Below, in pieces: positions 1-64,000 of a stretch of DNA of 64,000 bases; position 1 is the first letter of the stretch, and the number at the start of each line of letters is the position of its first letter. Position numbers and translations under genes: made by a program. The stretch spans positions 625,001 through 689,000 of the forward strand of contig NZ_JAATWC010000001.1 in assembly GCF_012979235.1 (NCBI RefSeq), read 5' to 3'. The notes beneath the pieces were generated by a model. The model was given only the letters and a program-made list of their open reading frames with translations. It did not search any database and had not been told where the DNA came from. The stretch comes from Dissulfurirhabdus thermomarina (GTDB lineage Bacteria; Desulfobacterota; Dissulfuribacteria; Dissulfuribacterales; Dissulfurirhabdaceae).

Positions 1-2804
1 CCCGGGACGCGGAGGAGCCGGTGATCGCCAAGGTGGTGAACCGGCGCCAGGTCCTCTCCGTGGTGGTCTACGGGGACGTTCCGGAGCGGACCCTCAGGGA
101 GCAGGCCGAGCGGATCCGGGACGATCTCCTCGCCCTTCCGGAGATCAGCCAGGTGGACCTCGGCGGGGTCCGGCCCTACGAGATCGCCGTGGAGATCCCG
201 GAGGAGAACCTGCGCCGCTACAACCTCACCCTCGAGCAGGTGGCCCAGCGGATCCGCCGGGCCTCCCTGGACGTCCCCGGCGGCGTGGTGAAGGCCGAGG
301 GCGGCGAGATCCTGCTGCGGACCAAGGAACGGCGGGATTTCGCCCCGGGCTACGCCGACATCGTGGTGGTGGAGGCGGCGGACGGGACCCGGGTGCGCCT
401 GGGCGAGATCGCCCGGGTGCGGGACACCTTCGAAGAGACGGACACCTCGGCCCGCTTCGACGGGATGCCCGCGGCCATGGTGGACGTCTTCCGGATCGGC
501 GACCAGAAGCCCATCGACATCTCGCGGGCCGTCCGCCGCTACGTCGCCCGGAAGGCGCCGGAGCTGCCGCCCTCCCTCCACCTGGCCACCTGGAACGACC
601 GCTCGGAGATCCTCCGGGACCGCGAGCGGCTGCTCCTCAAGAACGCCGCCATGGGCTTCGTCCTGGTCTTCGTGACCCTGGGGCTCTTCCTCCAGATCCG
701 GCTCGCCTTCTGGGTGATGCTGGGGATCCCCATCTCCTTCCTGGGGGCCCTCTTCTTCATGCCGGCCCTCGACGTCTCCATCAACATGATCTCCCTCTTC
801 GCCTTCATCATGGCCCTCGGGATCGTGGTGGACGACGCCATCGTTGTGGGGGAGAACGTCTTCGAGCACCGCCAGCGGGGGAAGGACTACCTCCGCGCCG
901 CCGTGGACGGGGTCCGGGAGGTGGGCGTCCCGGTGATTTTCTCGGTGCTCACCACGGTGGCGGCCTTCGTCCCGCTCGCCGCCGTCTCGGGCATGATGGG
1001 GAAGTTCATCCGGGTGATCCCCCTGGTGGTGATCTCCATCCTCTCGGTCTCGCTGGTGGAGTCGCTCTTCGTGCTCCCGGCCCACCTCGGCCACGGCCGG
1101 CCCCGGCCGCCCAGGCCCGGCGGTTTCGCCGCGCGCTGGGTGGACCGGCCCCGCCGGTGGGTGGCGGCCCGGCTCGACGGGTTCATCCGGGGGCCCTACG
1201 CCCGGCTCCTGGCTCTCTCTCTCAAGTGGCGCTACGTCTCGGTGGCCGTGGCGGTGGCGGTGCTCCTCGTGACCTTCGGGCTCGTCAAGGGCGGCATCCT
1301 CAAGTTCCGGTTCATGCCCGAGGTGGACGGGGACGTCATCCGGGTCCACCTCGAGATGCCCAGGGGGACCCCGGTGGACGAGACGGCCCGGGCCGTGGCC
1401 GAGATCGTCCGCAAGGGTCGACGGGTGGCGGCCCGGTTCGACAAGGACGCCGAGGGCGGGCGCATCCTTCGCCATGTCTACACCGTGGTGGGGGGGACCA
1501 TGGCCGCCGGCGGCCCGGGCGCCACCGGCGCCACCAGCTCCGGCGGGCACCTCGCCGACATCGCCATGCTGCTCGTCAAGAGCGAGTACCGCGACGTGGC
1601 CGCGGCCGACGTGAACGACGCCTGGCGGCGGGCGGTGGGGGAGGTCCCCGGGGCCGAGGTCCTCACCTTCACCTCCAACGTCATGCGGCTCGGGGCCAAC
1701 ATCGACGTCCGGCTCGCCCACGAGGATTTCGCGGTGCTCAAGGCCGCGGCCCGGCGGGTCAAGGCGGCGCTGGCCGGCTTCCGGGGCGTGGGCGACATCG
1801 CCGACGACAACCCGCCGGGGAAGCGGGAGTTTCGGTTCCGGCTCACGCCGGCGGCCCTGACCCTCGGGGTCACCGAGGAGGACCTCGGCCGCCAGATCCG
1901 CTCCTTCTACTACGGGGCCGAGGCGCTGCGGCTCCAGCGGGGCCGCAACGAGGTGAAGGTCATGGTGCGCTACCCGGCCGGGGAGCGGCACCGGCTGGCC
2001 TCCCTGGACCGGGTCCGCATCCGGACCCCCGGCGGGGGGGAACTCCCCCTCCGGCAGGCCGCCACGGTGACCGAGACCCGGGGCTACAGCGAGATCCACC
2101 GGGTGGACCAGAAGCGGGTGGTGGACGTCACGGCCAGCGTGGACAGCCGGTCGGCCGAGGTGGACCAGATCAAGGCGGCCCTGGCCGGCGGAGTCCTCCG
2201 ATCGCTGGCGGCGGACTACCCGGGCCTCTCCTACAGCTTCGAGGGGGAGGAGAAGGAACGGCGGGAGTCCATGGCGAGCATGATGCGGGGGTTCGCCCTG
2301 GCGCTCTTCGCCATCTATGCCCTCCTGGCCATCCCCTTTCGGAGCTACGTCCAGCCCCTCATCATCATGGCCGCCATCCCCTTCGGCGTGGTGGGCGCGG
2401 CGGTGGGCCACCTCGTCATGGGTTACAACCTGAGCATCCTCAGCCTGTTCGGGATCGTGGCGCTCTCCGGGGTGGTGGTCAACGACTCGCTGCTGCTCAT
2501 CGACCAGGTGAACCGGAACCGGGCCGAGGGAATGGTGCTGCTCGCGGCGGTGAAGGAGGCCGGCCGGCGGCGCTTCCGGCCCATCCTCCTCACCTCGCTC
2601 ACCACCTTCTTCGGGCTCACCCCCATGATCCTCGAGACCAGCGTCCAGGCCCGGTTCCTGATCCCCATGGCCATCAGCCTGGGCTTCGGTATCCTCTTCG
2701 CCACGGGGATCACCCTGCTCCTCATCCCGAGCCTCTACCTGGTGGCGGAGGACCTCCGGCGGCTGGCCGGCCGGGTCCTGCGCCGGGAGCGGGCCACGGC
2801 GTAG
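1..2804 (+). CDS. RND efflux pump inner-membrane permease, 5'-truncated by the window edge
   Basis: The frame is open through base 3, so the GTG at 21 is internal and the gene begins before the window. About 933 residues are visible, against about 1030 for AcrB-type pumps. TM4 carries the proton-relay pair in GIVVDDAIVVGENVFEH near visible residue 270. The second half repeats the fold, with VVNDSLLLIDQVNRNRAEG near residue 820 and a hydrophobic C-terminus. The family exports drugs, lipids or metals across the envelope by proton antiport, as a trimer with a periplasmic adaptor and an outer-membrane channel. Those partners are not seen here and may lie upstream. The HAE-type (organic substrate) assignment rests on the TM4 motif; the substrate is unknown. 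Confidence 0.9.
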   Translation, partial: RDAEEPVIAKVVNRRQVLSVVVYGDVPERTLREQAERIRDDLLALPEISQVDLGGVRPYEIAVEIPEENLRRYNLTLEQVAQRIRRASLDVPGGVVKAEGGEILLRTKERRDFAPGYADIVVVEAADGTRVRLGEIARVRDTFEETDTSARFDGMPAAMVDVFRIGDQKPIDISRAVRRYVARKAPELPPSLHLATWNDRSEILRDRERLLLKNAAMGFVLVFVTLGLFLQIRLAFWVMLGIPISFLGALFFMPALDVSINMISLFAFIMALGIVVDDAIVVGENVFEHRQRGKDYLRAAVDGVREVGVPVIFSVLTTVAAFVPLAAVSGMMGKFIRVIPLVVISILSVSLVESLFVLPAHLGHGRPRPPRPGGFAARWVDRPRRWVAARLDGFIRGPYARLLALSLKWRYVSVAVAVAVLLVTFGLVKGGILKFRFMPEVDGDVIRVHLEMPRGTPVDETARAVAEIVRKGRRVAARFDKDAEGGRILRHVYTVVGGTMAAGGPGATGATSSGGHLADIAMLLVKSEYRDVAAADVNDAWRRAVGEVPGAEVLTFTSNVMRLGANIDVRLAHEDFAVLKAAARRVKAALAGFRGVGDIADDNPPGKREFRFRLTPAALTLGVTEEDLGRQIRSFYYGAEALRLQRGRNEVKVMVRYPAGERHRLASLDRVRIRTPGGGELPLRQAATVTETRGYSEIHRVDQKRVVDVTASVDSRSAEVDQIKAALAGGVLRSLAADYPGLSYSFEGEEKERRESMASMMRGFALALFAIYALLAIPFRSYVQPLIIMAAIPFGVVGAAVGHLVMGYNLSILSLFGIVALSGVVVNDSLLLIDQVNRNRAEGMVLLAAVKEAGRRRFRPILLTSLTTFFGLTPMILETSVQARFLIPMAISLGFGILFATGITLLLIPSLYLVAEDLRRLAGRVLRRERATA

Positions 2805-2919
2805 ACGGCGTCGCCCGGGCCGGAGGGCTGTCGGCGCGGGGCGATTCTGGTATCCTGCCCGTGCCGGCGCCGCGCCGCGCCGCTCCGGCCGGGCGGGGCG
2901 CGGGCCGAAGGGAGGCCGC

Positions 2920-3642
2920 ATGGCACGCCGGGACATCCCCCTGGAAAAACGGATCATCTTCGCCCTGGACGTCCCCACCGGGGCGGCGGCCCGGGACTGG
3001 GTGCGGCGTCTCGAGCCCAGGGTCCGGTTCTTCAAGGTGGGGCTCCAGCTCTTCCTCGCCGCCGGCTTCGGCGTGGTGGACTGGATCCTCGCCCGGGGCC
3101 ACGAGGTGATGCTGGACCTCAAGTTCTTCGACGTCCCGGAGACGGTCCGCCTGGCCGTGGCCCAGCTCGCCGGCCGGGGGGTTAGCTTCGCCACCGTCCA
3201 CGGCAACGACGCCATCCTCCGGGCCGCCGTGGCCGCCAAGGGCGACGTGCGGCTCCTGGCGGTGACGGTGCTGACCAGCTTCGACGAGTCGGACCTCCGG
3301 GCCATGGGAATGACGGGGTCCGTGGAAGACCTGGTGTTGCGGCGGGCCCGGCGGGCGCAGGAACTCGGCTGCGACGGGATCGTGGCCTCGGGCCGCGAGG
3401 CCGCCCGGGTGCGGGCCGAGCTGGGGGACGGGCTCCTGGTGGTGACCCCGGGGATCCGCCCGGCGGGCCCGGGCCCCGGGGACGACCAGCGCCGGAAGGC
3501 CACGGCCGGCGAGGCGGTGGCGGCCGGCGCGGACCACGTGGTGGTGGGGCGGCCCGTCCGGGACGCCGCGGATCCCCTGGTCGCGGTGACGGCGCTCCAG
3601 GACGAGATCGCCGCGGCCCTCGCCGCGCCCGCCGGGGCGTAG
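2920..3642 (+). CDS. pyrF: Orotidine 5'-phosphate decarboxylase
   Basis: Converts OMP to UMP, the last step of de novo pyrimidine synthesis, in the cytoplasm. The 240-residue product has the normal family length. It shows the substrate strand IIFALDVPTG near residue 14, the catalytic D-x-K-x-x-D box in MLDLKFFDVPETV (residues 65-77) and the phosphate-binding VTPGIRP near residue 183. The ATG is preceded by GGGAGG at good spacing. The next gene starts 22 bases downstream, so pyrF probably heads a plus-strand transcript running into the permease and menaquinone genes. Confidence 0.95.
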   Translation: MARRDIPLEKRIIFALDVPTGAAARDWVRRLEPRVRFFKVGLQLFLAAGFGVVDWILARGHEVMLDLKFFDVPETVRLAVAQLAGRGVSFATVHGNDAILRAAVAAKGDVRLLAVTVLTSFDESDLRAMGMTGSVEDLVLRRARRAQELGCDGIVASGREAARVRAELGDGLLVVTPGIRPAGPGPGDDQRRKATAGEAVAAGADHVVVGRPVRDAADPLVAVTALQDEIAAALAAPAGA

Positions 3643-3664
3643 GGCCGACGGGCGCGGCACCGGC

Positions 3665-4477
3665 ATGACCATGGAATGGCTCCAGGTCTTCACCTACGGC
3701 TTCATGCAGCGGGCCCTGGCCGCCGGGCTCCTCGTGGGGGGCAGCTGCGCGGTGCTCGGGGTCTTCCTGGTGCTCCGGCGGGAGGCCATGGTGGGCCACG
3801 GTCTCGCCCACGTCACCTTCGGCGGGGTGGCGCTGGCCCTCTTCACCGGGACGGCGCCCTTGCCCGTGGCCCTCGCCGTGGCCCTCGCCGCGGCCTGGGC
3901 CATGGTCCGGCTCAAGGACCGGGCCGGGCTCGGGGGCGACACGGGGATCGGCATCCTGGCGAGCCTGGGGATGGCCGCCGGCGTGATCCTCGCCTCCCTG
4001 GCCGGCGACTTCAACGCGGAACTCCTCTCCTACCTCTTCGGGAGCATCCTCGCCATCGATCCCGGGGAGGTCTGGATCGCCGGCGGGCTGGCCGCGGCGG
4101 TCATCGCGGCGGTGGCCCTCTGCTACCACGAGCTCATCTACGACACCTTCGACCGGGAGACGGCCCGGGCGGCGGGGCTCGCCGTGGGGCGGCTCGACGG
4201 CCTGGTGGTGGGGCTCGCCGCCGTGACCGTGGTGATCGGGATGCGGGTGGTGGGGCTGCTGCTCGTGGCGGCCCTCCTCGTGGTGCCGGCCGCGGCGGGG
4301 CTGGTCTCGGCGCGGAGCTTCCGGGGGGCCGTGCTCCGGTCCGTGGCCGCGGCCCTGGTGTCGGTGGCGGGGGGGCTCGTGGCGGCGGTGGCGTTCGACT
4401 GGCCGGCCTCCGGCGCCATCGTGGCCATCTCCGGGGGCCTGCTGCTCGCGGCCCTGGCCGCGGGGCGGCGGGGATGA
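3665..4477 (+). CDS. ABC-3 family metal (Zn/Mn-type) transporter permease, orphan
   Basis: A 270-residue, almost entirely hydrophobic protein with about eight membrane segments and the ABC-3 permease pattern of ZnuB/MntB: a start of the type LRREAMVGHGLAHVTFGGVA (residues 37-56) and a long glycine/alanine-rich C-terminal half. Such permeases normally work with an ATPase (ZnuC) and a zinc- or manganese-binding protein (ZnuA); neither is adjacent. An ATG at 3674 is an alternative start. The stop overlaps the ATG of mqnB (ATGA), suggesting translational coupling. The transported metal cannot be read from the sequence. Confidence 0.8.
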   Translation: MTMEWLQVFTYGFMQRALAAGLLVGGSCAVLGVFLVLRREAMVGHGLAHVTFGGVALALFTGTAPLPVALAVALAAAWAMVRLKDRAGLGGDTGIGILASLGMAAGVILASLAGDFNAELLSYLFGSILAIDPGEVWIAGGLAAAVIAAVALCYHELIYDTFDRETARAAGLAVGRLDGLVVGLAAVTVVIGMRVVGLLLVAALLVVPAAAGLVSARSFRGAVLRSVAAALVSVAGGLVAAVAFDWPASGAIVAISGGLLLAALAAGRRG

Positions 4478-5166
4478 GCCCGGCGGCCCCGGGCGGAGCC
4501 GGCGGGGGCGGGGTGGTGCTCGCCGTGCCGACGCGGCTGGAGCTCGAGCCTCTCCGGGCCTCGGCCCGGGCCCTCGGGGTGCCCGTCCTCGTGACCGGAG
4601 TCGGCCCGGCGGCGGCCGCCGCCGCCGTGGCGCGGCGCCTGGCCCGGCACGGGGACCGGGTGGTGGTGCTCGCCGGGGTGGCGGGGGCCTTTCCGGGGGC
4701 GGGCCTCGATGCGGGGGATCTCTGCCTGGCCACCGAGGAGGTCTTCGGGGATCTCGGCCGGTGCACCGCCGGGGGCGTGGTCCCCATCGAGGTGGAGGGG
4801 GAAGAGGTCCCGGAGCGGTTTCCCCTGGACGAGGGGCACCGGCGCCTGGGCGGGGCCCTGGACGCCGCCGCCCCGAAGACCGGCCGCCTGGTGACCGTCT
4901 CCTGCGCCAGCGGGACCCCGGAGCGGGCGGCGGCCCTCGGACGCCGTTTCCGGGCCCTGGCCGAGAACATGGAGGGGGCGGCGGCGGCCCTGGCCTGCCG
5001 GGCGGCCGGGGCCTGCCTCGTGGAGCTGCGGGCCGTGAGCAACGTCGCGGGCGAGCCGGACCGCGCCCGGTGGCGGGTGCGGGAGGCCCTCGAGGCCCTG
5101 GCCCCGGCGGCGGCCGCGGCCCTCGAGGCCCTGGCCCCGGCGGCGGAGGTGCGGACCGGTGGCTAG
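4474..5166 (+). CDS. mqnB: Futalosine hydrolase (menaquinone biosynthesis)
   Basis: Removes the base from futalosine to give dehypoxanthine futalosine in the alternative (futalosine) menaquinone route. The product is 230 residues. It belongs to the nucleoside phosphorylase/MTAN fold, seen in the glycine-rich VLAGVAGAFPGAGLDAGDL segment near residue 69 and the signature ENMEGAAAALACRAAG near residue 164, where the ME pair contacts the ribose in this family. The start overlaps the permease stop, and the stop overlaps the GTG of mqnD, so the pair is coupled. Adjacency to mqnD separates it from an ordinary MTA/SAH nucleosidase. Confidence 0.88.
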   Translation: MSPAAPGGAGGGGVVLAVPTRLELEPLRASARALGVPVLVTGVGPAAAAAAVARRLARHGDRVVVLAGVAGAFPGAGLDAGDLCLATEEVFGDLGRCTAGGVVPIEVEGEEVPERFPLDEGHRRLGGALDAAAPKTGRLVTVSCASGTPERAAALGRRFRALAENMEGAAAALACRAAGACLVELRAVSNVAGEPDRARWRVREALEALAPAAAAALEALAPAAEVRTGG

Positions 5167-6055
5167 GGAGCGGCTGCGCCTGGGGATCTCCCCTTGCCCC
5201 AACGACACCTTCATCTTCGACGCCCTGCTCCACGGGCGGGTGGCCTCGCCCTTCGAGTGGGAGCTCACGGTGGCCGACGTGGAGGAACTCAACCGGCTCG
5301 TCCTGGCGGGGCGGCTCGACGTGGCCAAGGTCTCCTTCCACGCCTTCGGCCTGGCGGTGGACGACTACGTGCTGCTCCGGTCGGGGAGCGCCCTGGGCCG
5401 GGGGTGCGGGCCGCTGCTGCTCGCCCGGGCGCCCATGGCGCCGGAGGCCGCGGCCGGCGGGCCCATCGCGGTCCCCGGCTCCCTGACCACGGCGGCCCTC
5501 CTCCTCCGGCTCTTCCTGCCCGGGGCCCGGCGGTTCGAGCCCATGCTCTTCTCCCGGATCCCCGGGGCCGTGGCCGCGGGCGAGGTGCCGGCCGGCGTGG
5601 TCATCCACGAGAGCCGTTTCACCTACCGGGAACTGGGCCTCGTCTGCCTCCAGGACCTCGGGGCCTGGTGGGAGGCGGTCACCGGTCGGCCCATCCCCCT
5701 CGGCGGGATCGTGGCCCGGCGGGCCCTCGGCGAGGAGCGGATCCGGGCGGTGGACCGGGCCCTGGCCGCCAGCGTCCGCCATGCCCGGAAACACCCCGAC
5801 GCCTCCCGGGAGTTCGTGGCCGCCCATGCCCGGGAGCTGGACCCCGGGGTGATCCGGGCCCACATCGGGCTCTACGTGACGGCGTTCACCGAGGAGATCG
5901 GGGCGGAGGGGGAGGCGGCGGTGGCGGAACTCTTCCGCCGGGCCGCGGCCGCCGGGGTCTTCCCGGACCGGGGTGGCGGGGCGGGCCGAAACATGGTTTT
6001 GTCCAGGGAGCCGGGTCGCCCCGGCGAAGCCACACCCGATTGCACGCGGAGGTGA
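5159..6055 (+). CDS. mqnD: 1,4-dihydroxy-6-naphthoate synthase
   Basis: Acts on cyclic dehypoxanthine futalosine to release 1,4-dihydroxy-6-naphthoate in menaquinone synthesis. The 298-residue protein has the periplasmic-binding-protein-like fold of the family and opens with LRLGISPCPNDTFIFDALLH, the hallmark MqnD segment. GTG start at 5159 overlaps the mqnB stop by 8 bases. The last 20 or so residues after GVFPDRGG look like a poorly conserved tail. Menaquinone is the quinone expected to feed cytochrome bd (23116-25470) and the multiheme cytochromes. The other mqn genes (A, C, E) are outside the window. Confidence 0.92.
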   Translation: MARERLRLGISPCPNDTFIFDALLHGRVASPFEWELTVADVEELNRLVLAGRLDVAKVSFHAFGLAVDDYVLLRSGSALGRGCGPLLLARAPMAPEAAAGGPIAVPGSLTTAALLLRLFLPGARRFEPMLFSRIPGAVAAGEVPAGVVIHESRFTYRELGLVCLQDLGAWWEAVTGRPIPLGGIVARRALGEERIRAVDRALAASVRHARKHPDASREFVAAHARELDPGVIRAHIGLYVTAFTEEIGAEGEAAVAELFRRAAAAGVFPDRGGGAGRNMVLSREPGRPGEATPDCTRR

Positions 6056-6063
6056 CGCCTTCC

Positions 6064-6780
6064 ATGTCGACTCCCATCGCCGGTAACGTCTGGGCCATGG
6101 TCCTCGGCTCCGGGCCCGTGGTGCAGCTGGTCCTCCTGGTGCTGGTGGCCTTCTCCGTCCTCTGCTGGACGGTGATCGTGGTGAAGTTCCGGCTCTTCCG
6201 GCGCGTCCGGGGCCTCAACGACGCCTTCGAGCAGCGGTTCCGCTCCGGGATCCCCCTGGCCCGGATCCACGAGGCCGCGCGGCAGGCCGCCGGGGCCCCC
6301 CTGGCGGTGGTCTTCTCCCAGGGCTACGAGGCCCTCCGCCGCCTCCACCAGGAGATGCCCGCCGTCGATGCCGCCGAGCGGCGCCGGATCCTGCTCGCCA
6401 CCCTGGAGCGGGCCTTGGAGAAGGGGATCCGGGGCGAGCTCGGGCGCCTGGAGCAAGGCGTTCCGTTCCTCGCCACCACGGGGAACACCGCCCCCTTCAT
6501 CGGGCTCTTCGGCACCGTCTGGGGGATCATGCGGAGCTTCCACGAGATCGGGCTCCAGGGAACGGCGAGCCTCGCCACCGTGGCGCCGGGCATCTCCGAG
6601 GCCCTGGTGGCCACGGCGGCGGGCCTGGCCGCGGCCATCCCCGCCGTGGTGGCCTTCAACGCCTTCACCAACCGCCTCGCCTTCATGGAAGACCGGCTCT
6701 ACATGCTGGCCAAGGACTTCCTGAACATGGTGGACCGCCAGCTGGCCGTGAAGGGCGGCGGGCGGCCGTCCGGGGGCTAG
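6064..6780 (+). CDS. tolQ: TolQ/ExbB-type proton channel subunit
   Basis: Inner-membrane subunit of the Tol envelope-energising complex. The 238-residue protein has three membrane spans: residues about 15-37, about 137-160 (ATTGNTAPFIGLFGTVWGIM, the MotA/TolQ/ExbB signature) and about 175-197. A large cytoplasmic loop lies between the first two. It follows mqnD by 8 bases and precedes tolR by 3, so it shares a transcript. The order tolQ-R-A-B-ybgF makes Tol more likely than Exb. Confidence 0.93.
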   Translation: MSTPIAGNVWAMVLGSGPVVQLVLLVLVAFSVLCWTVIVVKFRLFRRVRGLNDAFEQRFRSGIPLARIHEAARQAAGAPLAVVFSQGYEALRRLHQEMPAVDAAERRRILLATLERALEKGIRGELGRLEQGVPFLATTGNTAPFIGLFGTVWGIMRSFHEIGLQGTASLATVAPGISEALVATAAGLAAAIPAVVAFNAFTNRLAFMEDRLYMLAKDFLNMVDRQLAVKGGGRPSGG

Positions 6781-6783
6781 GCC

Positions 6784-7230
6784 GTGCTCTCCGCCGGGGG
6801 AGGCGGCCGCCGGGGCCGCCGGTACATGGCCGAGATCAACGTCACACCCCTCGTGGACGTGGTGCTGGTGCTGCTCATCGTCTTCATGGTGACCGCCCCC
6901 ATGATGACCAAGGGCCTCGAGGTGGATCTGCCCAAGGTCACCGCCCGGCCCCTCCACCAGAAGACCCGCCCCCTGGTGGTCACGGTCCGCGCCGACGGCT
7001 CGGTGGCCCTCGACCGGATCCGGGTGTCGCTGGAGGAGCTCCCGGGGCTCCTGGCCGACCGGCGCGCCCGGCGGCGCGGGGCGCAGGTGCTTCTCCGGGC
7101 CGACAGGCGGGTGCCCTACGGGGTGGTGGCCGAGGTGGTGGCGGCGGTGCGCGCGGCGGGCATCGAGGACCTGGGGCTCGTCACGGAGGCCGCCCCGCCC
7201 CGCACGGAGGGGCGCCGGGAGGGCCGGTAG
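6784..7230 (+). CDS. tolR: TolR/ExbD-type subunit
   Basis: Partner of TolQ. The 148-residue protein has one N-terminal membrane span (residues about 22-42) containing the proton-carrying aspartate in [17 protein letters not shown], then a small periplasmic domain with the usual [16 protein letters not shown] helix near residue 103. GTG start at 6784, three bases after tolQ. The GTG of tolA lies three bases after the stop. Confidence 0.92.
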
Positions 7231-7233
7231 GCC

Positions 7234-8004
7234 GTGTGGGACCGCCAGTGGCAGGAAGGCCTCGCCGTGGCCCTGGCCCTGCATCTCCTCGCGGCGGCGG
7301 CGGTCCAGACCGCGGCCCGCTGGCTGGCCCGGCCGCGGCCCCTGCCGCCGGTCTACCGGGTGCGCCTCGTCCCGGTGGAAGCGATCCGCCCCGCCGCCCC
7401 GCCGCCCCGGCCGGCACCGGCCCCCCGGGTGCCCGAGGCCGAGAAGGCGGTCTCGCTCCGGCCCCGGCCGGCGCCCCGGGAGGACAACGCCACGCGCCTT
7501 TCCCGGGAGGCCCTCGCCCGGCTCGAGGCCCGGCTCCGGGCGCTGGAGGAGGAGAAGAAACGGGAGGCGGCCGAGCGGCGGCTGGAGCGGCGGCTCGCCG
7601 AGCTGGCGGCGGCCGCCCGGAGCGGGCAGGGTGCGCCGGCCGCCGGAACGGACCGGGCCGGAAACGGGACGGCCGCCGGTGGCGGGCGGCTCGGGACGGC
7701 CCTCGAGGTGGTGCTCCAGCGCTACGCCGACGAGGAGGTCTACCCTCGGGTGCGGCGGAACTGGGCGGTTCCGGTGGAGCTTTCGAAGGAACGGGGGCTC
7801 GAGTGCGTGATGGTGATCCGGATCTCGGCCGAGGGCCGGGTGGTGAAGGCGTGGATGGAGAAATCCTCCGGGGCGCGGTTCTTCGACCGGGCCGCCCGGC
7901 TGGCGGTGACGGCGGCCGGGGAGCTGCCTCCGCTGCCCGCCCCGCTCCGGCCGGGGCCGGTGGAGATCGGAATCCGGTTCGGCCCGGAAGGCGTGGGGCG
8001 ATAG
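7234..8004 (+). CDS. tolA: TolA-like/TonB C-terminal domain protein
   Basis: Predicted periplasm-spanning linker between TolQR and the outer membrane. The 256-residue protein has one N-terminal membrane anchor (residues about 8-30), a proline-rich stretch (about 45-75), a charged coiled coil of about 40 residues rich in E, R, L and A, and a C-terminal TolA/TonB-like domain from about residue 155 (YPRVRRNWAVP, then MVIRISAEGRVVKAWMEKSSG). It is shorter than E. coli TolA and lacks its lysine/alanine repeats. Position between tolR and tolB supports TolA over TonB. Confidence 0.85.
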   Translation: MWDRQWQEGLAVALALHLLAAAAVQTAARWLARPRPLPPVYRVRLVPVEAIRPAAPPPRPAPAPRVPEAEKAVSLRPRPAPREDNATRLSREALARLEARLRALEEEKKREAAERRLERRLAELAAAARSGQGAPAAGTDRAGNGTAAGGGRLGTALEVVLQRYADEEVYPRVRRNWAVPVELSKERGLECVMVIRISAEGRVVKAWMEKSSGARFFDRAARLAVTAAGELPPLPAPLRPGPVEIGIRFGPEGVGR

Positions 8005-8008
8005 GGTC

Positions 8009-9325
8009 ATGGGCATGAAGCGTTTCGGGCGCCCCGGGGCGTCGCTGGCGGCCGTTTTGTTCTTCGCCGTCCTCTGGACGGGGTGGGGGGCGCCGGCCCG
8101 GGCTCGGGTCTACATCGACATCACCTCCCCCTACCTCAAGCAGATCCCCATCGCCGTCCCGTACCTCCTCCCCGAGTCGGGGTCGGCGGAGGAGGCGGCG
8201 GCCGGCCGGCGCCTGGCCCGCATCCTCTCCGACGACCTCGCCTTCCACGGCGTCTTCTCGGTGCTCGATCCCGCGGTCTACGGGGGACGGCCGGACGCGG
8301 ACTGGAGCCGGTTCCGGGTGGACTACCTGGTCAAGGGAAGCGTGCGCGTGACCGGGGAGACCCTGGTGGCGGAGCTCCGGCTCTTCGATCAGGCCACCGG
8401 CGACTTCATGGACGGGCGCCGGTACACGGGGCGGACGGCGGATCTGCGGACCATGGCCCATCGCTTCTGCGACGTGGTGCTCCGGGCGGTGACCGGGGAG
8501 GGCGGGGTGAGCCTCTCCCGGATCGCAGCGGTGATCACCATGAACGGCGCCAAGGAGGTCTACACCGCCGACTTCGACGGCTACGGCCTCCGCCGGGAGA
8601 CCTTCGACCGGGGCATCACCGTCTCGCCCCGCCTTTCGCCCGACGGGCGCTACCTCGCCTACACCTCCTACCGAACGGGGCGGCCGGCCCTCTACCTGAA
8701 GGACCTCCAGACCGGGAAGACCCGGCGCCTGGCCGCCTTCGACGGGCTCAACATCGCCCCGGCCTGGCACCCGGACGGGCGGCGGCTGGCCGTGACCCTC
8801 AGCAAGGACGGCTCCCCGGACATCTACCTCATGGACCTCGAGGGGCGGGTGCTCCGCCGGCTCACCTGGGGGCCGAGCATCAACGTCTCGCCCACCTGGG
8901 CCCCGGACGGGCGACGGCTCGCCTTCGTCTCGGACCGGGGCGGCTCCCCCCAGGTCTACGTCCTGGACACGGCCAGCGGCGAGATCCGCCGCCTTACCTA
9001 CCAGGGCGACTACAACACCGATCCCCAGTGGTCGCCCCGGGGGGACCGGATCGCCTACGTCGGCCGGGTGGAGGGCACCTTCCAGGTCTTCACCATCCCG
9101 GCGGAGGGCGGCGACCCCGTCCAGCTCACCACGGCGGGCAGCAACGAGAACCCCGCCTGGTCGCCGGACGGCCGCCAGATCCTCTTCAGCTCCACCCGCT
9201 ACGGCGGGAGAAAGGCCCTCTACGTGATGTTCGCGGACGGGGAGTTCCAGCGGCTGCTCCTCACGGCGGGCGACGGGGTCGCCATGCCGAGCTGGGGGCC
9301 GGAGGCGGCGCCCGGCGGCCCTTGA
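8009..9325 (+). CDS. tolB: Tol-Pal system beta-propeller protein TolB
   Basis: Periplasmic propeller that normally binds Pal and links it to TolA. The 438-residue precursor has a signal peptide to about residue 32 (cut near ARA-RVY), an N-terminal alpha/beta domain, and from about residue 170 a six-bladed WD40-like propeller with repeated S-P-D-G-R turns such as RLSPDGRYLAYTS, WHPDGRRLAVTLS and WSPDGRQILFSST. ATG at 8009 and ATG at 8015 are both possible starts. No pal gene follows. Confidence 0.93.
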   Translation: MGMKRFGRPGASLAAVLFFAVLWTGWGAPARARVYIDITSPYLKQIPIAVPYLLPESGSAEEAAAGRRLARILSDDLAFHGVFSVLDPAVYGGRPDADWSRFRVDYLVKGSVRVTGETLVAELRLFDQATGDFMDGRRYTGRTADLRTMAHRFCDVVLRAVTGEGGVSLSRIAAVITMNGAKEVYTADFDGYGLRRETFDRGITVSPRLSPDGRYLAYTSYRTGRPALYLKDLQTGKTRRLAAFDGLNIAPAWHPDGRRLAVTLSKDGSPDIYLMDLEGRVLRRLTWGPSINVSPTWAPDGRRLAFVSDRGGSPQVYVLDTASGEIRRLTYQGDYNTDPQWSPRGDRIAYVGRVEGTFQVFTIPAEGGDPVQLTTAGSNENPAWSPDGRQILFSSTRYGGRKALYVMFADGEFQRLLLTAGDGVAMPSWGPEAAPGGP

Positions 9326-9349
9326 TTTTGCGGGCCGGGATGGGATACT
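9322..9349 (+). promoter_or_regulatory. Possible sigma-70 promoter for ybgF
   Basis: TTGATT (9322-9327) and GATACT (9344-9349) are spaced by 16 bases between the tolB stop and the ybgF start. The -35 overlaps the tolB stop codon. Similarity to consensus is moderate, so this is only a candidate. Confidence 0.35.
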
Positions 9350-9416
9350 GGAACCCGGGCGCGCGGCCGTTCCGCGGGCGGAGGCGGCCGGCGGCGCTGG
9401 ACGGGAGGACGATGCG

Positions 9417-10331
9417 ATGAGACGCCATGTGACGATGGAGGGAAGAGGGGGGGGCTGCCGGGCGGCCGTGGCGGCGGCGGTGCTCCTGGCGGCGGCGGTG
9501 CTCTCCGGGTGCGCCACCACCGACCAGGTCCGGATGCTCGAGCGGCGCATCCAGGGGCTGGCGGTGGAGAACCAGGCCCAGGACAACCGCATCGCCGCCA
9601 TGCAGGGGGTCCTGGACGCCGTGGCAAAGGACCTCCAGATGGAGAGCCGGAAGGAGATCGGCTCGGTCCGCAGCCGCCTGGCCGATCTCTCGAGCCGGGT
9701 GGACGCGCTCCAGACCGAGATCCTGAAGGTCGGCGGGCGGCTCGAAAAGGCCGAGTACCAGGCGGAGAAGGACCGGGCCGCCGACGCCGCGGCCCGCCAG
9801 GCCCTGGCCGACCAGGTGGCGGTTCTCTCGAAGCGGGTGGAAGACCTCGTCAAGGAGGTGAAGCTGCTCCAGGCCTCCGCCGAGGCGGCCCGGAAGGCGG
9901 AGGAGGCCCGGCGCCGGGCCGCCGAGGCCAAGGTGGACCTCTACCAGAAGGCCCGCGACCTCTACGTCAAGGGGAGATACGCCGAGGCCGAGGAGGTCTT
10001 CCGCGGCTACCTCACCCGCCATCCCCGGGGGAAGCGGGTGGCCAACGCCCACTTCTGGATCGGGGAGTGCGAGTACAACCTCGGCCGCTACGAAGAGGCG
10101 GTCTTGGCCTACCAGAAGGTGATCCGCGAGTTTCCCCAGAGCAACAAGGTCCCGGACGCGCTCCTCAAGCAGGGCTACGCCTTCCTGAAGCTCAAGGACG
10201 TGGAGAGCGCCCGGACGGTGCTCACCAAGCTCGTCGCGGCCTATCCCAAGAGTCCCCAGGCCGGCTACGCGCGGAAGAAGCTCGAAAGGATCCAGGGCGG
10301 CGCCCCGGCCCCGAAGCGGGGAGGGGGATGA
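9417..10331 (+). CDS. ybgF: YbgF/CpoB-like TPR lipoprotein of the Tol system
   Basis: Coordinates cell-wall synthesis with Tol-driven envelope constriction in characterised bacteria. The 304-residue precursor has a lipobox VLSGC (Cys32), a long heptad-rich coiled coil (residues about 38-180) and C-terminal TPR units (about 183-295, e.g. LYVKGRYAEAEEVFRGYL). E. coli CpoB is soluble, while many delta-type homologues are lipoproteins as here. It lies 91 bases after tolB, in the slot where pal and ybgF usually follow each other. Confidence 0.85.
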   Translation: MRRHVTMEGRGGGCRAAVAAAVLLAAAVLSGCATTDQVRMLERRIQGLAVENQAQDNRIAAMQGVLDAVAKDLQMESRKEIGSVRSRLADLSSRVDALQTEILKVGGRLEKAEYQAEKDRAADAAARQALADQVAVLSKRVEDLVKEVKLLQASAEAARKAEEARRRAAEAKVDLYQKARDLYVKGRYAEAEEVFRGYLTRHPRGKRVANAHFWIGECEYNLGRYEEAVLAYQKVIREFPQSNKVPDALLKQGYAFLKLKDVESARTVLTKLVAAYPKSPQAGYARKKLERIQGGAPAPKRGGG

Positions 10332-10347
10332 TGCGGGGGGGTGAAGC

Positions 10348-11643
10348 ATGAGGGCCGGTACCGGCCGGAGGCCGGCGCTCGGCCTCGTCTTCCTGGCCGT
10401 GCTCCTGCTCCTGCTTCCGGCCGGGCGCGCCCAGGCCCAGCCGGCGGCGGCGGATCCGCCGCCGGACGCCCGCCCGGGGCTGGACGCGGCCCTGCCCCCC
10501 ATCCGGATCGGCGCCCTGTGGGACCTTTCCGGGGAGCGGCAGCGGGAGGGGACGGCGGCCCTCATCGCCGCCCGGCAGGCCGTGGAGGCCCTCAACCAGC
10601 GGGGCGGGATCGGCGGGCACCGGCTGGAGCTCGTCATCGCCGACACCTGGGGGGAGGCGGAGCGGCTGCTTCGCAAGGCCAAGACCCTGGTGGACCGGGA
10701 AGGGGCGGTGGTGCTCCTCGGCCCCAGCACGCCGGAGCTGGTCCCCGCCCTCCGGGGTTACGCCGACACCCGGAAGGTGCCGGTGGTGCTCACGGCGGGG
10801 GAGGAGCTCCTGGCGCCGCACCGGCGCGGGCGGGCCGTCACCTGGAGCTTCGGCGTCTACCCGCCGCGATCCGCGGTCATGCGGGTCCTCTATCAGGGCC
10901 TGGCGCGGCGTTTCATCCGCCGGATCGGGATCCTCGCCTCCGACGATCCGGCCGGGTCCGAGGCCTTCCTCTGGCTCAAGGCCTACGCCCCGGAGTTTCG
11001 CCTGGAGGTGGCCGAGGCCGCCCACTTCGGGGCGAAGGACACCGACATGCGTTCCCAGCTCCAGGCCATGAAGGCCGAAGGGGCCGAGATGGTGGTGGTC
11101 TGGGGGCCCCGGAGCCAGGGGCTCACCCTGCTCCGGTCCGCCTACGGGCTCGGGCTGAGGCTGGCGGTGCCGCCCACCTTGCTCTCCGGGGACCTTCTCG
11201 AGGTGCTGCCGCCCGGGCAGGAGCTGTGGGCGGTGCTCCCGCCGCTGCTCGAGGGGACGGACCTCGCTCCGTCCCACGTCTGCGCCTACGCCGTGGGGAG
11301 CTACTTCCGCCAGATCCTCATCTGGGCCGACGACGCCGCCCCCGAGGCCCTCTTCGCCGGCGGCGCGGCCTGGGACGCGGTGCACCTCGTGGCCGTGGCC
11401 CTCCAACAGGCCATGTATCCCCCCCCGCCGGAGGACAACGCCACGGCGCCGGCGCCGGGCCCCGTGCCGCCCCCGCGCACGCCGGCGGGCATCCGCGACG
11501 CCCTGGAGCACATGAGCGCCCCCTACATCGGCGTCCTGGGGATCTTCCATCCCTCCGAGCGGGACCACATCGGCCTCGATCCCGGTTCCCTGCTGGTGGT
11601 GCGGCGGACCCCGCAGAAGCACTGGGAACCGGTGGAGAAGTGA
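10348..11643 (+). CDS. Type-I periplasmic binding protein (ABC branched-chain amino-acid-type)
   Basis: A 431-residue secreted protein with a signal peptide to about residue 30 (AQAQ). The Leu/Ile/Val-binding fold is evident in IRIGALWDLSG near residue 52, the N-terminal lobe motif EALNQRGGIGGHRLELVIADT, and VPVVLTAGEELLAP in the hinge region. Permease and ATPase genes of such a transporter are absent. It may therefore be a solitary receptor, or a Tol-linked envelope protein since it follows ybgF by 16 bases. The ligand is unknown. Confidence 0.75.
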   Translation: MRAGTGRRPALGLVFLAVLLLLLPAGRAQAQPAAADPPPDARPGLDAALPPIRIGALWDLSGERQREGTAALIAARQAVEALNQRGGIGGHRLELVIADTWGEAERLLRKAKTLVDREGAVVLLGPSTPELVPALRGYADTRKVPVVLTAGEELLAPHRRGRAVTWSFGVYPPRSAVMRVLYQGLARRFIRRIGILASDDPAGSEAFLWLKAYAPEFRLEVAEAAHFGAKDTDMRSQLQAMKAEGAEMVVVWGPRSQGLTLLRSAYGLGLRLAVPPTLLSGDLLEVLPPGQELWAVLPPLLEGTDLAPSHVCAYAVGSYFRQILIWADDAAPEALFAGGAAWDAVHLVAVALQQAMYPPPPEDNATAPAPGPVPPPRTPAGIRDALEHMSAPYIGVLGIFHPSERDHIGLDPGSLLVVRRTPQKHWEPVEK

Positions 11644-11661
11644 TCCCCCCGCGGGGGGATC
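11642..11661 (+). terminator. Perfect 20-bp palindrome after the binding-protein gene
   Basis: GATCCCCCCG followed directly by its reverse complement starts inside the stop codon of the binding-protein gene. It would form a strong GC hairpin but has no T run, so it may be an mRNA 3'-end structure rather than a classical intrinsic terminator. Confidence 0.45.
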
Positions 11662-11668
11662 GCCGAAG

Positions 11669-11950
11669 GATGATGGCGTTGCGGGAATCACCAATTACGG
11701 CGTTGCCTCCCATCGCATCGTCACTGCGGCGTACTTCAAGTACGCCTCGTTCCTCGCGAGGGTCGCGCCTTGCCCTTGGCGATTCTCGTTCGGCCATCTC
11801 CTCAGAGGCCTTTTTGCGAGGCCAGCCGGGCCCGTTGTCGAGCGCCCCGAAGGGCGGCGGGGTGAGTCCGCCACGGAAGGCCATGTCCGCCCATGATCTC
11901 AAGCTCCAGGCGATTCGGCCCGATGCCCGCTGAAGGCCGCCACGGATCCA
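11669..11950. repeat. Dispersed repeat copy A
   Basis: This stretch between the binding protein and the ClC gene contains units found elsewhere in the window. One is CATCGCATCGTCACTGCGGC near 11714, followed by AAGTACGCCTCGTTCCTCGCG and CCTTGGCGATTCTCG. Another is TCAGAGGCCTTTTTGCGAGG near 11800-11823. The last 40 bases (about 11909-11949, GGCGATTCGGCCCGATG onward) match the reverse complement of 27091-27131 with only a few changes. No conserved protein is encoded. Confidence 0.75.
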
Positions 11951-11952
11951 GG

Positions 11953-14019
11953 ATGACGCCCTCCCGGCCCGCCATGCGCCGGCGTCTCTTCCGCCCTCCG
12001 CCGAGGGGCGGCCGCCGGGCCCTCTTCGGCGAGCACCTCTTCATGGTGCTGGTGGCCATCGTCTGCGGCCTGGCCGGCGGCTTCGGGGCCGTGGCCTTCC
12101 GGGAACTCATCAAGCTCTTCCAGACCCTTTTCTGGGGCGGGGGCCGGGACCTCCTCCACCTGGCCCTCTCCCACCCGTGGACCTGGCGGGTGGCGGCCCC
12201 GGCCCTCGGCGGCCTCGTGGTGGGGCCGCTGGTCTACTACTTCGCCAAGGAGGCCAAGGGGCACGGGGTGCCGGAGGTCATGGAGGCGGTGATGCTCCGG
12301 GGAGGCGCCATCCGGCCCCGGGTGGTCCTGGTGAAGTCCCTCGCCTCGGCCGTCTGCATCTCCTCCGGCGGCTCGGTGGGGCGCGAGGGGCCCATCGTCC
12401 AGATCGGCTCCGCCCTGGGCTCGGCCGTCGGCCAGGTGCTCAAGGTGACGCCGCGGCAGCTCCGGACCCTGGTGGCCTGCGGTGCGGCCGCCGGGATCGC
12501 CGCCACCTTCAACGCCCCCATCGCCGGGGCGCTCTTCGCCGTGGAGATCATCCTCGGCGACTTCCGGGTGCCCCAGTTCAGTCCCATCGTGATCTCGTCG
12601 GTGGTGGCCACGGTGGTCTCGCGCCACTTCCTCGGCAACTTCCCGGCCTTCGAGGTGCCCCCCTACCACCTCGTCAGCCCCCTGGAGCTCCCCATCTACA
12701 TGGTGGTCGGGGCGGCGTCCGGCCTCGTGGCCCTGGCCTTCATCAAGACGCTGACCGCCTGCGAGGACCTCTTCGAGTGGCTGCCCTTCCCCGAGCCCCT
12801 GAAGGCGGTCCTCGGCGGGCTCCTCGTGGGGGCCGTCGGGATCCGGCTCCCCCACGTCTTCGGCGTGGGCTACGAGACCATCAACCAGGCCCTGGTGGGG
12901 GCCCTGCCGGCGGGGATGCTGGCGCTGCTCCTGCTCGCGAAGCTGGCGGCCACCTCGCTCACCATCGGCTCGGGGGGGTCGGGGGGCGTCTTCGCCCCGT
13001 CGCTCTTCCTCGGCGCGGTGACGGGCGGGGTGCTCGGGACCTTCGTGCACCACGCCTTCCCCGCCGTGACGGCCGCCTCCGGCGCCTACGCCCTGGTGAC
13101 CATGGGGGCCGTGGTGGCCGCCGCCACCCACGCCCCCATCACGGCCATCATCATGATCTTCGAGCTGACGGACGAATACACCATCATCCCGCCGCTCATG
13201 GCGGCCTGCGTGGTGAGCACCCTCCTGGCCACCCTGCTCGAGAAGGACTCCATCTACACGGTGAAGCTCCGGCGGCGCGGGGTGGACCTGGCCCGCGAGG
13301 AGGACCCCAACGTCCTCAAGTCCGTCCGGGTCCGGGACGTCATGGATCCCCTCCCGGCCATCATCCCCGGCACGACCCCCTTCCGGGAGGTCCTGGACGT
13401 CATCCTGCGCCGCGGACGCGGGGCCTTCTTCGTGGTGAACATGGAGGAGGAACTCCTGGGGACCCTCTCCCTCGAGGACGTCCGGTTCTTCGCCTTCCAG
13501 CGGGAGGACCTCCAGGGGGTGGTGGTGGCCGCGGACATGGTGCACCCGGACGTGCCCCGGGTGACCACCGAGGACACCCTGGACGTGGCGGTCCAGATCC
13601 TGGCCGAGGGGGGGCGCGACGAGATCGCCGTGGTGGACCCCGAGAACCCGCGGCGCATCGTGGGGTCCCTCCTCGAGAAGGACGTGCTTCGGGCCTACAG
13701 CCGGGAGATCTACCGCCGGGACCTCGCCGGCGCGGTGGCCAGTGCCACCGCCGCCCTCGACCGCGTCCGGCACGTGGACATCGGGGACGGGTACCTCCTG
13801 GCGGAGCTTCCGGCCCCGAGGAGCTTCGTGGGCCGGACCCTGCGGGAGCTGGACATCCGGGTGCGCTACGGGCTCCAGATCCTCTTCGTCCGTACCCGCG
13901 ACGGGGACGCGGCCCCCCGGGTGCTGGTGCCCCTCGGGGAGTACCGGGTTCGGGACCGGGACGTCCTCGTGGCGGCCGGGCCCCGCCAGGCCGTCGAGGA
14001 GCTGATGGACCTCCAGTGA
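11953..14019 (+). CDS. ClC-family chloride channel/transporter with CBS pair and TrkA-C domain
   Basis: Integral membrane chloride channel or Cl-/H+ exchanger. It keeps the selectivity-filter motifs SGGSVGREGPIVQIGSALGS (near residue 137) and GSGGSGGVFAPSLFLGA (near residue 336). These are followed by a cytoplasmic CBS pair (about 450-600) and a C-terminal TrkA-C-like domain (about 610-685) likely to sense a ligand. The frame is open back to an ATG at 11893. The sequence before about 11950 belongs to a dispersed repeat, so I chose the ATG at 11953 (688 residues); 11974 is also possible. No clear ribosome-binding site supports any of the three. Confidence 0.88.
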   Translation: MTPSRPAMRRRLFRPPPRGGRRALFGEHLFMVLVAIVCGLAGGFGAVAFRELIKLFQTLFWGGGRDLLHLALSHPWTWRVAAPALGGLVVGPLVYYFAKEAKGHGVPEVMEAVMLRGGAIRPRVVLVKSLASAVCISSGGSVGREGPIVQIGSALGSAVGQVLKVTPRQLRTLVACGAAAGIAATFNAPIAGALFAVEIILGDFRVPQFSPIVISSVVATVVSRHFLGNFPAFEVPPYHLVSPLELPIYMVVGAASGLVALAFIKTLTACEDLFEWLPFPEPLKAVLGGLLVGAVGIRLPHVFGVGYETINQALVGALPAGMLALLLLAKLAATSLTIGSGGSGGVFAPSLFLGAVTGGVLGTFVHHAFPAVTAASGAYALVTMGAVVAAATHAPITAIIMIFELTDEYTIIPPLMAACVVSTLLATLLEKDSIYTVKLRRRGVDLAREEDPNVLKSVRVRDVMDPLPAIIPGTTPFREVLDVILRRGRGAFFVVNMEEELLGTLSLEDVRFFAFQREDLQGVVVAADMVHPDVPRVTTEDTLDVAVQILAEGGRDEIAVVDPENPRRIVGSLLEKDVLRAYSREIYRRDLAGAVASATAALDRVRHVDIGDGYLLAELPAPRSFVGRTLRELDIRVRYGLQILFVRTRDGDAAPRVLVPLGEYRVRDRDVLVAAGPRQAVEELMDLQ

Positions 14020-14111
14020 GGCCGCCGGGGCCGGGGCGGCTTGTGCCGGGCGGCCGCCTTGGCTAACCTGGAGCCGGGCGCCGGGCCGCCGACCCGTTGG
14101 AGGTGGATTCC

Positions 14112-14372
14112 ATGCAGAAGATCCTGTCGCTGGCCTTTGTCTTGTTGTTCCTCTTCTCCGCCGCGGCCTGGGCCGCGGTCAACGTGAACACGGCGGACGT
14201 CGCCGCCCTCGAGCAGCTGCCCTACATCGGGCCCGCCAAGGCCCGGGCCATCGTGGCCGAGCGCGAGCGCCACGGTCCCTTCACCTCGGTGGAGGACCTC
14301 CGCCGCGTCAAGGGCATCGGTCCCCGGATCATCGAGCGCCTCGAGGGAGAGGTGACGGTCTCGGGCGACTGA
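14112..14372 (+). CDS. ComEA-like secreted helix-hairpin-helix DNA-binding protein
   Basis: An 86-residue protein with a signal peptide (residues 1-20, ending AAAWAA) and a ComEA-type double HhH domain: VNVNTADVAALEQLPYIGPA, then FTSVEDLRRVKGIGPRIIERL. In competent bacteria such proteins bind incoming DNA in the periplasm. Short stand-alone versions like this are common, and their role outside competence is unknown. The start is set by GGAGGTGG just upstream of ATG 14112. It has no obvious operon partner. Confidence 0.85.
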   Translation: MQKILSLAFVLLFLFSAAAWAAVNVNTADVAALEQLPYIGPAKARAIVAERERHGPFTSVEDLRRVKGIGPRIIERLEGEVTVSGD

Positions 14373-14388
14373 TGCCGCCGGTCCCGAT

Positions 14389-14405
14389 GCGGGGCAGTTC
14401 CCCGC
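14389..14405 (+). terminator. Hairpin after the ComEA-like gene
   Basis: GCGGGG (14389-14394) and CCCCGC (14400-14405) pair around a 5-base loop, 16 bases after the stop. There is no T tract, so function as a terminator is uncertain. Confidence 0.35.
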
Positions 14406-14466
14406 GGGCCCCTGTAACCTGATTCTTCTCGGCCCGGCGCCTTTCCTGCACGACGTTCCGGGGGGC

Positions 14467-14505
14467 TTGACAACCGCCTGGATTGATGATAGTAACAATT
14501 ATCAT
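14467..14505 (+). promoter_or_regulatory. Promoter with overlapping Fur/PerR-type operator
   Basis: A consensus -35 TTGACA (14467-14472) is followed after 17 bases by TAGTAA (14490-14495). Overlying the -10 is a dyad at 14486-14505 with perfect arms ATGATA and TATCAT separated by 8 bases, resembling PerR/Fur boxes. This AT-rich patch is conspicuous in very GC-rich DNA and sits 10 bases before the regulator's start. The regulator probably represses its own transcript and the downstream oxidative-stress genes. Confidence 0.75.
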
Positions 14506-14514
14506 TTTTGAATT

Positions 14515-14934
14515 ATGGATATTCGCCCTCCCCTCAAGATGACGCGGCAGCGGGCGGTGATCCTGGAGGAGCTCCGGGGCGTCACCACCCACCCGACCGC
14601 CGACGAGGTCTACGAGATGGTCCGGAAACGGATCCCGAGGATCAGCCTGGCCACGGTCTACCGGAACCTGGAGCTCATGGCCCGGGAGGGCCTCATCCAG
14701 CGGCTCGACGTGGCCGGCGGCCCGAAGCGTTACGACGGGGACCCGGGCCTTCACTACCACGTCCGGTGTGTCCGGTGCGGCCGGGTGGACGACGTCCACG
14801 GGATACCGCCGGTGGACCTCCCCCAGGCCCGGCTCGAACAGGTCACCGGGTACCGGCTGCTGGCCCACCGCCTCGAGTTCCGGGGGGTCTGCCCCGCCTG
14901 CCGGGGCGCGGAGGGGCCCGGCGCCGGATCGTGA
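14515..14934 (+). CDS. perR: PerR-type (Fur family) peroxide-responsive repressor
   Basis: A 139-residue Fur-family DNA-binding protein. The winged helix includes [20 protein letters not shown] and [16 protein letters not shown]. Two CXXC zinc pairs occur (CVRC near residue 84 and CPAC near 126). The metal site reads [18 protein letters not shown]; the aspartate after GRVD aligns with the oxidation-sensing Asp of Bacillus PerR rather than the Glu of Fur. [16 protein letters not shown] also matches PerR spacing. The neighbours are peroxide and oxygen detoxification genes, and an operator-like dyad lies directly upstream. Its exact inducer (peroxide or iron) is inferred. Confidence 0.85.
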
Positions 14935-15020
14935 CCGGGGCGGCGGCGAGGGGAAGCGACGAAAACCAGGCCCCGGCCCGTCGGCCGGGTGCCGAGAACG
15001 CTTATCGGAGGAGTCACGCC

Positions 15021-15599
15021 ATGGAAAAGAGTCTCAAGGGAACCCGGACCGAGGCCAACATCCTCACCGCCTTCGCCGGCGAGTCGCAGGCCAGGAACCG
15101 CTACACCTACTTCGCCAGCCAGGCGAAGAAGGAAGGCTACGTCCAGATCGCCCGCATCTTCGCGGAAACGGCCGACCAGGAGAAGGAGCACGCCAAGCGC
15201 CTCTTCAAGATGCTCGAGGGCGGGGAGGTCGAGGTGGCCGCCGCCTTCCCGGCGGGGACCATCGGCACCACCCGCGACAACCTCCTGGCCGCCGCGGCGG
15301 GTGAAAACTACGAGCAGACCCGGATGTACCCGGAATTCGCCGAGGTGGCCCGGGCCGAGGGCTTTGCGGAGATCGCCGCCGTCTTCGAGGCCATCGCCGT
15401 GGCGGAACGCCAGCACGAGCGGCGCTACCGGGCGCTGGCGGCCAACATCGAGAAGGACCGGGTCTTCCGGCGGGAGGGAAAGGCCACGTGGCGGTGCCTG
15501 AATTGCGGCTACCTCCACGAGGGGGAGGAGGCGCCCGAAAAGTGCCCGGCCTGCGCCCACCCGAGGGACTACTTCGAGCTCTTGGCCGAGAACTGGTGA
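15021..15599 (+). CDS. rbr: Rubrerythrin (NADH/rubredoxin-linked peroxidase)
   Basis: Reduces hydrogen peroxide to water in the cytoplasm of anaerobes. The 192-residue protein has an N-terminal four-helix diiron domain with paired E...ExxH helices ([45 protein letters not shown]). The C-terminal rubredoxin-type iron site is CLNCGY...CPAC. ATG 15021 is preceded by GGAGGAG. It starts 86 bases after perR, and electrons probably come from the rubredoxins encoded at 20247-20685. Confidence 0.95.
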
Positions 15600-15607
15600 C
15601 CGGCGGC

Positions 15608-15635
15608 TTGACACCGGCACCGAGTCCACTACCGT
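15608..15635 (+). promoter_or_regulatory. Possible internal promoter before peroxiredoxin
   Basis: TTGACA (15608-15613) is followed 16 bases later by TACCGT (15630-15635). The -10 is weak. It could give extra transcription of the peroxiredoxin and cytochrome genes. Confidence 0.35.
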
Positions 15636-15671
15636 CGAAGTTGGATGGAAGGATCTGAGGAGGAGATGGCC

Positions 15672-16268
15672 ATGGACACCATCGTCACCCGCCCGGCCCC
15701 CGATTTCACGGCAAAGGCCGTGATGCCCGGGGGCACCATCGAGGACCTTTCGCTCTCGGCCTACCGGGGCCGTTACGTGGTCCTCTTCTTCTATCCCCTG
15801 GACTTCACCTTCGTCTGCCCGTCGGAGATCATCGCCTTCGACCGGCGCTTGGCGGAGTTCCAGGAGCGGAACTGCGACGTCATCGGCGTCTCCGTGGATT
15901 CCGAGTATACCCATTTCGCCTGGCGCAACACCCCCGTGGAGCAGGGCGGCATCGGTGCCATCCGCTACCCCCTGGTCTCGGACCTCAAGAAGGAGATCTC
16001 CCGGGCCTACGGCGTGCTGCACGACGAGGCGGTGGCGCTGCGGGGGCTGTTCCTCATCGACCGGGAGGGCGTGGTGCGTCATGCCTTGGTGAACGACCTT
16101 CCCATCGGCCGGAGCGTGGACGAGGCCCTCCGGGTCCTGGACGCCCTGCAGTTCCACGAGGCCCACGGCGACGTCTGTCCCGCCGACTGGCACAAGGGGG
16201 AAGAGGCCATGAAGCCCACGGCCGAGGGCGTGGCGGCGTACCTGGCACGCCACGCCAAGGGCGCCTGA
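15672..16268 (+). CDS. Typical 2-Cys peroxiredoxin (AhpC/Prx1 type)
   Basis: Thiol peroxidase that removes peroxides. The 198-residue product shows the peroxidatic site FYPLDFTFVCPSE (Cys near residue 47) and the resolving site GDVCPADW near residue 167, so it is a typical 2-Cys enzyme with the full C-terminal arm. ATG 15672 is chosen because GAGGAGG lies 8 bases upstream; ATG 15666 is too close to that site. No AhpF-type reductase is adjacent; thioredoxin or rubredoxin is the likely donor. Confidence 0.93.
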   Translation: MDTIVTRPAPDFTAKAVMPGGTIEDLSLSAYRGRYVVLFFYPLDFTFVCPSEIIAFDRRLAEFQERNCDVIGVSVDSEYTHFAWRNTPVEQGGIGAIRYPLVSDLKKEISRAYGVLHDEAVALRGLFLIDREGVVRHALVNDLPIGRSVDEALRVLDALQFHEAHGDVCPADWHKGEEAMKPTAEGVAAYLARHAKGA

Positions 16269-16301
16269 GGCGAAACTTTGGGCGGGGTAGAGGAGGCGGT
16301 C

Positions 16302-17675
16302 ATGAAGCGCGCAGTCGGAAACGGGATACGGGTGGTGCTGGCGGCCCTCGCCGCCGCCCTGGCCGTGGGAGGCGGCGAGGCGCCGGCGGCTGCGCCGGGG
16401 TCCCATCCCTACGCGGCCTTCGACCGGGCCGCGCGGTGCCGGGGGTGCCACCCCCGGATCTTCGAGGAGTGGGAACAGAGCCTCATGGCCCAGTCCTTCA
16501 CCCACCCCTGGGACCAGGCGGAGTACTTCCGCCTCGCCCTGCCGCATTCGGGCACTGAGCCCAAGGTGGCCGGGGTCCGATCGGGCTGTATCGCCTGCCA
16601 CGCGCCCCTGGCCTTCCTGGCCGGGGACATCCCCCCGAAGCCCGCCGGCGAGGGCACCCGGGCCAACGAGGGGGTGACCTGCGACGTCTGCCACACCGTC
16701 ACCGGCAGTTCCGCGGCCGAGCCCTTCAACTTCAGTTATGAACTGGCCCCGGGCAAGGTGAAGCGCGGGGGGCGCGGCGACGGCCGCTCCCCGTACCACC
16801 GGGTGCAGCGCTCGGACTTCGTTCGGAGCCCTGAGCTCTGCGCCACCTGCCACGATGAACAGAGCCCCTACGGCGCCTGGGTGAAGAGCACCTACCGCGA
16901 GTGGAAGGCCGGTCCCTACGCCCGGGAGGGGACGCGCTGCCAGGACTGCCACATGTACCGGGCCCCCGGGAAGGCCGCCCGGGGCGGCCGGGAGCGCGCC
17001 GACGTCGCCCATCACAACTTCCACGGCTCCCACGTCCCCTCGAAGCTCGCCGGGGCCGTGGACGTGGCCCTCTACGCGGAACGGCCCAAGGTGCGTCCCG
17101 GCGGGACGGCGGTGATCCGGGTGGCGCTCTTCAACGGCAAGGCCGGTCACTTCATCCCCACGGGCTCCACCGAGGAGCGGATGCTCTGGCTCGAGGTCAC
17201 GGCGGTGGACGCCGCGGGCCGCACCTACCGGCTCCCCGTGGACCGGAAGGGTTTCGCCGGCGAGGCCTACACCGTGGCGGACCCGGCGGCCCGGGCCTAC
17301 GTGGCCATGGGCGAGATCCTGGGCATCCGCGGCTTCGACGGGGTGGAGCGGGACGCCCCGGCCCCGGCGGGTTCCCGGATCTTCCGGCGGCCCTTCTTCG
17401 ACCCCAAGGGCCGGATGACCATCTGCCAGTGGTACACGGCGGACAATACCCGCGTGGATTACCGGATCGGGCCCCGGGAGACGAAGATCGAGACCTACAC
17501 CTGGCGGGTCCCGGAGACGGCGGCGCCGGGTGAACTCCGGGTCCGGGCCGAGCTCAAGTACGCCCAGGTCCCGGCCGCCGTGGCACGGCTCCTGGAATTG
17601 CCCGCCGACGAGGCGGCGCCGATCCGGGTGAACACCGCCGAGCTGCGTCTCACCGTGGAAGGCCCGGGCCGATGA
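16302..17675 (+). CDS. Pentaheme c-type cytochrome (cytochrome c554-like N-terminal domain)
   Basis: A 457-residue exported protein (signal peptide ending near AAA, residue 32) with five CXXCH motifs: CRGCH, CIACH, CDVCH, CATCH and CQDCH. All lie in the first half. The opening CHPRIFEEWEQSLMAQSF resembles the c554/C-prime cytochrome domain, and extra histidines (HHNFHGSH) could be distal ligands. The second half (from about residue 220) has no heme motifs and looks beta-rich. It begins 33 bases after the peroxiredoxin and ends 29 bases before the octaheme cytochrome, so these two cytochromes probably work as a redox pair. The start follows GAGGAGG. Confidence 0.8.
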   Translation: MKRAVGNGIRVVLAALAAALAVGGGEAPAAAPGSHPYAAFDRAARCRGCHPRIFEEWEQSLMAQSFTHPWDQAEYFRLALPHSGTEPKVAGVRSGCIACHAPLAFLAGDIPPKPAGEGTRANEGVTCDVCHTVTGSSAAEPFNFSYELAPGKVKRGGRGDGRSPYHRVQRSDFVRSPELCATCHDEQSPYGAWVKSTYREWKAGPYAREGTRCQDCHMYRAPGKAARGGRERADVAHHNFHGSHVPSKLAGAVDVALYAERPKVRPGGTAVIRVALFNGKAGHFIPTGSTEERMLWLEVTAVDAAGRTYRLPVDRKGFAGEAYTVADPAARAYVAMGEILGIRGFDGVERDAPAPAGSRIFRRPFFDPKGRMTICQWYTADNTRVDYRIGPRETKIETYTWRVPETAAPGELRVRAELKYAQVPAAVARLLELPADEAAPIRVNTAELRLTVEGPGR

Positions 17676-17704
17676 GGAACGACGACGCTGGAGGAGGCGA
17701 AGAG

Positions 17705-19234
17705 ATGAGACCGAGATTCCACACTGCAAGGGGATGGACGGCCCTGGCGGCCGCCGCCTTGGTGGCGGTCATCCCGGCGGCGGGGGCCGCCGCCGCGGCG
17801 CCGGAGGTGAGCGAGGCCACCGAGGAGTGCCTCTCCTGCCACGCCGTGGCCACCCCGGGGATCGTGGCCGACTGGAAGGCCAGCCGGCACGCCGCGACGA
17901 CCCCCATGGCCGCCCTGGAGCGGCCGGCGCTCGAGCGCCGGGTCTCCGCGGACCAGGTGCCCCCGGGGCTCCGGATGACCGTGGTGGGGTGCGCCGAGTG
18001 CCACACCGCCAACCCCGACGCCCACGCCGACACCTTCGACCACAACGGCTACCGCGTCCACGTGGTGGTGACACCGGCCGACTGCGCCGCCTGCCACCCG
18101 GAGGAACGGGCGCAGTACGACCAGAACATCATGTCCCACGCCTACGGCAACCTCCACGCCAATCCCGTCTACCACAACCTGGTGGAGACCACGGACGGGG
18201 TCCAGGTGGTGACGGAGGAAGGGACCCGGCTGGAGTCGCCCGACGACCTCACCCTCGCCGATTCCTGCTTCTCGTGCCACGGGACGGAGGTCAAGGTGGC
18301 CGGGACGCGGACCGTGGAGACCGACCTCGGCGAGATGGACTTCCCCATCCTCACCGGCTGGCCCAACCAGGGGGTGGGCCGGGTGAACCCGGACGGGACC
18401 CTGGGGGCCTGCACCTCCTGCCATCCCCGGCACGGGTTCTCCATCGAGGTGGCGCGCAAGCCCTACACCTGCGGCCAGTGCCACAAGGGCCCGGACGTCC
18501 CGGCCTACAAGGTCTACCAGGTGAGCAAGCACGGCAACCTCTTCGCCTCCGTCGGCAAGGAGTGGAACTTCTCCGCCGTCCCCTGGGTGGTGGGGCGGGA
18601 TTTCACCGCGCCCACCTGCGCCACCTGCCACGCCAGCCTGGTGGTCACCGACGAGGGCGAGGTGGTGGCCCGCCGGAGCCACCGGATGAACGACCGGATC
18701 GGCTGGCGGATCTTCGGGCTCGTCTACGCCCACGCGCACCCGAAGTCGCCGGACACCACCGTCATCCGGAACCGGGCCGGGCTGCCGCTGCCCACGGAGC
18801 TCACCGGCGAGCCCGCCGCCGCCTTCCTCATCGACAAGGACGAGCAGGCCCGCCGGCGGGCCGCCATGCAGGCCGTCTGCCGCGCCTGCCACAGCCGGGG
18901 CTGGGTGGAGGGCCACTACGCCCGCTTCGACCGGGCCATCGAGACCACCAACGCCATGACCCTGGCGGCCACCCGGATCCTCCTCCGGGCCTGGGACGAG
19001 GGCGCGGCCAAGGGGCTCGAGCAGAAGGACAGCATCTTCAACGAGGCCATCGAGAAGATGTGGGTGGAGCAATGGTTGTTCTACGGCAATTCCGTCCGCT
19101 TCGCCGCCGCCATGGGCGGGGCGGACTACGGGGTCTTCGCCAATGGCCGGTGGGTCCAGGCGAAGAACCTCCAGGCGATGAAGGACTGGCTGGATTTCAA
19201 GCTCAAGAAGCACAAGGGCGGCTGGCTCTGGTGA
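17705..19234 (+). CDS. Octaheme c-type cytochrome, HAO-like
   Basis: A 509-residue periplasmic precursor (signal peptide to about residue 32) with eight canonical CXXCH motifs: CLSCH, CAECH, CAACH, CFSCH, CTSCH, CGQCH, CATCH and CRACH. A long C-terminal helical region follows, with FYGNSVRFAAAMGGADYGVF. Heme number, spacing and tail fit the hydroxylamine oxidoreductase-like octaheme family, which in anaerobes often reduces nitrite, NO or hydroxylamine. MccA-type sulfite reductase is less likely because no long CXnCH site is seen. Substrate is not provable from sequence. GGAGGAGG sets the start at 17705. Confidence 0.7.
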   Translation: MRPRFHTARGWTALAAAALVAVIPAAGAAAAAPEVSEATEECLSCHAVATPGIVADWKASRHAATTPMAALERPALERRVSADQVPPGLRMTVVGCAECHTANPDAHADTFDHNGYRVHVVVTPADCAACHPEERAQYDQNIMSHAYGNLHANPVYHNLVETTDGVQVVTEEGTRLESPDDLTLADSCFSCHGTEVKVAGTRTVETDLGEMDFPILTGWPNQGVGRVNPDGTLGACTSCHPRHGFSIEVARKPYTCGQCHKGPDVPAYKVYQVSKHGNLFASVGKEWNFSAVPWVVGRDFTAPTCATCHASLVVTDEGEVVARRSHRMNDRIGWRIFGLVYAHAHPKSPDTTVIRNRAGLPLPTELTGEPAAAFLIDKDEQARRRAAMQAVCRACHSRGWVEGHYARFDRAIETTNAMTLAATRILLRAWDEGAAKGLEQKDSIFNEAIEKMWVEQWLFYGNSVRFAAAMGGADYGVFANGRWVQAKNLQAMKDWLDFKLKKHKGGWLW

Positions 19235-19300
19235 GACCGGTCGAACCCCGGACGACAGCGTAACGGCGCCGCCGCCGCGAAAGGAAAAGGAGGAGTCCCG

Positions 19301-19678
19301 ATGACGAAGAAGCTCGAGATCTACAAGTGCGAAGTCTGCGGCAACATCGTGGAGATGGTCCATGAGGGGGCCGGCGAACTGGTCTGCTGCAACCAGCCCA
19401 TGAAGCGCTTCGAGGCCAACACCGTGGACGCCGCGCAGGAGAAGCACGTCCCGGTGGTGGAGAAGCGGGAGGGTGGTTTCCTGGTGAAGGTGGGCAGTGT
19501 CCCGCATCCCATGGAGGAGAAACACTACATCGAGTGGATCCAGGTGGTCACCGACGACGGCCGGACCTGCCGGAAGTTCCTCCGACCCGGCGACGCCCCG
19601 GAGGCCTTCTTCCGCATCGACGCCGCCTCCGTGACCGCCCGCGAGTACTGCAACCTCCACGGGCTGTGGAAGGCATAG
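19301..19678 (+). CDS. dfx: Desulfoferrodoxin (2Fe superoxide reductase)
   Basis: Reduces superoxide to peroxide without forming oxygen. The 125-residue protein has an N-terminal desulforedoxin site (YKCEVCGN...VCCNQPM) and a C-terminal catalytic site whose His4-Cys ligands can be read as [18 protein letters not shown] and YCNLHGLW. The length is standard for class I. AAGGAGGAG precedes the ATG. Product peroxide would be handled by the rubrerythrin and peroxiredoxin upstream. Confidence 0.96.
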
Positions 19679-19691
19679 GGAGGTGGCCGGG

Positions 19692-20210
19692 ATGCTGAGC
19701 GAGAAGATGGAGGCGGCCTTGAACCGCCAGGTGAACGCGGAACTCTACTCCGCCTACCTCTACCTCTCCATGGTGGCCTACTTCGAGTCGGTGGATCTGC
19801 CCGGTTGCGCGGCCTGGATGCGGGCCCAGACCCAGGAGGAAGTGGCCCACGCCATGAAGATCTACGACTTCATCAACGAGCGGGGCGGGCGGGTCCGCCT
19901 TTCGGCCATCGACGCGCCGCCCACGGAGTGGGACTCGCCGCTGGCGGCCTTCGAGGACGCCTACGCCCACGAGCAGAAGGTCACGGGGCTCATCAACGAC
20001 CTCATGAACCTCGCCGTGGCGGAGCGGGACCACGCCACCCAGATCTTCCTCCAGTGGTTCGTCTCCGAGCAGGTGGAGGAGGAGGCCTCGGCCAGCGCCG
20101 TGGTCAAGAAGCTCCGGCTCGCCGGCGATGCCGCCGGCGGGCTGCTCATGATCGACAACGAGCTCGGGCAGCGGGTCTTCACCCCGCCCGGGCAGGCGGC
20201 CGGGGCCTGA
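19692..20210 (+). CDS. ftn: Ferritin
   Basis: Iron storage and ferroxidase protein of 172 residues. The four-helix ferritin core includes [20 protein letters not shown], then [19 protein letters not shown] carrying the ExxH iron ligands, and LFLQWF-type helix four with [15 protein letters not shown] is 8 bases before ATG 19692, which is preferred over the upstream GTG at 19683. It starts 13 bases after dfx. Sequestering iron limits Fenton chemistry, which fits the island. Confidence 0.93.
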
Positions 20211-20246
20211 GCCCCGGCGTGACGAAAGGACGACGGAGGCAGCACC

Positions 20247-20471
20247 ATGGCGGCACCCGAAGAGATGTGGCAGTGCCAGACTCTCAACTGTGGCTATATC
20301 TACGACCCGGACCGGGGCGACCGGAAGGGGAAGATCCCCAAGGGGACCCGTTTCGAGGACCTCCCCGACGACTGGCGGTGCCCGGTCTGCGGCGCGAGCA
20401 AGGAGAACTTCCGGCCCCTGGCCGGGCCGGGCTCCGTGGCGGAGGCGGACAAGGCCGCCGCCCGGGCCTGA
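20247..20471 (+). CDS. Rubredoxin with CX4C first ligand loop
   Basis: A 74-residue iron protein. The first knuckle is [12 protein letters not shown], with four instead of two residues between cysteines. The second is the normal CPVCG. A longer loop ([20 protein letters not shown]) and a 20-residue C-terminal tail follow. CX4C rubredoxins are known in sulfate reducers as a second type. It probably donates electrons to the flavodiiron protein at 20767 or to rubrerythrin. Confidence 0.9.
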
Positions 20472-20526
20472 ACCCCGGGGCACCCCCGGAAAGCGAAGAA
20501 AGCGACAAAGCGACAAGGAGCGATCC

Positions 20527-20685
20527 ATGAAGAAGTGTACCTGCAGTGTGTGCGGCTACGTGTACGACCCCGCAGAAGGCGATCCCGCTGGCGGCGTCGC
20601 CCCCGGCACCGCCTTCGAAGACCTTCCCGATGGCTGGACCTGCCCGGTCTGCGGCGCGGCCAAGGACGCCTTCGAGTGCGAGTAA
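20527..20685 (+). CDS. rub: Classical rubredoxin
   Basis: A 52-residue rubredoxin of normal length with [10 protein letters not shown] and [12 protein letters not shown] flanking the conserved [14 protein letters not shown] core. One-electron carrier, most likely the donor to the rubredoxin:oxygen oxidoreductase gene 81 bases downstream. ACAAGGAG lies 8 bases before the ATG. Confidence 0.95.
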
Positions 20686-20766
20686 GAGGCCCGGGATGCC
20701 CCCCGCCCCCCCGGGGGGGGGCGGGGACGTACGGCCCGGCGCGACAGGAGAGAAAGGACGTGACCC

Positions 20767-21960
20767 ATGCAGCCTGTTGAGATCAAGAAGGACATCTTCT
20801 GGGTCGGGGCCGTGGACTGGAACATCCGGGACTTCCACGGCTACTCCACCTGGAAGGGCAGCACCTACAACGCCTACCTCGTCATGGACGAGAAGATCAC
20901 CCTCTTCGACACCGTCCGTGCGCCCTTCAAGAACGACCTCCTCCACCGGATCCACAACATCGTGGACCCGTCGAAGATTGATTACCTGGTGGTGAACCAC
21001 GTGGAGATGGACCACTCGGGGTGCGTGGGCGAGGTGATCGACCGCATCCGGCCCGAGAAGGTCTTCTGCTCCGCCATGGGGAAGAAGGCCCTCATCGACC
21101 ACTACCACCGGGAGGACTGGCCCCTGGAGGTGGTCCCCAACGGGGGCGAGATCTCCCTGGGCGCCCGGACCGTCCGCTTCCTCGAGACCCGGATGCTCCA
21201 CTGGCCCGACAGCATGTTCTCGTACCTCGTGGAGGACCGGGTCCTCATCTCCAGCGACGCCTTCGGGCAGCACTGGGCCACGAGCCAGCGCTTCGACGAC
21301 GAGGTGGACACCTCGGAGCTCATGGACCACGCGGCCAAGTACTACGCCAACATCCTCCTCCTCTACTCCCCGCTGGTCACCAAGCTGCTGGCCTCGGTGC
21401 AGGAGATGGGGATTCCCATCGACGTCATCGCCCCGGACCACGGCCTCATCTGGCGGCGCGAGCCGGGCCGGATCCTCGAGGCCTACGGCCGCTGGGCGCG
21501 GCAGGAGGGCGAGCCCCGGGCCGTGGTGATCTACGACACCATGTGGCACAGCACCGAGAAGATGGCCAAGGCCGTGGCCGACGGCATCCAGGACGAGGGC
21601 GTCCCGGTCCGGATCATGAACCTCCGGGCGTGTCACCGGAGCGACGTCATGACCGAGGTCCTCGGGGCCAAGGCCCTGGTCTTCGGCTCGTCCACCCTCA
21701 ACAACGGGCTCTTGCCCCGGATGGCGGGCATGCTCGCCTACATGAAGGGGCTCCGGCCCGCGAACAAGCTCGGCGCCGCCTTCGGGTCCTACGGCTGGAG
21801 CGGGGAGGCGGTGAAGCTCATGACCCAGGCCATGGAGGAGATGAAGTTCCAGGTGGTGGACCCCGGGGTCCGGATCAAGTACGTCCCCACCCACGACTCC
21901 CTCCGCGACTGCGTGGAGCTCGGCCGGAAGGTGGGCCGCTCGGTGAAAGAGGCCTTTTGA
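20767..21960 (+). CDS. roo: Flavodiiron protein, rubredoxin:oxygen oxidoreductase
   Basis: Reduces oxygen to water, and in some members NO to nitrous oxide, in the cytoplasm. The 397-residue protein has an N-terminal metallo-beta-lactamase-like diiron domain with HVEMDHSG (near residue 78) and the further ligand histidines in MLHWPD and PDHGLIW. A flavodoxin domain starts near residue 255 (VVIYDTMWHSTEKMAKAV, the FMN phosphate loop). There is no fused rubredoxin, which matches the separate rubredoxin genes immediately upstream. Confidence 0.95.
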   Translation: MQPVEIKKDIFWVGAVDWNIRDFHGYSTWKGSTYNAYLVMDEKITLFDTVRAPFKNDLLHRIHNIVDPSKIDYLVVNHVEMDHSGCVGEVIDRIRPEKVFCSAMGKKALIDHYHREDWPLEVVPNGGEISLGARTVRFLETRMLHWPDSMFSYLVEDRVLISSDAFGQHWATSQRFDDEVDTSELMDHAAKYYANILLLYSPLVTKLLASVQEMGIPIDVIAPDHGLIWRREPGRILEAYGRWARQEGEPRAVVIYDTMWHSTEKMAKAVADGIQDEGVPVRIMNLRACHRSDVMTEVLGAKALVFGSSTLNNGLLPRMAGMLAYMKGLRPANKLGAAFGSYGWSGEAVKLMTQAMEEMKFQVVDPGVRIKYVPTHDSLRDCVELGRKVGRSVKEAF

Positions 21961-22001
21961 GGGCCGGCGGCGCGACGCAAGAAAGAAAGGACGGAAGTGA
22001 C

Positions 22002-22325
22002 ATGCGGATCGACGTGGACCGGAACGTGGTGGAGATGCGGCCGGAGACCGAGGCGGAGACCGCCGCCCTGGAGGTGCTCTGGCGGGTGATCGTGGGTTGC
22101 GCCCAGGAGGGGAAGAAGCTCGTCCCCATCGGCGAATACGTCCCGGTCAAGGAACGGCTCGCCCGTTTCCTGATCGAGGGCGTCCCCGGGGGCAAGACCG
22201 CCTTCTCGGACCGGAAGGCCCGGGCGGGCACCTATGTCTGCACCGTCTGCAACAAGTACATGGACGTGGCGGAGGGCGCCTCGGTACCGCTCTGCTGCGG
22301 CCGCGAGATGGAGCACATGGAGTGA
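22002..22325 (+). CDS. Uncharacterised small protein with C-terminal desulforedoxin-like iron site
   Basis: A 107-residue protein. The first about 75 residues (VDRNVVEMRPETEAETAALE... LARFLIEG) are not recognised and look mainly helical. The last 30 residues form YVCTVCNKYMDVAEG...LCCGREM, the CX2C...CC ligand set of desulforedoxin and of the N-terminal domain of desulfoferrodoxin. It lies 41 bases after roo and overlaps the next gene by 4 bases. It may be an additional one-electron carrier for this oxygen-reduction set; function unproven. Confidence 0.7.
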   Translation: MRIDVDRNVVEMRPETEAETAALEVLWRVIVGCAQEGKKLVPIGEYVPVKERLARFLIEGVPGGKTAFSDRKARAGTYVCTVCNKYMDVAEGASVPLCCGREMEHME

Positions 22326-23023
22326 GGAGGGCCCCGGGGGCGGGCGGCGCGGCCCGGGGCGGGCTCCGGCGCCGCCTGGCGTCGCTCCTGGAGAAGGAGC
22401 CCGATCGGGCGCTCGCCGAGATCCGGCGCCTGCCGCCCCGGCGGGCCGTCAGCCCCCTGGTGGGCCTCTTCTGCCACGGGGACGAGCGCGTGCGGTGGGG
22501 GGCCGTCCGGGCCCTGGGCGAGGTCACGGCGCGCCTGGCCGCCGAGGACCCGGAGGCGGCCCGGGTGGTGGTCCGGCGCCTCATGTGGAGCCTCAACGAC
22601 GAGTCCGGGGGCATCGGCTGGGGCGCCCCCGAGGCCATGGGCGAGATCCTGGCGCGGCACGAGGGCCTGGCGGAGGAATACGCCCCCATCCTGGTCTCCT
22701 ACATCCGGGAGGACGGGAACTTCCTCGAGTACCCGCCGCTCCAGCGGGGGGCCCTCTGGGGGGTGGGGCGCCTGGCCGAGGCCCGGCCGGACCTCGCGCG
22801 GGCCCTCGATGCGGGCCGCCACGCGGCCCCGTTCCTGCGGGCCGCGGATCCGGCCCTGCGGGGCCTGGCCGCCTGGGTGCTGGCCGGGACGGGTCCGGGA
22901 GAGGCCCGGGCGGCGCTGGAGGCCCTGCGGGAAGACGGGGCGGTCTTTCGACTCTTCCGCGGGGGCCGGTTCGAGGAGGTCACCGTGGGCCGCTTGGCCG
23001 AGGCGGCCCTGGATGGGAACTGA
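22322..23023 (+). CDS. HEAT-repeat protein, DVU0298 type
   Basis: A 233-residue soluble protein made of helical HEAT-like repeats. The segment VRRLMWSLNDESGGIGWGAPEAMGEI is the characteristic block of DVU0298-type proteins known from Desulfovibrio; their function is not established. The GTG start lies inside the stop of the preceding gene (GTGA), so the two are translationally coupled. The location between roo and cydAB hints at a supporting role in oxygen defence, by context only. Confidence 0.8.
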   Translation: MRRAPGAGGAARGGLRRRLASLLEKEPDRALAEIRRLPPRRAVSPLVGLFCHGDERVRWGAVRALGEVTARLAAEDPEAARVVVRRLMWSLNDESGGIGWGAPEAMGEILARHEGLAEEYAPILVSYIREDGNFLEYPPLQRGALWGVGRLAEARPDLARALDAGRHAAPFLRAADPALRGLAAWVLAGTGPGEARAALEALREDGAVFRLFRGGRFEEVTVGRLAEAALDGN

Positions 23024-23115
23024 CTGGCTGAAAGGGACGCCCCGAAGGGACGGGGGATCGGCCGGGAGGGGCCCGGCCGGGAACCACGGAAGACGGAAAG
23101 GAGGGACCCGAGACC

Positions 23116-24429
23116 ATGGACGCCTTGATGCTGTCGCGGCTGCAGTTCGCCGCCGCCACCTTGTTCCACTTTCTCTTCGTGCCGCTCACGCTGGGCCTTT
23201 CGGTCCTCGTGGCCGTCATGGAGACCCGCTACGTCCGGACGGGCGACGAGGAGTACCGGCGGATGGCCCGCTTCTGGGGCCGCCTCTTCCTCATCAACTT
23301 CGCCATCGGCGTGGTGACGGGGATCACCCTGGAGTTCCAGTTCGGGACCAACTGGTCCCGGTACTCGGCCTACGTGGGCGACATCTTCGGGTCGCTGCTG
23401 GCCATCGAGGCGACCCTGGCCTTCTTCCTGGAGTCCACCTTCATCGGGGTCTGGATCTTCGGCTGGAAGCGGCTCTCGCCCCGGATGCACGCCCTCACCA
23501 TGTGGCTCGTGGCCGGGGCGTCCACCTTCTCCGCCATCTGGATCCTCATCGCCAACGCCTGGATGCAGCACCCGGTGGGCTACGTGCTCCGGAACGGCCG
23601 GGCGGAGCTGGCGGACTTCCTGGCGGTGGTGACCCAGAAGTTCGCCTGGGTCGAGTTCCTTCACACCGTGAGCGGGGCCTACATCCTTTCGGGCTTCTTC
23701 GTGATGGGGGTGAGCGCCTGGCACCTGCTCCGCCGGAACGAGGTCCCCTTCTTCACCCGGTCCTTCCGGATCGGGCTCGTCTTCGCCCTGGTCTTCTCCA
23801 TCTTCGAGGTGGTCCAGGGGCACCTCAACGGGGCGGAGGTGGCCGAGGCGCAGCCCACGAAGCTCGCCGCCATGGAGTCCCTCTGGGAGACCACCGAGGG
23901 CGCGCCCATGACCCTCTTTCTCGTCCCGGACGAGGCGGCGGGCCGGAACGCCGTGGAGATCGGCCGGTTGCCGGGCTTTCTGAGCCTGCTCGCCTACCAC
24001 GACCCCAAGGCCACGGTGAAGGGGCTCAACGACTTCCCCGCCGACGAGCGCCCACCCGTCCTCGTCTCGTTCCTCTCCTTCCGGATCATGGTGGGGCTCG
24101 GTCTCCTCTTCGTGCTGCTCACCGTGGTGGGGTGGTTCAAGCGGAACGACCTGGTGGACAGCCCCACCTACCTGCGGATCATGGTCTGGGCCATCCCCCT
24201 GCCCTACATCGCCATCGAACTCGGCTGGATCCTCGCCGAGGTGGGGCGCCAGCCCTGGATCGTCTACGGCCTCATGCGGACCTCGGACGCGGTCTCCCCC
24301 GTGGCCGCCTCGCAGGTCGCCGTCTCGCTGGCGGCCTTCGTGGGGGTCTACACGGGGCTGGGGATTTTGGCCTATTACCTCATGGCCCGGTACGCCCGAA
24401 GGGGGCCCGAGCCGGCGCCCGCCGCCTAG
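23116..24429 (+). CDS. cydA: Cytochrome bd quinol oxidase subunit I
   Basis: Heme-bearing subunit of a high-affinity quinol:oxygen oxidoreductase in the inner membrane. The 437-residue length and short loop before GRQPWIVYGLMRT put it in the short-Q-loop class. Heme ligands are visible in FHFLFVPLTLGLSV (His near residue 17) and EFLHTVSGAYILSGFFVMG (His near residue 184). AAAGGAGGG precedes ATG 23116. In anaerobes it removes oxygen using menaquinol, consistent with mqnBD at 4474-6055. No cydDC genes are seen. Confidence 0.95.
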   Translation: MDALMLSRLQFAAATLFHFLFVPLTLGLSVLVAVMETRYVRTGDEEYRRMARFWGRLFLINFAIGVVTGITLEFQFGTNWSRYSAYVGDIFGSLLAIEATLAFFLESTFIGVWIFGWKRLSPRMHALTMWLVAGASTFSAIWILIANAWMQHPVGYVLRNGRAELADFLAVVTQKFAWVEFLHTVSGAYILSGFFVMGVSAWHLLRRNEVPFFTRSFRIGLVFALVFSIFEVVQGHLNGAEVAEAQPTKLAAMESLWETTEGAPMTLFLVPDEAAGRNAVEIGRLPGFLSLLAYHDPKATVKGLNDFPADERPPVLVSFLSFRIMVGLGLLFVLLTVVGWFKRNDLVDSPTYLRIMVWAIPLPYIAIELGWILAEVGRQPWIVYGLMRTSDAVSPVAASQVAVSLAAFVGVYTGLGILAYYLMARYARRGPEPAPAA

Positions 24430-24447
24430 GGAAAGGGGGATCTCACC

Positions 24448-25470
24448 ATGCTCGAGACCATCTGGTTCATCATCTGGGGAGTGCTCTGGACCGTCTACTT
24501 CGTGCTGGACGGCTTCGATCTCGGCCTCGGCGCCCTGATGCCCGCGCTGGCGAAGACGGAGGAGGAGAAGCGGACCGTTTACAATTCCATGGGGCCCTTC
24601 TGGGACGGCAACGAGGTCTGGCTCATCACGGCGGGCGGGGTCACCTTCGCCGCCTTCCCCGGCACCTACGCGGTGATGTTCAGCACCCTCTACGCCCCCC
24701 TCCTGTGGCTGCTCTTCGCCCTCATCTTCCGGGGCATCGCCATGGAATACCGGGGGCACATGGAGAGCGAGCGGTGGCGGGGTTTCTGGGACCTCGTCCT
24801 GTCGGCGGCGAGCTTCCTGCCGGCCCTGCTCCTGGGCGTGGCCTTCGCCAACATCTTCCAGGGCGTGCCCTTCGACACCCGGGGCGTCTTCCACGGCAGC
24901 CTCCTGACCCTGCTCAACCCCTACGGCCTCCTCGGTGGAGTGCTCTTCGTGCTGCTCTTCATGGTGCACGGGTGCCTGTGGCTGGCCGCCCGGAGCACGG
25001 GGGCGCTCCGGGACCGGGCCGCGGCCCTGGCGGGGCGCCTCTGGTGGGCGCTGGCCGCGGCCGCCGTGGCCTTTTTCGCCGCGAGCTGGAAGGCGACCTC
25101 CCTCTACGCCAACTACCTCGCGGCCCCGGCCCTCTTCCTGATCCCGGCCGTGGCGGTGGCGGCGCTCCTCGCGACCCGCTTCTTCCTGGGCCAGGGGCGG
25201 TGGTGGCGGGCCTGGACCGCCTCGGCGGTGACCATCGCCGGCGCCGCCTTCTTCGGGGTGGCGGGGCTCTACCCGGCCCTCTACCCTTCGAGCCTCGACC
25301 CGGCGGCCACGCTCACGGCCTTCAACTCGTCGTCGAGCCCCCTGACCCTCAAGATCATGCTGGGCGTGGCCCTGGTGCTGGTGCCCGTGGTCATCGCCTA
25401 CCAGGCCTGGACGTACCGGACCTTCGCCGCCGGGCCGGCGGAGGCCGGGGGGCACGAGGAAGGCTACTGA
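24448..25470 (+). CDS. cydB: Cytochrome bd quinol oxidase subunit II
   Basis: Second subunit of the bd oxidase. The 340-residue protein has about eight or nine membrane spans. The family opening MLETIWFIIWGVLWTVYFVLDGFDLGLGAL and the motif GPFWDGNEVWLITAGG near residue 48 are intact. It follows cydA by 18 bases with a good AAAGGGGGA site and is the last gene of the island, ahead of a strong hairpin. Confidence 0.95.
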   Translation: MLETIWFIIWGVLWTVYFVLDGFDLGLGALMPALAKTEEEKRTVYNSMGPFWDGNEVWLITAGGVTFAAFPGTYAVMFSTLYAPLLWLLFALIFRGIAMEYRGHMESERWRGFWDLVLSAASFLPALLLGVAFANIFQGVPFDTRGVFHGSLLTLLNPYGLLGGVLFVLLFMVHGCLWLAARSTGALRDRAAALAGRLWWALAAAAVAFFAASWKATSLYANYLAAPALFLIPAVAVAALLATRFFLGQGRWWRAWTASAVTIAGAAFFGVAGLYPALYPSSLDPAATLTAFNSSSSPLTLKIMLGVALVLVPVVIAYQAWTYRTFAAGPAEAGGHEEGY

Positions 25471-25497
25471 ACCCTTCGCCCGGTCGAGTGAAGGCGG

Positions 25498-25525
25498 CGG
25501 GGCGGGCCCTCGAGGGCCCGCCCCG
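25498..25525. terminator. Perfect 28-bp palindrome, likely bidirectional terminator
   Basis: CGGGGCGGGCCC, then TCGA, then GGGCCCGCCCCG forms a very stable hairpin followed by CTTTGCG. It sits between the convergent cydB and sulfite reductase genes, the expected place for a shared terminator. Confidence 0.85.
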
Positions 25526-25551
25526 CTTTGCGTTCGGGCCGGGGCAGGGGC

Positions 25552-26211
25552 TCAGCCGAGGACGGCCGAGCGGAAGGCCTCGAACCCGACCCGGTCGATG
25601 AGGCGCCCCAGCCGGTCGGCCTTCTTGGCGTTCTGCTCGAAGTAGGCCACCACCCGCTCGGCGATCTCGAGGGCCGCCGCGTCGTCGACGCCCTCGGCCA
25701 GGACGTCGGCCAGGCGGGGGCGCGAGCCGCCGTTTCCGCCAACGGTCACCGTCCAGCCCTTGGCCTTCCCGGTGAAGGCGAGGTCCTTGATGCAGTTCTC
25801 GGCGCACTGGTTGATGCAGCCGGAGACGCCCATCTTGAACTTCCCGGGGAGCCGGCGGCCGTGGTAGCGCTTGTCGAGCTCGGCGCCGAGGGCGAGGGAG
25901 TCCTGCTGGCCGAGGCGGCAGAAGGCGGCCCCGGGGCAGGCCTTGATGCTGCGGACGCAGGCCCCCACGGCGTGACCCGGGGGTTCGCCCAGCATCTGCC
26001 AGGCGGCGTCGATGTCCGCCTCCCGGATGCCCACCAGGGCGATCCGTTCCGCGCTGGTGATCTTGAGGGCCTGGGCGCCGAAGCGCTCGGCGGTGTCCGC
26101 CAGGCGGCGCAGGTAGTCGGGCGTCACCACCCCCAGGGCGGCGTGGGGGACGATGGCGTAGGTGGTCTTGTCGCGCTGGAGCACGGCGCCCTTTTCTCCG
26201 TCTTTCAGCAT
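25552..26211 (-). CDS. Small assimilatory-type (low-spin) sulfite reductase
   Basis: A 219-residue siroheme/4Fe-4S protein with the half-length nitrite/sulfite reductase layout: a ferredoxin-like domain (about 10-80) and the cluster/siroheme domain with ACPGAAFCRLGQQDS near residue 92 and GVSGCINQCAENC near residue 128, providing the four cysteines. This matches the single-subunit P590 sulfite reductase of Desulfovibrio and methanogens, reducing sulfite to sulfide. It is distinct from the large DsrAB. AAGGAGGATC-like sequence lies just before the ATG. A transcript from it reads away from the repeat-rich region at 26986. Confidence 0.9.
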   Translation of the reverse strand: MLKDGEKGAVLQRDKTTYAIVPHAALGVVTPDYLRRLADTAERFGAQALKITSAERIALVGIREADIDAAWQMLGEPPGHAVGACVRSIKACPGAAFCRLGQQDSLALGAELDKRYHGRRLPGKFKMGVSGCINQCAENCIKDLAFTGKAKGWTVTVGGNGGSRPRLADVLAEGVDDAAALEIAERVVAYFEQNAKKADRLGRLIDRVGFEAFRSAVLG

Positions 26212-26328
26212 GGGATCCTCCTCGGGGTGATCTCGGCCCCCGGCGGGGCCGGCGTCCCGCCCATATTGCCCGCCGGGGAGCGGGCCCGCAAGGTGCGGTC
26301 CTCGCGCGCCGCGGCGCTTCCGGCCGGC

Positions 26329-26985
26329 TCACGCCGGCGGGCGGGACCTCCCGAGCCGCGCCAGGGCGCGGTCGTGGGGCCGGGCCAGGAGGAGTTGGGC
26401 GGCCACCGCCCCGATCAGCGCGCAGAACATGTCCCACTGGGTGTCCCACACGTCGCCCTGGGTGCCGAGGAAGGCCTGGGCGGAGGCCCCGCCGGCCAGG
26501 GCCGTCCACCACTCGATCAGCTCGTAGAAGGCGCTGACGGCCAGGCAGACGCAGACCACCAGGAAGAAGAGCCACTTCCCGGGCCGAAGGGGCGAGCGGC
26601 GCAGGAGGACCTCCCGGGCCAGGATGGCGGGCACGAAGCCCTGGGCCAGGTGCCCGATGCGGTCGTAGGGGTTCCGCGTCAGGTGGAGGAGGTCCTGGAG
26701 CCAGAAGCCCAGGGGGACCTTGGCGTAGGTGTAGTGGGCCCCGCCGAGGAGGATCAGCGCGTGGAGCACCAGCAGGCGCTGGAGGAGGGGCGTCAGGGGA
26801 AAGGCCCGGTGCGTGGCCAGGGCCAGCGGGAGGCCCACGAGCACCGGGAAGGCCTCGAGGAACCAGGTGAGGCGGTCCGCGGGGTGGATGGCCGAGACCG
26901 CGAGGGCGGCCAGGACCAGGGCGACCAGGACGGCGGGTTCCCCGCCGGCGCGGCGAAGGCCGCCGATGGCGGCGTGGCCTCTCAT
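26329..26985 (-). CDS. DUF2238 (YjdF-like) integral membrane protein
   Basis: About 218 residues with six predicted membrane helices. Recognisable family features are HYTYAKVPLGFW and NPYDRIGHLAQGFVPA in the middle and AFYELIEWWTAL...DTQWDMFCALIGA near the C-terminus. Function is unknown. The frame continues upstream to 27072, but that part is repeat-derived, so the ATG at 26985 is preferred. No clear ribosome-binding site is visible there either, and the repeat may have replaced the native leader. Confidence 0.75.
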   Translation of the reverse strand: MRGHAAIGGLRRAGGEPAVLVALVLAALAVSAIHPADRLTWFLEAFPVLVGLPLALATHRAFPLTPLLQRLLVLHALILLGGAHYTYAKVPLGFWLQDLLHLTRNPYDRIGHLAQGFVPAILAREVLLRRSPLRPGKWLFFLVVCVCLAVSAFYELIEWWTALAGGASAQAFLGTQGDVWDTQWDMFCALIGAVAAQLLLARPHDRALARLGRSRPPA

Positions 26986-27185
26986 CGCATCGTCACCGCG
27001 GCGCACCCGGGCAGGTCCCGCTTTCCGCGGCGGTCGCGTCGTGCATCCGGCGATCTTCGCCCGGCCATCCACTCATCATGCGTCCCCCTGGATCCGCGGC
27101 GGCTTTCAGTGGCCATCGGGCCGAGTCGCCCGGGACTTCGCCGCCGTGCACCCGGCCCGTTCTTGAACGCCCACGGATCCAGGAC
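26955..27185. repeat. Dispersed repeat copy D, between DUF2238 and recC
   Basis: GGCGTGGCCTCTCATCGCAT and TCGTCACCGCGGCG (about 26971-27004) match copy A at about 11699-11731, then GGCGATCTTCGCCCGGCCATCC (about 27050-27071) matches its later part. The stretch 27091-27131 is an inverted copy of 11909-11949. At 27154-27180 lies a 27-base unit starting GGCCCGTTCTTGAACG that recurs at 36362-36388. The rest of 26986-27297 holds no recognisable gene. Confidence 0.7.
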
Positions 27186-27297
27186 CCATCATAGCCCCTC
27201 GGGCCGGGTCCGGCCAGCAGGCCCTTGCGGCCGCCGCCCGGGCGGGACAGAATGGTTTCACCAGTCCGGCCGGCGTTTCCGGCCGGGGAAAGGCCCC

Positions 27298-30200
27298 ATG
27301 TCCCCCGTCCGCCTCTTTTCCGGAAACCGCCCCGAGGTCCTGCTCGACGTCCTGGCGGAGGTGTTCCGGAACGACCCGGATCCCGACCCCCTGCGGCCCG
27401 AGACCGTGGTGGTCCCCTCGCGGGCCGTGGCCCGGTGGGCGGCGGCGGGCCTGGCGCAGCGGCTCGGCGTCTGGGCCAACGCCCGGTACCCCTTCCCGGG
27501 GGCCCTCGTGGCGGACCTGGCCGGGGGGCTGTCCCCGGGCGGCGGGCCGCCGCTCCTCGGCCGCGAGGCCCTTGTCTGGCGCCTCGTGGAGGTCTTGCCC
27601 GAGGCGGCCGGCCGGGAGGGGTTCGGGGAGGTCGCCCGCTACCTCGAGGGCGACGACGACGGCCGCCGGTGCCTCGCCCTGGCGCGGCGGCTGGCGGCCG
27701 CCTTCGAGCGTTACGCCCTCTACCGGCCGGAGCTAGTGCTCGGCTGGAGCCGGGGGCGGGGGCGGGGCTGGCAGGCCCGGCTCTGGCGGCTCGCCCTGGG
27801 GGAGCCGCCGGCGGACCACTGGGCCGCCCGGTACCTGGCCCTGGTGGAGGCCCTCGACGGCGGCGCACCGGGCCCCTGGCCCCGGCGGGTCACCTTCTTC
27901 GGCTTCACCCTCCTGCCGCGTCCGGTGCTCGACCTCGTCCCCCGGCTCGGCCGGGTGAGCGAGGTCCTCCTCTTCGTCCCCAATCCCTCCCGGCAGTTCT
28001 GGACCGACCTGGTCTCCGAGCGGGAGCGGTTGCGCCGGGTGCGCCGCTCCGGCGCCGCCGGGCCGGAGCTCCACTACGAGGAGGGGCACCCGCTTTTGGC
28101 CTCCTGGGGGCGGGCGGCCCGCCCCTTCTTCGACGCCCTGGTCGAGCTGCCGGCGGCGGAGACGGAGTGTTTCGCGGCGCCGGACGGCGCCGGGATGCTC
28201 GCCCGCCTCCAGGGGGACATCCTCGACCTGCGGGAGCGGCGGGGGGCCGACCGGGTCCGGGTGCCGCGGGCCGACCGGTCCATCCAGGTCCACGCCTGCC
28301 ACGGCCCCATGCGCGAGATGGAGGCCCTCTACGAGAACCTCTTGGCCGTCTTCGAGGCGCACCCGGAGATCCAGCCCTGGGACGTCCTGGTCATGGCACC
28401 GGACATCACAGCCTACGCGCCCTACATCGACGCCGTCTTCGGGGCCCGGCGTCGGGGCGGGGAGATCCCCTATGCCGTTTCGGGCGGCGGCGGGCCGGGC
28501 CGGGGCGGCGTCGCCGGGGCCCTCCTCCGCCTGCTCGAGCTGGGGGGTGGGCGGCTCGGGGCCCCCGACGTCCTCGACTTCATGGCGGTGCCGGCGGTGG
28601 CCCGCCGCTTCGGCATCGACGAGGGCGACCTCGCCGCCGCCCGGCGCTGGGTCGAGGCCGCCCGGGTCCGCTGGGGCCGGGACGCGGCCCACCGGGAACG
28701 GGTGATCGGTGCCGCCGCCGGGGACGACTTCACCTGGGCCGCCGGCCTCCGGCGCCTGGCCCTGGGATTTGCCATGGCGGGCGACGGGACCACGCTCTAC
28801 GACGGGATCCTGCCCTACGCGGACGCCGAGGGCGAGGAGGCCCGGGCACTCGGGCGTTGCGCCGCCTGCCTCCACCGCCTCTTCCGCGCGGCCGAGGCCC
28901 TCCCGGCGCCCCGGCCGCCGGCCCGGTGGGCCGACCTCCTCGAGGGCTTCCTGGCGGACCTCTTCGAGCCCGGCGAGGACGAGGCCGCGGAGGTCCTCCG
29001 GCTGCGCCGCCGCCTCCTGGAGCTCCGGGAGGCCGAAACGGTCTGGGGGGCCCGGCGCCCCGTCTCCGCGGCGGTGGTGCGCGCCTGGCTCGCGGCCCGG
29101 CTGGGGGAGGGCGGCCACGGGGAGGCGGTCTCGGCCGGGGGCGTCACCTTCGGGTCCATCCCGGCGCTCCGGGGGGTCCCCGCCCGAGTGGTGGCCCTGG
29201 TGGGCATGGACGACGGGGTCTTCCCCCGGGCGGCCCGCCCTCCCGGCTTCGATCTCCTCGCCGCCGATCCCCGGCCGGGGGACCCGGACCCCCGGGCGGA
29301 GGACCGGCTCGCCTTCCTGGAGGCCCTCCTAGCCGCCCGCGACGTCTTCTACGTGAGCTACGTGGGCTGGGAGCCGCGGGAGAAGACCCTCCGGCCGCCC
29401 TCCGCCCTCGTGGGGGAACTCCTCGATGCCCTGGACCGGGCCTTCGCCGGCGAGGACGGCGGCCCGGTCCGGGACCAGGTCCTGGTCCACGAACGGCTCC
29501 ACCCGTTCCACCCGGACTACTTCTCGGGGGAGGGGCCGCTCTTCTCCTTCTCCCGGGAGGCCTGCGAGGCCATGGAGGCCGGCGCCGCCCCGCCGGCGCC
29601 GCCCCCGCCCTTCCTCCCCCGGCCCCTGCCCGACGAAGAAGGGGCCGGGGCGCCGGTGGAGGTCCGGGACCTCGACCGCTTCTTCCGGGGCCCGGCCGAG
29701 TTCTTCCTCCGGGAGCGCCTGGGGCTCGCCCTGGCGACCCCCGAGGAGGCGCCGGCCGACCGGGAGCCGTTCACCCTCTCGGGCCTCGACCGGTTCCGCC
29801 TGGTGGAAGACCTCGTCGCCTGGATCCTCCGGGGGGAGGCGCCCCTGGACTACCTGCCCGTGGCCCGGGAGAAGGGGCTCCTTCCCCCCGGCGCCGCCGG
29901 CGAGCAGGCCTTCCGGCGGGCCATGGGGGCGGCCTGGCACCTGGCCGGGCGGGTCCGGGAGGCCGCCGGCGGCGCCGGGCCCGAGACCCTCGAGGTGGAC
30001 CTCGAGACCCCGGCGGGCCGCATCCGGGGCGCCGTGGACGGCGTCTGGCCCTCCGGCCCCCTCCGCTACCGGGGCGGGCGGGTGCGGGCCCGGGACAAGG
30101 TGGGGCTCTGGATCGCGCATCTCCTGGTCCAGGCCCGGCGGCCCGGGGCGCGGGTGCGGAGCCGCTTCCTGGGCCGGGAAGGGGGCGACTTCGGGCTCGG

Positions 30201-30504
30201 CCCCGTGGCGGACCCCCTCGTCCCGCTGGCCGGCCTCGTCTCGCTCTTCCGGGAGGGGTGGCGCCGGCCGGTCCCCTTCTTCCCCGAAAGCTCCCTGGCC
30301 TTCGCGGAGGCGGCGGCCCGCTCCGGCGACCGGGAACGGGCCCTGGCGCAGGCCCGCCGGTGCTGGGAGGGGAGCCCCCGGCGGCCGGGCGAGGGGGCAG
30401 ATCCGTGGAATCGGCTCTGCCATCGAGGCTTTCCGGACGACGAGGACTTCGCCGCCGTAGCCGCGGCGGTCTTCGGGCCCATGATGGAGGCGGTGGAACG
30501 ATGA
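27298..30504 (+). CDS. recC: Exodeoxyribonuclease V gamma subunit (RecC)
   Basis: A 1068-residue subunit of the RecBCD end-processing nuclease/helicase that recognises Chi. The start LFSGNRPEVLLDVLAEVF and the nearby VVPSRAVARWAAAGLAQRLG block are typical of RecC. Further family marks are VTFFGFTLLPRPVLDLV, HACHGPMREMEALYENL near residue 340 and the degenerate helicase/nuclease-like C-terminal half (LVGMDDGVFPR near residue 639). ATG 27298 follows GGGGAAAGG. The stop is followed directly by about 500 bases of repeats before recB. Confidence 0.92.
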   Translation: MSPVRLFSGNRPEVLLDVLAEVFRNDPDPDPLRPETVVVPSRAVARWAAAGLAQRLGVWANARYPFPGALVADLAGGLSPGGGPPLLGREALVWRLVEVLPEAAGREGFGEVARYLEGDDDGRRCLALARRLAAAFERYALYRPELVLGWSRGRGRGWQARLWRLALGEPPADHWAARYLALVEALDGGAPGPWPRRVTFFGFTLLPRPVLDLVPRLGRVSEVLLFVPNPSRQFWTDLVSERERLRRVRRSGAAGPELHYEEGHPLLASWGRAARPFFDALVELPAAETECFAAPDGAGMLARLQGDILDLRERRGADRVRVPRADRSIQVHACHGPMREMEALYENLLAVFEAHPEIQPWDVLVMAPDITAYAPYIDAVFGARRRGGEIPYAVSGGGGPGRGGVAGALLRLLELGGGRLGAPDVLDFMAVPAVARRFGIDEGDLAAARRWVEAARVRWGRDAAHRERVIGAAAGDDFTWAAGLRRLALGFAMAGDGTTLYDGILPYADAEGEEARALGRCAACLHRLFRAAEALPAPRPPARWADLLEGFLADLFEPGEDEAAEVLRLRRRLLELREAETVWGARRPVSAAVVRAWLAARLGEGGHGEAVSAGGVTFGSIPALRGVPARVVALVGMDDGVFPRAARPPGFDLLAADPRPGDPDPRAEDRLAFLEALLAARDVFYVSYVGWEPREKTLRPPSALVGELLDALDRAFAGEDGGPVRDQVLVHERLHPFHPDYFSGEGPLFSFSREACEAMEAGAAPPAPPPPFLPRPLPDEEGAGAPVEVRDLDRFFRGPAEFFLRERLGLALATPEEAPADREPFTLSGLDRFRLVEDLVAWILRGEAPLDYLPVAREKGLLPPGAAGEQAFRRAMGAAWHLAGRVREAAGGAGPETLEVDLETPAGRIRGAVDGVWPSGPLRYRGGRVRARDKVGLWIAHLLVQARRPGARVRSRFLGREGGDFGLGPVADPLVPLAGLVSLFREGWRRPVPFFPESSLAFAEAAARSGDRERALAQARRCWEGSPRRPGEGADPWNRLCHRGFPDDEDFAAVAAAVFGPMMEAVER

Positions 30505-31000
30505 TGGCGTCGATGGCGTCGCGGGGATCGCCAAGCGGAACGCTTGGCGGCGGTGCTTCCCATCGCACCGTCACTGCGGCGTGCCTCAAGTACGCCTCGT
30601 TCCTCGCGATGGTCGCGCCTTGTCCTTGGCGATTCTCGCTTAGCCATCCTCAGTGGTGCCTGTCCTTGGCGATTTTCGCCTATCCATCCGTGCAGGTGCC
30701 GGGGGACGGCACAAGAGGCCGATCATGGGCCGCGGCGGCTCTTGCCTGGCCATCCACGCAGAGGACCTTTCGGGCCATCGCCGCCCCCCGCCCCGCCGAG
30801 ACGCCGAATCCTCTCCCTTGGTCATCCGGATTCGGGTCTTGGGGAGCCAAGTCCACGCAACAGCCCGATCTTTGCTTGGCCACCCACTCAGAGGCCTTTT
30901 TACGAGGCCACCAAAGATGCGCGGGCCGGGGCGGCGCCCCGGGCGCCGCGCGCCTCCCCGCGGCCTCTCCCGGTGGCGTCCCCTTTTCTGCAGACTTCGC
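30502..31000. repeat. Dispersed repeat copy B, splitting recC and recB
   Basis: Starting at the recC stop, this stretch carries GATGGCGTCGCGGGGATCGC, CCCATCGCACCGTCACTGCG, AAGTACGCCTCGTTCCTCGCG and CCTTGTCCTTGGCGATTCTC, shared with copies A and C. CTTGGCGATT plus CATCC is duplicated within it. CCATCCGTGCAGGTGCCGGG and GAGGCCGATCATGGGC (about 30685-30729) recur in order in copy C. TCAGAGGCCTTTTTACGAGG (about 30889-30908) recurs in copy A. No gene is visible here, and an open frame running in from 30653 into recB is judged non-coding. Confidence 0.75.
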
Positions 31001-31012
31001 GCAGGATCGCCC

Positions 31013-34000
31013 ATGAGGAGACCCGAGTTCGATCCCTTTGCGCCCCTCGAGCCCGGCCTCCACCTGGTGGAGGCCTCGGCCGGCACCGGCAAGACCTACA
31101 CCCTGGTGGCCCTGTTCCTGCGCCTCCTCCTGGAGACGGGCCTCCCGGTGGGGGAGATCCTCCTGGTCACCTTCACCGAGGCCGCCACGGCGGAGCTCCG
31201 CGGCCGGCTCCGCGCCCGTCTGGCCGAGGCCCGGCGGGCCTTCGAGACGGGCGAGGCCGGCGAGGATCGCATCCTGGCCGGCCTCCTCGAGCGGTCGCCG
31301 GACCGGGCGGCCGCCCTGGACCGGCTCCGGGCGGCCTGGGCCGACCTCGACATGGCGGCGGTGACCACCATCCACGGCTTCTGCCACTGGGCCCTCCAGG
31401 AATTCGCCTTCGAGTGCGGCATGGACTTCGAGGCGGAGGTGACATCGGAGGAGGCGCCGCTGCTCGACGAGGTGGTGGAGGACTTCTGGCGCCGCCACGT
31501 GCAGCCGGAGCCGGCCATCCTGCACCAGTACCTGGCGGGGCGGGGCGGGGGGCTGGACCCGGCGCCGCTGCGGCGGCTGGCGCTTCGGGCCGCGGGGGGC
31601 GCGCCGGTCCGGGTGGCGGTCCCGCCGGATCCCCCCGAGGCCGAGATGGCCGCGGCGGAGGCCCGGCTCCGGGCGGCCTTCGAGGCCGCCGCGGCCGAGT
31701 GGCGGCGCGACGGGGAGGGGGCCTGCCGGCTCCTCCAGGCCGCGGAGGGGCTCAACCGGAACCGGTATCGGCCCGCGTCCGTCCCCGGTTGGGCGGCGCA
31801 GGTGGGGGCCTACTTCGCGGCCGGGGCGCCCCTGGTCCGGGCGGACACGCTGGAGCGGTTCCGGGCCTCCACCTTGGCGGGGGCCGTCAAGAAGGGCGGC
31901 CGCCCCCCCGCCCATCCCTTCTTCGACCGGTGCGAGGAGCTCTGCCGGGCACGGGAGGCCGCCGGGGCCTGCTGCGAGCTCCGGTTCCGGGGCCTCCTCG
32001 GGCGGCTGGTGGAGTGGGTCCGGGCCGAGGCGCCCCGCCGGCGGGCGGCCCGGAGCCTGCTCTCCTTCGACGACCTCCTCTCCCGGGTGGAGGGGGCCCT
32101 CCGGGGCCCGGGCGGCGGCCTCCTCGGGCGGCGCCTGCGGGAACGGTTCCGCGCGGTGCTCGTGGACGAGTTCCAGGACACCGATCCCCTCCAGTACGCC
32201 ATCTTCCGCAAGGCCTTCGGCGGCGGCGGGACCCGGCTCGTCCTGGTGGGGGACCCCAAGCAGGCCATCTACCGCTTCCGGGGGGCGGACATCTTCGCCT
32301 ACCGGCAGGCGGCGGCGGACGCCGGCGACCGGACGGCCACCCTCCGGACCAACTGGCGGGCCGCCGGGGGGCTCGTCCAGGCGGTGAACGCCCTCTTCGC
32401 CCGGCGCGAGGCGCCCTTCCTGTTCGACTGGATCAACTTTCGCCCCGCCCGCCCCCGTCCCTCGCCTCCGCCGGGGCTGGAGGCCGCGGGGGACGGCGGG
32501 GCCGCCCTCCACCTCTGGATCGCCGGGGCGGACTGCGACGGCGCGGCCCTCCTCGAGGCGATGGCGGCGGCGGTGGTGCGGCTGCTCGAGGCGGGCCGCG
32601 CCGGGCGCGCCCGGATCGGGGAGCGCCCCGTGGGGCCGGGTGACGTGGCTGTCCTGGTGGCCACCAACGCCCAGGCGGCGCGGATGCACGCGTTTCTTCG
32701 CCGGCGCGGGGTCCCGGCGGTCCTCGCCAGCCGCGAGAGCGTCTTCGCCTCGCGGGAGGCCGAGGAACTCTACCGGGTGCTGGCCGCCGCCGCGGCCCCG
32801 GCGCGGCCGGACCGGCTCAAGGGGGCCCTGGCCACGGATCTCTTGGGGCTCACGGGGGCGGAACTGGCGGATCTGCCGGAGGAGGGGCTGGCCGAGTGGA
32901 TGGACAGGCTGGCCCGCTGCCACGACGTCTGGCGCGGCCGGGGGGTCATGGCCGGCGCCCGGGCCCTGGCGGCGGAGGCGGGGGTCGTGCCGCGGCTGCT
33001 CCGCCTCGAGGACGGGCCCCGGCGGGTGACCAACCTCTTCCACTGCCTGGAGCTGCTCCACCGGGCCGAGTCGGAGGAGGATCTCGGCCCGGAGGGGCTC
33101 CTCCAGTGGCTCGGGGCCCGGATCCTGGACCCGCCCGGCGGCGAGGAGGCCGTCCTGCGCCCCGAGACGGAGGACCGGGCCCTCCGGATCCTCACCATCC
33201 ACAGGGCCAAGGGGCTCGAGTTCCCGGTGGTCTTCTTGCCCTACCTGCCGCCGGGACCCCGGCGGGAGGAGGCGCGGTTCCCCCTCTGCCACGGGCCCGG
33301 GGGGGAGCGGGTCCTGGAGCTGAGGCCGGAGCACGAGGAGGCGGCGCAGGCGGCGTGGGAGCGGGAGGAGCTGGCCGAGGAGCTGCGCCGTTTCTACGTG
33401 GCGGTCACGCGTGCCGGGGCCCGGTGCCACGTGGCCTGGCGCCCGGGGTCGCGGTCCGCCCTGGACTACCTCCTGGATGTCCCGGGCGGGGAGGGCGGTG
33501 AGGCGGCCGCCCGAGGGGCCCTCGAGGAGCTCGCCCGCGCCTCGGGGGGGGCCGTGGCCTGGGGGCCGCTTCCGGCCCCCGGCGGTGAATGCTTCCGGCC
33601 GCCCGTCTGCGTCCCCGCCGAGCCGTCCTGCCGGAGCTTTTCGCGGCGCTTTCCCCCGCGGCGGGTCCTGAGCTTCACGTCGCTCGTGGCCGCCCGGCCC
33701 GCACCGGAAGGCCCGGCCTGGGACGAGCCCGGGGACGGCGCCCCCGAGGCGTCGTCCCCGGCCCCCGGGGACCACGTCCGCGGTTTCCCCCGGGGGACCC
33801 GGGCCGGGATCTGCCTGCACGCCGTGATGGAGCGCGCGGACTACGCCGCGGGCGGGGCCGGGGCGGCGGGGGCGGTCCGGCGCACCCTCGAGGAGTGGGG
33901 TTTCGACCCGGGCTGGACGCCGGCGGTCTGCCGGATGTTGGACGACGTGCTGGCCGCGCCCCTCGACCCCGCGGTCCCCGGCCTCCGGCTCCGGGGGCTG

Positions 34001-34516
34001 GCCCCGGCGGACCGGGTGCACGAGATGGAGTTCCTCCTGCCGGCGGGCCTGCTCTCCCCCGGGGGGCTCGCCCGGGCGCTTTCGGGCCCCGGCGGCCCGG
34101 GGGTGCCGGCGGATCTCGCCGGCACGGTGGCGGGGCTCGGTTTCGCCCGGGCCGGGGGCTGGCTCCGGGGGACCGCGGACCTGGTCTTCCGCTGGGGCGG
34201 GCGGTATCACCTCCTCGACTGGAAGTCCAACGACCTCGGCCCCACCGGGGCCCACTACGCCCCGGCGGCGCTGGCCGCCGCCATGGAGGAGGGCGGCTAC
34301 CACCTCCAGTACCTCCTCTACACCGCGGCCCTCCACCGGCACCTGGCCGCCCGGTTGCCCGGCTACGACTACGAGCGTGCATTCGGCGGAGTCTTCTACG
34401 TCTTCCTGCGGGGCGTGGAGCGGGACGGCGAGGCGGGGATCTTCCGGGCCCGGCCGGACCGGGGCCTCGTGGAGCGGCTGGCCGGCTACATCGAGCGGGG
34501 AGGGGAGGCGGGATGA
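31013..34516 (+). CDS. recB: Exodeoxyribonuclease V beta subunit (RecB)
   Basis: A 1167-residue 3'-5' helicase plus nuclease. Walker A is ASAGTGKTYTL (near residue 23), motif Ia follows in LLVTFTEAATAELRGRLR, and motif II is VDEFQDTDPLQY (near residue 384). GDPKQAIYRFRGADIFAY is motif III and TIHRAKGLEFPVVFLPYLP is near motif V. The C-terminal RecB-type nuclease domain contains CLHAVME and YHLLDWKSNDL (near residue 1067), with the catalytic D-x-K. The first plausible ATG after the repeat is 31013, with a weak upstream AGGA. The stop overlaps recD (ATGA). Confidence 0.94.
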   Translation: MRRPEFDPFAPLEPGLHLVEASAGTGKTYTLVALFLRLLLETGLPVGEILLVTFTEAATAELRGRLRARLAEARRAFETGEAGEDRILAGLLERSPDRAAALDRLRAAWADLDMAAVTTIHGFCHWALQEFAFECGMDFEAEVTSEEAPLLDEVVEDFWRRHVQPEPAILHQYLAGRGGGLDPAPLRRLALRAAGGAPVRVAVPPDPPEAEMAAAEARLRAAFEAAAAEWRRDGEGACRLLQAAEGLNRNRYRPASVPGWAAQVGAYFAAGAPLVRADTLERFRASTLAGAVKKGGRPPAHPFFDRCEELCRAREAAGACCELRFRGLLGRLVEWVRAEAPRRRAARSLLSFDDLLSRVEGALRGPGGGLLGRRLRERFRAVLVDEFQDTDPLQYAIFRKAFGGGGTRLVLVGDPKQAIYRFRGADIFAYRQAAADAGDRTATLRTNWRAAGGLVQAVNALFARREAPFLFDWINFRPARPRPSPPPGLEAAGDGGAALHLWIAGADCDGAALLEAMAAAVVRLLEAGRAGRARIGERPVGPGDVAVLVATNAQAARMHAFLRRRGVPAVLASRESVFASREAEELYRVLAAAAAPARPDRLKGALATDLLGLTGAELADLPEEGLAEWMDRLARCHDVWRGRGVMAGARALAAEAGVVPRLLRLEDGPRRVTNLFHCLELLHRAESEEDLGPEGLLQWLGARILDPPGGEEAVLRPETEDRALRILTIHRAKGLEFPVVFLPYLPPGPRREEARFPLCHGPGGERVLELRPEHEEAAQAAWEREELAEELRRFYVAVTRAGARCHVAWRPGSRSALDYLLDVPGGEGGEAAARGALEELARASGGAVAWGPLPAPGGECFRPPVCVPAEPSCRSFSRRFPPRRVLSFTSLVAARPAPEGPAWDEPGDGAPEASSPAPGDHVRGFPRGTRAGICLHAVMERADYAAGGAGAAGAVRRTLEEWGFDPGWTPAVCRMLDDVLAAPLDPAVPGLRLRGLAPADRVHEMEFLLPAGLLSPGGLARALSGPGGPGVPADLAGTVAGLGFARAGGWLRGTADLVFRWGGRYHLLDWKSNDLGPTGAHYAPAALAAAMEEGGYHLQYLLYTAALHRHLAARLPGYDYERAFGGVFYVFLRGVERDGEAGIFRARPDRGLVERLAGYIERGGEAG

Positions 34517-36267
34517 CGGACGGGATGCCCAGGGAGCGGGACGGCCGTCCCGACGGGGACCTGGCGGTCCTCTTCGCCCGGTTCGCCGCGGAACGTTCCG
34601 GCGGGGCCCGGGAGGTGGAGCTGGCGGCATGGCTGCTCGGCCGGGCCGTGGCGGCGGGCGACGTCTGCCTGGATCTGCGGGCCGCGGCGGAGGGGGCGGT
34701 GGACCTTCCGCCCGGGGCCGGGGGGCCGCCGCCGGACCTCGAGACCTGGACCCGGATCCTCGCCCGCTCCCCCGTGGTGGGGGCCCCGGGCGCCGCCTCG
34801 CCCCTGGTGCTCGACGCCGCCGGGCGCCTCTACCTCCACCGTTACTGGCAATACGAGGATCTCCTGGCCCGGCGGCTCCTCGAGCTGGCCGCGGCCCGGG
34901 CCGAGGTGGACGAGGGGCGGCTGGCCGGGGCGCTGACGGACCTCTTCCCGGGAGGCGGGTCGGACCCGGCGCAGCGCCGGGCCGCCGAGGCCGTCGCCCG
35001 CCGCCGGCTGGCCGTGGTCACCGGCGGCCCCGGGACGGGCAAGACCACCACGGCGGTCCGGTCCCTGGCGGCCCTGGCGGCGGCGTGGCCGGGTCCGGGG
35101 CCCGGCCCCCGGGTGGCCCTGGCCGCCCCCACCGGGAAGGCGGCGGCCCGGCTCGGGGAGGCCGCCGCGGCCCTGGCCCGGGAGCTCCCCCCGGAGGGGC
35201 GGGCGGCGCTCCCGGCCGCGGGGATCACCATCCACCGGCTGCTCGGCCCGCTCCCCGGCGGGACCCGCTTCCGCCACGGGCCGGAGCGGCCCCTCCCCCA
35301 CGACGTGGTGGTGGTGGACGAGGCCTCCATGGTGGATCTTCCCCTCATGGCGAAGCTGGCCGCCGCGCTGGGGCCCGGGGCGCGGTTGGTCCTCCTCGGC
35401 GACCGGGACCAGCTGGCCTCCGTGGAGGCCGGGGCGGTCCTCGCCGACGTCTGCGACGCCGCGGCCGGCCCCCTCTCCGGGGCCGTGGTGGTCCTGGAAC
35501 GGAGCCACCGGTTCGAGGCCCGGGGCGGGATCGGCGCCGTGAGCCGGGCGGTCCGCGACGGCGACGGCGACGCCGCGGTGCGGCTCCTGTCCGGGGCGGC
35601 CGGGGAGGCAGCGGTGCTCCGCCCCCTTCCGCCGCCCGGGCGGTTCGAGGCGGCGCTCTTCGACGCGGTGGAGGCGCGGTTCCGGGCGGTGGCGGCGGCC
35701 GGGGGGCCGGGGGAGGCACTGGAGCGGCTTTCGGCCTTCCGGGTCCTCTGCGCCCTCCGCCGGGGGTCCGCCGGGGCCGAGGCGGTGAACGCGCTCGTCG
35801 CCCGGCGGCTCTCGGGCCGGTCCGGCCCGGCCGGCGGCCCCGCGTGGTTTCGTGGGCTCCCGGTGCTGGTCACCCGGAACGACCCGGTCACCGGGCTCTG
35901 GAACGGCGACGTGGGGGTCTTCTGGCCCGACCCGGAGGCCGGGGGTGAGTTCCGGGTCTTCTTCGAGGGCGGGGAGGGCGGTCTCCGGCGGTTTCCGCCC
36001 TCGCGGCTTCCGGCCCACGAGCCGGCCTTCGCCCTCACCGTCCACAAGAGCCAGGGGTCCGAATTCGACGAGGTGCTCCTGGTCCTCTCCCACGGCCCCT
36101 CGGAGGTCCTCACCCGGGAGCTCCTCTACACCGGGCTCACCCGCGCCCGCCGCCGGGTGGCGGTCTGGTCCGATCCCGGCCTCGTCCGGGCGGCGGCCGC
36201 CCGCCCGACCCGCCGGGCCTCGGGCCTCGCCGACGCCCTCCGCCGGGGGGCGGCCGGCGGGGCGTGA
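34513..36267 (+). CDS. recD: Exodeoxyribonuclease V alpha subunit (RecD)
   Basis: A 584-residue 5'-3' helicase. An N-terminal RecD domain (to about residue 150) is followed by Walker A VVTGGPGTGKTTTAVRSL (near 170), LAAPTGKAAARLGEAAAAL, motif II VVVDEASMVDLPLM (near 270), LLGDRDQLASVEAGAVLADV and the late motif FALTVHKSQGSEFDEVLLVL (near 508). GGGGAGGCGGG precedes the ATG, which overlaps the recB stop. With recC and recB it makes a complete RecBCD set. Confidence 0.94.
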   Translation: MTDGMPRERDGRPDGDLAVLFARFAAERSGGAREVELAAWLLGRAVAAGDVCLDLRAAAEGAVDLPPGAGGPPPDLETWTRILARSPVVGAPGAASPLVLDAAGRLYLHRYWQYEDLLARRLLELAAARAEVDEGRLAGALTDLFPGGGSDPAQRRAAEAVARRRLAVVTGGPGTGKTTTAVRSLAALAAAWPGPGPGPRVALAAPTGKAAARLGEAAAALARELPPEGRAALPAAGITIHRLLGPLPGGTRFRHGPERPLPHDVVVVDEASMVDLPLMAKLAAALGPGARLVLLGDRDQLASVEAGAVLADVCDAAAGPLSGAVVVLERSHRFEARGGIGAVSRAVRDGDGDAAVRLLSGAAGEAAVLRPLPPPGRFEAALFDAVEARFRAVAAAGGPGEALERLSAFRVLCALRRGSAGAEAVNALVARRLSGRSGPAGGPAWFRGLPVLVTRNDPVTGLWNGDVGVFWPDPEAGGEFRVFFEGGEGGLRRFPPSRLPAHEPAFALTVHKSQGSEFDEVLLVLSHGPSEVLTRELLYTGLTRARRRVAVWSDPGLVRAAAARPTRRASGLADALRRGAAGGA

Positions 36268-36711
36268 CGGGATTCACGGGGTTTTCGACGTTCCATGTGG
36301 ATCGAGCCAAGCTGGCAACCCCTCGATATACCCCGAGTATATTTGTCGTCGCCTCGCATCTGGCCCGTTCTTGAACGTCCATGGATCCGGAAAGCAAGTA
36401 GCTACCTCGGACGGAAGACGGTCCTCCGGCCCATTGCCGTCCCCCGCCCTCTGTGGCGCTGAAGGCGTCGATGGCGGGGCCGGAAGGAGCGCGACGAAAC
36501 TGTCCGAGCCCCGCGAAGCGGGGCGAGTTCTCGTCGCGCCCGGCCCGCCGAGACGCCGGGGGAACCCCGCCCGCCGCAGGCGAGGGCGGCTCCGTGCTCC
36601 CGCTGCGGCCCCGATCCGCGGCCTGTTTCGTGCGAATTCGGACTCCGGAGAATCGAACCCGCAAGGAACGTCGAGAGCCGATTCACTTCCCCCGGAGATC
36701 TTCCCGGGGGC
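36268..36711. other. Gene-free stretch with repeat fragments and an imperfect palindrome
   Basis: No coding region is convincing here. The 27-base unit at 36362-36388 matches 27154-27180 apart from two transitions and contains the dyad CGTTC-TT-GAACG. The GGCCCATTGCCGTCCCCCGC block near 36428-36447 resembles 30774-30793 in copy B. An imperfect palindrome occupies 36491-36537: outer arms GCGACGA and TCGTCGC, inner arms CCCCGC and GCGGGG around GAA. It may be a degenerate member of the dispersed repeat family. Confidence 0.6.
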
Positions 36712-36741
36712 TTGACAGCAGTCAAACCGGTTTGCTAGAGA
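36712..36741 (+). promoter_or_regulatory. Sigma-70-type promoter of the cytochrome locus
   Basis: TTGACA (36712-36717) with TAGAGA (36736-36741) 18 bases further on, preceded by a TG extension (TTGC). A similar GGGGGCTTGACA context occurs before perR. The promoter lies about 40 bases upstream of the first 12-heme cytochrome start. Confidence 0.6.
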
Positions 36742-36781
36742 TGGAATGAATCGCTATTCAGCCGGGAGGAAGGGGACTTCG

Positions 36782-37567
36782 ATGAGGACAGAAAAGGGCA
36801 GGCACAAGGTCTTTCTCGCTTTCGTATTCTCACTCGTTCTTCATTTTCCTGTGGCGCAGGCCATGGCCGCCGCGGCGGTCCTCCAGGATGCCGACTGCGT
36901 GAAATGCCACGACGAGCAGCCGGCCACGGTGGCGGCCAAGGGTGAAAAGCACCGGGCGGTGGGGTGCCGGGGCTGTCACCGGGAGCATCCTCCGAAGGGG
37001 GAGGACACCATCCCCGAGTGTTCCCGGTGCCACAAGGGGAAGGCCCACTTCGAACTCAAGGGGTGCCTTTCCTGCCACCGGGATCCGCACAAGCCCCTCG
37101 ACATCACCTTCGGCGACAACGTCACCGAGGCCTGCGTGACCTGCCACGCCAAGGAGGGGGCGACGCTCCACGGGAACAAGAGCGCCCACAGCGAGCAGGC
37201 CTGCAGCTTCTGCCACGAGAAGCACGGCCAGATCCCGGAGTGTTTCAAGTGCCACGAGGCCCACGTGGAGGGGCAGCAGGTCAAGGACTGCCTCGGCTGC
37301 CACCCGGCGCACTCGCCCCTGGTGATCCGCTATCCCAACGAGACGCCCACCGCCTACTGCGCGCCGTGCCACGAGGAAGAGGCCGAGCTGCTGAAGAACA
37401 CCAAGACCAAGCACGGCCAGTTCACCTGCGCCTTCTGCCACCGGGGGGTCCACCCGGTGGTGCCGCAGTGCGAGACCTGCCACGGGAAGCCCCATCCCCC
37501 CGCGCAGCACAAGATGATCCCGCGGTGCCTCGACTGCCACATGGACCCGCACAACCTGGTCAAGTAA
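36782..37567 (+). CDS. Dodecaheme c-type cytochrome, first of a tandem pair
   Basis: A 261-residue precursor with a signal peptide (residues 1-30, ending AMAAA) and twelve CXXCH motifs, one per about 19 residues: CVKCH, CRGCH, CSRCH, CLSCH, CVTCH, CSFCH, CFKCH, CLGCH, CAPCH, CAFCH, CETCH and CLDCH. Most are followed by a second histidine (e.g. CHRDPH, CHPAH), typical of bis-His c3/c7-like cytochromes. It is probably a periplasmic electron carrier feeding the outer-membrane complex. GGGAGGAAGG sets ATG 36782. A paralogous 12-heme gene follows 46 bases later. Confidence 0.88.
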   Translation: MRTEKGRHKVFLAFVFSLVLHFPVAQAMAAAAVLQDADCVKCHDEQPATVAAKGEKHRAVGCRGCHREHPPKGEDTIPECSRCHKGKAHFELKGCLSCHRDPHKPLDITFGDNVTEACVTCHAKEGATLHGNKSAHSEQACSFCHEKHGQIPECFKCHEAHVEGQQVKDCLGCHPAHSPLVIRYPNETPTAYCAPCHEEEAELLKNTKTKHGQFTCAFCHRGVHPVVPQCETCHGKPHPPAQHKMIPRCLDCHMDPHNLVK

Positions 37568-37613
37568 CCGAGAACCGGCGCGCGGCGCCGACACGAAGGG
37601 AAGGGAAGAGGGC

Positions 37614-38507
37614 ATGAGACGAGAAATCGGCAAGACGGTCACGGTGGTGTTCTTGGCGGCGGCCGGCCTGGTGCTGGCCGGGACGGGGTGCGTGGAGCAG
37701 CAGCGGGTCGCCCCGGCCCGGCAGGAGGCCGCCGTCCAGGCGAAGGCGAAGGGGGGGAGCCCCTACGACGTGGAAGTCCAGCCCCTGGAGACGGCCGAGT
37801 GCGCCCGGTGCCACATCTCCCAGTTCCGGCGGGTGCAGAAGGAGGGCGGAAAGCACCGGGCCCTCGAGTGCTCGGAGTGCCACGAGCAGTTCCACGCCTA
37901 CAACCCGCGGAAGCGGAACTACGCCGCCATCATGCCGAAGTGCGGCGCCTGCCACGACCAGCCCCACGGGCCGGCGAAGGCGGTGCAGCAGTGCCTTGCG
38001 TGTCACCAGGATCCCCACCGCCCGGTGGCCTCCCTGCCCGATCCCGCCAAGCTGGAGCGGCAGTGCCGGATCTGCCACGAGGCGATACCGAAGGCCATGA
38101 AGGCGGCGCCCAGCGCCCACCGCGACCAGCCCTGCTCCGACTGCCACTCCGACCGCCACGGGCGAAAGCCCGACTGCAGCGAGTGCCACGAGTCCCACAG
38201 CCCCGACGCCAAGCTGGACACCGCCGGGTGCCTCTCCTGCCACCCGGTCCACACCCCGCTCAAGGTCACCTACGGCGCCGACACCCCCAAGGTCATCTGC
38301 GCCGGCTGCCACGAGAAACCCTTCGAGCAACTGAAGGCCAAGGTGACCAAGCACTCCGCCTTCACCTGCGCGAAGTGCCACCCCCGGCACGGGCAGATCA
38401 AGCGGTGCCAGGAGTGCCACGGCGAGACCCCCCACAACCCGTCCATCCACAAGAAGTACCCGAAGTGCGGCAGGTGCCACAACATCGCCCACAACCTGGC
38501 CAAGTAG
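37614..38507 (+). CDS. Dodecaheme c-type cytochrome, probable lipoprotein, second of the pair
   Basis: A 297-residue protein with twelve CXXCH motifs, spaced like those of the neighbour upstream, and the same ending (C-x-x-CH-x3-HNLxK), so the two are paralogues. The N-terminus ends in LVLAGTGC (Cys26), a possible though imperfect lipobox, suggesting membrane attachment. HRALECSECHEQFHAYNP and QPCSDCHSDRHG show paired histidines. It may hand electrons between the periplasm and the beta-barrel complex. Confidence 0.87.
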   Translation: MRREIGKTVTVVFLAAAGLVLAGTGCVEQQRVAPARQEAAVQAKAKGGSPYDVEVQPLETAECARCHISQFRRVQKEGGKHRALECSECHEQFHAYNPRKRNYAAIMPKCGACHDQPHGPAKAVQQCLACHQDPHRPVASLPDPAKLERQCRICHEAIPKAMKAAPSAHRDQPCSDCHSDRHGRKPDCSECHESHSPDAKLDTAGCLSCHPVHTPLKVTYGADTPKVICAGCHEKPFEQLKAKVTKHSAFTCAKCHPRHGQIKRCQECHGETPHNPSIHKKYPKCGRCHNIAHNLAK

Positions 38508-38535
38508 CCGCTTTTCGGGCGGGCACGGAGACCAC

Positions 38536-38570
38536 GGAGGGCGCGGCCCCGGAGCGGGGCCGCGCCCTCC
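38536..38570. terminator. Strong hairpin between convergent genes
   Basis: A 16-base perfect stem beginning GGAGGGCGCGG pairs around the loop GAG. It lies 28 bases after the cytochrome stop and 27 bases beyond the end of the minus-strand NHL gene, so it may serve both transcripts. Confidence 0.8.
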
Positions 38571-38597
38571 GCGCGTTCGATGGGGCGGCGTGCCGGG

Positions 38598-39635
38598 CTA
38601 CCGGGAGGGGACCGCCTGGAAGTTCGCCTTTTCCTCCTCGGCCCCCTTGGGGGCGGGCGAGGTGGCGCCGGCGGCCGGCTCGGCCGGGGGGTGGACCTCC
38701 AGGACCTGGACGCGGTGGTTGAAGAGGTCCGCCACCAGGACGCGGCCTTCATCGTCCACCGCCACGTCCGTGGGGAAGTTGAACCACCCGGGTCCCCAGC
38801 CCTTGCCGCCGAACTCGAAGAGGTAGCGGCCGGAGAGGTCGTAGGCGAGGACCGTGTGGCGCATGTAGTCCACCACGTAGATCCGGCCCCGGGCCTCATC
38901 CAGGGCGAGGCCCCTGGGGCGGCTCATCTTGCCGGAGGAGCCGCCCTTCTGGCCGAACGAGAAGAGGAATTCCTCCTTCGCGTCGTACACGTAGACCTTG
39001 CTGGTCTCCTCGCTGAGGAGGTAGAGGCGGCTGGCGCCGTCGATGGCCACGTCGCGCACCAGGACGGGCCGCTCGCCGCTGCCCGGCGGGGTGTCCCTGG
39101 GGGTCAGCCGGTGGAGCAGGCGGCCCTCCGGCGACAGGACCAGGACGCCGACGCTGTTCTGACCGGCCACGTAGAGGCGGCCGTCCCTGGCCACGGCGAG
39201 GTGCTCCGGCAGGAAGGAGGCGGCGTCGGGGAGATCCCGGAGGGGGATTTCCCGCACCGGGAAGAAGGCGGCGTCCAGGACGGCGATCCGTGCCGGGGTC
39301 CCGGGTCCCGCCGGTCCCTGGGCCACGTAGAGCCGCCCGTCGGGCCCCAGGGCGAAGCCGGAGACGTGGTCGAGGCCCCGGCCGGCCCCCACGGAGACCC
39401 GCGGGAAGAAGTTCCGGTCGTAGACCACGACCCGGCCCCGGCTGGCGCTGAGGACGTAGGTTTCCCCCGTGTCCGGGGCGTAGGCCACGCCCCCGGGGAA
39501 GCCGATGGGCGCGCCCGAGTCGTCCACCTTCAGCTCGGCCACGGCCTTCACTGTCACGCCGCCGGCCAGGGCGGGGGGGGCGGAGAGGATCATCATCAAA
39601 ACCGTCATGAACTTGGCCATCGCTGCATGCTTCAC
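38598..39635 (-). CDS. Exported NHL-repeat beta-propeller protein
   Basis: A 345-residue protein with a signal peptide (to about residue 25, APPALA) and a propeller of six NHL-like blades. Examples are FPGGVAYAPDTGETYVLSAS, GLALDEARGRIYVVDYMRHT and FPTDVAVDDEGRVLVADLFN. A proline/alanine/glutamate tail follows. GTG 39635 is preceded by AGGAGG at ideal spacing. NHL proteins recur in this locus (52073, 57679) and are a usual companion of multiheme cytochrome conduits; they probably mediate protein contacts. It is transcribed away from the neighbouring cytochromes, from its own promoter. Confidence 0.85.
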   Translation of the reverse strand: MKHAAMAKFMTVLMMILSAPPALAGGVTVKAVAELKVDDSGAPIGFPGGVAYAPDTGETYVLSASRGRVVVYDRNFFPRVSVGAGRGLDHVSGFALGPDGRLYVAQGPAGPGTPARIAVLDAAFFPVREIPLRDLPDAASFLPEHLAVARDGRLYVAGQNSVGVLVLSPEGRLLHRLTPRDTPPGSGERPVLVRDVAIDGASRLYLLSEETSKVYVYDAKEEFLFSFGQKGGSSGKMSRPRGLALDEARGRIYVVDYMRHTVLAYDLSGRYLFEFGGKGWGPGWFNFPTDVAVDDEGRVLVADLFNHRVQVLEVHPPAEPAAGATSPAPKGAEEEKANFQAVPSR

Positions 39636-39654
39636 GATAACCTCCTGTAATCAA

Positions 39655-39683
39655 AGAATATTTACAACAAGGCCAGCTTTCAA
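39655..39683 (-). promoter_or_regulatory. Promoter of the NHL gene
   Basis: On the minus strand TTGAAA (39683-39678) and TATTCT (39660-39655) are separated by exactly 17 bases. The predicted start of transcription is about 12 bases before the GTG codon, giving a very short leader that still includes AGGAGG. Confidence 0.65.
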
Positions 39684-39976
39684 TTTAGTCAGAATAACGA
39701 CACTATGGGTCGGTTCCGGTCGCCTGGCTGATTTATAGCGCGTTTTGGCGAAAAAGTCGCATCGGATTATTGACATCCGAGCGTATCGGGTATAGAAAAA
39801 AAGTAAAGGGCAATAAAGGGAAATTTTGGTTAAATATAAATATATTTGCATTTTTTAAGGCTTCGGCCGTCATGAAACGGGACATTCCCGTTCCCCTGGG
39901 GGGAAGCGGGGGTTGGGCCTTCTTGCCATGGGGAGGCGGGGGCCCGAGATCACCACAACAATAAGGAGGTTCTGCG
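39660..39976. other. AT-rich divergent control region
   Basis: This gene-free stretch between two divergent genes is strikingly AT-rich (notably 39765-39860) compared with all surrounding DNA. It holds promoters in both directions, a small dyad CCGA-GCGTA-TCGG (39777-39789) between the plus-strand -35 and -10, and a hairpin TTCCCC-TGG-GGGGAA (39891-39905) in the long leader of the cytochrome at 39977. Regulator binding is plausible but the factor is unknown. Confidence 0.7.
39770..39796 (+). promoter_or_regulatory. Promoter of the secreted-cytochrome/beta-barrel transcript
   Basis: TTGACA (39770-39775) and TATAGA (39791-39796), spacer 15 bases, with an inverted repeat inside the spacer that could be an operator. 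The leader to ATG 39977 would be about 175 bases. Confidence 0.6.
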
Positions 39977-41071
39977 ATGAGGAGTTCGAGAATCGAGTTG
40001 TTCGGAGCGGCGGTGCTCTTCGGGGCGTTTCTGGCGTTCTCCGTCCTGGGTGCCCCCGGGGTCGCCGTGGCCAAGGTCCAGGGGCAGTGCGCCCAGTGTC
40101 ACACCATGCACAACAGCCAGAACGGCCAGAGCATCGTGAGTACCCCCAACGGGGCCCTGATCGCCACGGAAAACGGCTGCATCGGCTGCCATACCGGCAC
40201 CAACACCGGCGCCAACAACATCCCCTACATCCTGTCCACCTCTACGCCCAACTACGGCGCGACCGGCACCACGGGTGACACCCTGGCGGGCGGCAATTTC
40301 TACTTCGTGGCCACCGCCGGAAACGCCACCGACGCCGCCGGGCACAACGTGGCGGGGCTGGCGGCTTCCGATGCCCAGCTGGGACTGACCCCGCCGGGCG
40401 GGCAGGCCCTTTTGAGCCAGCTCACCTGCGCCGGCGTCAACGGCTGCCACGGCGACCGCACGAAGGCCGACGATTTCACCGCCGTCTCCGGCGCCCACCA
40501 CGGCGACGACAGCGTGCTCGACGGTTCCACCGTGGCCCAGAGCTACCGCTTCCTGCTCGGCGTCACCGGCATCGAGGACTCGGACTGGGAGTACCAGCCC
40601 ACGGTGACGGCCCACAACCAGTACAACGGGTATGACCGCGCCCAGGAGGCCGACGTCGACAACTCCACCATCAGCGCCCTCTGCGCCAAGTGTCACGGCG
40701 ATTTCCACAGCGGCGCCGGCGACCTCGGGCCTTCCGACGACGGGAGCATGCAGTCCGCCTGGATCCGCCATCCCACCGACTTCGACATGGGGAACGTGAA
40801 GAACAAGGAGTACGGCGCCTACAACGGCGGCAACAGCACCGCGGCGCCCTACAGCGTGGTGGCCCCGGTGGGGAGCGACCTCGACACGGTGCCCGGCGTG
40901 CAGCAGACGGTCTTCGACGAGGCGGACGATGCCATCGTGATGTGCCTGTCGTGCCACCGGGCCCACGCCACCCCCTACGCGGATGCCCTGCGGTGGGACT
41001 ACAGCGCCATGGTGGCGGGCAGCGGCGCGGGTAACGTCGGCTGCTTCATCTGCCACACCACCAAGGACTAA
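39977..41071 (+). CDS. Secreted multiheme cytochrome, paralogue 1 (possible extracellular/nanowire type)
   Basis: A 364-residue precursor (signal peptide to about residue 33, AVAK) with five CXXCH motifs (CAQCH, CIGCH, CAKCH, CLSCH, CFICH) and a CAGVNGCH motif that aligns with a normal heme site in the paralogue at 41203. It opens with CHTMHNSQNGQ and ends with CHRAHATPYADALRWDYS and CHTTKD, both shared with 41203 and 52952. Long glycine/asparagine/threonine-rich loops suit an extracellular protein. Low heme density and this architecture recall OmcE/OmcS-like filament cytochromes, but that is inference. AAGGAGGT lies 6 bases before the ATG, a very strong site suggesting high expression. Confidence 0.82.
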   Translation: MRSSRIELFGAAVLFGAFLAFSVLGAPGVAVAKVQGQCAQCHTMHNSQNGQSIVSTPNGALIATENGCIGCHTGTNTGANNIPYILSTSTPNYGATGTTGDTLAGGNFYFVATAGNATDAAGHNVAGLAASDAQLGLTPPGGQALLSQLTCAGVNGCHGDRTKADDFTAVSGAHHGDDSVLDGSTVAQSYRFLLGVTGIEDSDWEYQPTVTAHNQYNGYDRAQEADVDNSTISALCAKCHGDFHSGAGDLGPSDDGSMQSAWIRHPTDFDMGNVKNKEYGAYNGGNSTAAPYSVVAPVGSDLDTVPGVQQTVFDEADDAIVMCLSCHRAHATPYADALRWDYSAMVAGSGAGNVGCFICHTTKD

Positions 41072-41110
41072 GACCTAGTCGACCCAACCCTACCGATCCC
41101 TGATCCGGCC

Positions 41111-41138
41111 CCCCTCCGCCCCGCCCGGGGCGGAGGGG
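41111..41138 (+). terminator. Perfect GC hairpin between two cytochrome genes
   Basis: CCCCTCCGCCCCG, loop CC, then its complement. It lies 40 bases after the stop of the first secreted cytochrome. With no T run it may partly terminate or protect the upstream mRNA, allowing more of the first cytochrome than of the downstream genes. Confidence 0.6.
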
Positions 41139-41202
41139 AGGTTCGGGTGGGTATGAGGACATGCACCGGCGGCGGCCGCCGGGCACTGGGGAGCACGGGG
41201 TG

Positions 41203-42300
41203 ATGAACGGATCCTGGAGCCGGATCATCGGGGCGGTCGGCGGCGCGGCGGCGGCCGTGGCCTTCCTGGCCGCCGGCACGGCCCTGGCCCGGGTGACCGG
41301 GCCCTGTGCCAACTGCCACACCATGCACAACAGCCAGGACGGCGGACCGGTGGCCGCCGGCGGGCCGTACGCTTACCTCACCACCGACGACTGCGTCGGC
41401 TGCCACACCAACCCCAGCGGGGGGGAGACCGTGCTGGATCTCGGCGGGGGTACCCTGGTCCCCGTCGTGAACACGGCGGCCCCGCCGGTGACCCCCCTGG
41501 CGGCGGGGAACTTCTACTGGGTGCGGGGCGGCAACGACACCAAGGGACACAACTGTCTCACCGTGCCGGGCATCACCCAGGACCAGTTCCTGGCCAAGGC
41601 GCCGGGCACCAGCCGGGGGGGGCCGCAATGCATGGCCTGTCACGGGCGGATCTCCAACTGCGAGAGCTGCCACACGCCCCGCCACCACGCCGACGACTCA
41701 GGTTCCGGGCCGGTGGGGGAGGCCGGCGGCTGGTACCGCTTCCTCAACTCGAGCGCCCATGGCCAGAGCGACACCGGCGTCATCGGGATCGAGGACGCCG
41801 ACTGGGAGCACACCGTCTCCGCCGCCGACCACAACGAGTATCGGGGGACGACGAACGCCTATGGAATCGACGACAATTCCATGAGCAACTACTGCGGGGG
41901 ATGCCACGACCAGTTCCACGGGATCCTGTGGACGGACGGCTCCAACCCGGACAACCATTCGCCCTGGTTCCTGCACCCCACGCACCTGGCGTTGGCCGAC
42001 ACGGACCCCGGCAAGGAGTACCACTTCTACAACACGGCCAACGGCACCGCCCCGGGGCCGTACAATCCCCTCGTGCCGGTGGCCAGGGACCCGGGGCGCC
42101 TCGCCGGCATGACCGGGCCGGACGCCCAGGTGTACGTGGCGGCGGGCGAGGCCCAGGGCGACCAGGTGATGTGCCTGTCGTGTCACCGGGCCCATGGCAG
42201 TCCCTATGACGACATGCTCAGGTGGGATTACCAGGCTTGCGACGCCGGGAGTCCCTCGGCGGACTGCGGCTGCTTCGTCTGCCACACCAGCAAGGATTAG
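41203..42300 (+). CDS. Secreted heptaheme cytochrome, paralogue 2
   Basis: A 365-residue precursor with a signal peptide (to about residue 29, TALA) and seven CXXCH motifs: CANCH, CVGCH, CMACH, CESCH, CGGCH, CLSCH and CFVCH. It shares CHTMHNSQDG at the N-terminus and CHRAHGSPYDDMLRWDYQ...CHTSKD at the C-terminus with 39977 and 52952. It carries an extra CESCHTPRHH site, and its CMACHG replaces their CX5CH motif. Probably extracellular. The ATG at 41203 is preferred over 41161 because it is followed directly by a good signal peptide. Confidence 0.82.
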   Translation: MNGSWSRIIGAVGGAAAAVAFLAAGTALARVTGPCANCHTMHNSQDGGPVAAGGPYAYLTTDDCVGCHTNPSGGETVLDLGGGTLVPVVNTAAPPVTPLAAGNFYWVRGGNDTKGHNCLTVPGITQDQFLAKAPGTSRGGPQCMACHGRISNCESCHTPRHHADDSGSGPVGEAGGWYRFLNSSAHGQSDTGVIGIEDADWEHTVSAADHNEYRGTTNAYGIDDNSMSNYCGGCHDQFHGILWTDGSNPDNHSPWFLHPTHLALADTDPGKEYHFYNTANGTAPGPYNPLVPVARDPGRLAGMTGPDAQVYVAAGEAQGDQVMCLSCHRAHGSPYDDMLRWDYQACDAGSPSADCGCFVCHTSKD

Positions 42301-42369
42301 CGGGGGGCCGGTTTCCCGCCGGATCGCCGGAAGGGGGCGCGGAAACCCGGGGGAAAGGAGCGGCTGGGA

Positions 42370-44460
42370 GTGGCCACAGGAGGTCTTCGGGAGGGGGGAC
42401 GACGGGTCCCCCCCTTTTTTGAGATCGTTCTGCTCCTGCTCCCGGTGATGATCCTCGGGGCCGCCCAGCGGCCGGCCGGGGCCGCGCCCCTCGGGATCAA
42501 CGCCGATTGGCGCTTTTCGGAGAGCGGTGACGGGGAGACCCTGGATACCTTCTCCCAGAGCTACAACATGGACTTCGGGTCGGAGGTCAACGAGGTGATC
42601 GACTACAGCGGGGCCGTCCGGTACCAGCGCACGCGCCGGGAGTCGGCCGTCTCCGAGATCCTGTCGCCGACCCTCGGCCTCGCCCTGGACAACGACGTCT
42701 TCCGGCTGGACCTGTCGGGCAACCTCAACCGGCGCCGGGAGTCGGAGGGGCCGAACCTCACGGACAGCACCTGGGAGGCCACGTGGACGAGCCGGTGGCG
42801 GCACCGCTGGTGGCCCTCCCTCCGCCTCTTCTACGGGCAGGACCGGTCCCGGGACGACCTGGACCGGCATGCCATCGACACGGAGTCCGACCGCTACGGC
42901 GGCAACCTCGACTGGACCCTCGGGCGGCTCAAGGCCTTCTATGCCTACGACCGGCGCGAGAACACCGACAACTCCCAGGCTCTGGAGTACCTCTCGGACT
43001 CCCACGTGGCCCGGGTCCAGGGGAGCGCGGCGTTCTTCGGCGACCGCCTGACGCTCTCCTTCGCGCAGCAGTTCCTCCAGGCCGACGAGGAGGTCCGCGG
43101 CGCCCGGCCCGCCGGCCAGGTGGTGTTCCTGCGGGTGACGGTGGCCACGGCCCTCTCGGGGGTGGATGCCACGCCCCAGACCGGGACCCTGGCCTCCACC
43201 CCGGCCCTCATCGACGGGGACCGTTTCAGCGCGGCCGTGACCATCAACCCGGGGGACCGGACGAACATCGGCGCCCGGACGGGGGGGCAGGCGGCGGACC
43301 GGCTCTTTCTCTATACCACCGACGACATCAGCGCCAGCGCCGGGGCCTTCCAGTGGGACCTCTACGTGAGCAGCGACGGGAACAATTGGTCCCTGTCGGC
43401 CGCCAACCTGGCCTTCACCTACAACGGGCCGCAACGGCGGTTCGAGATGGATCTGCCGGCCGTGAGCCCGGAGTTCCTGAAGGTGGTGGCCACGGCCACC
43501 CCGGCCACGGCGGTCTCGGTGAGCGAGATCGAGATCTTCCGCCGGGTGGTGGCCACCGGGAGCAACCTGCTGTCGGAATCCACCAACCGGAGCTGGCACT
43601 CCGACGTGAGCCTGGGCGCCCGGCTGCGGGAAGACCTGGCCTTCTCCTACAGCCTGTCCTACGAGGCCAGCCGGCCCGATCCCGGCGCCCACCGGGACAA
43701 GACTTCGCAGGCGGGCAGCCTCCGCTGGACCCCGTGGGGACGGTACTTCTCCTCCACCCTCGGCGCCTCGGAGACCCGCGACCAGCGGGAGAACGACCCG
43801 GACACCACCAGCCGGAGCTATTCCCTGACCCTGGCCTCCACCCCCCTGGACACCCTCGACCTCGGGGCCTCGGTCACGAGGAGCGACAGCCTCGAAGACG
43901 GCCGCCGGATCGGCACCTCCTACCACTACGGCCTTCTCGCCTCGGCGGAGATCTACCCGGACCTCCACGCCGGGCTCGACGTCAACTATTCCACCGCCGA
44001 GAACCTGGAGTCGGACACGACGACCCGGACCCTGAACGGCGTCGCCCGCCTCACCGCCCGCCTCACCCCGGCGGTCCTCCTGGACGGCTCCGTGGAGCAC
44101 AACCGGACCGACGGCAGCGGGACGGAGAGCCGGGAGAGCATCGGGGTCCTGAACCTCACCTGGCGGCCCTCGGACATCGTGTCGGTCCGCTGGACCGGGC
44201 GCCGGACCTGGACGGACCAGGAGGAGGACGCCAACGGCTGGTCCGTGACCCTGGGCCTGGCGCCCACCCGGAAGGTCCAGATCAACGGCACCTACACGTA
44301 CCAGGACGCCGCCACCACCTCCGAGAGCTTCGGCCTTTCGGCCAACTGGAACATCAGCCGGTTCTTCCTGTTCCAGGCCTCGGGCAGCTACCAGATCCTG
44401 CCCGACGAGGAGCCCTGGCAGGTGGGGGCGCAGCTGACCGCCCGGTTCTCCGGGCTGTGA
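42370..44460 (+). CDS. Large outer-membrane beta-barrel protein (conduit porin candidate)
   Basis: A 696-residue exported protein; signal peptide core EIVLLLLPVMILGAA, cleavage near PAGAAP (residue about 39). The body is alternating polar/aromatic beta strands of about 10-14 residues with charged loops, ending in QVGAQLTARFSGL, typical of an outer-membrane barrel. Around residues 260-395 lies a soluble-looking insert (AFQWDLYVSSDGNNWSL, FLKVVATATPATAVSVSEIEIF) like a discoidin/F5-8C beta-sandwich. No heme motif occurs. By position it would sheath a cytochrome as MtrB/PioB-type barrels do, though it is not clearly homologous to them. GTG 42370 follows AAAGGAGCGG. Confidence 0.78.
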   Translation: MATGGLREGGRRVPPFFEIVLLLLPVMILGAAQRPAGAAPLGINADWRFSESGDGETLDTFSQSYNMDFGSEVNEVIDYSGAVRYQRTRRESAVSEILSPTLGLALDNDVFRLDLSGNLNRRRESEGPNLTDSTWEATWTSRWRHRWWPSLRLFYGQDRSRDDLDRHAIDTESDRYGGNLDWTLGRLKAFYAYDRRENTDNSQALEYLSDSHVARVQGSAAFFGDRLTLSFAQQFLQADEEVRGARPAGQVVFLRVTVATALSGVDATPQTGTLASTPALIDGDRFSAAVTINPGDRTNIGARTGGQAADRLFLYTTDDISASAGAFQWDLYVSSDGNNWSLSAANLAFTYNGPQRRFEMDLPAVSPEFLKVVATATPATAVSVSEIEIFRRVVATGSNLLSESTNRSWHSDVSLGARLREDLAFSYSLSYEASRPDPGAHRDKTSQAGSLRWTPWGRYFSSTLGASETRDQRENDPDTTSRSYSLTLASTPLDTLDLGASVTRSDSLEDGRRIGTSYHYGLLASAEIYPDLHAGLDVNYSTAENLESDTTTRTLNGVARLTARLTPAVLLDGSVEHNRTDGSGTESRESIGVLNLTWRPSDIVSVRWTGRRTWTDQEEDANGWSVTLGLAPTRKVQINGTYTYQDAATTSESFGLSANWNISRFFLFQASGSYQILPDEEPWQVGAQLTARFSGL

Positions 44461-44491
44461 TAAAATGGTCGAAGAAAGGAGAGCCTCTTAC

Positions 44492-45106
44492 ATGACGGAG
44501 GAAAGAAGGCCCGGGCGGTCCACCCGAGCGGTCCGGTGGCTGGCGGCGGGGTTGCTCGCCATGTCCCTTGCGGCCTGCGGGGCCGTCACCGGGGTCCGGC
44601 ACTTCACCCGGGAGGGCACGGATCTCGGCTACGTGCAGCGCGTGGCGGTCCTCCCCTTCGAGACGCCCGAGCAGGGAGACTTTTCCGGGGAGCGGGCACG
44701 GGATTTCACCATCACCCAGGGTCTGGCCATGGGCCGTTTCGACGTGGTGGACAAGGGCCTCGTGGACAGCGTGCTGCGCGAAGAGGCGGTGCAGCCGGGA
44801 ACCCCGCTGGATCTCGCGACGCTCAAGCGGCTGGGCAAGCGCCTGAACGTCCAGGCCTTCCTCATGGGAACCGTGGACCAGGAAGGCGAGGGCAAGCGGG
44901 GGGCCTTCCGGTTCCCGGAGATCGCCCTCACCCTCCGCCTGGTGGACGCCGGGACGGGGGCGGTGCTCTGGCGGGCCAGCGGCCACGGCAGCGGCTACAG
45001 CCTCCTCGGGCGCCTCTTCGGCCTCGCCCCGCGGAACTCGTTCCAGGTGGGCATGGACCTCGTGGGTGACCTCCTGCGGACCTTGCCCACGCGGCGGGGA
45101 GGATGA
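44492..45106 (+). CDS. Lipoprotein with CsgG/GNA1162-like fold
   Basis: A 204-residue lipoprotein, lipobox SLAAC (Cys29). The mature part begins with VQRVAVLPFETPEQGDFSG and continues DVVDKGLVDSVLREE and LGKRLNVQAFLMGTV. This is the pattern of CsgG-N/GNA1162-type periplasmic lipoproteins, which build or recruit outer-membrane complexes. It starts 31 bases after the beta-barrel. Similar openings occur in the products of 45114 and 46661, so three related proteins lie in a row. ATG 44492 is preferred to 44465 because AAAGGAG lies in front of it. Confidence 0.7.
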   Translation: MTEERRPGRSTRAVRWLAAGLLAMSLAACGAVTGVRHFTREGTDLGYVQRVAVLPFETPEQGDFSGERARDFTITQGLAMGRFDVVDKGLVDSVLREEAVQPGTPLDLATLKRLGKRLNVQAFLMGTVDQEGEGKRGAFRFPEIALTLRLVDAGTGAVLWRASGHGSGYSLLGRLFGLAPRNSFQVGMDLVGDLLRTLPTRRGG

Positions 45107-45113
45107 CCGCGGC

Positions 45114-46661
45114 ATGATGCGACGGGGAAGGCCGATATCTCCCCCCGGAAGGCCGGGGGCGGGGGCCCGGCGGCGGGCGGCGGCGCCGGGGTGGGTGCTC
45201 GCGGCGTGGCTGCTCCTCGCGGCCGTCCCGGCCGCCGCCCAGGGGGTCCGCATCGCGGTCTTCCCCGTGGAGGACCTCTCCCAGGGCGTCAACGGGGTCT
45301 CCTGGTCGGTCACGGAGCGCCTCTCCAAGGCCCTCGAGGCCCGGGGCTTCGAGGTGGCGGCGGCCGAGGCGGTACGCTCCTTCCTGGTCCGGAACCACGT
45401 CCGGACCCTGGGTTACCTCGACACCTTCCACGTCTTCAAGGCGCGGCGGGAGCTGGACGTGGACCTGGTGCTCCTGGGCTGTGTCACCCAGAGGACGGAA
45501 CGTCCCTGTCCCACCGTCGGCCTGGCCCTCAACCTCGTCCGCGCCCGGGACGCCCGGTCGGTCTGGGCGGCGGTGGAGTCCCTGTCGTGTCGGGACGCGC
45601 GCCATCCCCTCGGGCTCTTCGAGCCGACCTCCATCGAGGACCTCTGGCCCACGGTGACGGAGGCCATCCTGCGGCGCTGGCCCAGGGAGCTGGAGGTGGC
45701 GGCCGCCCGCCTCCCCCTCATCGAGATCGCCTCCGCCGACGTGTCCCCGCGGTACGTCCGGGCCGGGGAGCGGGTCACGGCCCGGGTGGAGGTCCGGGTG
45801 GCCGGTGCCGGCGACGACTTCTCGGCCTGGCTGGACGTGGGAGGCGGGGCGCCCGTTTCCATGCGGCCCCTGGGCGGCGGCGGCTTCTTCGCGGCGGAGT
45901 GGGCGGCGCCGAACCGGGAGGGCCGCCTGCCGGCCACCCTGGAACTTCGGTGGCCCTCGGGGCGGAAGCGGAAGATCTTCGTCGGCACCTACCACGTGGA
46001 CACGACCCCCCCGAGGCTCACCGTGGCGCCCCGCGGGGTGCGCCTGGGTGACAAGGTCGCCTTCCGGCGGGACATGACCTTCGTCCCGCGGCTCCTGGAC
46101 CCGGAACCGGTGACGCGCTGGGCCGTGACCATCCGAGACGCCAAGGGCCAGGTGGTGGTCCACCAGGAGACGGCCGGCGGCCTCCCGGACCGGTTGGTGT
46201 GGTCCGGAAAGAAGTCGGACGGCTTCCGGGCGGGCCAGGGGGAGTACACCTTCACGGTGGAGGCATGGGACCGCGCCGGGAACAAGGCCGCGGCCTCCGC
46301 CTCGGCCCTCCTCGTCGCGAACCCGCCCGGCGTCCTGGTCCGGGCCGCTCCCCGGCGGGACGGGGGGGTCCGGATCGACATCCGCCAGGAGGGTATGACC
46401 GACGTGGCCTATTGGCACGTCGAGGTCCGCTCCCGGGACGGATCGGTCCTGGAGACCCGGGAAGGCACCCGGCTTCCGGCCGCCCTGGACCTGCCGGAGA
46501 CGGTGGTCCGGGAGGGCGGGGTGGAGTGCATCGTGACGGCGCAGGATGCCCTCGGCAACCGCGCCCGGCGCGAGATGAAGGACGTCCTCCTCGCCGCTGC
46601 CCAAGGCCAGGAGGAAGAAAAGAAGCCGGTGGTCCAGGACACGTGGGCGGCGGATTTCTGA
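45114..46661 (+). CDS. Exported CsgG-like plus Ig-like domain protein
   Basis: A 515-residue protein with a late signal peptide (hydrophobic core about residues 26-42, cut at AAAQ). The first domain (VRIAVFPVEDLSQGVNGVSW... LDVDLVLLGCVTQ) resembles those of 44492 and 46661. From about residue 205 it has beta-sandwich modules, including an FlgD-Ig-like segment (WSGKKSDGFRAGQGEYTFTVEAWDRAGN near residue 362). The stop overlaps the next ATG by one base. It could scaffold the conduit in the periplasm; no enzyme motif was seen. Confidence 0.65.
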   Translation: MMRRGRPISPPGRPGAGARRRAAAPGWVLAAWLLLAAVPAAAQGVRIAVFPVEDLSQGVNGVSWSVTERLSKALEARGFEVAAAEAVRSFLVRNHVRTLGYLDTFHVFKARRELDVDLVLLGCVTQRTERPCPTVGLALNLVRARDARSVWAAVESLSCRDARHPLGLFEPTSIEDLWPTVTEAILRRWPRELEVAAARLPLIEIASADVSPRYVRAGERVTARVEVRVAGAGDDFSAWLDVGGGAPVSMRPLGGGGFFAAEWAAPNREGRLPATLELRWPSGRKRKIFVGTYHVDTTPPRLTVAPRGVRLGDKVAFRRDMTFVPRLLDPEPVTRWAVTIRDAKGQVVVHQETAGGLPDRLVWSGKKSDGFRAGQGEYTFTVEAWDRAGNKAAASASALLVANPPGVLVRAAPRRDGGVRIDIRQEGMTDVAYWHVEVRSRDGSVLETREGTRLPAALDLPETVVREGGVECIVTAQDALGNRARREMKDVLLAAAQGQEEEKKPVVQDTWAADF

Positions 46662-47290
46662 TGCGGACCGTTCGTGGACGGGCGGCATGCCGGCTCCGGG
46701 CCGCGACGGGGCTCGGCCTCCTCGGCCTGGCCCTGCTCTCGGCCCCGGGCTGCAGCGGGCTGCCGGCGGTCCACGAGCTGGCGCCGCTGCCCGCCGCCGG
46801 GGCGTGCCGCGTGGCGGTCTTGCCTTTCCGGAACGAGACGCGCTACCCTGTGGGGGCGGTCCTCGTGTACCGGGTCTTCCTGGCCGAGCTGGTCCAGGCC
46901 GGCCGGTTCGACGTGGTCCAGGAGGGGGACGTCCGGGAGGTGCTCCGCGGGCACCTCCGGCTGCTTCCGGGCCAGGATCCTCTGTGGGAGCACATGCCCA
47001 TCCTCCATGACCGCCTCGGCGCCGACCTCGTGGTTTCGGGACGGGTCATGGAGATGGACGACCAGGGCCGCGGCGGCGGGGTGAACCCCGTTTTGGCCAT
47101 CCGCCTCGAGATCCGGGACGGGGCCAGCGGCCGGCTCCTGTGGGAGACCTACCACCGCCGGGACGGCCAGCACTACCGGAAGGTGTTGCACTTCGGGTTG
47201 ATCAATTCCATGACGGCGCTGGCCCGGCAGATGGCCCGGGAGGTACTGGACGAGTGGACGAAAAGGGGGCTCCGGGGATGTACCGGGTGA
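46661..47290 (+). CDS. Third CsgG/GNA1162-like protein, probable lipoprotein
   Basis: A 209-residue exported protein; hydrophobic N-terminus ending LLSAPGC (Cys31), a weak lipobox. The mature domain has CRVAVLPFRNETRYPVGAVL, FDVVQEGDVREVL and LGADLVVSGRVMEMD, the clearest GNA1162/CsgG-N-like pattern of the three. It overlaps the gene before by one base and the peptidyl-prolyl isomerase by 13 bases, so all are translated from one message. Confidence 0.7.
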   Translation: MRTVRGRAACRLRAATGLGLLGLALLSAPGCSGLPAVHELAPLPAAGACRVAVLPFRNETRYPVGAVLVYRVFLAELVQAGRFDVVQEGDVREVLRGHLRLLPGQDPLWEHMPILHDRLGADLVVSGRVMEMDDQGRGGGVNPVLAIRLEIRDGASGRLLWETYHRRDGQHYRKVLHFGLINSMTALARQMAREVLDEWTKRGLRGCTG

Positions 47291-48930
47291 AGGGCGGCCT
47301 CGCGCTGACTTGGCTCCTCCTGGCCCTGGCGGCGGCGCCGGGTGCGGCGCATGCCGGGTTCTGGACGGACTGGTGGCGGGGGGACCCGGTTCTCGCCGTC
47401 ATCAACGGGAAGGCCTACACGGAGTCGGATTTCCGGCACTGGTGGGAGAACTGGAAGGAGAAGGACGCCGCCGTTCCCGAGACCCCCGGGGCCTTCGTGG
47501 ACTGGCACCTCCAGGTCCAGGAGGCGGAACGGATGGAGCTCTACCGTTCCCCGTCCTACCGGGAAAAGGTCCTCACCTTCCTGAAGGCCCGGGGCCTCAT
47601 GCTGCTCAAGAAGGAAGAGGTGGACGACCGGGTGCGGATCCGGGAGGCGGACCTTTGGGACCGGTACAAGGAACGGTACACACCGCGTCGCCGGTTGCTG
47701 GTCCTCTACTACCAGGATGAGGCCGCCGCCCGGGCGGCGGCCGGGCGCCTGGCCTCCGGGGAGGTCCGCCCCGAGGCCTACGCGGCCGGCGAGGCCAAGG
47801 ACGCCGGCGCGGTCCACGCCTCCACCCGCTGGTTCCGGCCCGGGGAGATACCCGGGGCCTGGACCGAGGCCGTGGCCGGGCTGGAACCCGGCGGGGCCGC
47901 CGGGCCCTTGGCCTACGGGAAGGGCTGGGCCGTCCTCTGCCTCCTGGATGTCCGCGGCCCCGAGCAGGCGGACTTCCACCGCGTCGAAGGGCGCGTCCGG
48001 GAAGAGCTTCGGAAGGAGCAGGAAGGGCGTCTCACGGCCGACCTCCTCCGGCGGCTCCGGGCGAAGTACGAGGTCCGGGTGGACGAGGACCTCGCCCTCG
48101 GGCTGGCGGCCAACGAGACCCGGGCCGAGGTGCTGGATCGGCCGGTCGTCCGCACGAACCGCGGCAGCGTCACGGCCAGGGTCTTCCTCGCCCAGATCCG
48201 GCGCGACCGCAGCTTCCGGCACCGCTACGGCTTTGCGCAGGGCGACGCGGCGGCCGCCCGCCGGCGGGTGTTGGACGGGATCCTCTCCCAGACCCTCACC
48301 ACGTGGGAGGCCCTGGACCGCCACTACGAGGAACGGCCACCCTTCAAGTGGGTGTACCGGTTCTACTGCCAGCACCGGCTCATCAAGGAACTCGAGGCCC
48401 GGCTGGTGGCGCCCAAGGTCCGGGTGACGGAGGCGGACGTCCGCTCCTACTACGATGGGCATCCCGCCGAGTTCACCGAGCCGGCCACGGTCCGCATCAT
48501 CGCCGTCCAGGAGGAGGGCCGGCTCGTGGACCGGATCTGGGCCGAGCTCCAGGCCGGGGAGGACTTTTCCCGGTTGCTCCGCCACTATTTTCCCCGGGAC
48601 ATACCCGCCAAGCGGGTGCCGGTCGGCCACCTTCAGCCGGAGTTCCGCAAGGTGGTGGAAGGCCTCTCGCCCGGGGAGGTCTCGGCCCCCTTCACCTTCA
48701 ACGGCAAGGCGACCCTGGTGCAGCTCGTGGCACGGACGCCGGCCCGGCGCCGCCCCCTGGACGAAGTCCGGGAGGAGATCCGCGAGCGGCTCCGGGCGGA
48801 GGCCTTCGAACGCGAGCGGGCGGCCCTGGTGCGGCGGCTCAGGGAGGCCTCCACCGTGGAGGTCCGCGAGGATACCTGGAAGGACATCCGGAGAGCCTAT
48901 GCGGCTGAATCGACGACTCGAAAGGGCTAG
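47278..48930 (+). CDS. Periplasmic peptidyl-prolyl isomerase with two parvulin-like domains
   Basis: A 550-residue SurA/PpiC-like foldase with a signal peptide (to about residue 24, AAHA). An N-terminal SurA-like helical domain starts with DPVLAVINGKAYTESDFRHW. Parvulin-like domains occupy about residues 125-215 (WFRPGEIPGAWTEAVAGLEP) and about 385-480 (VGHLQPEFRKVVEGLSPGEV). It probably folds the barrel or the cytochromes before heme attachment or membrane insertion. The start lies within the preceding gene and the stop lies 32 bases inside the 26-heme gene, an unusually tight arrangement. Confidence 0.8.
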   Translation: MYRVKGGLALTWLLLALAAAPGAAHAGFWTDWWRGDPVLAVINGKAYTESDFRHWWENWKEKDAAVPETPGAFVDWHLQVQEAERMELYRSPSYREKVLTFLKARGLMLLKKEEVDDRVRIREADLWDRYKERYTPRRRLLVLYYQDEAAARAAAGRLASGEVRPEAYAAGEAKDAGAVHASTRWFRPGEIPGAWTEAVAGLEPGGAAGPLAYGKGWAVLCLLDVRGPEQADFHRVEGRVREELRKEQEGRLTADLLRRLRAKYEVRVDEDLALGLAANETRAEVLDRPVVRTNRGSVTARVFLAQIRRDRSFRHRYGFAQGDAAAARRRVLDGILSQTLTTWEALDRHYEERPPFKWVYRFYCQHRLIKELEARLVAPKVRVTEADVRSYYDGHPAEFTEPATVRIIAVQEEGRLVDRIWAELQAGEDFSRLLRHYFPRDIPAKRVPVGHLQPEFRKVVEGLSPGEVSAPFTFNGKATLVQLVARTPARRRPLDEVREEIRERLRAEAFERERAALVRRLREASTVEVREDTWKDIRRAYAAESTTRKG

Positions 48931-50842
48931 GTGGGCGGTGGTCTGCGCCGCCCTGGCCGTGGCGGCCTGCGTGCCCGCCGGCGGCCCGGCGCCGCCCAAG
49001 GGCTGCGTGGACTGCCACAAGGACCTCGGCGAGAGGTTCAAGGCGGGCGTGGTCCATGCCCCGGTGAAGAGGAACGAGTGCAAGGCCTGCCACCTGCCCC
49101 ACGGCCTCATGGGCGGGGTCTTCCTCCGCGAAAAGCAACCCCGGTTGTGCCTGCGGTGCCACGAGGCCCCGGCACCGGCCGCCGCCGGGCAGGGATCGGT
49201 CCACGGCCCGGTGAAGGAGGGCCGCTGCACCGCCTGCCACGATCCCCACAACGCGCCGAACCCCGGGCTCCTCGGGGCGGCCGGGTCGGAGTTCTGCTTC
49301 AGGTGCCACGACAAGGCGCCCTTCACCCGGGCCCGGCGGCACAAGGCCCTGGAGCAGGGCTGCGGCGCCTGCCACGAGGACCACGCCTCGGTGCATCCCG
49401 CCCTCCTCAAGAAGGCCCCGGACGACCTCTGCCGGTCGTGTCACCCCGGGGCCGGCGCGGCCTTCCGGAAGGCCCACCGGGGCGAGCCCGTGACCGGCGC
49501 CTGCCTCGGCTGCCACACGCCCCACAGCTCGGACGGCCCGGGGCTCATCCGCCGGGTGGCGCACCGGCCCATGCTGGAAGGCAAGTGCGAGGCCTGCCAT
49601 CGCGTGGGGCCCGGCGGCGGGCTGGAGGTCGCGGCGCCGCCGGCGAGGCTCTGCCGGTCGTGCCATGCCGGGTCTCCCCCGCCCGGCGTCGCCGTCCATC
49701 CGCCCTTCGCCGACGGCGCCTGCCTCGAGTGCCATGCCGCCCATGCCAGCGACTTCGACGCGATGCTCGCCCGGCCGCCGGCCGCCACCTGCACCGGGTG
49801 CCACGACCAGGGGCAGGCGAAGAAGGCGGGCAGCCGGCACGCCCCGGCGGCCAAGGGGGCGTGCCTTTCCTGCCATTCCGGCCATGCCGGCGCAGGTGCC
49901 ATTCTCAAGAAGGCCCCGGAGGCGCTCTGCTTCGATTGCCACGATCGGGCGCGGTATGGCCCTGCGCGAGACGCCCACCCCCCCGCGCGGGAGGGCAAGT
50001 GCCTCACCTGCCACCGGCCCCACGAGGCCGACCGGCCGGGTCTCCTCGAGGCGCCCGAGAAGACGGTCTGCCGCTCGTGCCACGGGGAAACCTTCGACGA
50101 GATGGACCGCTACAGCCTCCACAACCCCTTCGTGGCCGGCCAGTGCCACCGCTGCCACCGCCCCCACGGCGGCGGCGGCCCGGACCGCCTGCAAAAACCC
50201 GTCGAGGGCGGCCGGCTCTGCTTCGACTGCCACCAGTCCCTGGCGCGGGAGAGCGGGGGGGAAAACGGCCACCCGCCCTTCGTCCGGGGCCGCTGTGACG
50301 CCTGCCACCGCTCCCATGCCACCGACCAGGGCTTTCTCCTGAAGGCGGCCCCGGAGGCCCTCTGCTTCGGCTGCCACGCGGAGACGGCCCGGGCGTTCCG
50401 GAAGCGGGGTCGCCTCCACGATCCCGTGGCCCGCGGCAACTGCGGCGCCTGCCACAGGTCCCACGGCTCCGGGCGGCCCGGCCTCCTGGTCAAGGACCAG
50501 CCCGGGCTCTGCCTCAAGTGCCACGGCCGGGTGGCCGCCTTCTGGGCCGACGGGAGCGCGCACTCCCCCGCCGAGGAGGACTGTACCACCTGCCACGACC
50601 CCCACGGGTCCGGCGGGCCCGGGTCTCTCACGGAGCCCCTGGGGCGGCTCTGCGCCGAGTGCCACGATCTCGAGACACCCGGCTTCGCCAAGGCCCATTC
50701 CGGCATCCGGCCGGGGGCGGCCTCCTGCCTCCAGTGCCATGATCCCCACGGCGGCCCGGACGACCGGCTGCTCTACCCGGTGGGGCACGCCCCCTTCGAG
50801 TCCGGCAACTGCCGGCCGTGCCATCCCGGGAGGTCCAAATGA
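48899..50842 (+). CDS. 26-heme c-type cytochrome lipoprotein
   Basis: A 647-residue lipoprotein (lipobox AVAAC, Cys24) with 26 CXXCH motifs, one per about 24 residues. The sequence is built of repeating modules: a CxxCH-x-PH site, then a leucine/proline spacer, then LCxxCH. Examples are CTACHDPHNAPNPGLLG followed by FCFRCH, and CLTCHRPHEADRPGLLE followed by VCRSCH. The full chain could span well over 100 angstroms. It is the best candidate for the electron path through or on the barrel encoded at 42370. ATG 48899 has GGAG upstream and overlaps the isomerase gene. Confidence 0.88.
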   Translation: MRLNRRLERARWAVVCAALAVAACVPAGGPAPPKGCVDCHKDLGERFKAGVVHAPVKRNECKACHLPHGLMGGVFLREKQPRLCLRCHEAPAPAAAGQGSVHGPVKEGRCTACHDPHNAPNPGLLGAAGSEFCFRCHDKAPFTRARRHKALEQGCGACHEDHASVHPALLKKAPDDLCRSCHPGAGAAFRKAHRGEPVTGACLGCHTPHSSDGPGLIRRVAHRPMLEGKCEACHRVGPGGGLEVAAPPARLCRSCHAGSPPPGVAVHPPFADGACLECHAAHASDFDAMLARPPAATCTGCHDQGQAKKAGSRHAPAAKGACLSCHSGHAGAGAILKKAPEALCFDCHDRARYGPARDAHPPAREGKCLTCHRPHEADRPGLLEAPEKTVCRSCHGETFDEMDRYSLHNPFVAGQCHRCHRPHGGGGPDRLQKPVEGGRLCFDCHQSLARESGGENGHPPFVRGRCDACHRSHATDQGFLLKAAPEALCFGCHAETARAFRKRGRLHDPVARGNCGACHRSHGSGRPGLLVKDQPGLCLKCHGRVAAFWADGSAHSPAEEDCTTCHDPHGSGGPGSLTEPLGRLCAECHDLETPGFAKAHSGIRPGAASCLQCHDPHGGPDDRLLYPVGHAPFESGNCRPCHPGRSK

Positions 50843-52026
50843 ACGCCCTCGCCACCCGGATCGCCTCCATCGGCCTCTTCGCCGCCCTGGCCCTCGCGGG
50901 GGGCGGCGCCGCGCACGCGGCCGCGGGTACCCGGCTCTGTTTCCAGTGCCACGACCCGAAGGATTTTCGCGCCCGCCACGTCCATGTCCCGGTGGCCCAG
51001 GGGCGGTGCCAGGCCTGTCACAACCCCCACGTGGCCCGCTACGAGGGGCTGGTGCAAGAGAAGGACGCCGAGCTCTGCTACCGGTGCCACGCCAAGGAAC
51101 GGGCGGCCTTCGCCGAGGGCGTGGTCCATGAACCCGTCCGGAAAGGACGGTGCCTGGCCTGCCACGATCCCCACGATTCGGATGCACCGGGGCTCCGCAA
51201 GGGGAAGGGCCCCGAGGCCTGCTTCGGGTGTCACAAGGCCTTGCCCCGGAAGTTTCCCCACACCCATGCCCCCTATGCCAAGGGAGACTGCCAGGCCTGC
51301 CACCTCCCCCATGCCGGCCCGGACGCCCGCCTGTTGAAGGGCGACGCGGAGCGGCTCTGCTACCGCTGCCACAAGGGGAAGGCGGTCTGGAAGCGGCACA
51401 GGGGCTTCCCCGGCAAGGCGGGGCGGTGTCTCTCCTGCCACAACCCGCACGGGAGTTCCCGGGCGGCGCTGGTCCGGGACGTCCTGCATCCGCCCTACGC
51501 GAAGGGGTGCCGCTCCTGCCACGGCAAGGGCGCGGCCCGGGGGCCGGATCTTTGCCTCTCCTGCCACCCGGGGGTCAAGGAGGAGGTGCTCCGGCTGCAC
51601 AGCCACCTGGCCGGCGGCGGGGAATACGGCTGCACGGCCTGCCACAGCCCCCACGCCGGGGACGGCAAGGCCCTGCTCCGGGGGGCCGAGAAGTTCGTCT
51701 GCCGGAAGTGTCACGAGGGGAGCTTCCGGGACGCCGAGCAGCGGCTCTACGTCCACCCGGACCTCGCCGACTGCACCGCCTGCCACGCGGCCCACGGATC
51801 GGACCAGGTGGCCATGCTGAAGAAGGACGGCACCGAGTCCTGTACCGGGTGCCACGAGACCCAGGGCAAGTTCACGCATCCCGTTGGGGAGAAGGCCCGG
51901 GATCCGCGGACCGGCCAGGCCCTCACCTGCGTGAGCTGCCACGACGCCATGGGGACGGACTTCAAGTACCACCTGAAGCAGAGCGGAGAGAAAGACCTCT
52001 GCCTGCCCTGCCACCCCGCTTACTGA
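50839..52026 (+). CDS. 16-heme c-type cytochrome
   Basis: A 395-residue precursor with a signal peptide (to about residue 28, AAHA) and sixteen CXXCH motifs with the same module style as the 26-heme protein (CQACHNPH, CLACHDPH, CLSCHNPHG, CTACHSPHAG, alternating with LCYRCH or LCLSCH). The ATG overlaps the 26-heme stop by 4 bases, so the two are translated together and probably act together. It lacks a lipobox and is likely periplasmic or barrel-enclosed. Confidence 0.88.
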   Translation: MNALATRIASIGLFAALALAGGGAAHAAAGTRLCFQCHDPKDFRARHVHVPVAQGRCQACHNPHVARYEGLVQEKDAELCYRCHAKERAAFAEGVVHEPVRKGRCLACHDPHDSDAPGLRKGKGPEACFGCHKALPRKFPHTHAPYAKGDCQACHLPHAGPDARLLKGDAERLCYRCHKGKAVWKRHRGFPGKAGRCLSCHNPHGSSRAALVRDVLHPPYAKGCRSCHGKGAARGPDLCLSCHPGVKEEVLRLHSHLAGGGEYGCTACHSPHAGDGKALLRGAEKFVCRKCHEGSFRDAEQRLYVHPDLADCTACHAAHGSDQVAMLKKDGTESCTGCHETQGKFTHPVGEKARDPRTGQALTCVSCHDAMGTDFKYHLKQSGEKDLCLPCHPAY

Positions 52027-52072
52027 TCCGGGCGGGCGGCGGGCGACAGGCCGCGGAGGCCGGAAGGACGCC

Positions 52073-52942
52073 ATGAAGAAGAACCTGCTGGCAGCGATAG
52101 TGGCCGTCACGGCCGCGTGCCTCGGCGGGGCGGCCCCGGCGGCCGCCGCTCCCTGGCGGTGGGCCTTCACCCTCGACGGGCAGGCCGTGGGGGCCCCCAT
52201 GCGGAACGTCACCGGCGTCTACGTGGACGGCCAGGCCGGCCGTTACTACGTGGTGGACGCCGGGGACAACCGGATCCTCTCCTTCGACCGGGAAGGGAAG
52301 TTCCTCAGCCTCTTCGCCGCGGCCGGGGGGCTCCACCGCCCCGTGGCGGCGGCCAAGGACGGGCAAAGGCGCCTCTGGATCCTGGAGCGCGGCCGAAACT
52401 CCCTCACCCGGGTGGACTTCGCCCAAAAGAAGCTCATCCCCCACGAGATCCGGGACCGCGGCCGGGAGGTGGTGCCCGACGGGCTCCAGTGGGCCGAGGG
52501 GCGCTTCTACGTCCTGGACAGGGCCAGCGGCCGGGTCCTGGCGCTGGACGGGAAGCTGGCCGTGGCGGCCCGGTTCGCCGGCCCTCGGCCGTTCCGCGCC
52601 TTCCGGGTCCGCGGCGACGCGCTCTACGCCCTGGACCTCCCCGGCCGGGAGGTGCGGGTCTTCGGCCTGGACGGCCGGCTCCGCCGCACCATCGCCCTGG
52701 AGGGCGGCGTCCGGCGGCCGGCCGGCCTCGAGGTGGGCCCTTCGGGGTTTCTCTTCGTGCTGGACCGCCACCGGCACGACGTTGCGGTCTTCGACACCCG
52801 CGGGCGCCTCAAGTACCGGTTCCTGGGCGAGGGGCAGGCCCGCGGGCGGCTCTACTACCCGGCCGCCCTGGTCTTCGATCCGTGGGGGCGTCTCTGCGTG
52901 GCCGACGAGGGCAACGGCCGGGTGCAGGTCTTCATGCGCTGA
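52073..52942 (+). CDS. Exported NHL-repeat protein
   Basis: A 289-residue protein with a signal peptide (to about residue 26, AAAA) and NHL-type propeller blades: GVYVDGQAGRYYVVDAGDNR, GLQWAEGRFYVLDRASGR and ALVFDPWGRLCVADEGNGRV. It is 46 bases after the 16-heme gene and 9 bases before the third secreted cytochrome. It lacks heme motifs and is likely structural, like the proteins of 38598 and 57679. Confidence 0.82.
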   Translation: MKKNLLAAIVAVTAACLGGAAPAAAAPWRWAFTLDGQAVGAPMRNVTGVYVDGQAGRYYVVDAGDNRILSFDREGKFLSLFAAAGGLHRPVAAAKDGQRRLWILERGRNSLTRVDFAQKKLIPHEIRDRGREVVPDGLQWAEGRFYVLDRASGRVLALDGKLAVAARFAGPRPFRAFRVRGDALYALDLPGREVRVFGLDGRLRRTIALEGGVRRPAGLEVGPSGFLFVLDRHRHDVAVFDTRGRLKYRFLGEGQARGRLYYPAALVFDPWGRLCVADEGNGRVQVFMR

Positions 52943-52951
52943 GGTGCCGGG

Positions 52952-54001
52952 ATGAACGGGACGAGATGCGGAGTGTTCCTGGCGCTGGCGGCCGTGCTGG
53001 CCGCGGCGCCCGCCGCCGCCAAGGTCACGGGCCCCTGTGCCGCCTGCCACACCATGCACAACAGCCAGAACGGGCTCTCGGTGGTGGGCGGGGGGCCGAT
53101 ACCGGGGCTGCTCAACGCGGACTGCCTCGGTTGCCACACCGGTTCCAACGCCGGGGGCACGACCCCCTACGTCTTCAGCCAGAGCGCCCCGGCCTACGGA
53201 ACCAGCGGCACCGAGGCGACCACCACCACTCTCGCCGGGGGCAATTTCTACTGGGTGGCCAACGGGAACCCCAGGGCCGGCCACAACGTCCAGGGCGCGG
53301 CGCCGCCGGACCCGGACCTCGGCAACACCCCGCCGGGAGGAACGGCCCTTTCCACCCAGCTCAACTGCGCCGGGACCAACGGCTGCCACGGCCGGCGCAG
53401 CGATGCCGACCCGTACCGGGACATGTTCGGGGCCCACCACCAGAACGACATGACCGGCTGGAAGGACGGGACCTCGCTGGCCCGGAGCTACCGGTTCCTC
53501 ATGGGGGTCCAGGGCCTCGAGGACGCGGCCTACGAGTTCCGGCCCACGGCCGCGGGGCACCACAACAAGTACTACGGCGTGGACAGGGCCACGGAGGCCG
53601 ACGCGGCGGGCACCCTGAGTTCCCTCTGCGGCTCGTGCCACGGCGACTTCCACCACGGCACGGGCCAGGTGGCCTCCGGGACCTTCGGGGCCGGGGCCTG
53701 GCTCCGGCACCCCACGGACTTCGACATGTCCCGGGCCACCACCAGCGGGGAGTACGCCGGCTACAACGGCGGCGGCGGCACCGGGAACCCCTACAGCGTG
53801 GTGAGCCCCGTGGCCACCTCGGACACCTCCACGACCCTCAATACCACGGTCTACTCCCAGGCGGGGGACGCCGTGGTGATGTGCGCCTCCTGCCACCGGG
53901 CCCACGGAACGCCCTTCGCCTACGCCCTGCGGTGGGACTACCGGAGCTGGCCCGGCGGGGGGACCAACGGCTGTGCCGTGTGTCATACCAGCAAGGACTG
54001 A
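52952..54001 (+). CDS. Secreted multiheme cytochrome, paralogue 3
   Basis: A 349-residue precursor (signal peptide ending APAAAK, residue about 25) with five CXXCH motifs (CAACH, CLGCH, CGSCH, CASCH, CAVCH) and one CAGTNGCH motif. It is close to the product of 39977 throughout: CHTMHNSQNG, LAGGNFYWVANGN, the CX5CH block, SYRFLMGVQGLED, WLRHPTDFDM, the closing CHRAHGTPFAYALRWDY and CHTSKD. The duplication is therefore within the locus. Likely extracellular. GAGGTG lies upstream of the ATG. Confidence 0.82.
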   Translation: MNGTRCGVFLALAAVLAAAPAAAKVTGPCAACHTMHNSQNGLSVVGGGPIPGLLNADCLGCHTGSNAGGTTPYVFSQSAPAYGTSGTEATTTTLAGGNFYWVANGNPRAGHNVQGAAPPDPDLGNTPPGGTALSTQLNCAGTNGCHGRRSDADPYRDMFGAHHQNDMTGWKDGTSLARSYRFLMGVQGLEDAAYEFRPTAAGHHNKYYGVDRATEADAAGTLSSLCGSCHGDFHHGTGQVASGTFGAGAWLRHPTDFDMSRATTSGEYAGYNGGGGTGNPYSVVSPVATSDTSTTLNTTVYSQAGDAVVMCASCHRAHGTPFAYALRWDYRSWPGGGTNGCAVCHTSKD

Positions 54002-54395
54002 TGGCGTCGCAAAAAGTCGCGGGCTGCCGTGTTGCTTCGGATGCTTTCGTCATCGCGGCGGAGCCAAGTACGCCCCATTCCTCGATGGCGTCGCGAGAAT
54101 CACCAAGCGGGACGCTCGGCGGTGGTGCTTCACGCCCCTCGGCCCCTCGCAGTCCCCGGCGGCGCCTCGTTCCCCCCGATGGTCGCGCCTTGTCCTTGGC
54201 GGTTCCCGCTGCGCCATCCGTGCCGATGCCGGGACTTTATCGCCGGGCCATCCGTGCAGGTTCCGGGGAGAAGCACGGAGCCGATCACGGGACGCGGCGA
54301 TTTCTTGTCCGTCCACCCAGACGGCCTTTCGGTCCGTATTTTTTGCTGAGCCATCCATTCTGAATGGCTTTTTGCGCGACACCGTCATGGAGGCG
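54002..54395. repeat. Dispersed repeat copy C
   Basis: Begins right at the cytochrome stop with GATGGCGTCGCAAAAAGTCG and ends near 54390 with GAATGGCTTTTTGCGCGAC and CGTCATGG, so the ends are roughly inverted. Inside are GATGGTCGCGCCTTGTCCTT and GGCGGTTCCCGC (about 54178-54211), CCATCCGTGCAGGTTCCGGG, and GAGCCGATCACGGGACGCGG, in the same order as copy B. GATGGCGTCGCGAGAATCAC (about 54085) repeats the start of copy A. No conserved protein is encoded. Confidence 0.78.
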
Positions 54396-54399
54396 GGAC

Positions 54400-55839
54400 A
54401 TGCGTGAGAAGGGACTCCACAGCGCGCTGGGCGGCTGCCTGCGCGGGTTCGCCGCGGTTGGGCTGGCCCTCGTCCTGGCGGCCTGCAGCCTGGTGGAAGA
54501 AGCAGGTCCCCGGCCGGGTGCGTCCACCCCCGGGGGGCCGGACGGCGGCGGCCGCCTCTCGGTGTACTTCCAGCTGGCGGCGCCCGCCGCCGCCAGGGTC
54601 CGGTTCGAGCTCTCCGGCCTCGAGATCCGCAGCGGCGCGGAGTGGCTGCCGCTCTCGGGGGAGACCGTCACCGTGGACACCGAAATCCTCGGCGGCGGGC
54701 AGGTGCTCCTGGCGAGCCGGCTGCTGCCCCCCGGGCCCTTCGAAGGGTTCCGGTTCCGGGTCGCCGGGGCCGTCCTGGTGCGCCCGGGCGGGGCCGTGCC
54801 CCTCCGGGTTCCCGAGCCGGAGGTCCGGGTGCCCCTCCACGTCCGGGTCTCGGCCGGGGACAGCCGGTGCGTCTTCCTGTCCCTCGACACGGACCGTTCC
54901 GTCCAGGGGCAGGCCGCCTTCGTGCCCGCCGTCTCGGCGGTCCGCCAGGAGATCCCCCTCATCGAGGACCTCGCCTACGTGGCCTGCCCGGGCATCGATA
55001 CCGTGGCGGTGGTCCGGACCGACACCAACCGGGTGGCCGCCACCCTCGGGGTCGCCGGGGCGCCCTCCTACCTGGCGGTGGACCGGGATCGCTCCCGGTT
55101 GTACGTCCTCGCGGGGGCCGAGACCGCCATCAAGGTCTTCGATCTCACCAGCGGCCGGCTCGTGGACGTGATCCGGGTGCCCATCGCCCGGTCCCCGGCG
55201 TTCATGGCCGTGAACGCGGACCGGACCGCGGCGGTGCTCCTGGACGAGGAGGGCCACTACGTCCTGCGCCTCGCCCTCCCGGATGGGACCTTGGAGGCCC
55301 GCTCCCGGGTGGGTTTCCGGCCCCGGTACGCCGCCTTCCTGGAGGAGGCGGGCCACCTGGCGGTCTCCTCCGGGATGTCCCAGGAGGTGGTCCTGCTGGA
55401 CCCGGAGACCCTCTCGACGCGCCAGGAGATCTCCGCCGGCGGGATCCCGGAGGGCCTGGCCGAGGTGGGCGGCCGGCTCTTCGTGGCGGAGACCACGGCG
55501 GACACCCTGGCGGTGGTCGACCTCTCCCAGGGGCGCGTGGAGCGCCGGGTGAACGTGGGGCGGACCCCGAGGCGCCTCCTGGCCGCCGGGGCGCACCTCT
55601 TCCTCGCCAACCACTTGTCCGGTACGGTGTCCGTCCTGTTGCCGGGGCAGGCCACCGTGACCCAGGAGATCCGCGTGGGCGGCCGTCCCCTGGAGATGGG
55701 GGCCTCGGAGCGCCAGCGCCGGCTCTACGTGGGGGACCAGGGCGGCCGGGCGCTGGTGGTGGTGGGGCTCACGTCGCTCCGGGTGGACCGGCGCATCCCG
55801 CTCCCCGGCGTTCCGGTGGGGATCGCCGTCCTGCGCTAG
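54400..55839 (+). CDS. YVTN-type beta-propeller lipoprotein
   Basis: A 479-residue lipoprotein (lipobox LVLAAC, Cys29). Residues about 45-165 form a beta-sandwich-like domain (LSVYFQLAAPAAARVRFELS) of the DUF4382 kind. The rest is a propeller with YVTN-type repeats: GIDTVAVVRTDTNRVAATLG, APSYLAVDRDRSRLYVLAG and GGRLFVAETTADTLAVVDLS. GGAGGCGGG precedes ATG 54400. The stop overlaps the stop of the converging radical SAM gene. It is separated from the cytochrome by repeat DNA but is probably part of the same locus; likely a surface or outer-membrane contact protein. Confidence 0.75.
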   Translation: MREKGLHSALGGCLRGFAAVGLALVLAACSLVEEAGPRPGASTPGGPDGGGRLSVYFQLAAPAAARVRFELSGLEIRSGAEWLPLSGETVTVDTEILGGGQVLLASRLLPPGPFEGFRFRVAGAVLVRPGGAVPLRVPEPEVRVPLHVRVSAGDSRCVFLSLDTDRSVQGQAAFVPAVSAVRQEIPLIEDLAYVACPGIDTVAVVRTDTNRVAATLGVAGAPSYLAVDRDRSRLYVLAGAETAIKVFDLTSGRLVDVIRVPIARSPAFMAVNADRTAAVLLDEEGHYVLRLALPDGTLEARSRVGFRPRYAAFLEEAGHLAVSSGMSQEVVLLDPETLSTRQEISAGGIPEGLAEVGGRLFVAETTADTLAVVDLSQGRVERRVNVGRTPRRLLAAGAHLFLANHLSGTVSVLLPGQATVTQEIRVGGRPLEMGASERQRRLYVGDQGGRALVVVGLTSLRVDRRIPLPGVPVGIAVLR

Positions 55840-57308
55840 CCGCCGGACCGGCCGGCCAGCCGGGCCACCAGGAGCCGTACCTGCTGGGGCATCCCGCCGA
55901 GGTCGCCGTGGTGGCGCTTCAGGTACGAGTTCTCCATGATGGCCTCCATCCCCCGGAGTAGGCACTCCCGCTTGAGGTCGTTTCCCTCCATCTCTAGCCA
56001 GGCCGGGAGCTTTTCCATGTAGAACTCCCGGTAGCAGGCCAGGACCAGTTCCTTGAGGCGCTTGCGGGAGAGGGCCCTGGGGCGGATGACCGGCTCCACC
56101 AGGTTGTACTTGGCGTAGTCGTGTTCCGCCACGTGGGGGGCGAGTTCCGGGTAGAGCCCCGCGTAGGGCCAGGGGGCCAGCAACAGGAAGTGCATGTAGT
56201 CGGGGTCGTAGTAGCGGGCCAGCTCCAGGGCCTCCCGGACGGAGGCCTCGGTCTCGTCGGGCGTTCCCAGGATGAGGGCGCTCTCGGCGATCATCCCCGC
56301 CCCCTTGATGAGGTCGATGGCCCGTTTCGCGGCCCGGATCTCCACGTCCTTTTGGAAGAAGGCCAGGCGTTCCGGTGTCCCGGCCTCCACCCCCACGTAG
56401 ACGAACAGGATGCCGGCCTCCCTGTACCTGTCCATGATGTCCGCGTCCCGGAGGATGTCCGACGTGCACGTCTCGATGAGGAGGTGCACCGGGAGGCGGC
56501 GCGCCGCCAGGAGGTCCAGGATCCGTTCCCAACGGGCCCGGTCCCGGGTGGGGACCTCGTCGGCCACGAAGAAGACGTTGACGCCGTAGCCCCGGTACAA
56601 TGATTCGATCTCGGCCACGAAGCGTTCCGGCCTCCTGGCGCGCCACGTGCCTTGCCAGAAGAGGTGCTGGGAGCAGAAGGCGCAACGGTTGGTGCAGCCC
56701 CGGGAGGAGTTCAGGATGGCCACCCGGGCGCCGTCCATGAAGTAGAGGGGGTAGTCGTCCCAGTCCACGAGGTCCCAGGCGGGCGCCAAGGTGTCGAGGT
56801 CCGCCACGAGGGGCCGGGGGGCGGTCCGGACCGGGCGGCCGCCCCGGCGGAAGGCGATGCCCCGGACCGCCCCGGGGTCGCCCCCGTCGCGAAGGGCCGC
56901 GAGGAGTTCCGGAAGCGTCCGCTCGCCCTCGCCCAGCACGCAGAAGTCCACGCAGTCGCCGTGGGCCGTGAGGGTCTCTTCCCACATGAAGGTGGGGTGG
57001 ATGCCGCCCGCCAGGGTGGTGATCGCGGGGTCGACGGCCTTGGCCGCCCGGAGGACCTCCAGGGCGGCGGGGAAGGTGGCGGTGTAGGCGCTGGTGGCCA
57101 CGAAGGCCGGCCGCTCCGCCTCGATCCGGCGCCGGATGGCCTCCAGGTCGTCGAAGCGCGACATGGCGTCGTGGATCACGGGGTGGAACCCGGCCTTTCG
57201 GGCCTCGCCCGCCAGGTAGATGAACCCGAGGTGCGGCCAGCGGCCGGCGGATTCCAGGACGCCGCAGTGGTAGGGCGGTGTGACGAAGAGGACCTTGGGC
57301 CGGTTCAC
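55836..57308 (-). CDS. B12-binding radical SAM protein
   Basis: A 490-residue enzyme with an N-terminal cobalamin-binding-like Rossmann domain (KVLFVTPPYHCG, FVATSAYTATFPAAL, TTLAGGIHPTF) and a radical SAM core with SSRGCTNRCAFCSQ (Cys205, 209, 212). Motifs FFVADEVPTRD and YVGVEAGTPERL follow. The canonical DxHxxG B12 signature is not evident, so cobalamin use is uncertain. Such enzymes often methylate or rearrange lipids, peptides or tetrapyrroles; the substrate is unknown. The GTG start overlaps the small membrane protein stop by 4 bases. It is the last gene of the minus-strand operon. Confidence 0.8.
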   Translation of the reverse strand: MNRPKVLFVTPPYHCGVLESAGRWPHLGFIYLAGEARKAGFHPVIHDAMSRFDDLEAIRRRIEAERPAFVATSAYTATFPAALEVLRAAKAVDPAITTLAGGIHPTFMWEETLTAHGDCVDFCVLGEGERTLPELLAALRDGGDPGAVRGIAFRRGGRPVRTAPRPLVADLDTLAPAWDLVDWDDYPLYFMDGARVAILNSSRGCTNRCAFCSQHLFWQGTWRARRPERFVAEIESLYRGYGVNVFFVADEVPTRDRARWERILDLLAARRLPVHLLIETCTSDILRDADIMDRYREAGILFVYVGVEAGTPERLAFFQKDVEIRAAKRAIDLIKGAGMIAESALILGTPDETEASVREALELARYYDPDYMHFLLLAPWPYAGLYPELAPHVAEHDYAKYNLVEPVIRPRALSRKRLKELVLACYREFYMEKLPAWLEMEGNDLKRECLLRGMEAIMENSYLKRHHGDLGGMPQQVRLLVARLAGRSGG

Positions 57309-57682
57309 CGCGCCGGCCCCCGCCTGGAGAGGATGCGCCCGGCCAGCACGTGGACCCGGACGACGAGCACGGCCAGCGCCAGGAACAGGGCGTGCTTCGC
57401 CGCGAGCAGGACGACCTGGCCGCCGCCCGCCGCGTCCACCCACTCGAACCGGCGGTAGGCGGCCAGGCGCACGAGGCCGAAGACCACCACCCCGGACAGC
57501 GCCCACCAGAAGAGGGCCCGCAGCCGCGACAGGATCCGCCGGAACGGGGGCGGGACGTCGAAGGGCCCCGATCGGCGCCATTCCAGCAGCAGGAGGGCCT
57601 CCACCGCCGCCACCGACAGCCAGAGGGCCGCGGAGAAGTCGTGGGCGAAGTTGTTGGCCAGGACGAGGAGCCGGAGCGTCAC
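57305..57682 (-). CDS. Small integral membrane protein, function unknown
   Basis: A 125-residue protein with about three membrane helices (residues 3-30, 55-73, 90-113). The first includes LVLANNFAHDFSAALWLSVA with a histidine near residue 14, and a second histidine (AAKHALF) lies in the third. These could ligate heme b or simply line the membrane. The GTG overlaps the NHL stop and the stop overlaps the radical SAM start, 4 bases each, so it is a real operon member. No family is recognised with confidence. Confidence 0.7.
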   Translation of the reverse strand: MTLRLLVLANNFAHDFSAALWLSVAAVEALLLLEWRRSGPFDVPPPFRRILSRLRALFWWALSGVVVFGLVRLAAYRRFEWVDAAGGGQVVLLAAKHALFLALAVLVVRVHVLAGRILSRRGPAR

Positions 57683-58665
57683 CGCTGGTCCTCCTCCCAC
57701 ACCAGGATCCGGCCGCCGCCGGCCGCATCGGTCACGTAGATCTCCCCGGTGCCGGGGTCGGCGGCGAGGTCCGTGGGCCGTCCGGGGCCGCCCTCGGCCC
57801 AGGCATCGGTCCCGTAGGCGCCGAGCCGGCGCCCCATGAAGTCGTAGAGGTAGATCCGGCGCCGCTTCATATCGAGCACGTGGAACCGGCGCCGCCCGTC
57901 CAGGGCCATGGCGCCGGGGATCTCCAGGGGGCCGCCCGCCGGGTCGTCGAAGAAGTAGGCGAACCGGCCGTTGCAGGTGAAGACGGCCACCTTGCCGAGG
58001 CCGGCGTCGCCCACGAGGATGCGGCCGTCCGGGGCCTGGAGGACGCTCACCGGCCGGCGCAGGCGCGCCGGGCCGTTGCCCGGGCCGCCGACCTCGAGCA
58101 GCGCGTCTCCCCGGGGGGCGAAGACCTGGACGGTGCGCCCTGCGCCGTCGGCCACCAGGAGGTTGCCGCCGCCCACGGCCACCGCCAGCGGGAGCCCGGG
58201 CGCCGGGCCGCCCCGGGCCGGGAAGGGGGCCGGCCGGCCCGCCGGGTCCCGCATCCAGACGGAGAGGCCCGCCGCGTCGGCCACGTAGACCCGGCCGGCC
58301 GGGTCCACGGCGAGGTCCACGGGGTCGGCGCCGGGGTGGGGGGTGAAGGGCCGGCGTTCCAGCAGGCGGCCGTCGGTGTCCAGGACCGCCACGGTGTTTT
58401 GCCCCCGGCAGGCCACCAGGAGGCGCCCGCCGTGGAAGGCCACGGCCTGGGGCCCGGGGCAGGGGGCGGCGATCCGGCGCACGAGCCGCGGCGGGCCGGC
58501 ATGCGCGGCGCGGGCCGCGGCGGGCGGGCACGCGAGCAGGGCCAGGAGGGCCGGGAAGGCGCAGGCGCAGGCCTTGACGTATCCGCGGCGGACCCCGAAC
58601 GGGCCGGCCGGCCGTGGATGGCCGGGCATCCCGGGGCGCCGCCGCGCGAGGCCGGCGGGCTTCAT
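57679..58665 (-). CDS. Exported NHL-repeat protein
   Basis: A 328-residue protein; the hydrophobic stretch VKACACAFPALLALLAC (residues about 30-46) acts as signal peptide or anchor. Blades of an NHL-type propeller follow, such as PVDLAVDPAGRVYVADAAGL, RPVSVLQAPDGRILVGDAGL and PTDLAADPGTGEIYVTDAAG. The ATG at 58665 overlaps the ccsA stop (ATGA). The 30-residue arginine/proline-rich leader is unusual, so a later start is possible. It is the third NHL protein in the locus. Confidence 0.78.
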   Translation of the reverse strand: MKPAGLARRRPGMPGHPRPAGPFGVRRGYVKACACAFPALLALLACPPAAARAAHAGPPRLVRRIAAPCPGPQAVAFHGGRLLVACRGQNTVAVLDTDGRLLERRPFTPHPGADPVDLAVDPAGRVYVADAAGLSVWMRDPAGRPAPFPARGGPAPGLPLAVAVGGGNLLVADGAGRTVQVFAPRGDALLEVGGPGNGPARLRRPVSVLQAPDGRILVGDAGLGKVAVFTCNGRFAYFFDDPAGGPLEIPGAMALDGRRRFHVLDMKRRRIYLYDFMGRRLGAYGTDAWAEGGPGRPTDLAADPGTGEIYVTDAAGGGRILVWEEDQR

Positions 58666-59444
58666 GGCCCCGGCCGGCCCGGGTGGACCGGGATGTGGGG
58701 CACGCCCCAGAAGGTGTAGACGATGGAGGCGAAGGCCGCCAGGCTCACCGCGGCCAGGCGCCGCCCGTGCCAGCCGAGGAAGGCCCGGGCGTGCAGGAAG
58801 AAGGCATAGAGGAGCCAGGTGGCGAGGCTCCAGGTCTCCACCGGGTCCCAGCTCCAGTAACGGCCCCAGGCGTTCGCCGCCCAGACGGCCCCAGAGGCCA
58901 GCATGGCGGCGTGGAAGACGAAGCCGTGGGCGGCGAGGCGGAAGGCCAGGTCCTCGAGCCGGTCCGGCCCGGGCAGGCGTTCCCGGCGCCTCGGGGGCAG
59001 GAGGAGGGCGGCGGCTGCCGCGGTGGAGGTCACGTAACAGCCGTAGGCGGCGAAGGCCGCCAGGACGTGGACGGCGAACCAGCCGCTCCGGTATTCCTCG
59101 GCCAGGGGCGCCGGGGCGTGGGGGTGGGCGGCGCCGTAGAGGAGGAGGGCCAGGGCGGCCGCCGTTGCGAAGAGCCCGAGGTGGCGGGTGCCGGGATAGC
59201 GCCGCTGGATCCACAGGTAGACGGCCATGGCGAGGAAGGCCCCGACGAGGTTGAGCTCGTAGAGGTCGGCCCCGGGCATGTGGCCGGCGGCGTGCCACCG
59301 GAGGGCCAGGGCCGCGCCGTGGGCGAGGAGGCCGAGGCCCAGGGCCGGCACGGCGGGCCGGCCCCGGCGGCCGGGCAGGGCGAGGAGGACGAGCCCCGCG
59401 CCGTAGAGACCGACGGCGGCGGCGAAGGCGGCTTGTTCAGGCAC
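58662..59444 (-). CDS. ccsA: Cytochrome c assembly protein CcsA/ResC type
   Basis: A 260-residue protein with about eight membrane helices and the heme-handling WWD motif WGRYWSWDPVETWSLATW near residue 195. Histidines in HAAGHM, WFAVHVLAAF and AHGFVFHAAML are placed like the heme ligands of the family. With ResB it forms the System II synthase that attaches heme to CXXCH sites outside the membrane. GGGAGGA precedes GTG 59444. Its presence inside a locus with 90 heme sites suggests dedicated or boosted maturation. Confidence 0.9.
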   Translation of the reverse strand: MPEQAAFAAAVGLYGAGLVLLALPGRRGRPAVPALGLGLLAHGAALALRWHAAGHMPGADLYELNLVGAFLAMAVYLWIQRRYPGTRHLGLFATAAALALLLYGAAHPHAPAPLAEEYRSGWFAVHVLAAFAAYGCYVTSTAAAAALLLPPRRRERLPGPDRLEDLAFRLAAHGFVFHAAMLASGAVWAANAWGRYWSWDPVETWSLATWLLYAFFLHARAFLGWHGRRLAAVSLAAFASIVYTFWGVPHIPVHPGRPGP

Positions 59445-60492
59445 GGTGCTGGATCCTCCCCGGGCATCGGTCTCGGCCGGGGGGCGGGGCGAGGTACGCG
59501 CGGGCCGCCAGGGCCCCCAGCCCGACGATGAATCCAACATAAACCAGGGGCATCCCGGGGTCACGCACCAGGCGGAAGGCGCTCCACCGGCGCACGCCGC
59601 CCATGGACAGGGTGGCGCCGGGGAGGCGCACCGGCCGGCCCGGGCGGAGGACCCCCGAGAAGAGCACCGCGCCGTCCCGCGACACAGTCACCCGGGCCCG
59701 GTCCGGGGGGGCGTCCCCGCCGGTAGCCGGGAGGGTGACGCCCACGGTGAAGGGGAGGCCCGGCGGGCGGAAGGCGTCCCGGTGGCCGGATCGGACCGTC
59801 CCGCCGGCCGCGGCGGACCGGAGCGCCACGAAGGCGCTGAACCGGACACGGCCGAGGTCGTCCCGGACGGTGAAGGAGGGGGCGAAGCCGTGCTCCAGGC
59901 CGTAGACCCGGACCCCGTCCAGGTCGGCGGGGTGGAAGGGCCGGACGGCCTGCGTGTGGCGGCGGCGGACCAGCCGGACGGGCCCCGCCCCGGGCCGGGG
60001 CACGACGCGGACCAGCCGGAACCGGAAGCCCCCCGGGAGGCCCACGGGCAGGAGGGGCCGCCGGGTGACGGAAAGCCCCGCGGCCCCCTCCCGGAGGAGC
60101 TCGCCCTCGGTGAGGACGGCCCGTGCCTCGTACCGACCCAGGGCGGAGCCGAGCCCCCCGGCGGCCACCAGGAGGAGGCTCGCGTGGAAGGCCACGGAGG
60201 CCCAGGCGGCGCGCGTGCCGCCGCCCGGCAGGCGCCGGGCCCGGCGCACGGTGCACGAGGCGAGGGCGTAGCACAGGAGCGCCAGGAGGGCCGGGAGGAC
60301 CCCGCCCCGGGGCATGCGCCCGATGCCGAGGAGGTCGAGGAGGGCGGCCAGGCGGCGATGGCCGCCGAGGAAGCGGGCCAATGCCCCCGGATCGGGGAAG
60401 GCGGCCTGGAGGAGCGCCCCGGCGGCCAGGAGCACCGCGCAGGCGGCCATCGCCCACGACACGGCGCGGCGGGAGGCGACAGCCGCGTCCAC
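59437..60492 (-). CDS. ResB/Ccs1-like cytochrome c biogenesis protein
   Basis: About 351 residues with the ResB plan: two or three N-terminal membrane helices (SWAMAACAVLLAAGALLQAAF; VLPALLALLCYALASC; ASVAFHASLLLVAAGGLGSALG), a large periplasmic beta-domain (about 140-310), and a final helix (PLVYVGFIVGLGALAARAYL). The histidine in VAFHASLL is a likely heme ligand. The sequence is divergent and short compared with classical Ccs1. The stop overlaps ccsA by 8 bases. The start is uncertain: the frame runs on upstream without an ATG, and GTG 60492 is the first good candidate after the cytochrome stop at 60537. Confidence 0.78.
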   Translation of the reverse strand: MDAAVASRRAVSWAMAACAVLLAAGALLQAAFPDPGALARFLGGHRRLAALLDLLGIGRMPRGGVLPALLALLCYALASCTVRRARRLPGGGTRAAWASVAFHASLLLVAAGGLGSALGRYEARAVLTEGELLREGAAGLSVTRRPLLPVGLPGGFRFRLVRVVPRPGAGPVRLVRRRHTQAVRPFHPADLDGVRVYGLEHGFAPSFTVRDDLGRVRFSAFVALRSAAAGGTVRSGHRDAFRPPGLPFTVGVTLPATGGDAPPDRARVTVSRDGAVLFSGVLRPGRPVRLPGATLSMGGVRRWSAFRLVRDPGMPLVYVGFIVGLGALAARAYLAPPPGRDRCPGRIQHRA

Positions 60493-60536
60493 CCGGCGCC
60501 AGGCCGCCGGGAGCCTTCGCCACGCGGGCCCGGGGC

Positions 60537-61880
60537 CTACCAGGGTTTCCCCCCGTTCATGGAGCCGCAGGCGTCCACCCCCGCCGAGGCGGCCCAGCAG
60601 GTGCCGTCCCCGTCGGCCCCCCCGTGGTAGTTGTCGAGGCGGATGCCGAGGAGGTAGCCCCCCAACAGGAGGTGGTCGGCCGGGTTCGAGGTGTAGCCCG
60701 TGCAGGTCTGCTTGCCGCTGCCCGGGTTGCTCCACATGAAGTGTTCGCCGTGGACGGCGGCGGTGCGCCCGCCGTTGTCCTGCTCGGCCACCGGGGGCGG
60801 GCAGGCGAGGGCGGTGTAGTCGGCCCGCCCCGGAGGGCCCCCGTGGCAGGCCCGGCACCCCAGGGAATTCTGGCCGGCCCCGTCGCCCTCGTACTGGTGG
60901 GCGGCGTTGCTGCCGTGGGACCAGGGCGAGCCCGGCGCCGTCCCGCCGTCGTAGGTGTCCACGTGGCAGAGGAGGCACAGGTTGTCGTAACACTCGGCGG
61001 CGTTGGGGTTGGTGCGGGCCCCCCAGGCCCGGAGCATGTAGCGGGTGTTGGAGCCGTGGGGGCCGCGGGGGGTGCCGGCGGGGTTGCCGTGGCAGTCCGT
61101 GCACTTCAGGTGGGCGTTGGGCGCCGAGTTCCAGGGCGGCTTGAGGTTCACGGTGTAGTTGGCGAGGATGTTGGGGTTCTGCCAGTCGGAGAGGACCGGG
61201 TGGTGGGCGTAGTTGCCGGGGTTGAAGTGGGCCGCCACGTCGCCGCCCGCCACCGGGCCTCCGTTGTAGGTGGAATGGCACTTGAGGCAGAGCTGGTATT
61301 CCTTCGAGATGGGATCCCGGGCGGTGTAGCCGGTGGCGGAGGCCAGGGTCTCCTGGCCCGGGGAGGGGGTGCCCGGCAGGGAGAAGCCGTCCGGCTCCAC
61401 GCCGGCCGCGCCCACCACGGCGCCCGTGGCGTTGTTGTCCTCGGCGGCGGGGTTCCGGGTGGGGATGCGCTGCGCCCGATGCGGGTCGTGGCAGTCCACG
61501 CAGAGCACGGGACCGGGCGCCGAGGAGGGGGAGTGGGCGTAGGCCTTGGTGGTCTCCGTGGCGATGTCGGCGTGGCAGGTGGCGCAGAAGGCGTTGTCCG
61601 TCTCGGCGGTGAAGAGGAGGTACTTGCTGGGTCCGCCGTCGGCCGGGAGCGGCTCCGCCCCGCCGAGGCTGGCGTGCTGCTCGTGGCAGTGCGAGCAGTT
61701 GCCGCGGGCGAAGGCCGAGTACGCCGGGTCCACGGCGGAGCGGTCCACGCCGTAGGTGCTGCTGCCGTGGGCCGAGCTGGTATAATCCCCTGCAGCCGCC
61801 CCGGCGGGGACGGCCAGGAGGCCGGCGGCCACCAGGGCCCGGAGGGCCGGGGTCCGGAGATGGGAAACGGCGATACCCAC
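60537..61880 (-). CDS. Heptaheme c-type cytochrome heading the maturation operon
   Basis: A 447-residue precursor; starting at GTG 61880 gives a clean signal peptide (VSHLRTPALRALVAAGLLAV, cut near AAAG). Seven CXXCH motifs: CSHCH, CATCH, CVDCH, CLKCH, CTDCH, CLLCH and CRACH. The last 100 residues have none but contain several other cysteines. Long polar glycine/asparagine-rich loops suggest a surface location. An upstream ATG at 61913 lies before the promoter -10 and is therefore unlikely. It does not share the TMHNSQ or RAHG signatures of the other secreted cytochromes. Confidence 0.82.
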   Translation of the reverse strand: MGIAVSHLRTPALRALVAAGLLAVPAGAAAGDYTSSAHGSSTYGVDRSAVDPAYSAFARGNCSHCHEQHASLGGAEPLPADGGPSKYLLFTAETDNAFCATCHADIATETTKAYAHSPSSAPGPVLCVDCHDPHRAQRIPTRNPAAEDNNATGAVVGAAGVEPDGFSLPGTPSPGQETLASATGYTARDPISKEYQLCLKCHSTYNGGPVAGGDVAAHFNPGNYAHHPVLSDWQNPNILANYTVNLKPPWNSAPNAHLKCTDCHGNPAGTPRGPHGSNTRYMLRAWGARTNPNAAECYDNLCLLCHVDTYDGGTAPGSPWSHGSNAAHQYEGDGAGQNSLGCRACHGGPPGRADYTALACPPPVAEQDNGGRTAAVHGEHFMWSNPGSGKQTCTGYTSNPADHLLLGGYLLGIRLDNYHGGADGDGTCWAASAGVDACGSMNGGKPW

Positions 61881-61886
61881 AAAACA

Positions 61887-61913
61887 ATTATACCATGCCA
61901 CGGTGCCGCTCAA
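61887..61913 (-). promoter_or_regulatory. Extended -10 promoter, leaderless start predicted
   Basis: On the minus strand TGGTATAAT (61895-61887) is a consensus extended -10, with TTGAGC (61913-61908) 15 bases upstream. The GTG of the heptaheme cytochrome begins only 6 bases after the -10, so transcription should start at or next to the start codon. Confidence 0.7.
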
Positions 61914-61987
61914 AGGGCGGTTTTCGGCCCTATCCGCCGTGGTCCAAGGGTCGGGCGTTTTCCCGCGCCCCGGCGGAGGAGGACGAC

Positions 61988-63397
61988 ATGGCGACCTTGA
62001 CGTTTCACGGCGCGGCGGGCACCGTCACGGGCTCCTGCCACCTGTTCGAGGCCGGGGGCGCGGCCTACCTCCTGGACTGCGGGCAGTTCCAGGGAGGCCC
62101 CGACCTCGAGCAGCGCAACTTCGCGCCCTTCGGCTTCGACCCCCGCGAGGTTCGGGGCGTGCTCCTCAGCCACGGCCACTTCGACCACTGCGGCCGGATC
62201 CCGCTCCTCGTGAAGCAGGGTTTCCAGGGGCACGTCATCTGCACCCCGCCCACCCGGGACATCGCGCGACTCATCCTCCTCGACTCGGCCTACGTCCAGC
62301 GGGAAGACTTCCGCACCGAGCACCGGCGCCTGGCCCGCGCCGGGCGCCGGGCGCGGGCCCCCCTCTATGGGGTCGAGGACGTCCTCGAGGCCATGGACCG
62401 GTTCGACCGGGTGGTGGAGTACCACGCGCCCGTGGAGCTCGAGGGGGGCGCCCGGGTCGTCTTCACCGCCGAGGACGCCGGCCACATCCTCGGCTCGGCC
62501 CAGGTCCTCCTGGAGTACCCGGGTGCGGACGGCCGCTCCCGGCGGCTCCTCTACACCGGGGACCTCGGCGAGAACGAGCGCCCGCTCCAGCACGCCCCGG
62601 CACCGCCGCCGGCGCCCGTGGACGTCCTGGTGATGGAGACCACCTACGGCGACCGCCGGCATCGCCCCCTCGAGGAATCCGTGGCGGAGTTCCGGGCGGC
62701 GGTCCTGGAGACCGTGGCCGCCGGCGGGACGGTGCTCGTCCCCACCTTCGCCCTGGAGCGCAGCCAGGAGATCCTCTACCACCTGGGCCGGATGAAGCGG
62801 GAGGGGGTGCTCGCCCCCGAGGTCCCCGTCTTCCTGAACAGCCCCTTGGCCATCGACCTCACGCGGCTCTACCACCGCCACTGCCGGTTCTGCCGCCCGG
62901 AGGTGGCCGAGGGCCTCTCCGTCGGCCGCTCCCCCTTCGCCTTCCCCGGGGTGCACTTCACCGAGGCCCCGGAAGAGTCCCGGGCCATCCACAACGTGCC
63001 GGGGCCGAAGATCGTGCTCGCCGGGAGCGGCATGATGGCCGGCGGCCGGATCCGCCACCATCTGAAGCACCTCCTCTGGAAACCCTCCACCACCCTCATC
63101 GTGGTGGGCTACCAGGCGGAGGGGACCCTGGGCCGGGAGATCGTGGAGGGCGCCCGCCGGGTCGAGGTCTTCGGGGAGGAGGTGGCCGTGGAGGCCCGGG
63201 TGCTCACCATCAACGGCTTTTCGGCCCACGCCGGCCAGGACGCCCTCCTCGCCTTCGCCCGGGCCGCGCGGCCGCGGCACGTGGTCCTGGTCCACGGGGA
63301 GCCCTCGGCCGCCGAGACCTTCTCCCGCCTCCTCCGGGGGGCCCTCCCGGAGGCCCGGGTCACCGTGGCGCGGGAGGGGGAGACCCTGGAGGTCTGA
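61988..63397 (+). CDS. Metallo-beta-lactamase/beta-CASP domain protein (RNA-processing type)
   Basis: A 469-residue protein with the MBL metal motif LLSHGHFDHCGRIPLL near residue 60, further ligands in DAGHILGSAQVLLEY and LLYTGDLGE, and a beta-CASP domain (VLVMETTYGDRRHRPLEES, FNSPLAIDLT-type segment, GFSAHAGQDALL near residue 412). Members include the CPSF73-like nucleases and YsaA/TTHA0252-type RNases, which cut or trim RNA. GGAGGAGGACG directly precedes ATG 61988. It is divergent from the heptaheme operon and shows no functional link to it. Confidence 0.9.
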   Translation: MATLTFHGAAGTVTGSCHLFEAGGAAYLLDCGQFQGGPDLEQRNFAPFGFDPREVRGVLLSHGHFDHCGRIPLLVKQGFQGHVICTPPTRDIARLILLDSAYVQREDFRTEHRRLARAGRRARAPLYGVEDVLEAMDRFDRVVEYHAPVELEGGARVVFTAEDAGHILGSAQVLLEYPGADGRSRRLLYTGDLGENERPLQHAPAPPPAPVDVLVMETTYGDRRHRPLEESVAEFRAAVLETVAAGGTVLVPTFALERSQEILYHLGRMKREGVLAPEVPVFLNSPLAIDLTRLYHRHCRFCRPEVAEGLSVGRSPFAFPGVHFTEAPEESRAIHNVPGPKIVLAGSGMMAGGRIRHHLKHLLWKPSTTLIVVGYQAEGTLGREIVEGARRVEVFGEEVAVEARVLTINGFSAHAGQDALLAFARAARPRHVVLVHGEPSAAETFSRLLRGALPEARVTVAREGETLEV

Positions 63398-63490
63398 GGC
63401 CGGCCCGGCCGGGGGGCTTTCGCCGCGGCGGGCCTCCATGTTATAAATTCCTTTTCAGCGCGGCCCGGGATGCGGCCGCGGGGGATCACC

Positions 63491-64000
63491 ATGGGCACGA
63501 AGGATACGACGACCCGGCAATACGCGGAACTGATCGTGGACGGCCGCACCCACCGGCTCCCCATCGTGGAGGGGTCCGAGGGCGAGCGGGCCATCGACAT
63601 CCGCCGGCTCCGGGCCGAGACCGGCCTCGTCACCCTGGACTCCGGGTACATGAACACCGGGGCCTGCACCAGCTCCATCACCTACCTCGACGGGGAGCGG
63701 GGCGTCCTCCGGTACCGGGGCTACGCCGTGGACGAGCTGGCCGACAAGTGCTCCTTCGTGGAGGTGGCCTACCTCCTGGTGCACGGGACGCTGCCCACCC
63801 GGCGGCAGCTCACCCACTTCAGCCGCCTCCTGGGCCGCTACGCCCTCATCCACGAGGACATGATCCACTTCTTCGACCGGTTTCCGCCCCACGCCCATCC
63901 CATGGCGATCCTGTCCTCCATGGTGAACGCCCTGTCCACCTTCTACCCGGAGATCACCGAGAACCCCCTGGAGAACCTCGACTGCATGGTGGCCCGGCTG
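63491..64000 (+). CDS. gltA: Citrate synthase, 3'-truncated by the window edge
   Basis: First 170 residues of a citrate synthase: a short N-terminal domain (AELIVDGRTHRLPIVEG), then the type II-like run LVTLDSGYMNTGACTSSITY, LRYRGYAVDELADKCSFVEV and AYLLVHGTLPTRRQL. The catalytic histidines and aspartate lie beyond the window. It condenses acetyl-CoA and oxaloacetate in the cytoplasm. A TTATAAAT box at about 63440-63447 may be the -10 of its own promoter; no good -35 is seen. Confidence 0.92.
   Translation, partial: MGTKDTTTRQYAELIVDGRTHRLPIVEGSEGERAIDIRRLRAETGLVTLDSGYMNTGACTSSITYLDGERGVLRYRGYAVDELADKCSFVEVAYLLVHGTLPTRRQLTHFSRLLGRYALIHEDMIHFFDRFPPHAHPMAILSSMVNALSTFYPEITENPLENLDCMVARL

Follow-up and report, generated by a model that had tools for sequence, protein, structure and literature searches.

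A multiheme cytochrome locus of Dissulfurirhabdus thermomarina in which an oet-type conduit cluster probably meets a separate one-cytochrome cassette

The large cytochrome locus in a 64,000-nucleotide stretch of the genome of Dissulfurirhabdus thermomarina, a sulfur-metabolising bacterium, (the window) is probably composed of two units meeting tail to tail, an oet-type conduit and a separate one-cytochrome cassette. The assignment of the first unit (36746-55839) to the outer-membrane electron conduit clusters of oet type is well supported by its sequence relationships; it is a further member of a described group, since clusters with OetABI and OmcX/OmcS-like components are known from ANME partner bacteria and Dissulfuribacterales (PMC10553843, PMC5539420). 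The second unit (55836-61880) is, judged by gene content and recurrence, a separate recurrent cassette outside oet, and in our judgment it matters more than the oet unit. This division draws on gene content, homology, synteny, the recurrence of both units and a di-cysteine tail on the cassette cytochrome.

Gene content and layout of the locus

Table 1. Features of the two units (localisations are predicted), with positions in the window and the basis of each assignment.
Feature	Position	Strand	Basis
12-heme cytochrome, OmcX-like pair member 1	36746..37567	+	12 CXXCH
12-heme cytochrome, OmcX-like pair member 2, possible lipoprotein	37614..38507	+	12 CXXCH; partial DmsE-like match; synteny
NHL beta-propeller 1	38598..39620	-	PF01436 1.3e-19; adjoins 12-heme pair, conserved
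OmcS-family cytochrome, putative hexaheme, 5 CX2CH + 1 CX5CH	39977..41071	+	profile match to OmcS
OmcS-family cytochrome, 7 CX2CH	41161..42300	+	family alignment
Outer-membrane beta-barrel, OetI-type, inserted beta domain at about residues 250-395	42370..44460	+	AF2 fold; synteny
PelC-like lipoprotein 1	44465..45106	+	lipobox LAAC; profile A2
Secreted protein, PelC/LpoB-like N-domain (weak) and FlgD-Ig domain	45195..46661	+	PF13860 4.6e-10
PelC-like lipoprotein 2	46661..47290	+	profile A4
Parvulin-type peptidyl-prolyl isomerase	47278..48930	+	PF13145 8.7e-27, two stretches
26-heme cytochrome lipoprotein, OetB-type	48899..50842	+	26 CXXCH; lipobox VAAC
16-heme periplasmic cytochrome, OetA-type	50839..52026	+	16 CXXCH; signal peptide, no lipobox
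NHL/six-bladed propeller 2 (oet core)	52073..52942	+	PF01436 3.5e-18; synteny
OmcS-family cytochrome, putative hexaheme, 5 CX2CH + 1 CX5CH	52952..54001	+	family alignment; profile
YncE-like propeller lipoprotein (oet-associated)	54400..55839	+	TIGR03866/TIGR02276; lipobox LAAC; synteny
BchE-like B12-binding radical SAM protein	55836..57308	-	PF02310, PF04055; invariant CX3CX2C
Small CopD/DUF2214-like membrane protein	57305..57682	-	PF05425 0.0028; conserved NNFxHD, KH motifs
NHL propeller 3	57679..58665	-	PF01436 2.9e-15; homologue in another locus's cassette
CcsA-type cytochrome c synthase subunit	58662..59444	-	PF01578 4e-30; WGxxWxWD present
Short ResB	59437..60450	-	PF05140 1.9e-11
7-heme cytochrome, C-terminal di-cysteine tail (GTCWAASAGVDACGSM)	60537..61880	-	7 CXXCH; cassette-specific tail

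Codon-use gene calling, ORF lists and translation bore out the eight multiheme cytochromes and 90 heme-c sites counted in an earlier note on this DNA (12, 12, 5, 7, 26, 16, 5 and 7 CXXCH motifs), and each remaining called ORF of the window has at most eight such motifs. Also confirmed with Pfam/NCBIfam were the barrel (696 aa), three NHL proteins, the YncE-like propeller lipoprotein, a PPIC isomerase, ResB, CcsA and the B12 radical SAM protein. The additional site credited to both five-motif cytochromes is, as a correction, a CX5CH motif and a putative heme site. The two blocks are convergent as described, but they are not simply two operons: NHL propeller 1, although located within the plus-strand block, is encoded on the minus strand, so that at least three transcription units are present. 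Several junctions of the plus-strand block have gaps (356, 398 bp); in the minus-strand block, overlaps of 4-8 bp couple the genes tightly, and 86 bp separate the 7-heme gene from the one that follows it.

The oet-type unit

Comparison with relatives showed that the barrel-to-cytochrome order of the plus-strand block recurs, running in the same succession through barrel, PelC-like lipoprotein 1, FlgD-Ig protein, PelC-like lipoprotein 2, isomerase, 26-heme, 16-heme, NHL and OmcS-like genes. The unit has a 26-heme lipoprotein adjoining a 16-heme secreted cytochrome, a barrel in the same operon, the isomerase, a six-bladed propeller, and OmcS-like and OmcX-like cytochromes, all of them traits of oet. 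A core of 16-heme, 26-heme, PPIase and propeller genes has been described (PMC5539420), and OetABI, OmcX, OmcS-like and Apc2a components are known from ANME partner bacteria and relatives (PMC10553843). A role in extracellular electron transfer, first suggested for the entire locus, is thus retained for the plus-strand block, where homology and synteny with oet/OmcS-type clusters support it well.

The AF2 model of the barrel (pLDDT 77) has about 28 long strands and, among the 50 PDB matches listed, reached its highest TM-score with MtrB (6r2q_B). This resemblance is one of fold only, as the barrel had no MtrB/PioB family match in Pfam or NCBIfam; a single-sequence PDB search gave no useful match. 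Homologous barrels occupy the equivalent position in relatives' loci and are present in Desulfofervidaceae and Desulfuromonadales MAGs. The 26-heme gene, whose start we shifted to the in-frame ATG at 48899, has homologues in relatives (32-48%) with lipobox-like starts, and the 16-heme homologues adjoin it there. Most likely the 16-heme protein would sit in or under the approximately 28-strand barrel, with the 26-heme lipoprotein as a predicted outer cap and the isomerase and propellers as putative folding helpers.

The three small cytochromes are, on profile evidence, OmcS homologues. In a PDB profile search the OmcS-like family matched OmcS (6EF8) at E=2.5e-25, with the next best match at 0.022, whereas neither phmmer nor PDB searches with the individual sequences of two OmcS-like proteins found it. 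The 7-motif member aligns at 57-59% with barrel neighbours in two related loci, and the putative hexaheme member beside propeller 2 at 61-67% with equally placed genes in five. The CX5CH motif is the third heme motif, a putative heme site conserved in most OmcS-like proteins, and would broaden the range of known heme-attachment motifs. The AF2 model of an OmcS-like protein was poor (pLDDT 50) and was set aside. Among Geobacter OmcS homologues, wire formation is known for OmcS itself only (PMC12977616); the proteins described here may form filaments extending the conduit. Homologues of the 12-heme pair and of NHL propeller 1 neighbour one another in two other loci. The term OmcX-like, for which an OmcX pair with 11/12 hemes is the model (PMC5539420), refers here to heme number and arrangement only, and the pair might supply additional carriers or wires.

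The three genes behind the barrel had been read as CsgG/GNA1162-like proteins. We dropped the CsgG identity because PF03783, which in this genome matches only on contig 6, failed to match the trio and two of its members, the lipoproteins, matched PelC structures instead: the profile of PelC-like lipoprotein 1 matched PelC (5t11, 7.1e-6; 5t0z, 1.1e-4) and also GNA1162 (4hrv, 2.6e-3), and that of PelC-like lipoprotein 2 matched PelC (9h80_C, 1.9e-7). In Pfam, GNA1162-like (0.011) and LpoB (0.0019) matches were weak and under cut-off; the FlgD-Ig protein had neither Pfam match, and its PelC/LpoB matches were weak. Nor is the pairing of System II with such proteins unusual on their account, as had been thought: the trio, together with the isomerase, is present in 14 of the 14 related loci having a barrel and 26-heme gene and is a constant oet component. 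The PelC-like lipoproteins probably assemble into an oligomeric ring on the periplasmic side of the outer membrane, and the PelC match raises the testable idea that a ring of the trio helps to build or hold the conduit or to export its filaments.

Electron uptake, or contact with elemental sulfur or with partner cells, is quite possibly the role of the locus instead of export to minerals, a reading that involves the same machinery, concerns direction only and fits the two-unit anatomy. Direction is unreadable from sequence, and OmcS in Geobacter serves electron export, both of which count against it. On the side of uptake, direct interspecies electron transfer, with sulfate reducers on the receiving end, is the role assigned to homologous clusters (PMC10553843), dsrA is present in 46/46 genomes of the class, and the 26-heme protein of Dissulfurirhabdus has been proposed for sulfur disproportionation (Ward et al., PMC7478628).

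The cassette and its cytochrome

ResB, CcsA and the radical SAM protein are encoded in none of the 14 related loci having a barrel and 26-heme gene, and a search for the radical SAM in 14 named oet genomes did not find it. Because of this absence we no longer regard ResB and CcsA as part of oet, and the earlier view of one complete module gives way to that of two units, the more so as the block recurs elsewhere without oet. What is unusual here is the combination of System II with a BchE-like radical SAM protein and a di-cysteine-tailed cytochrome. A paralogous second copy of the cassette is present in the same genome, and versions occur in many Desulfobacterota genomes, also away from oet; many relatives' cassettes have an additional LuxE-like ligase and a second B12 radical SAM protein. 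No published link between the parts was found in the literature, and the cassette is apparently undescribed.

BchE is by far the top NCBIfam match of the radical SAM proteins (375-410 bits, the next at about 120-145); the protein in the window scores 375 bits with TIGR02026, under the cut-off of 481, and is called BchE-like only. CcsA scores 154 bits with TIGR03144, under the equivalog cut-off of 187.6, and the 7-heme family, searched as a profile against the PDB, had only weak matches to generic cytochromes.

ResB, CcsA or CopD-like neighbours accompany 35/40 new radical SAM loci. That this is a common layout of unrelated genes in cytochrome-rich genomes, brought together without joint function, is unlikely. 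Genomes do hold multiple ResB genes, the frequency of ResB is no guide to whether a radical SAM locus is close or more distant (20/40 vs 6/16, p=0.55), and some close loci are devoid of ccs genes, ResB and CcsA both being missing in 12/40; but CcsA (26/40 vs 2/16) and CopD-like genes (30/40 vs 5/16) do distinguish the two groups, the cassette genes overlap in the window, the genome has two copies, and the tail motif follows the ResB-adjacent cytochrome. In the discovery set the tail was found in 8/8 cassette cytochromes, encoded just upstream of ResB, vs 1/119 others, and in new loci in 11/14 ResB-adjacent cytochromes, three being tailless, vs 2/23 (Fisher p=2.6e-5, for loci that are related and not independent).

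The cassette is likely dedicated to a single cytochrome, which it would mature or modify. An accessory ResB-CcsA synthase may attach heme to the di-cysteine-tailed 7-heme protein, and the BchE-like radical SAM and small CopD-like proteins may modify or handle its polypeptide or heme. We offer only tentatively the further proposal of an undescribed maturation system, in which the radical SAM protein, an accessory CcsBA and the CopD-like protein would yield a modified heme or polypeptide in the tailed cytochrome; should one tagged cytochrome indeed be acted on by both a dedicated synthase and a radical SAM enzyme, some extracellular cytochromes would bear modified hemes or residues that escape a count of CXXCH motifs.

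CcsA-type synthases reserved for unusual heme motifs are known from other bacteria. Despite this precedent, the adjacency and convergence of oet unit and cassette, and the retention of CX5CH by most OmcS-like proteins, a single module in which the System II pair is reserved for the oet cytochromes, perhaps owing to the CX5CH site, is very unlikely: relatives with CX5CH OmcS-like genes have no ResB/CcsA at the locus, no homologue of this particular ResB is present in the class's 45 other genomes, and the cassette, which is also found apart from oet, brings a cytochrome of its own.

Relation to known systems

The oet clusters of ANME partner bacteria (PMC10553843) are alike in core genes, in a large barrel adjoining 16-/26-heme genes and in OmcS-like and 12-heme OmcX-like cytochromes; the present locus differs in its three OmcS-like genes, its upstream 12-heme pair with NHL propeller 1, and its convergent ccs/radical SAM cassette, found in no compared oet locus. 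In Geobacter sulfurreducens, too, multiple OmcS-family genes share an operon (omcS/omcT/GSU2501, for hexaheme proteins), and a 26-heme protein, GSU2495, is also encoded (PMC12977616), whereas the OmcS-like proteins here are remote and have CX5CH at heme 3. Shewanella MtrCAB (6R2Q) shares the large barrel with multiheme partners, and MtrB is the top match in fold noted above, but MtrB-family sequence similarity is lacking and the hemes number 16 and 26 here, unlike in MtrCAB. The PelBC polysaccharide export complex is similar in pairing a large outer-membrane barrel with lipoproteins of PelC type; here there are two PelC-like genes, an Ig-bearing relative and a cytochrome barrel, and Pel synthesis genes are absent from the cluster. 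BchE, the Mg-protoporphyrin ester cyclase, is the best family match of the radical SAM protein, yet the match falls under the family cut-off, and no chlorophyll genes were seen in the neighbourhoods compared. Finally, System II (CcsBA/ResBC) is matched by Pfam-recognised ResB and by CcsA with its WGxxWxWD motif, and the cassette departs from it in its short ResB, its co-encoded BchE-like radical SAM and CopD-like proteins, and its di-cysteine-tailed cytochrome.

Gene content of the locus

The window (bases 625001-689000 of contig 1; 73% G+C) lies in a genome of 2.46 Mb in 34 contigs (99% complete); the published D. thermomarina genome is given as 2.54 Mb with 70.8% G+C and encodes a 26-heme protein (PMC7478628). 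Every gene listed in an earlier note, which read positions 36712-61895 as a single extracellular electron-transfer module with 90 heme-c sites, is present, and CXXCH motifs do total 90, with an extra CX5CH motif in two of the cytochromes. Of its two-operon layout, the minus-strand block is tightly coupled, but a single NHL gene on the minus strand breaks up the plus-strand block. The probable start of the 26-heme gene is the ATG listed in the table, which would endow its product with a signal peptide and lipobox. Two further multiheme cytochromes lie near rubrerythrin-, desulfoferrodoxin- and rubredoxin-like genes. Divergent from the cassette is a nuclease whose top NCBIfam match, the type VII CRISPR Cas14 model, scores 402 bits, under the cut-off of 800.

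Features of the locus and related sites (window positions unless a genome or locus is named; G000, this genome; C, contig)
Feature	Position	Detail
Multiheme cytochrome	16332-17675	5 CXXCH
Multiheme cytochrome	17762-19234	8 CXXCH
oet-type cluster	36746-55839	
OmcS-like gene	39977-41071	CX5CH at third heme
Barrel	42370-44460	predicted inserted beta-rich domain, residues about 250-395
26-heme gene	48899	probable ATG start
OmcS-like gene	52952-54001	CX5CH at third heme
Cassette	55836-61880	minus; cytochrome, ResB, CcsA, NHL3, CopD-like, radical SAM
Nuclease	61988-63397	beta-CASP metallo-beta-lactamase fold
OmcS-like gene	G000:C1:707220-708293	close to window
OmcS-like fragments	G000:C9:14-136, G000:C9:116065-116178	both contig ends
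Second cassette copy	6103-12861 of L083 (G000:C5:14000-30000)	7-heme cytochrome, ResB, CcsA, BchE-like radical SAM, LuxE-like
Radical SAM with in-frame TGA	G107:C2:29206, G322:C1:1884877, G638:C9, G612:C18, G628:C95, G682:C1	examples

The ResB-CcsA-radical SAM cassette

The surprising part of the locus is the cassette neighbouring the oet-type cluster. Gene order was compared by searching relatives with every window protein (tblastn), and the class set comprised 46 genomes of one order (including this one, its family's sole representative), all 46 with dsrA. Genes for ResB, CcsA, the CopD-like protein and the radical SAM enzyme occur in 0 of 14 oet loci, so that the proposed single module merges two units; NHL3 had no match in the relatives' oet loci, no homologue of the window ResB turned up in the class's 45 other genomes, and the radical SAM went undetected in 14 named oet genomes. 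A paralogous block on contig 5 of this genome comprises a 7-heme cytochrome (35%), ResB, CcsA (35%) and radical SAM (51%), followed by a LuxE-like gene. Across the phylum sample, 12 of 395 genomes, this one included, carry a close radical SAM, and in 9 of these, from several families, ResB-CcsA lies near it, usually with a small CopD-like gene. The block abuts an oet barrel in one fetched locus (L109) and adjoins OmcS-like and 12-heme genes in another (L113).

The cassette cytochrome beside ResB, whether of 7, 9, 16 or 19 hemes, carries a C-terminal non-heme di-cysteine tail, present in 8/8 cassette cytochromes vs 1/119 other multiheme tails in the discovery set, where the pattern was seen post hoc. 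New loci were therefore drawn for replication from one class, in which 77 of 277 genomes encode the radical SAM; ResB, CcsA or CopD-like neighbours accompany 35 of the 40 new close radical SAM loci. Under a mechanical rule, the tail was found in 11 of 14 ResB-adjacent cytochromes vs 2 of 23 others (Fisher p=2.6e-5, kinship ignored). Compared with 16 lower-scoring radical SAM loci, which are not a neutral group, the 40 close loci showed no difference in ResB frequency (p=0.55) and differed in CcsA (p=7.8e-4) and CopD-like (p=4.9e-3) frequencies.

BchE is the best match of the radical SAM enzyme, at 375 bits against a cut-off of 481, with the next family at about 122; a B12-binding domain is present and the CX3CX2C cluster is retained. 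Because BchE acts on a porphyrin, it is a fair guess by analogy that the enzyme would act on heme; a polypeptide substrate is equally likely. Genes for a second B12 radical SAM and a LuxE-like ligase are additionally present in many relatives, and the arrangement frequent in loci L149-L168 and L185-L204 (CcsA, second B12 radical SAM, LuxE-like ligase, CopD-like, BchE-like radical SAM) may represent a small biosynthetic pathway. Many lower-scoring relatives of the BchE-like radical SAM, often in tandem pairs, contain a single in-frame TGA, which suggests a selenocysteine-containing subfamily. A literature search, thin on subscription journals, found no paper joining the cassette parts.

OmcS-like cytochromes

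Single-sequence searches with the OmcS-like proteins did not recover OmcS; a 21-sequence profile matches it (6EF8) at 2.5e-25, with the runner-up at 0.022. In the alignment, the putative third heme site reads CxGxxGCHG, i.e. CX5CH, in most members and CX2CH in the rest; by a strict segment test, 42 distinct sequences divide into 29 CX5CH, 9 CX2CH and 4 unparsed. The replacement of CX2CH is conserved between the two window genes and relatives, and our literature search found no paper using the term 'CX5CH'. The genome probably holds more OmcS-like copies, which would break the assembly.

The oet-type cluster and known systems

In relatives, the order is barrel, PelC-like lipoprotein 1, FlgD-Ig protein, PelC-like lipoprotein 2, PPIase, 26-heme, 16-heme, NHL and OmcS-like, often with an 8-heme protein and propeller lipoprotein downstream; members of this class share it with named Thermodesulfobacteria, Desulfobulbaceae and other MAGs. 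The barrel occurs in 10 of the 46 class genomes, and the two lipoproteins, the Ig protein and the isomerase in all 14 loci having barrel and 26-heme genes. The two lipoproteins and the Ig protein, previously called CsgG-like, have weak Pfam matches. Profiles of relatives match lipoprotein 1 to PelC (5t11, 7.1e-6; 5t0z, 1.1e-4) and GNA1162 (2.6e-3), and lipoprotein 2 to PelC (9h80_C, 1.9e-7); the Ig protein combines a FlgD-Ig domain with only weak PelC/LpoB similarity. As PelC forms a ring beneath the PelB barrel, the PelC-like proteins might, by analogy, form one here.

AF2 models the barrel (pLDDT 77) with about 28 long strands plus an inserted beta domain. The predicted insertion is shared by barrels of Desulfobulbaceae, whereas Thermodesulfobacteria have a shorter version. 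By E-value, many TonB-type barrels head the Foldseek matches; MtrB (6r2q_B) has the highest TM-score, 0.43/0.45, among the 50 matches listed, the others reaching at most 0.41 on either scale, and this resemblance supports a conduit-sized barrel but not its placement in the MtrB family. The cluster is an oet-type locus: a good observation in the earlier note, of an already known kind. It agrees with the core of six-bladed propeller, 16-heme, 26-heme and PPIase described in PMC5539420 and with the oet cluster reported in PMC10553843, where the Dissulfurirhabdus OetI is already placed beside Seep-SRB2 and Thermodesulfobacteria.
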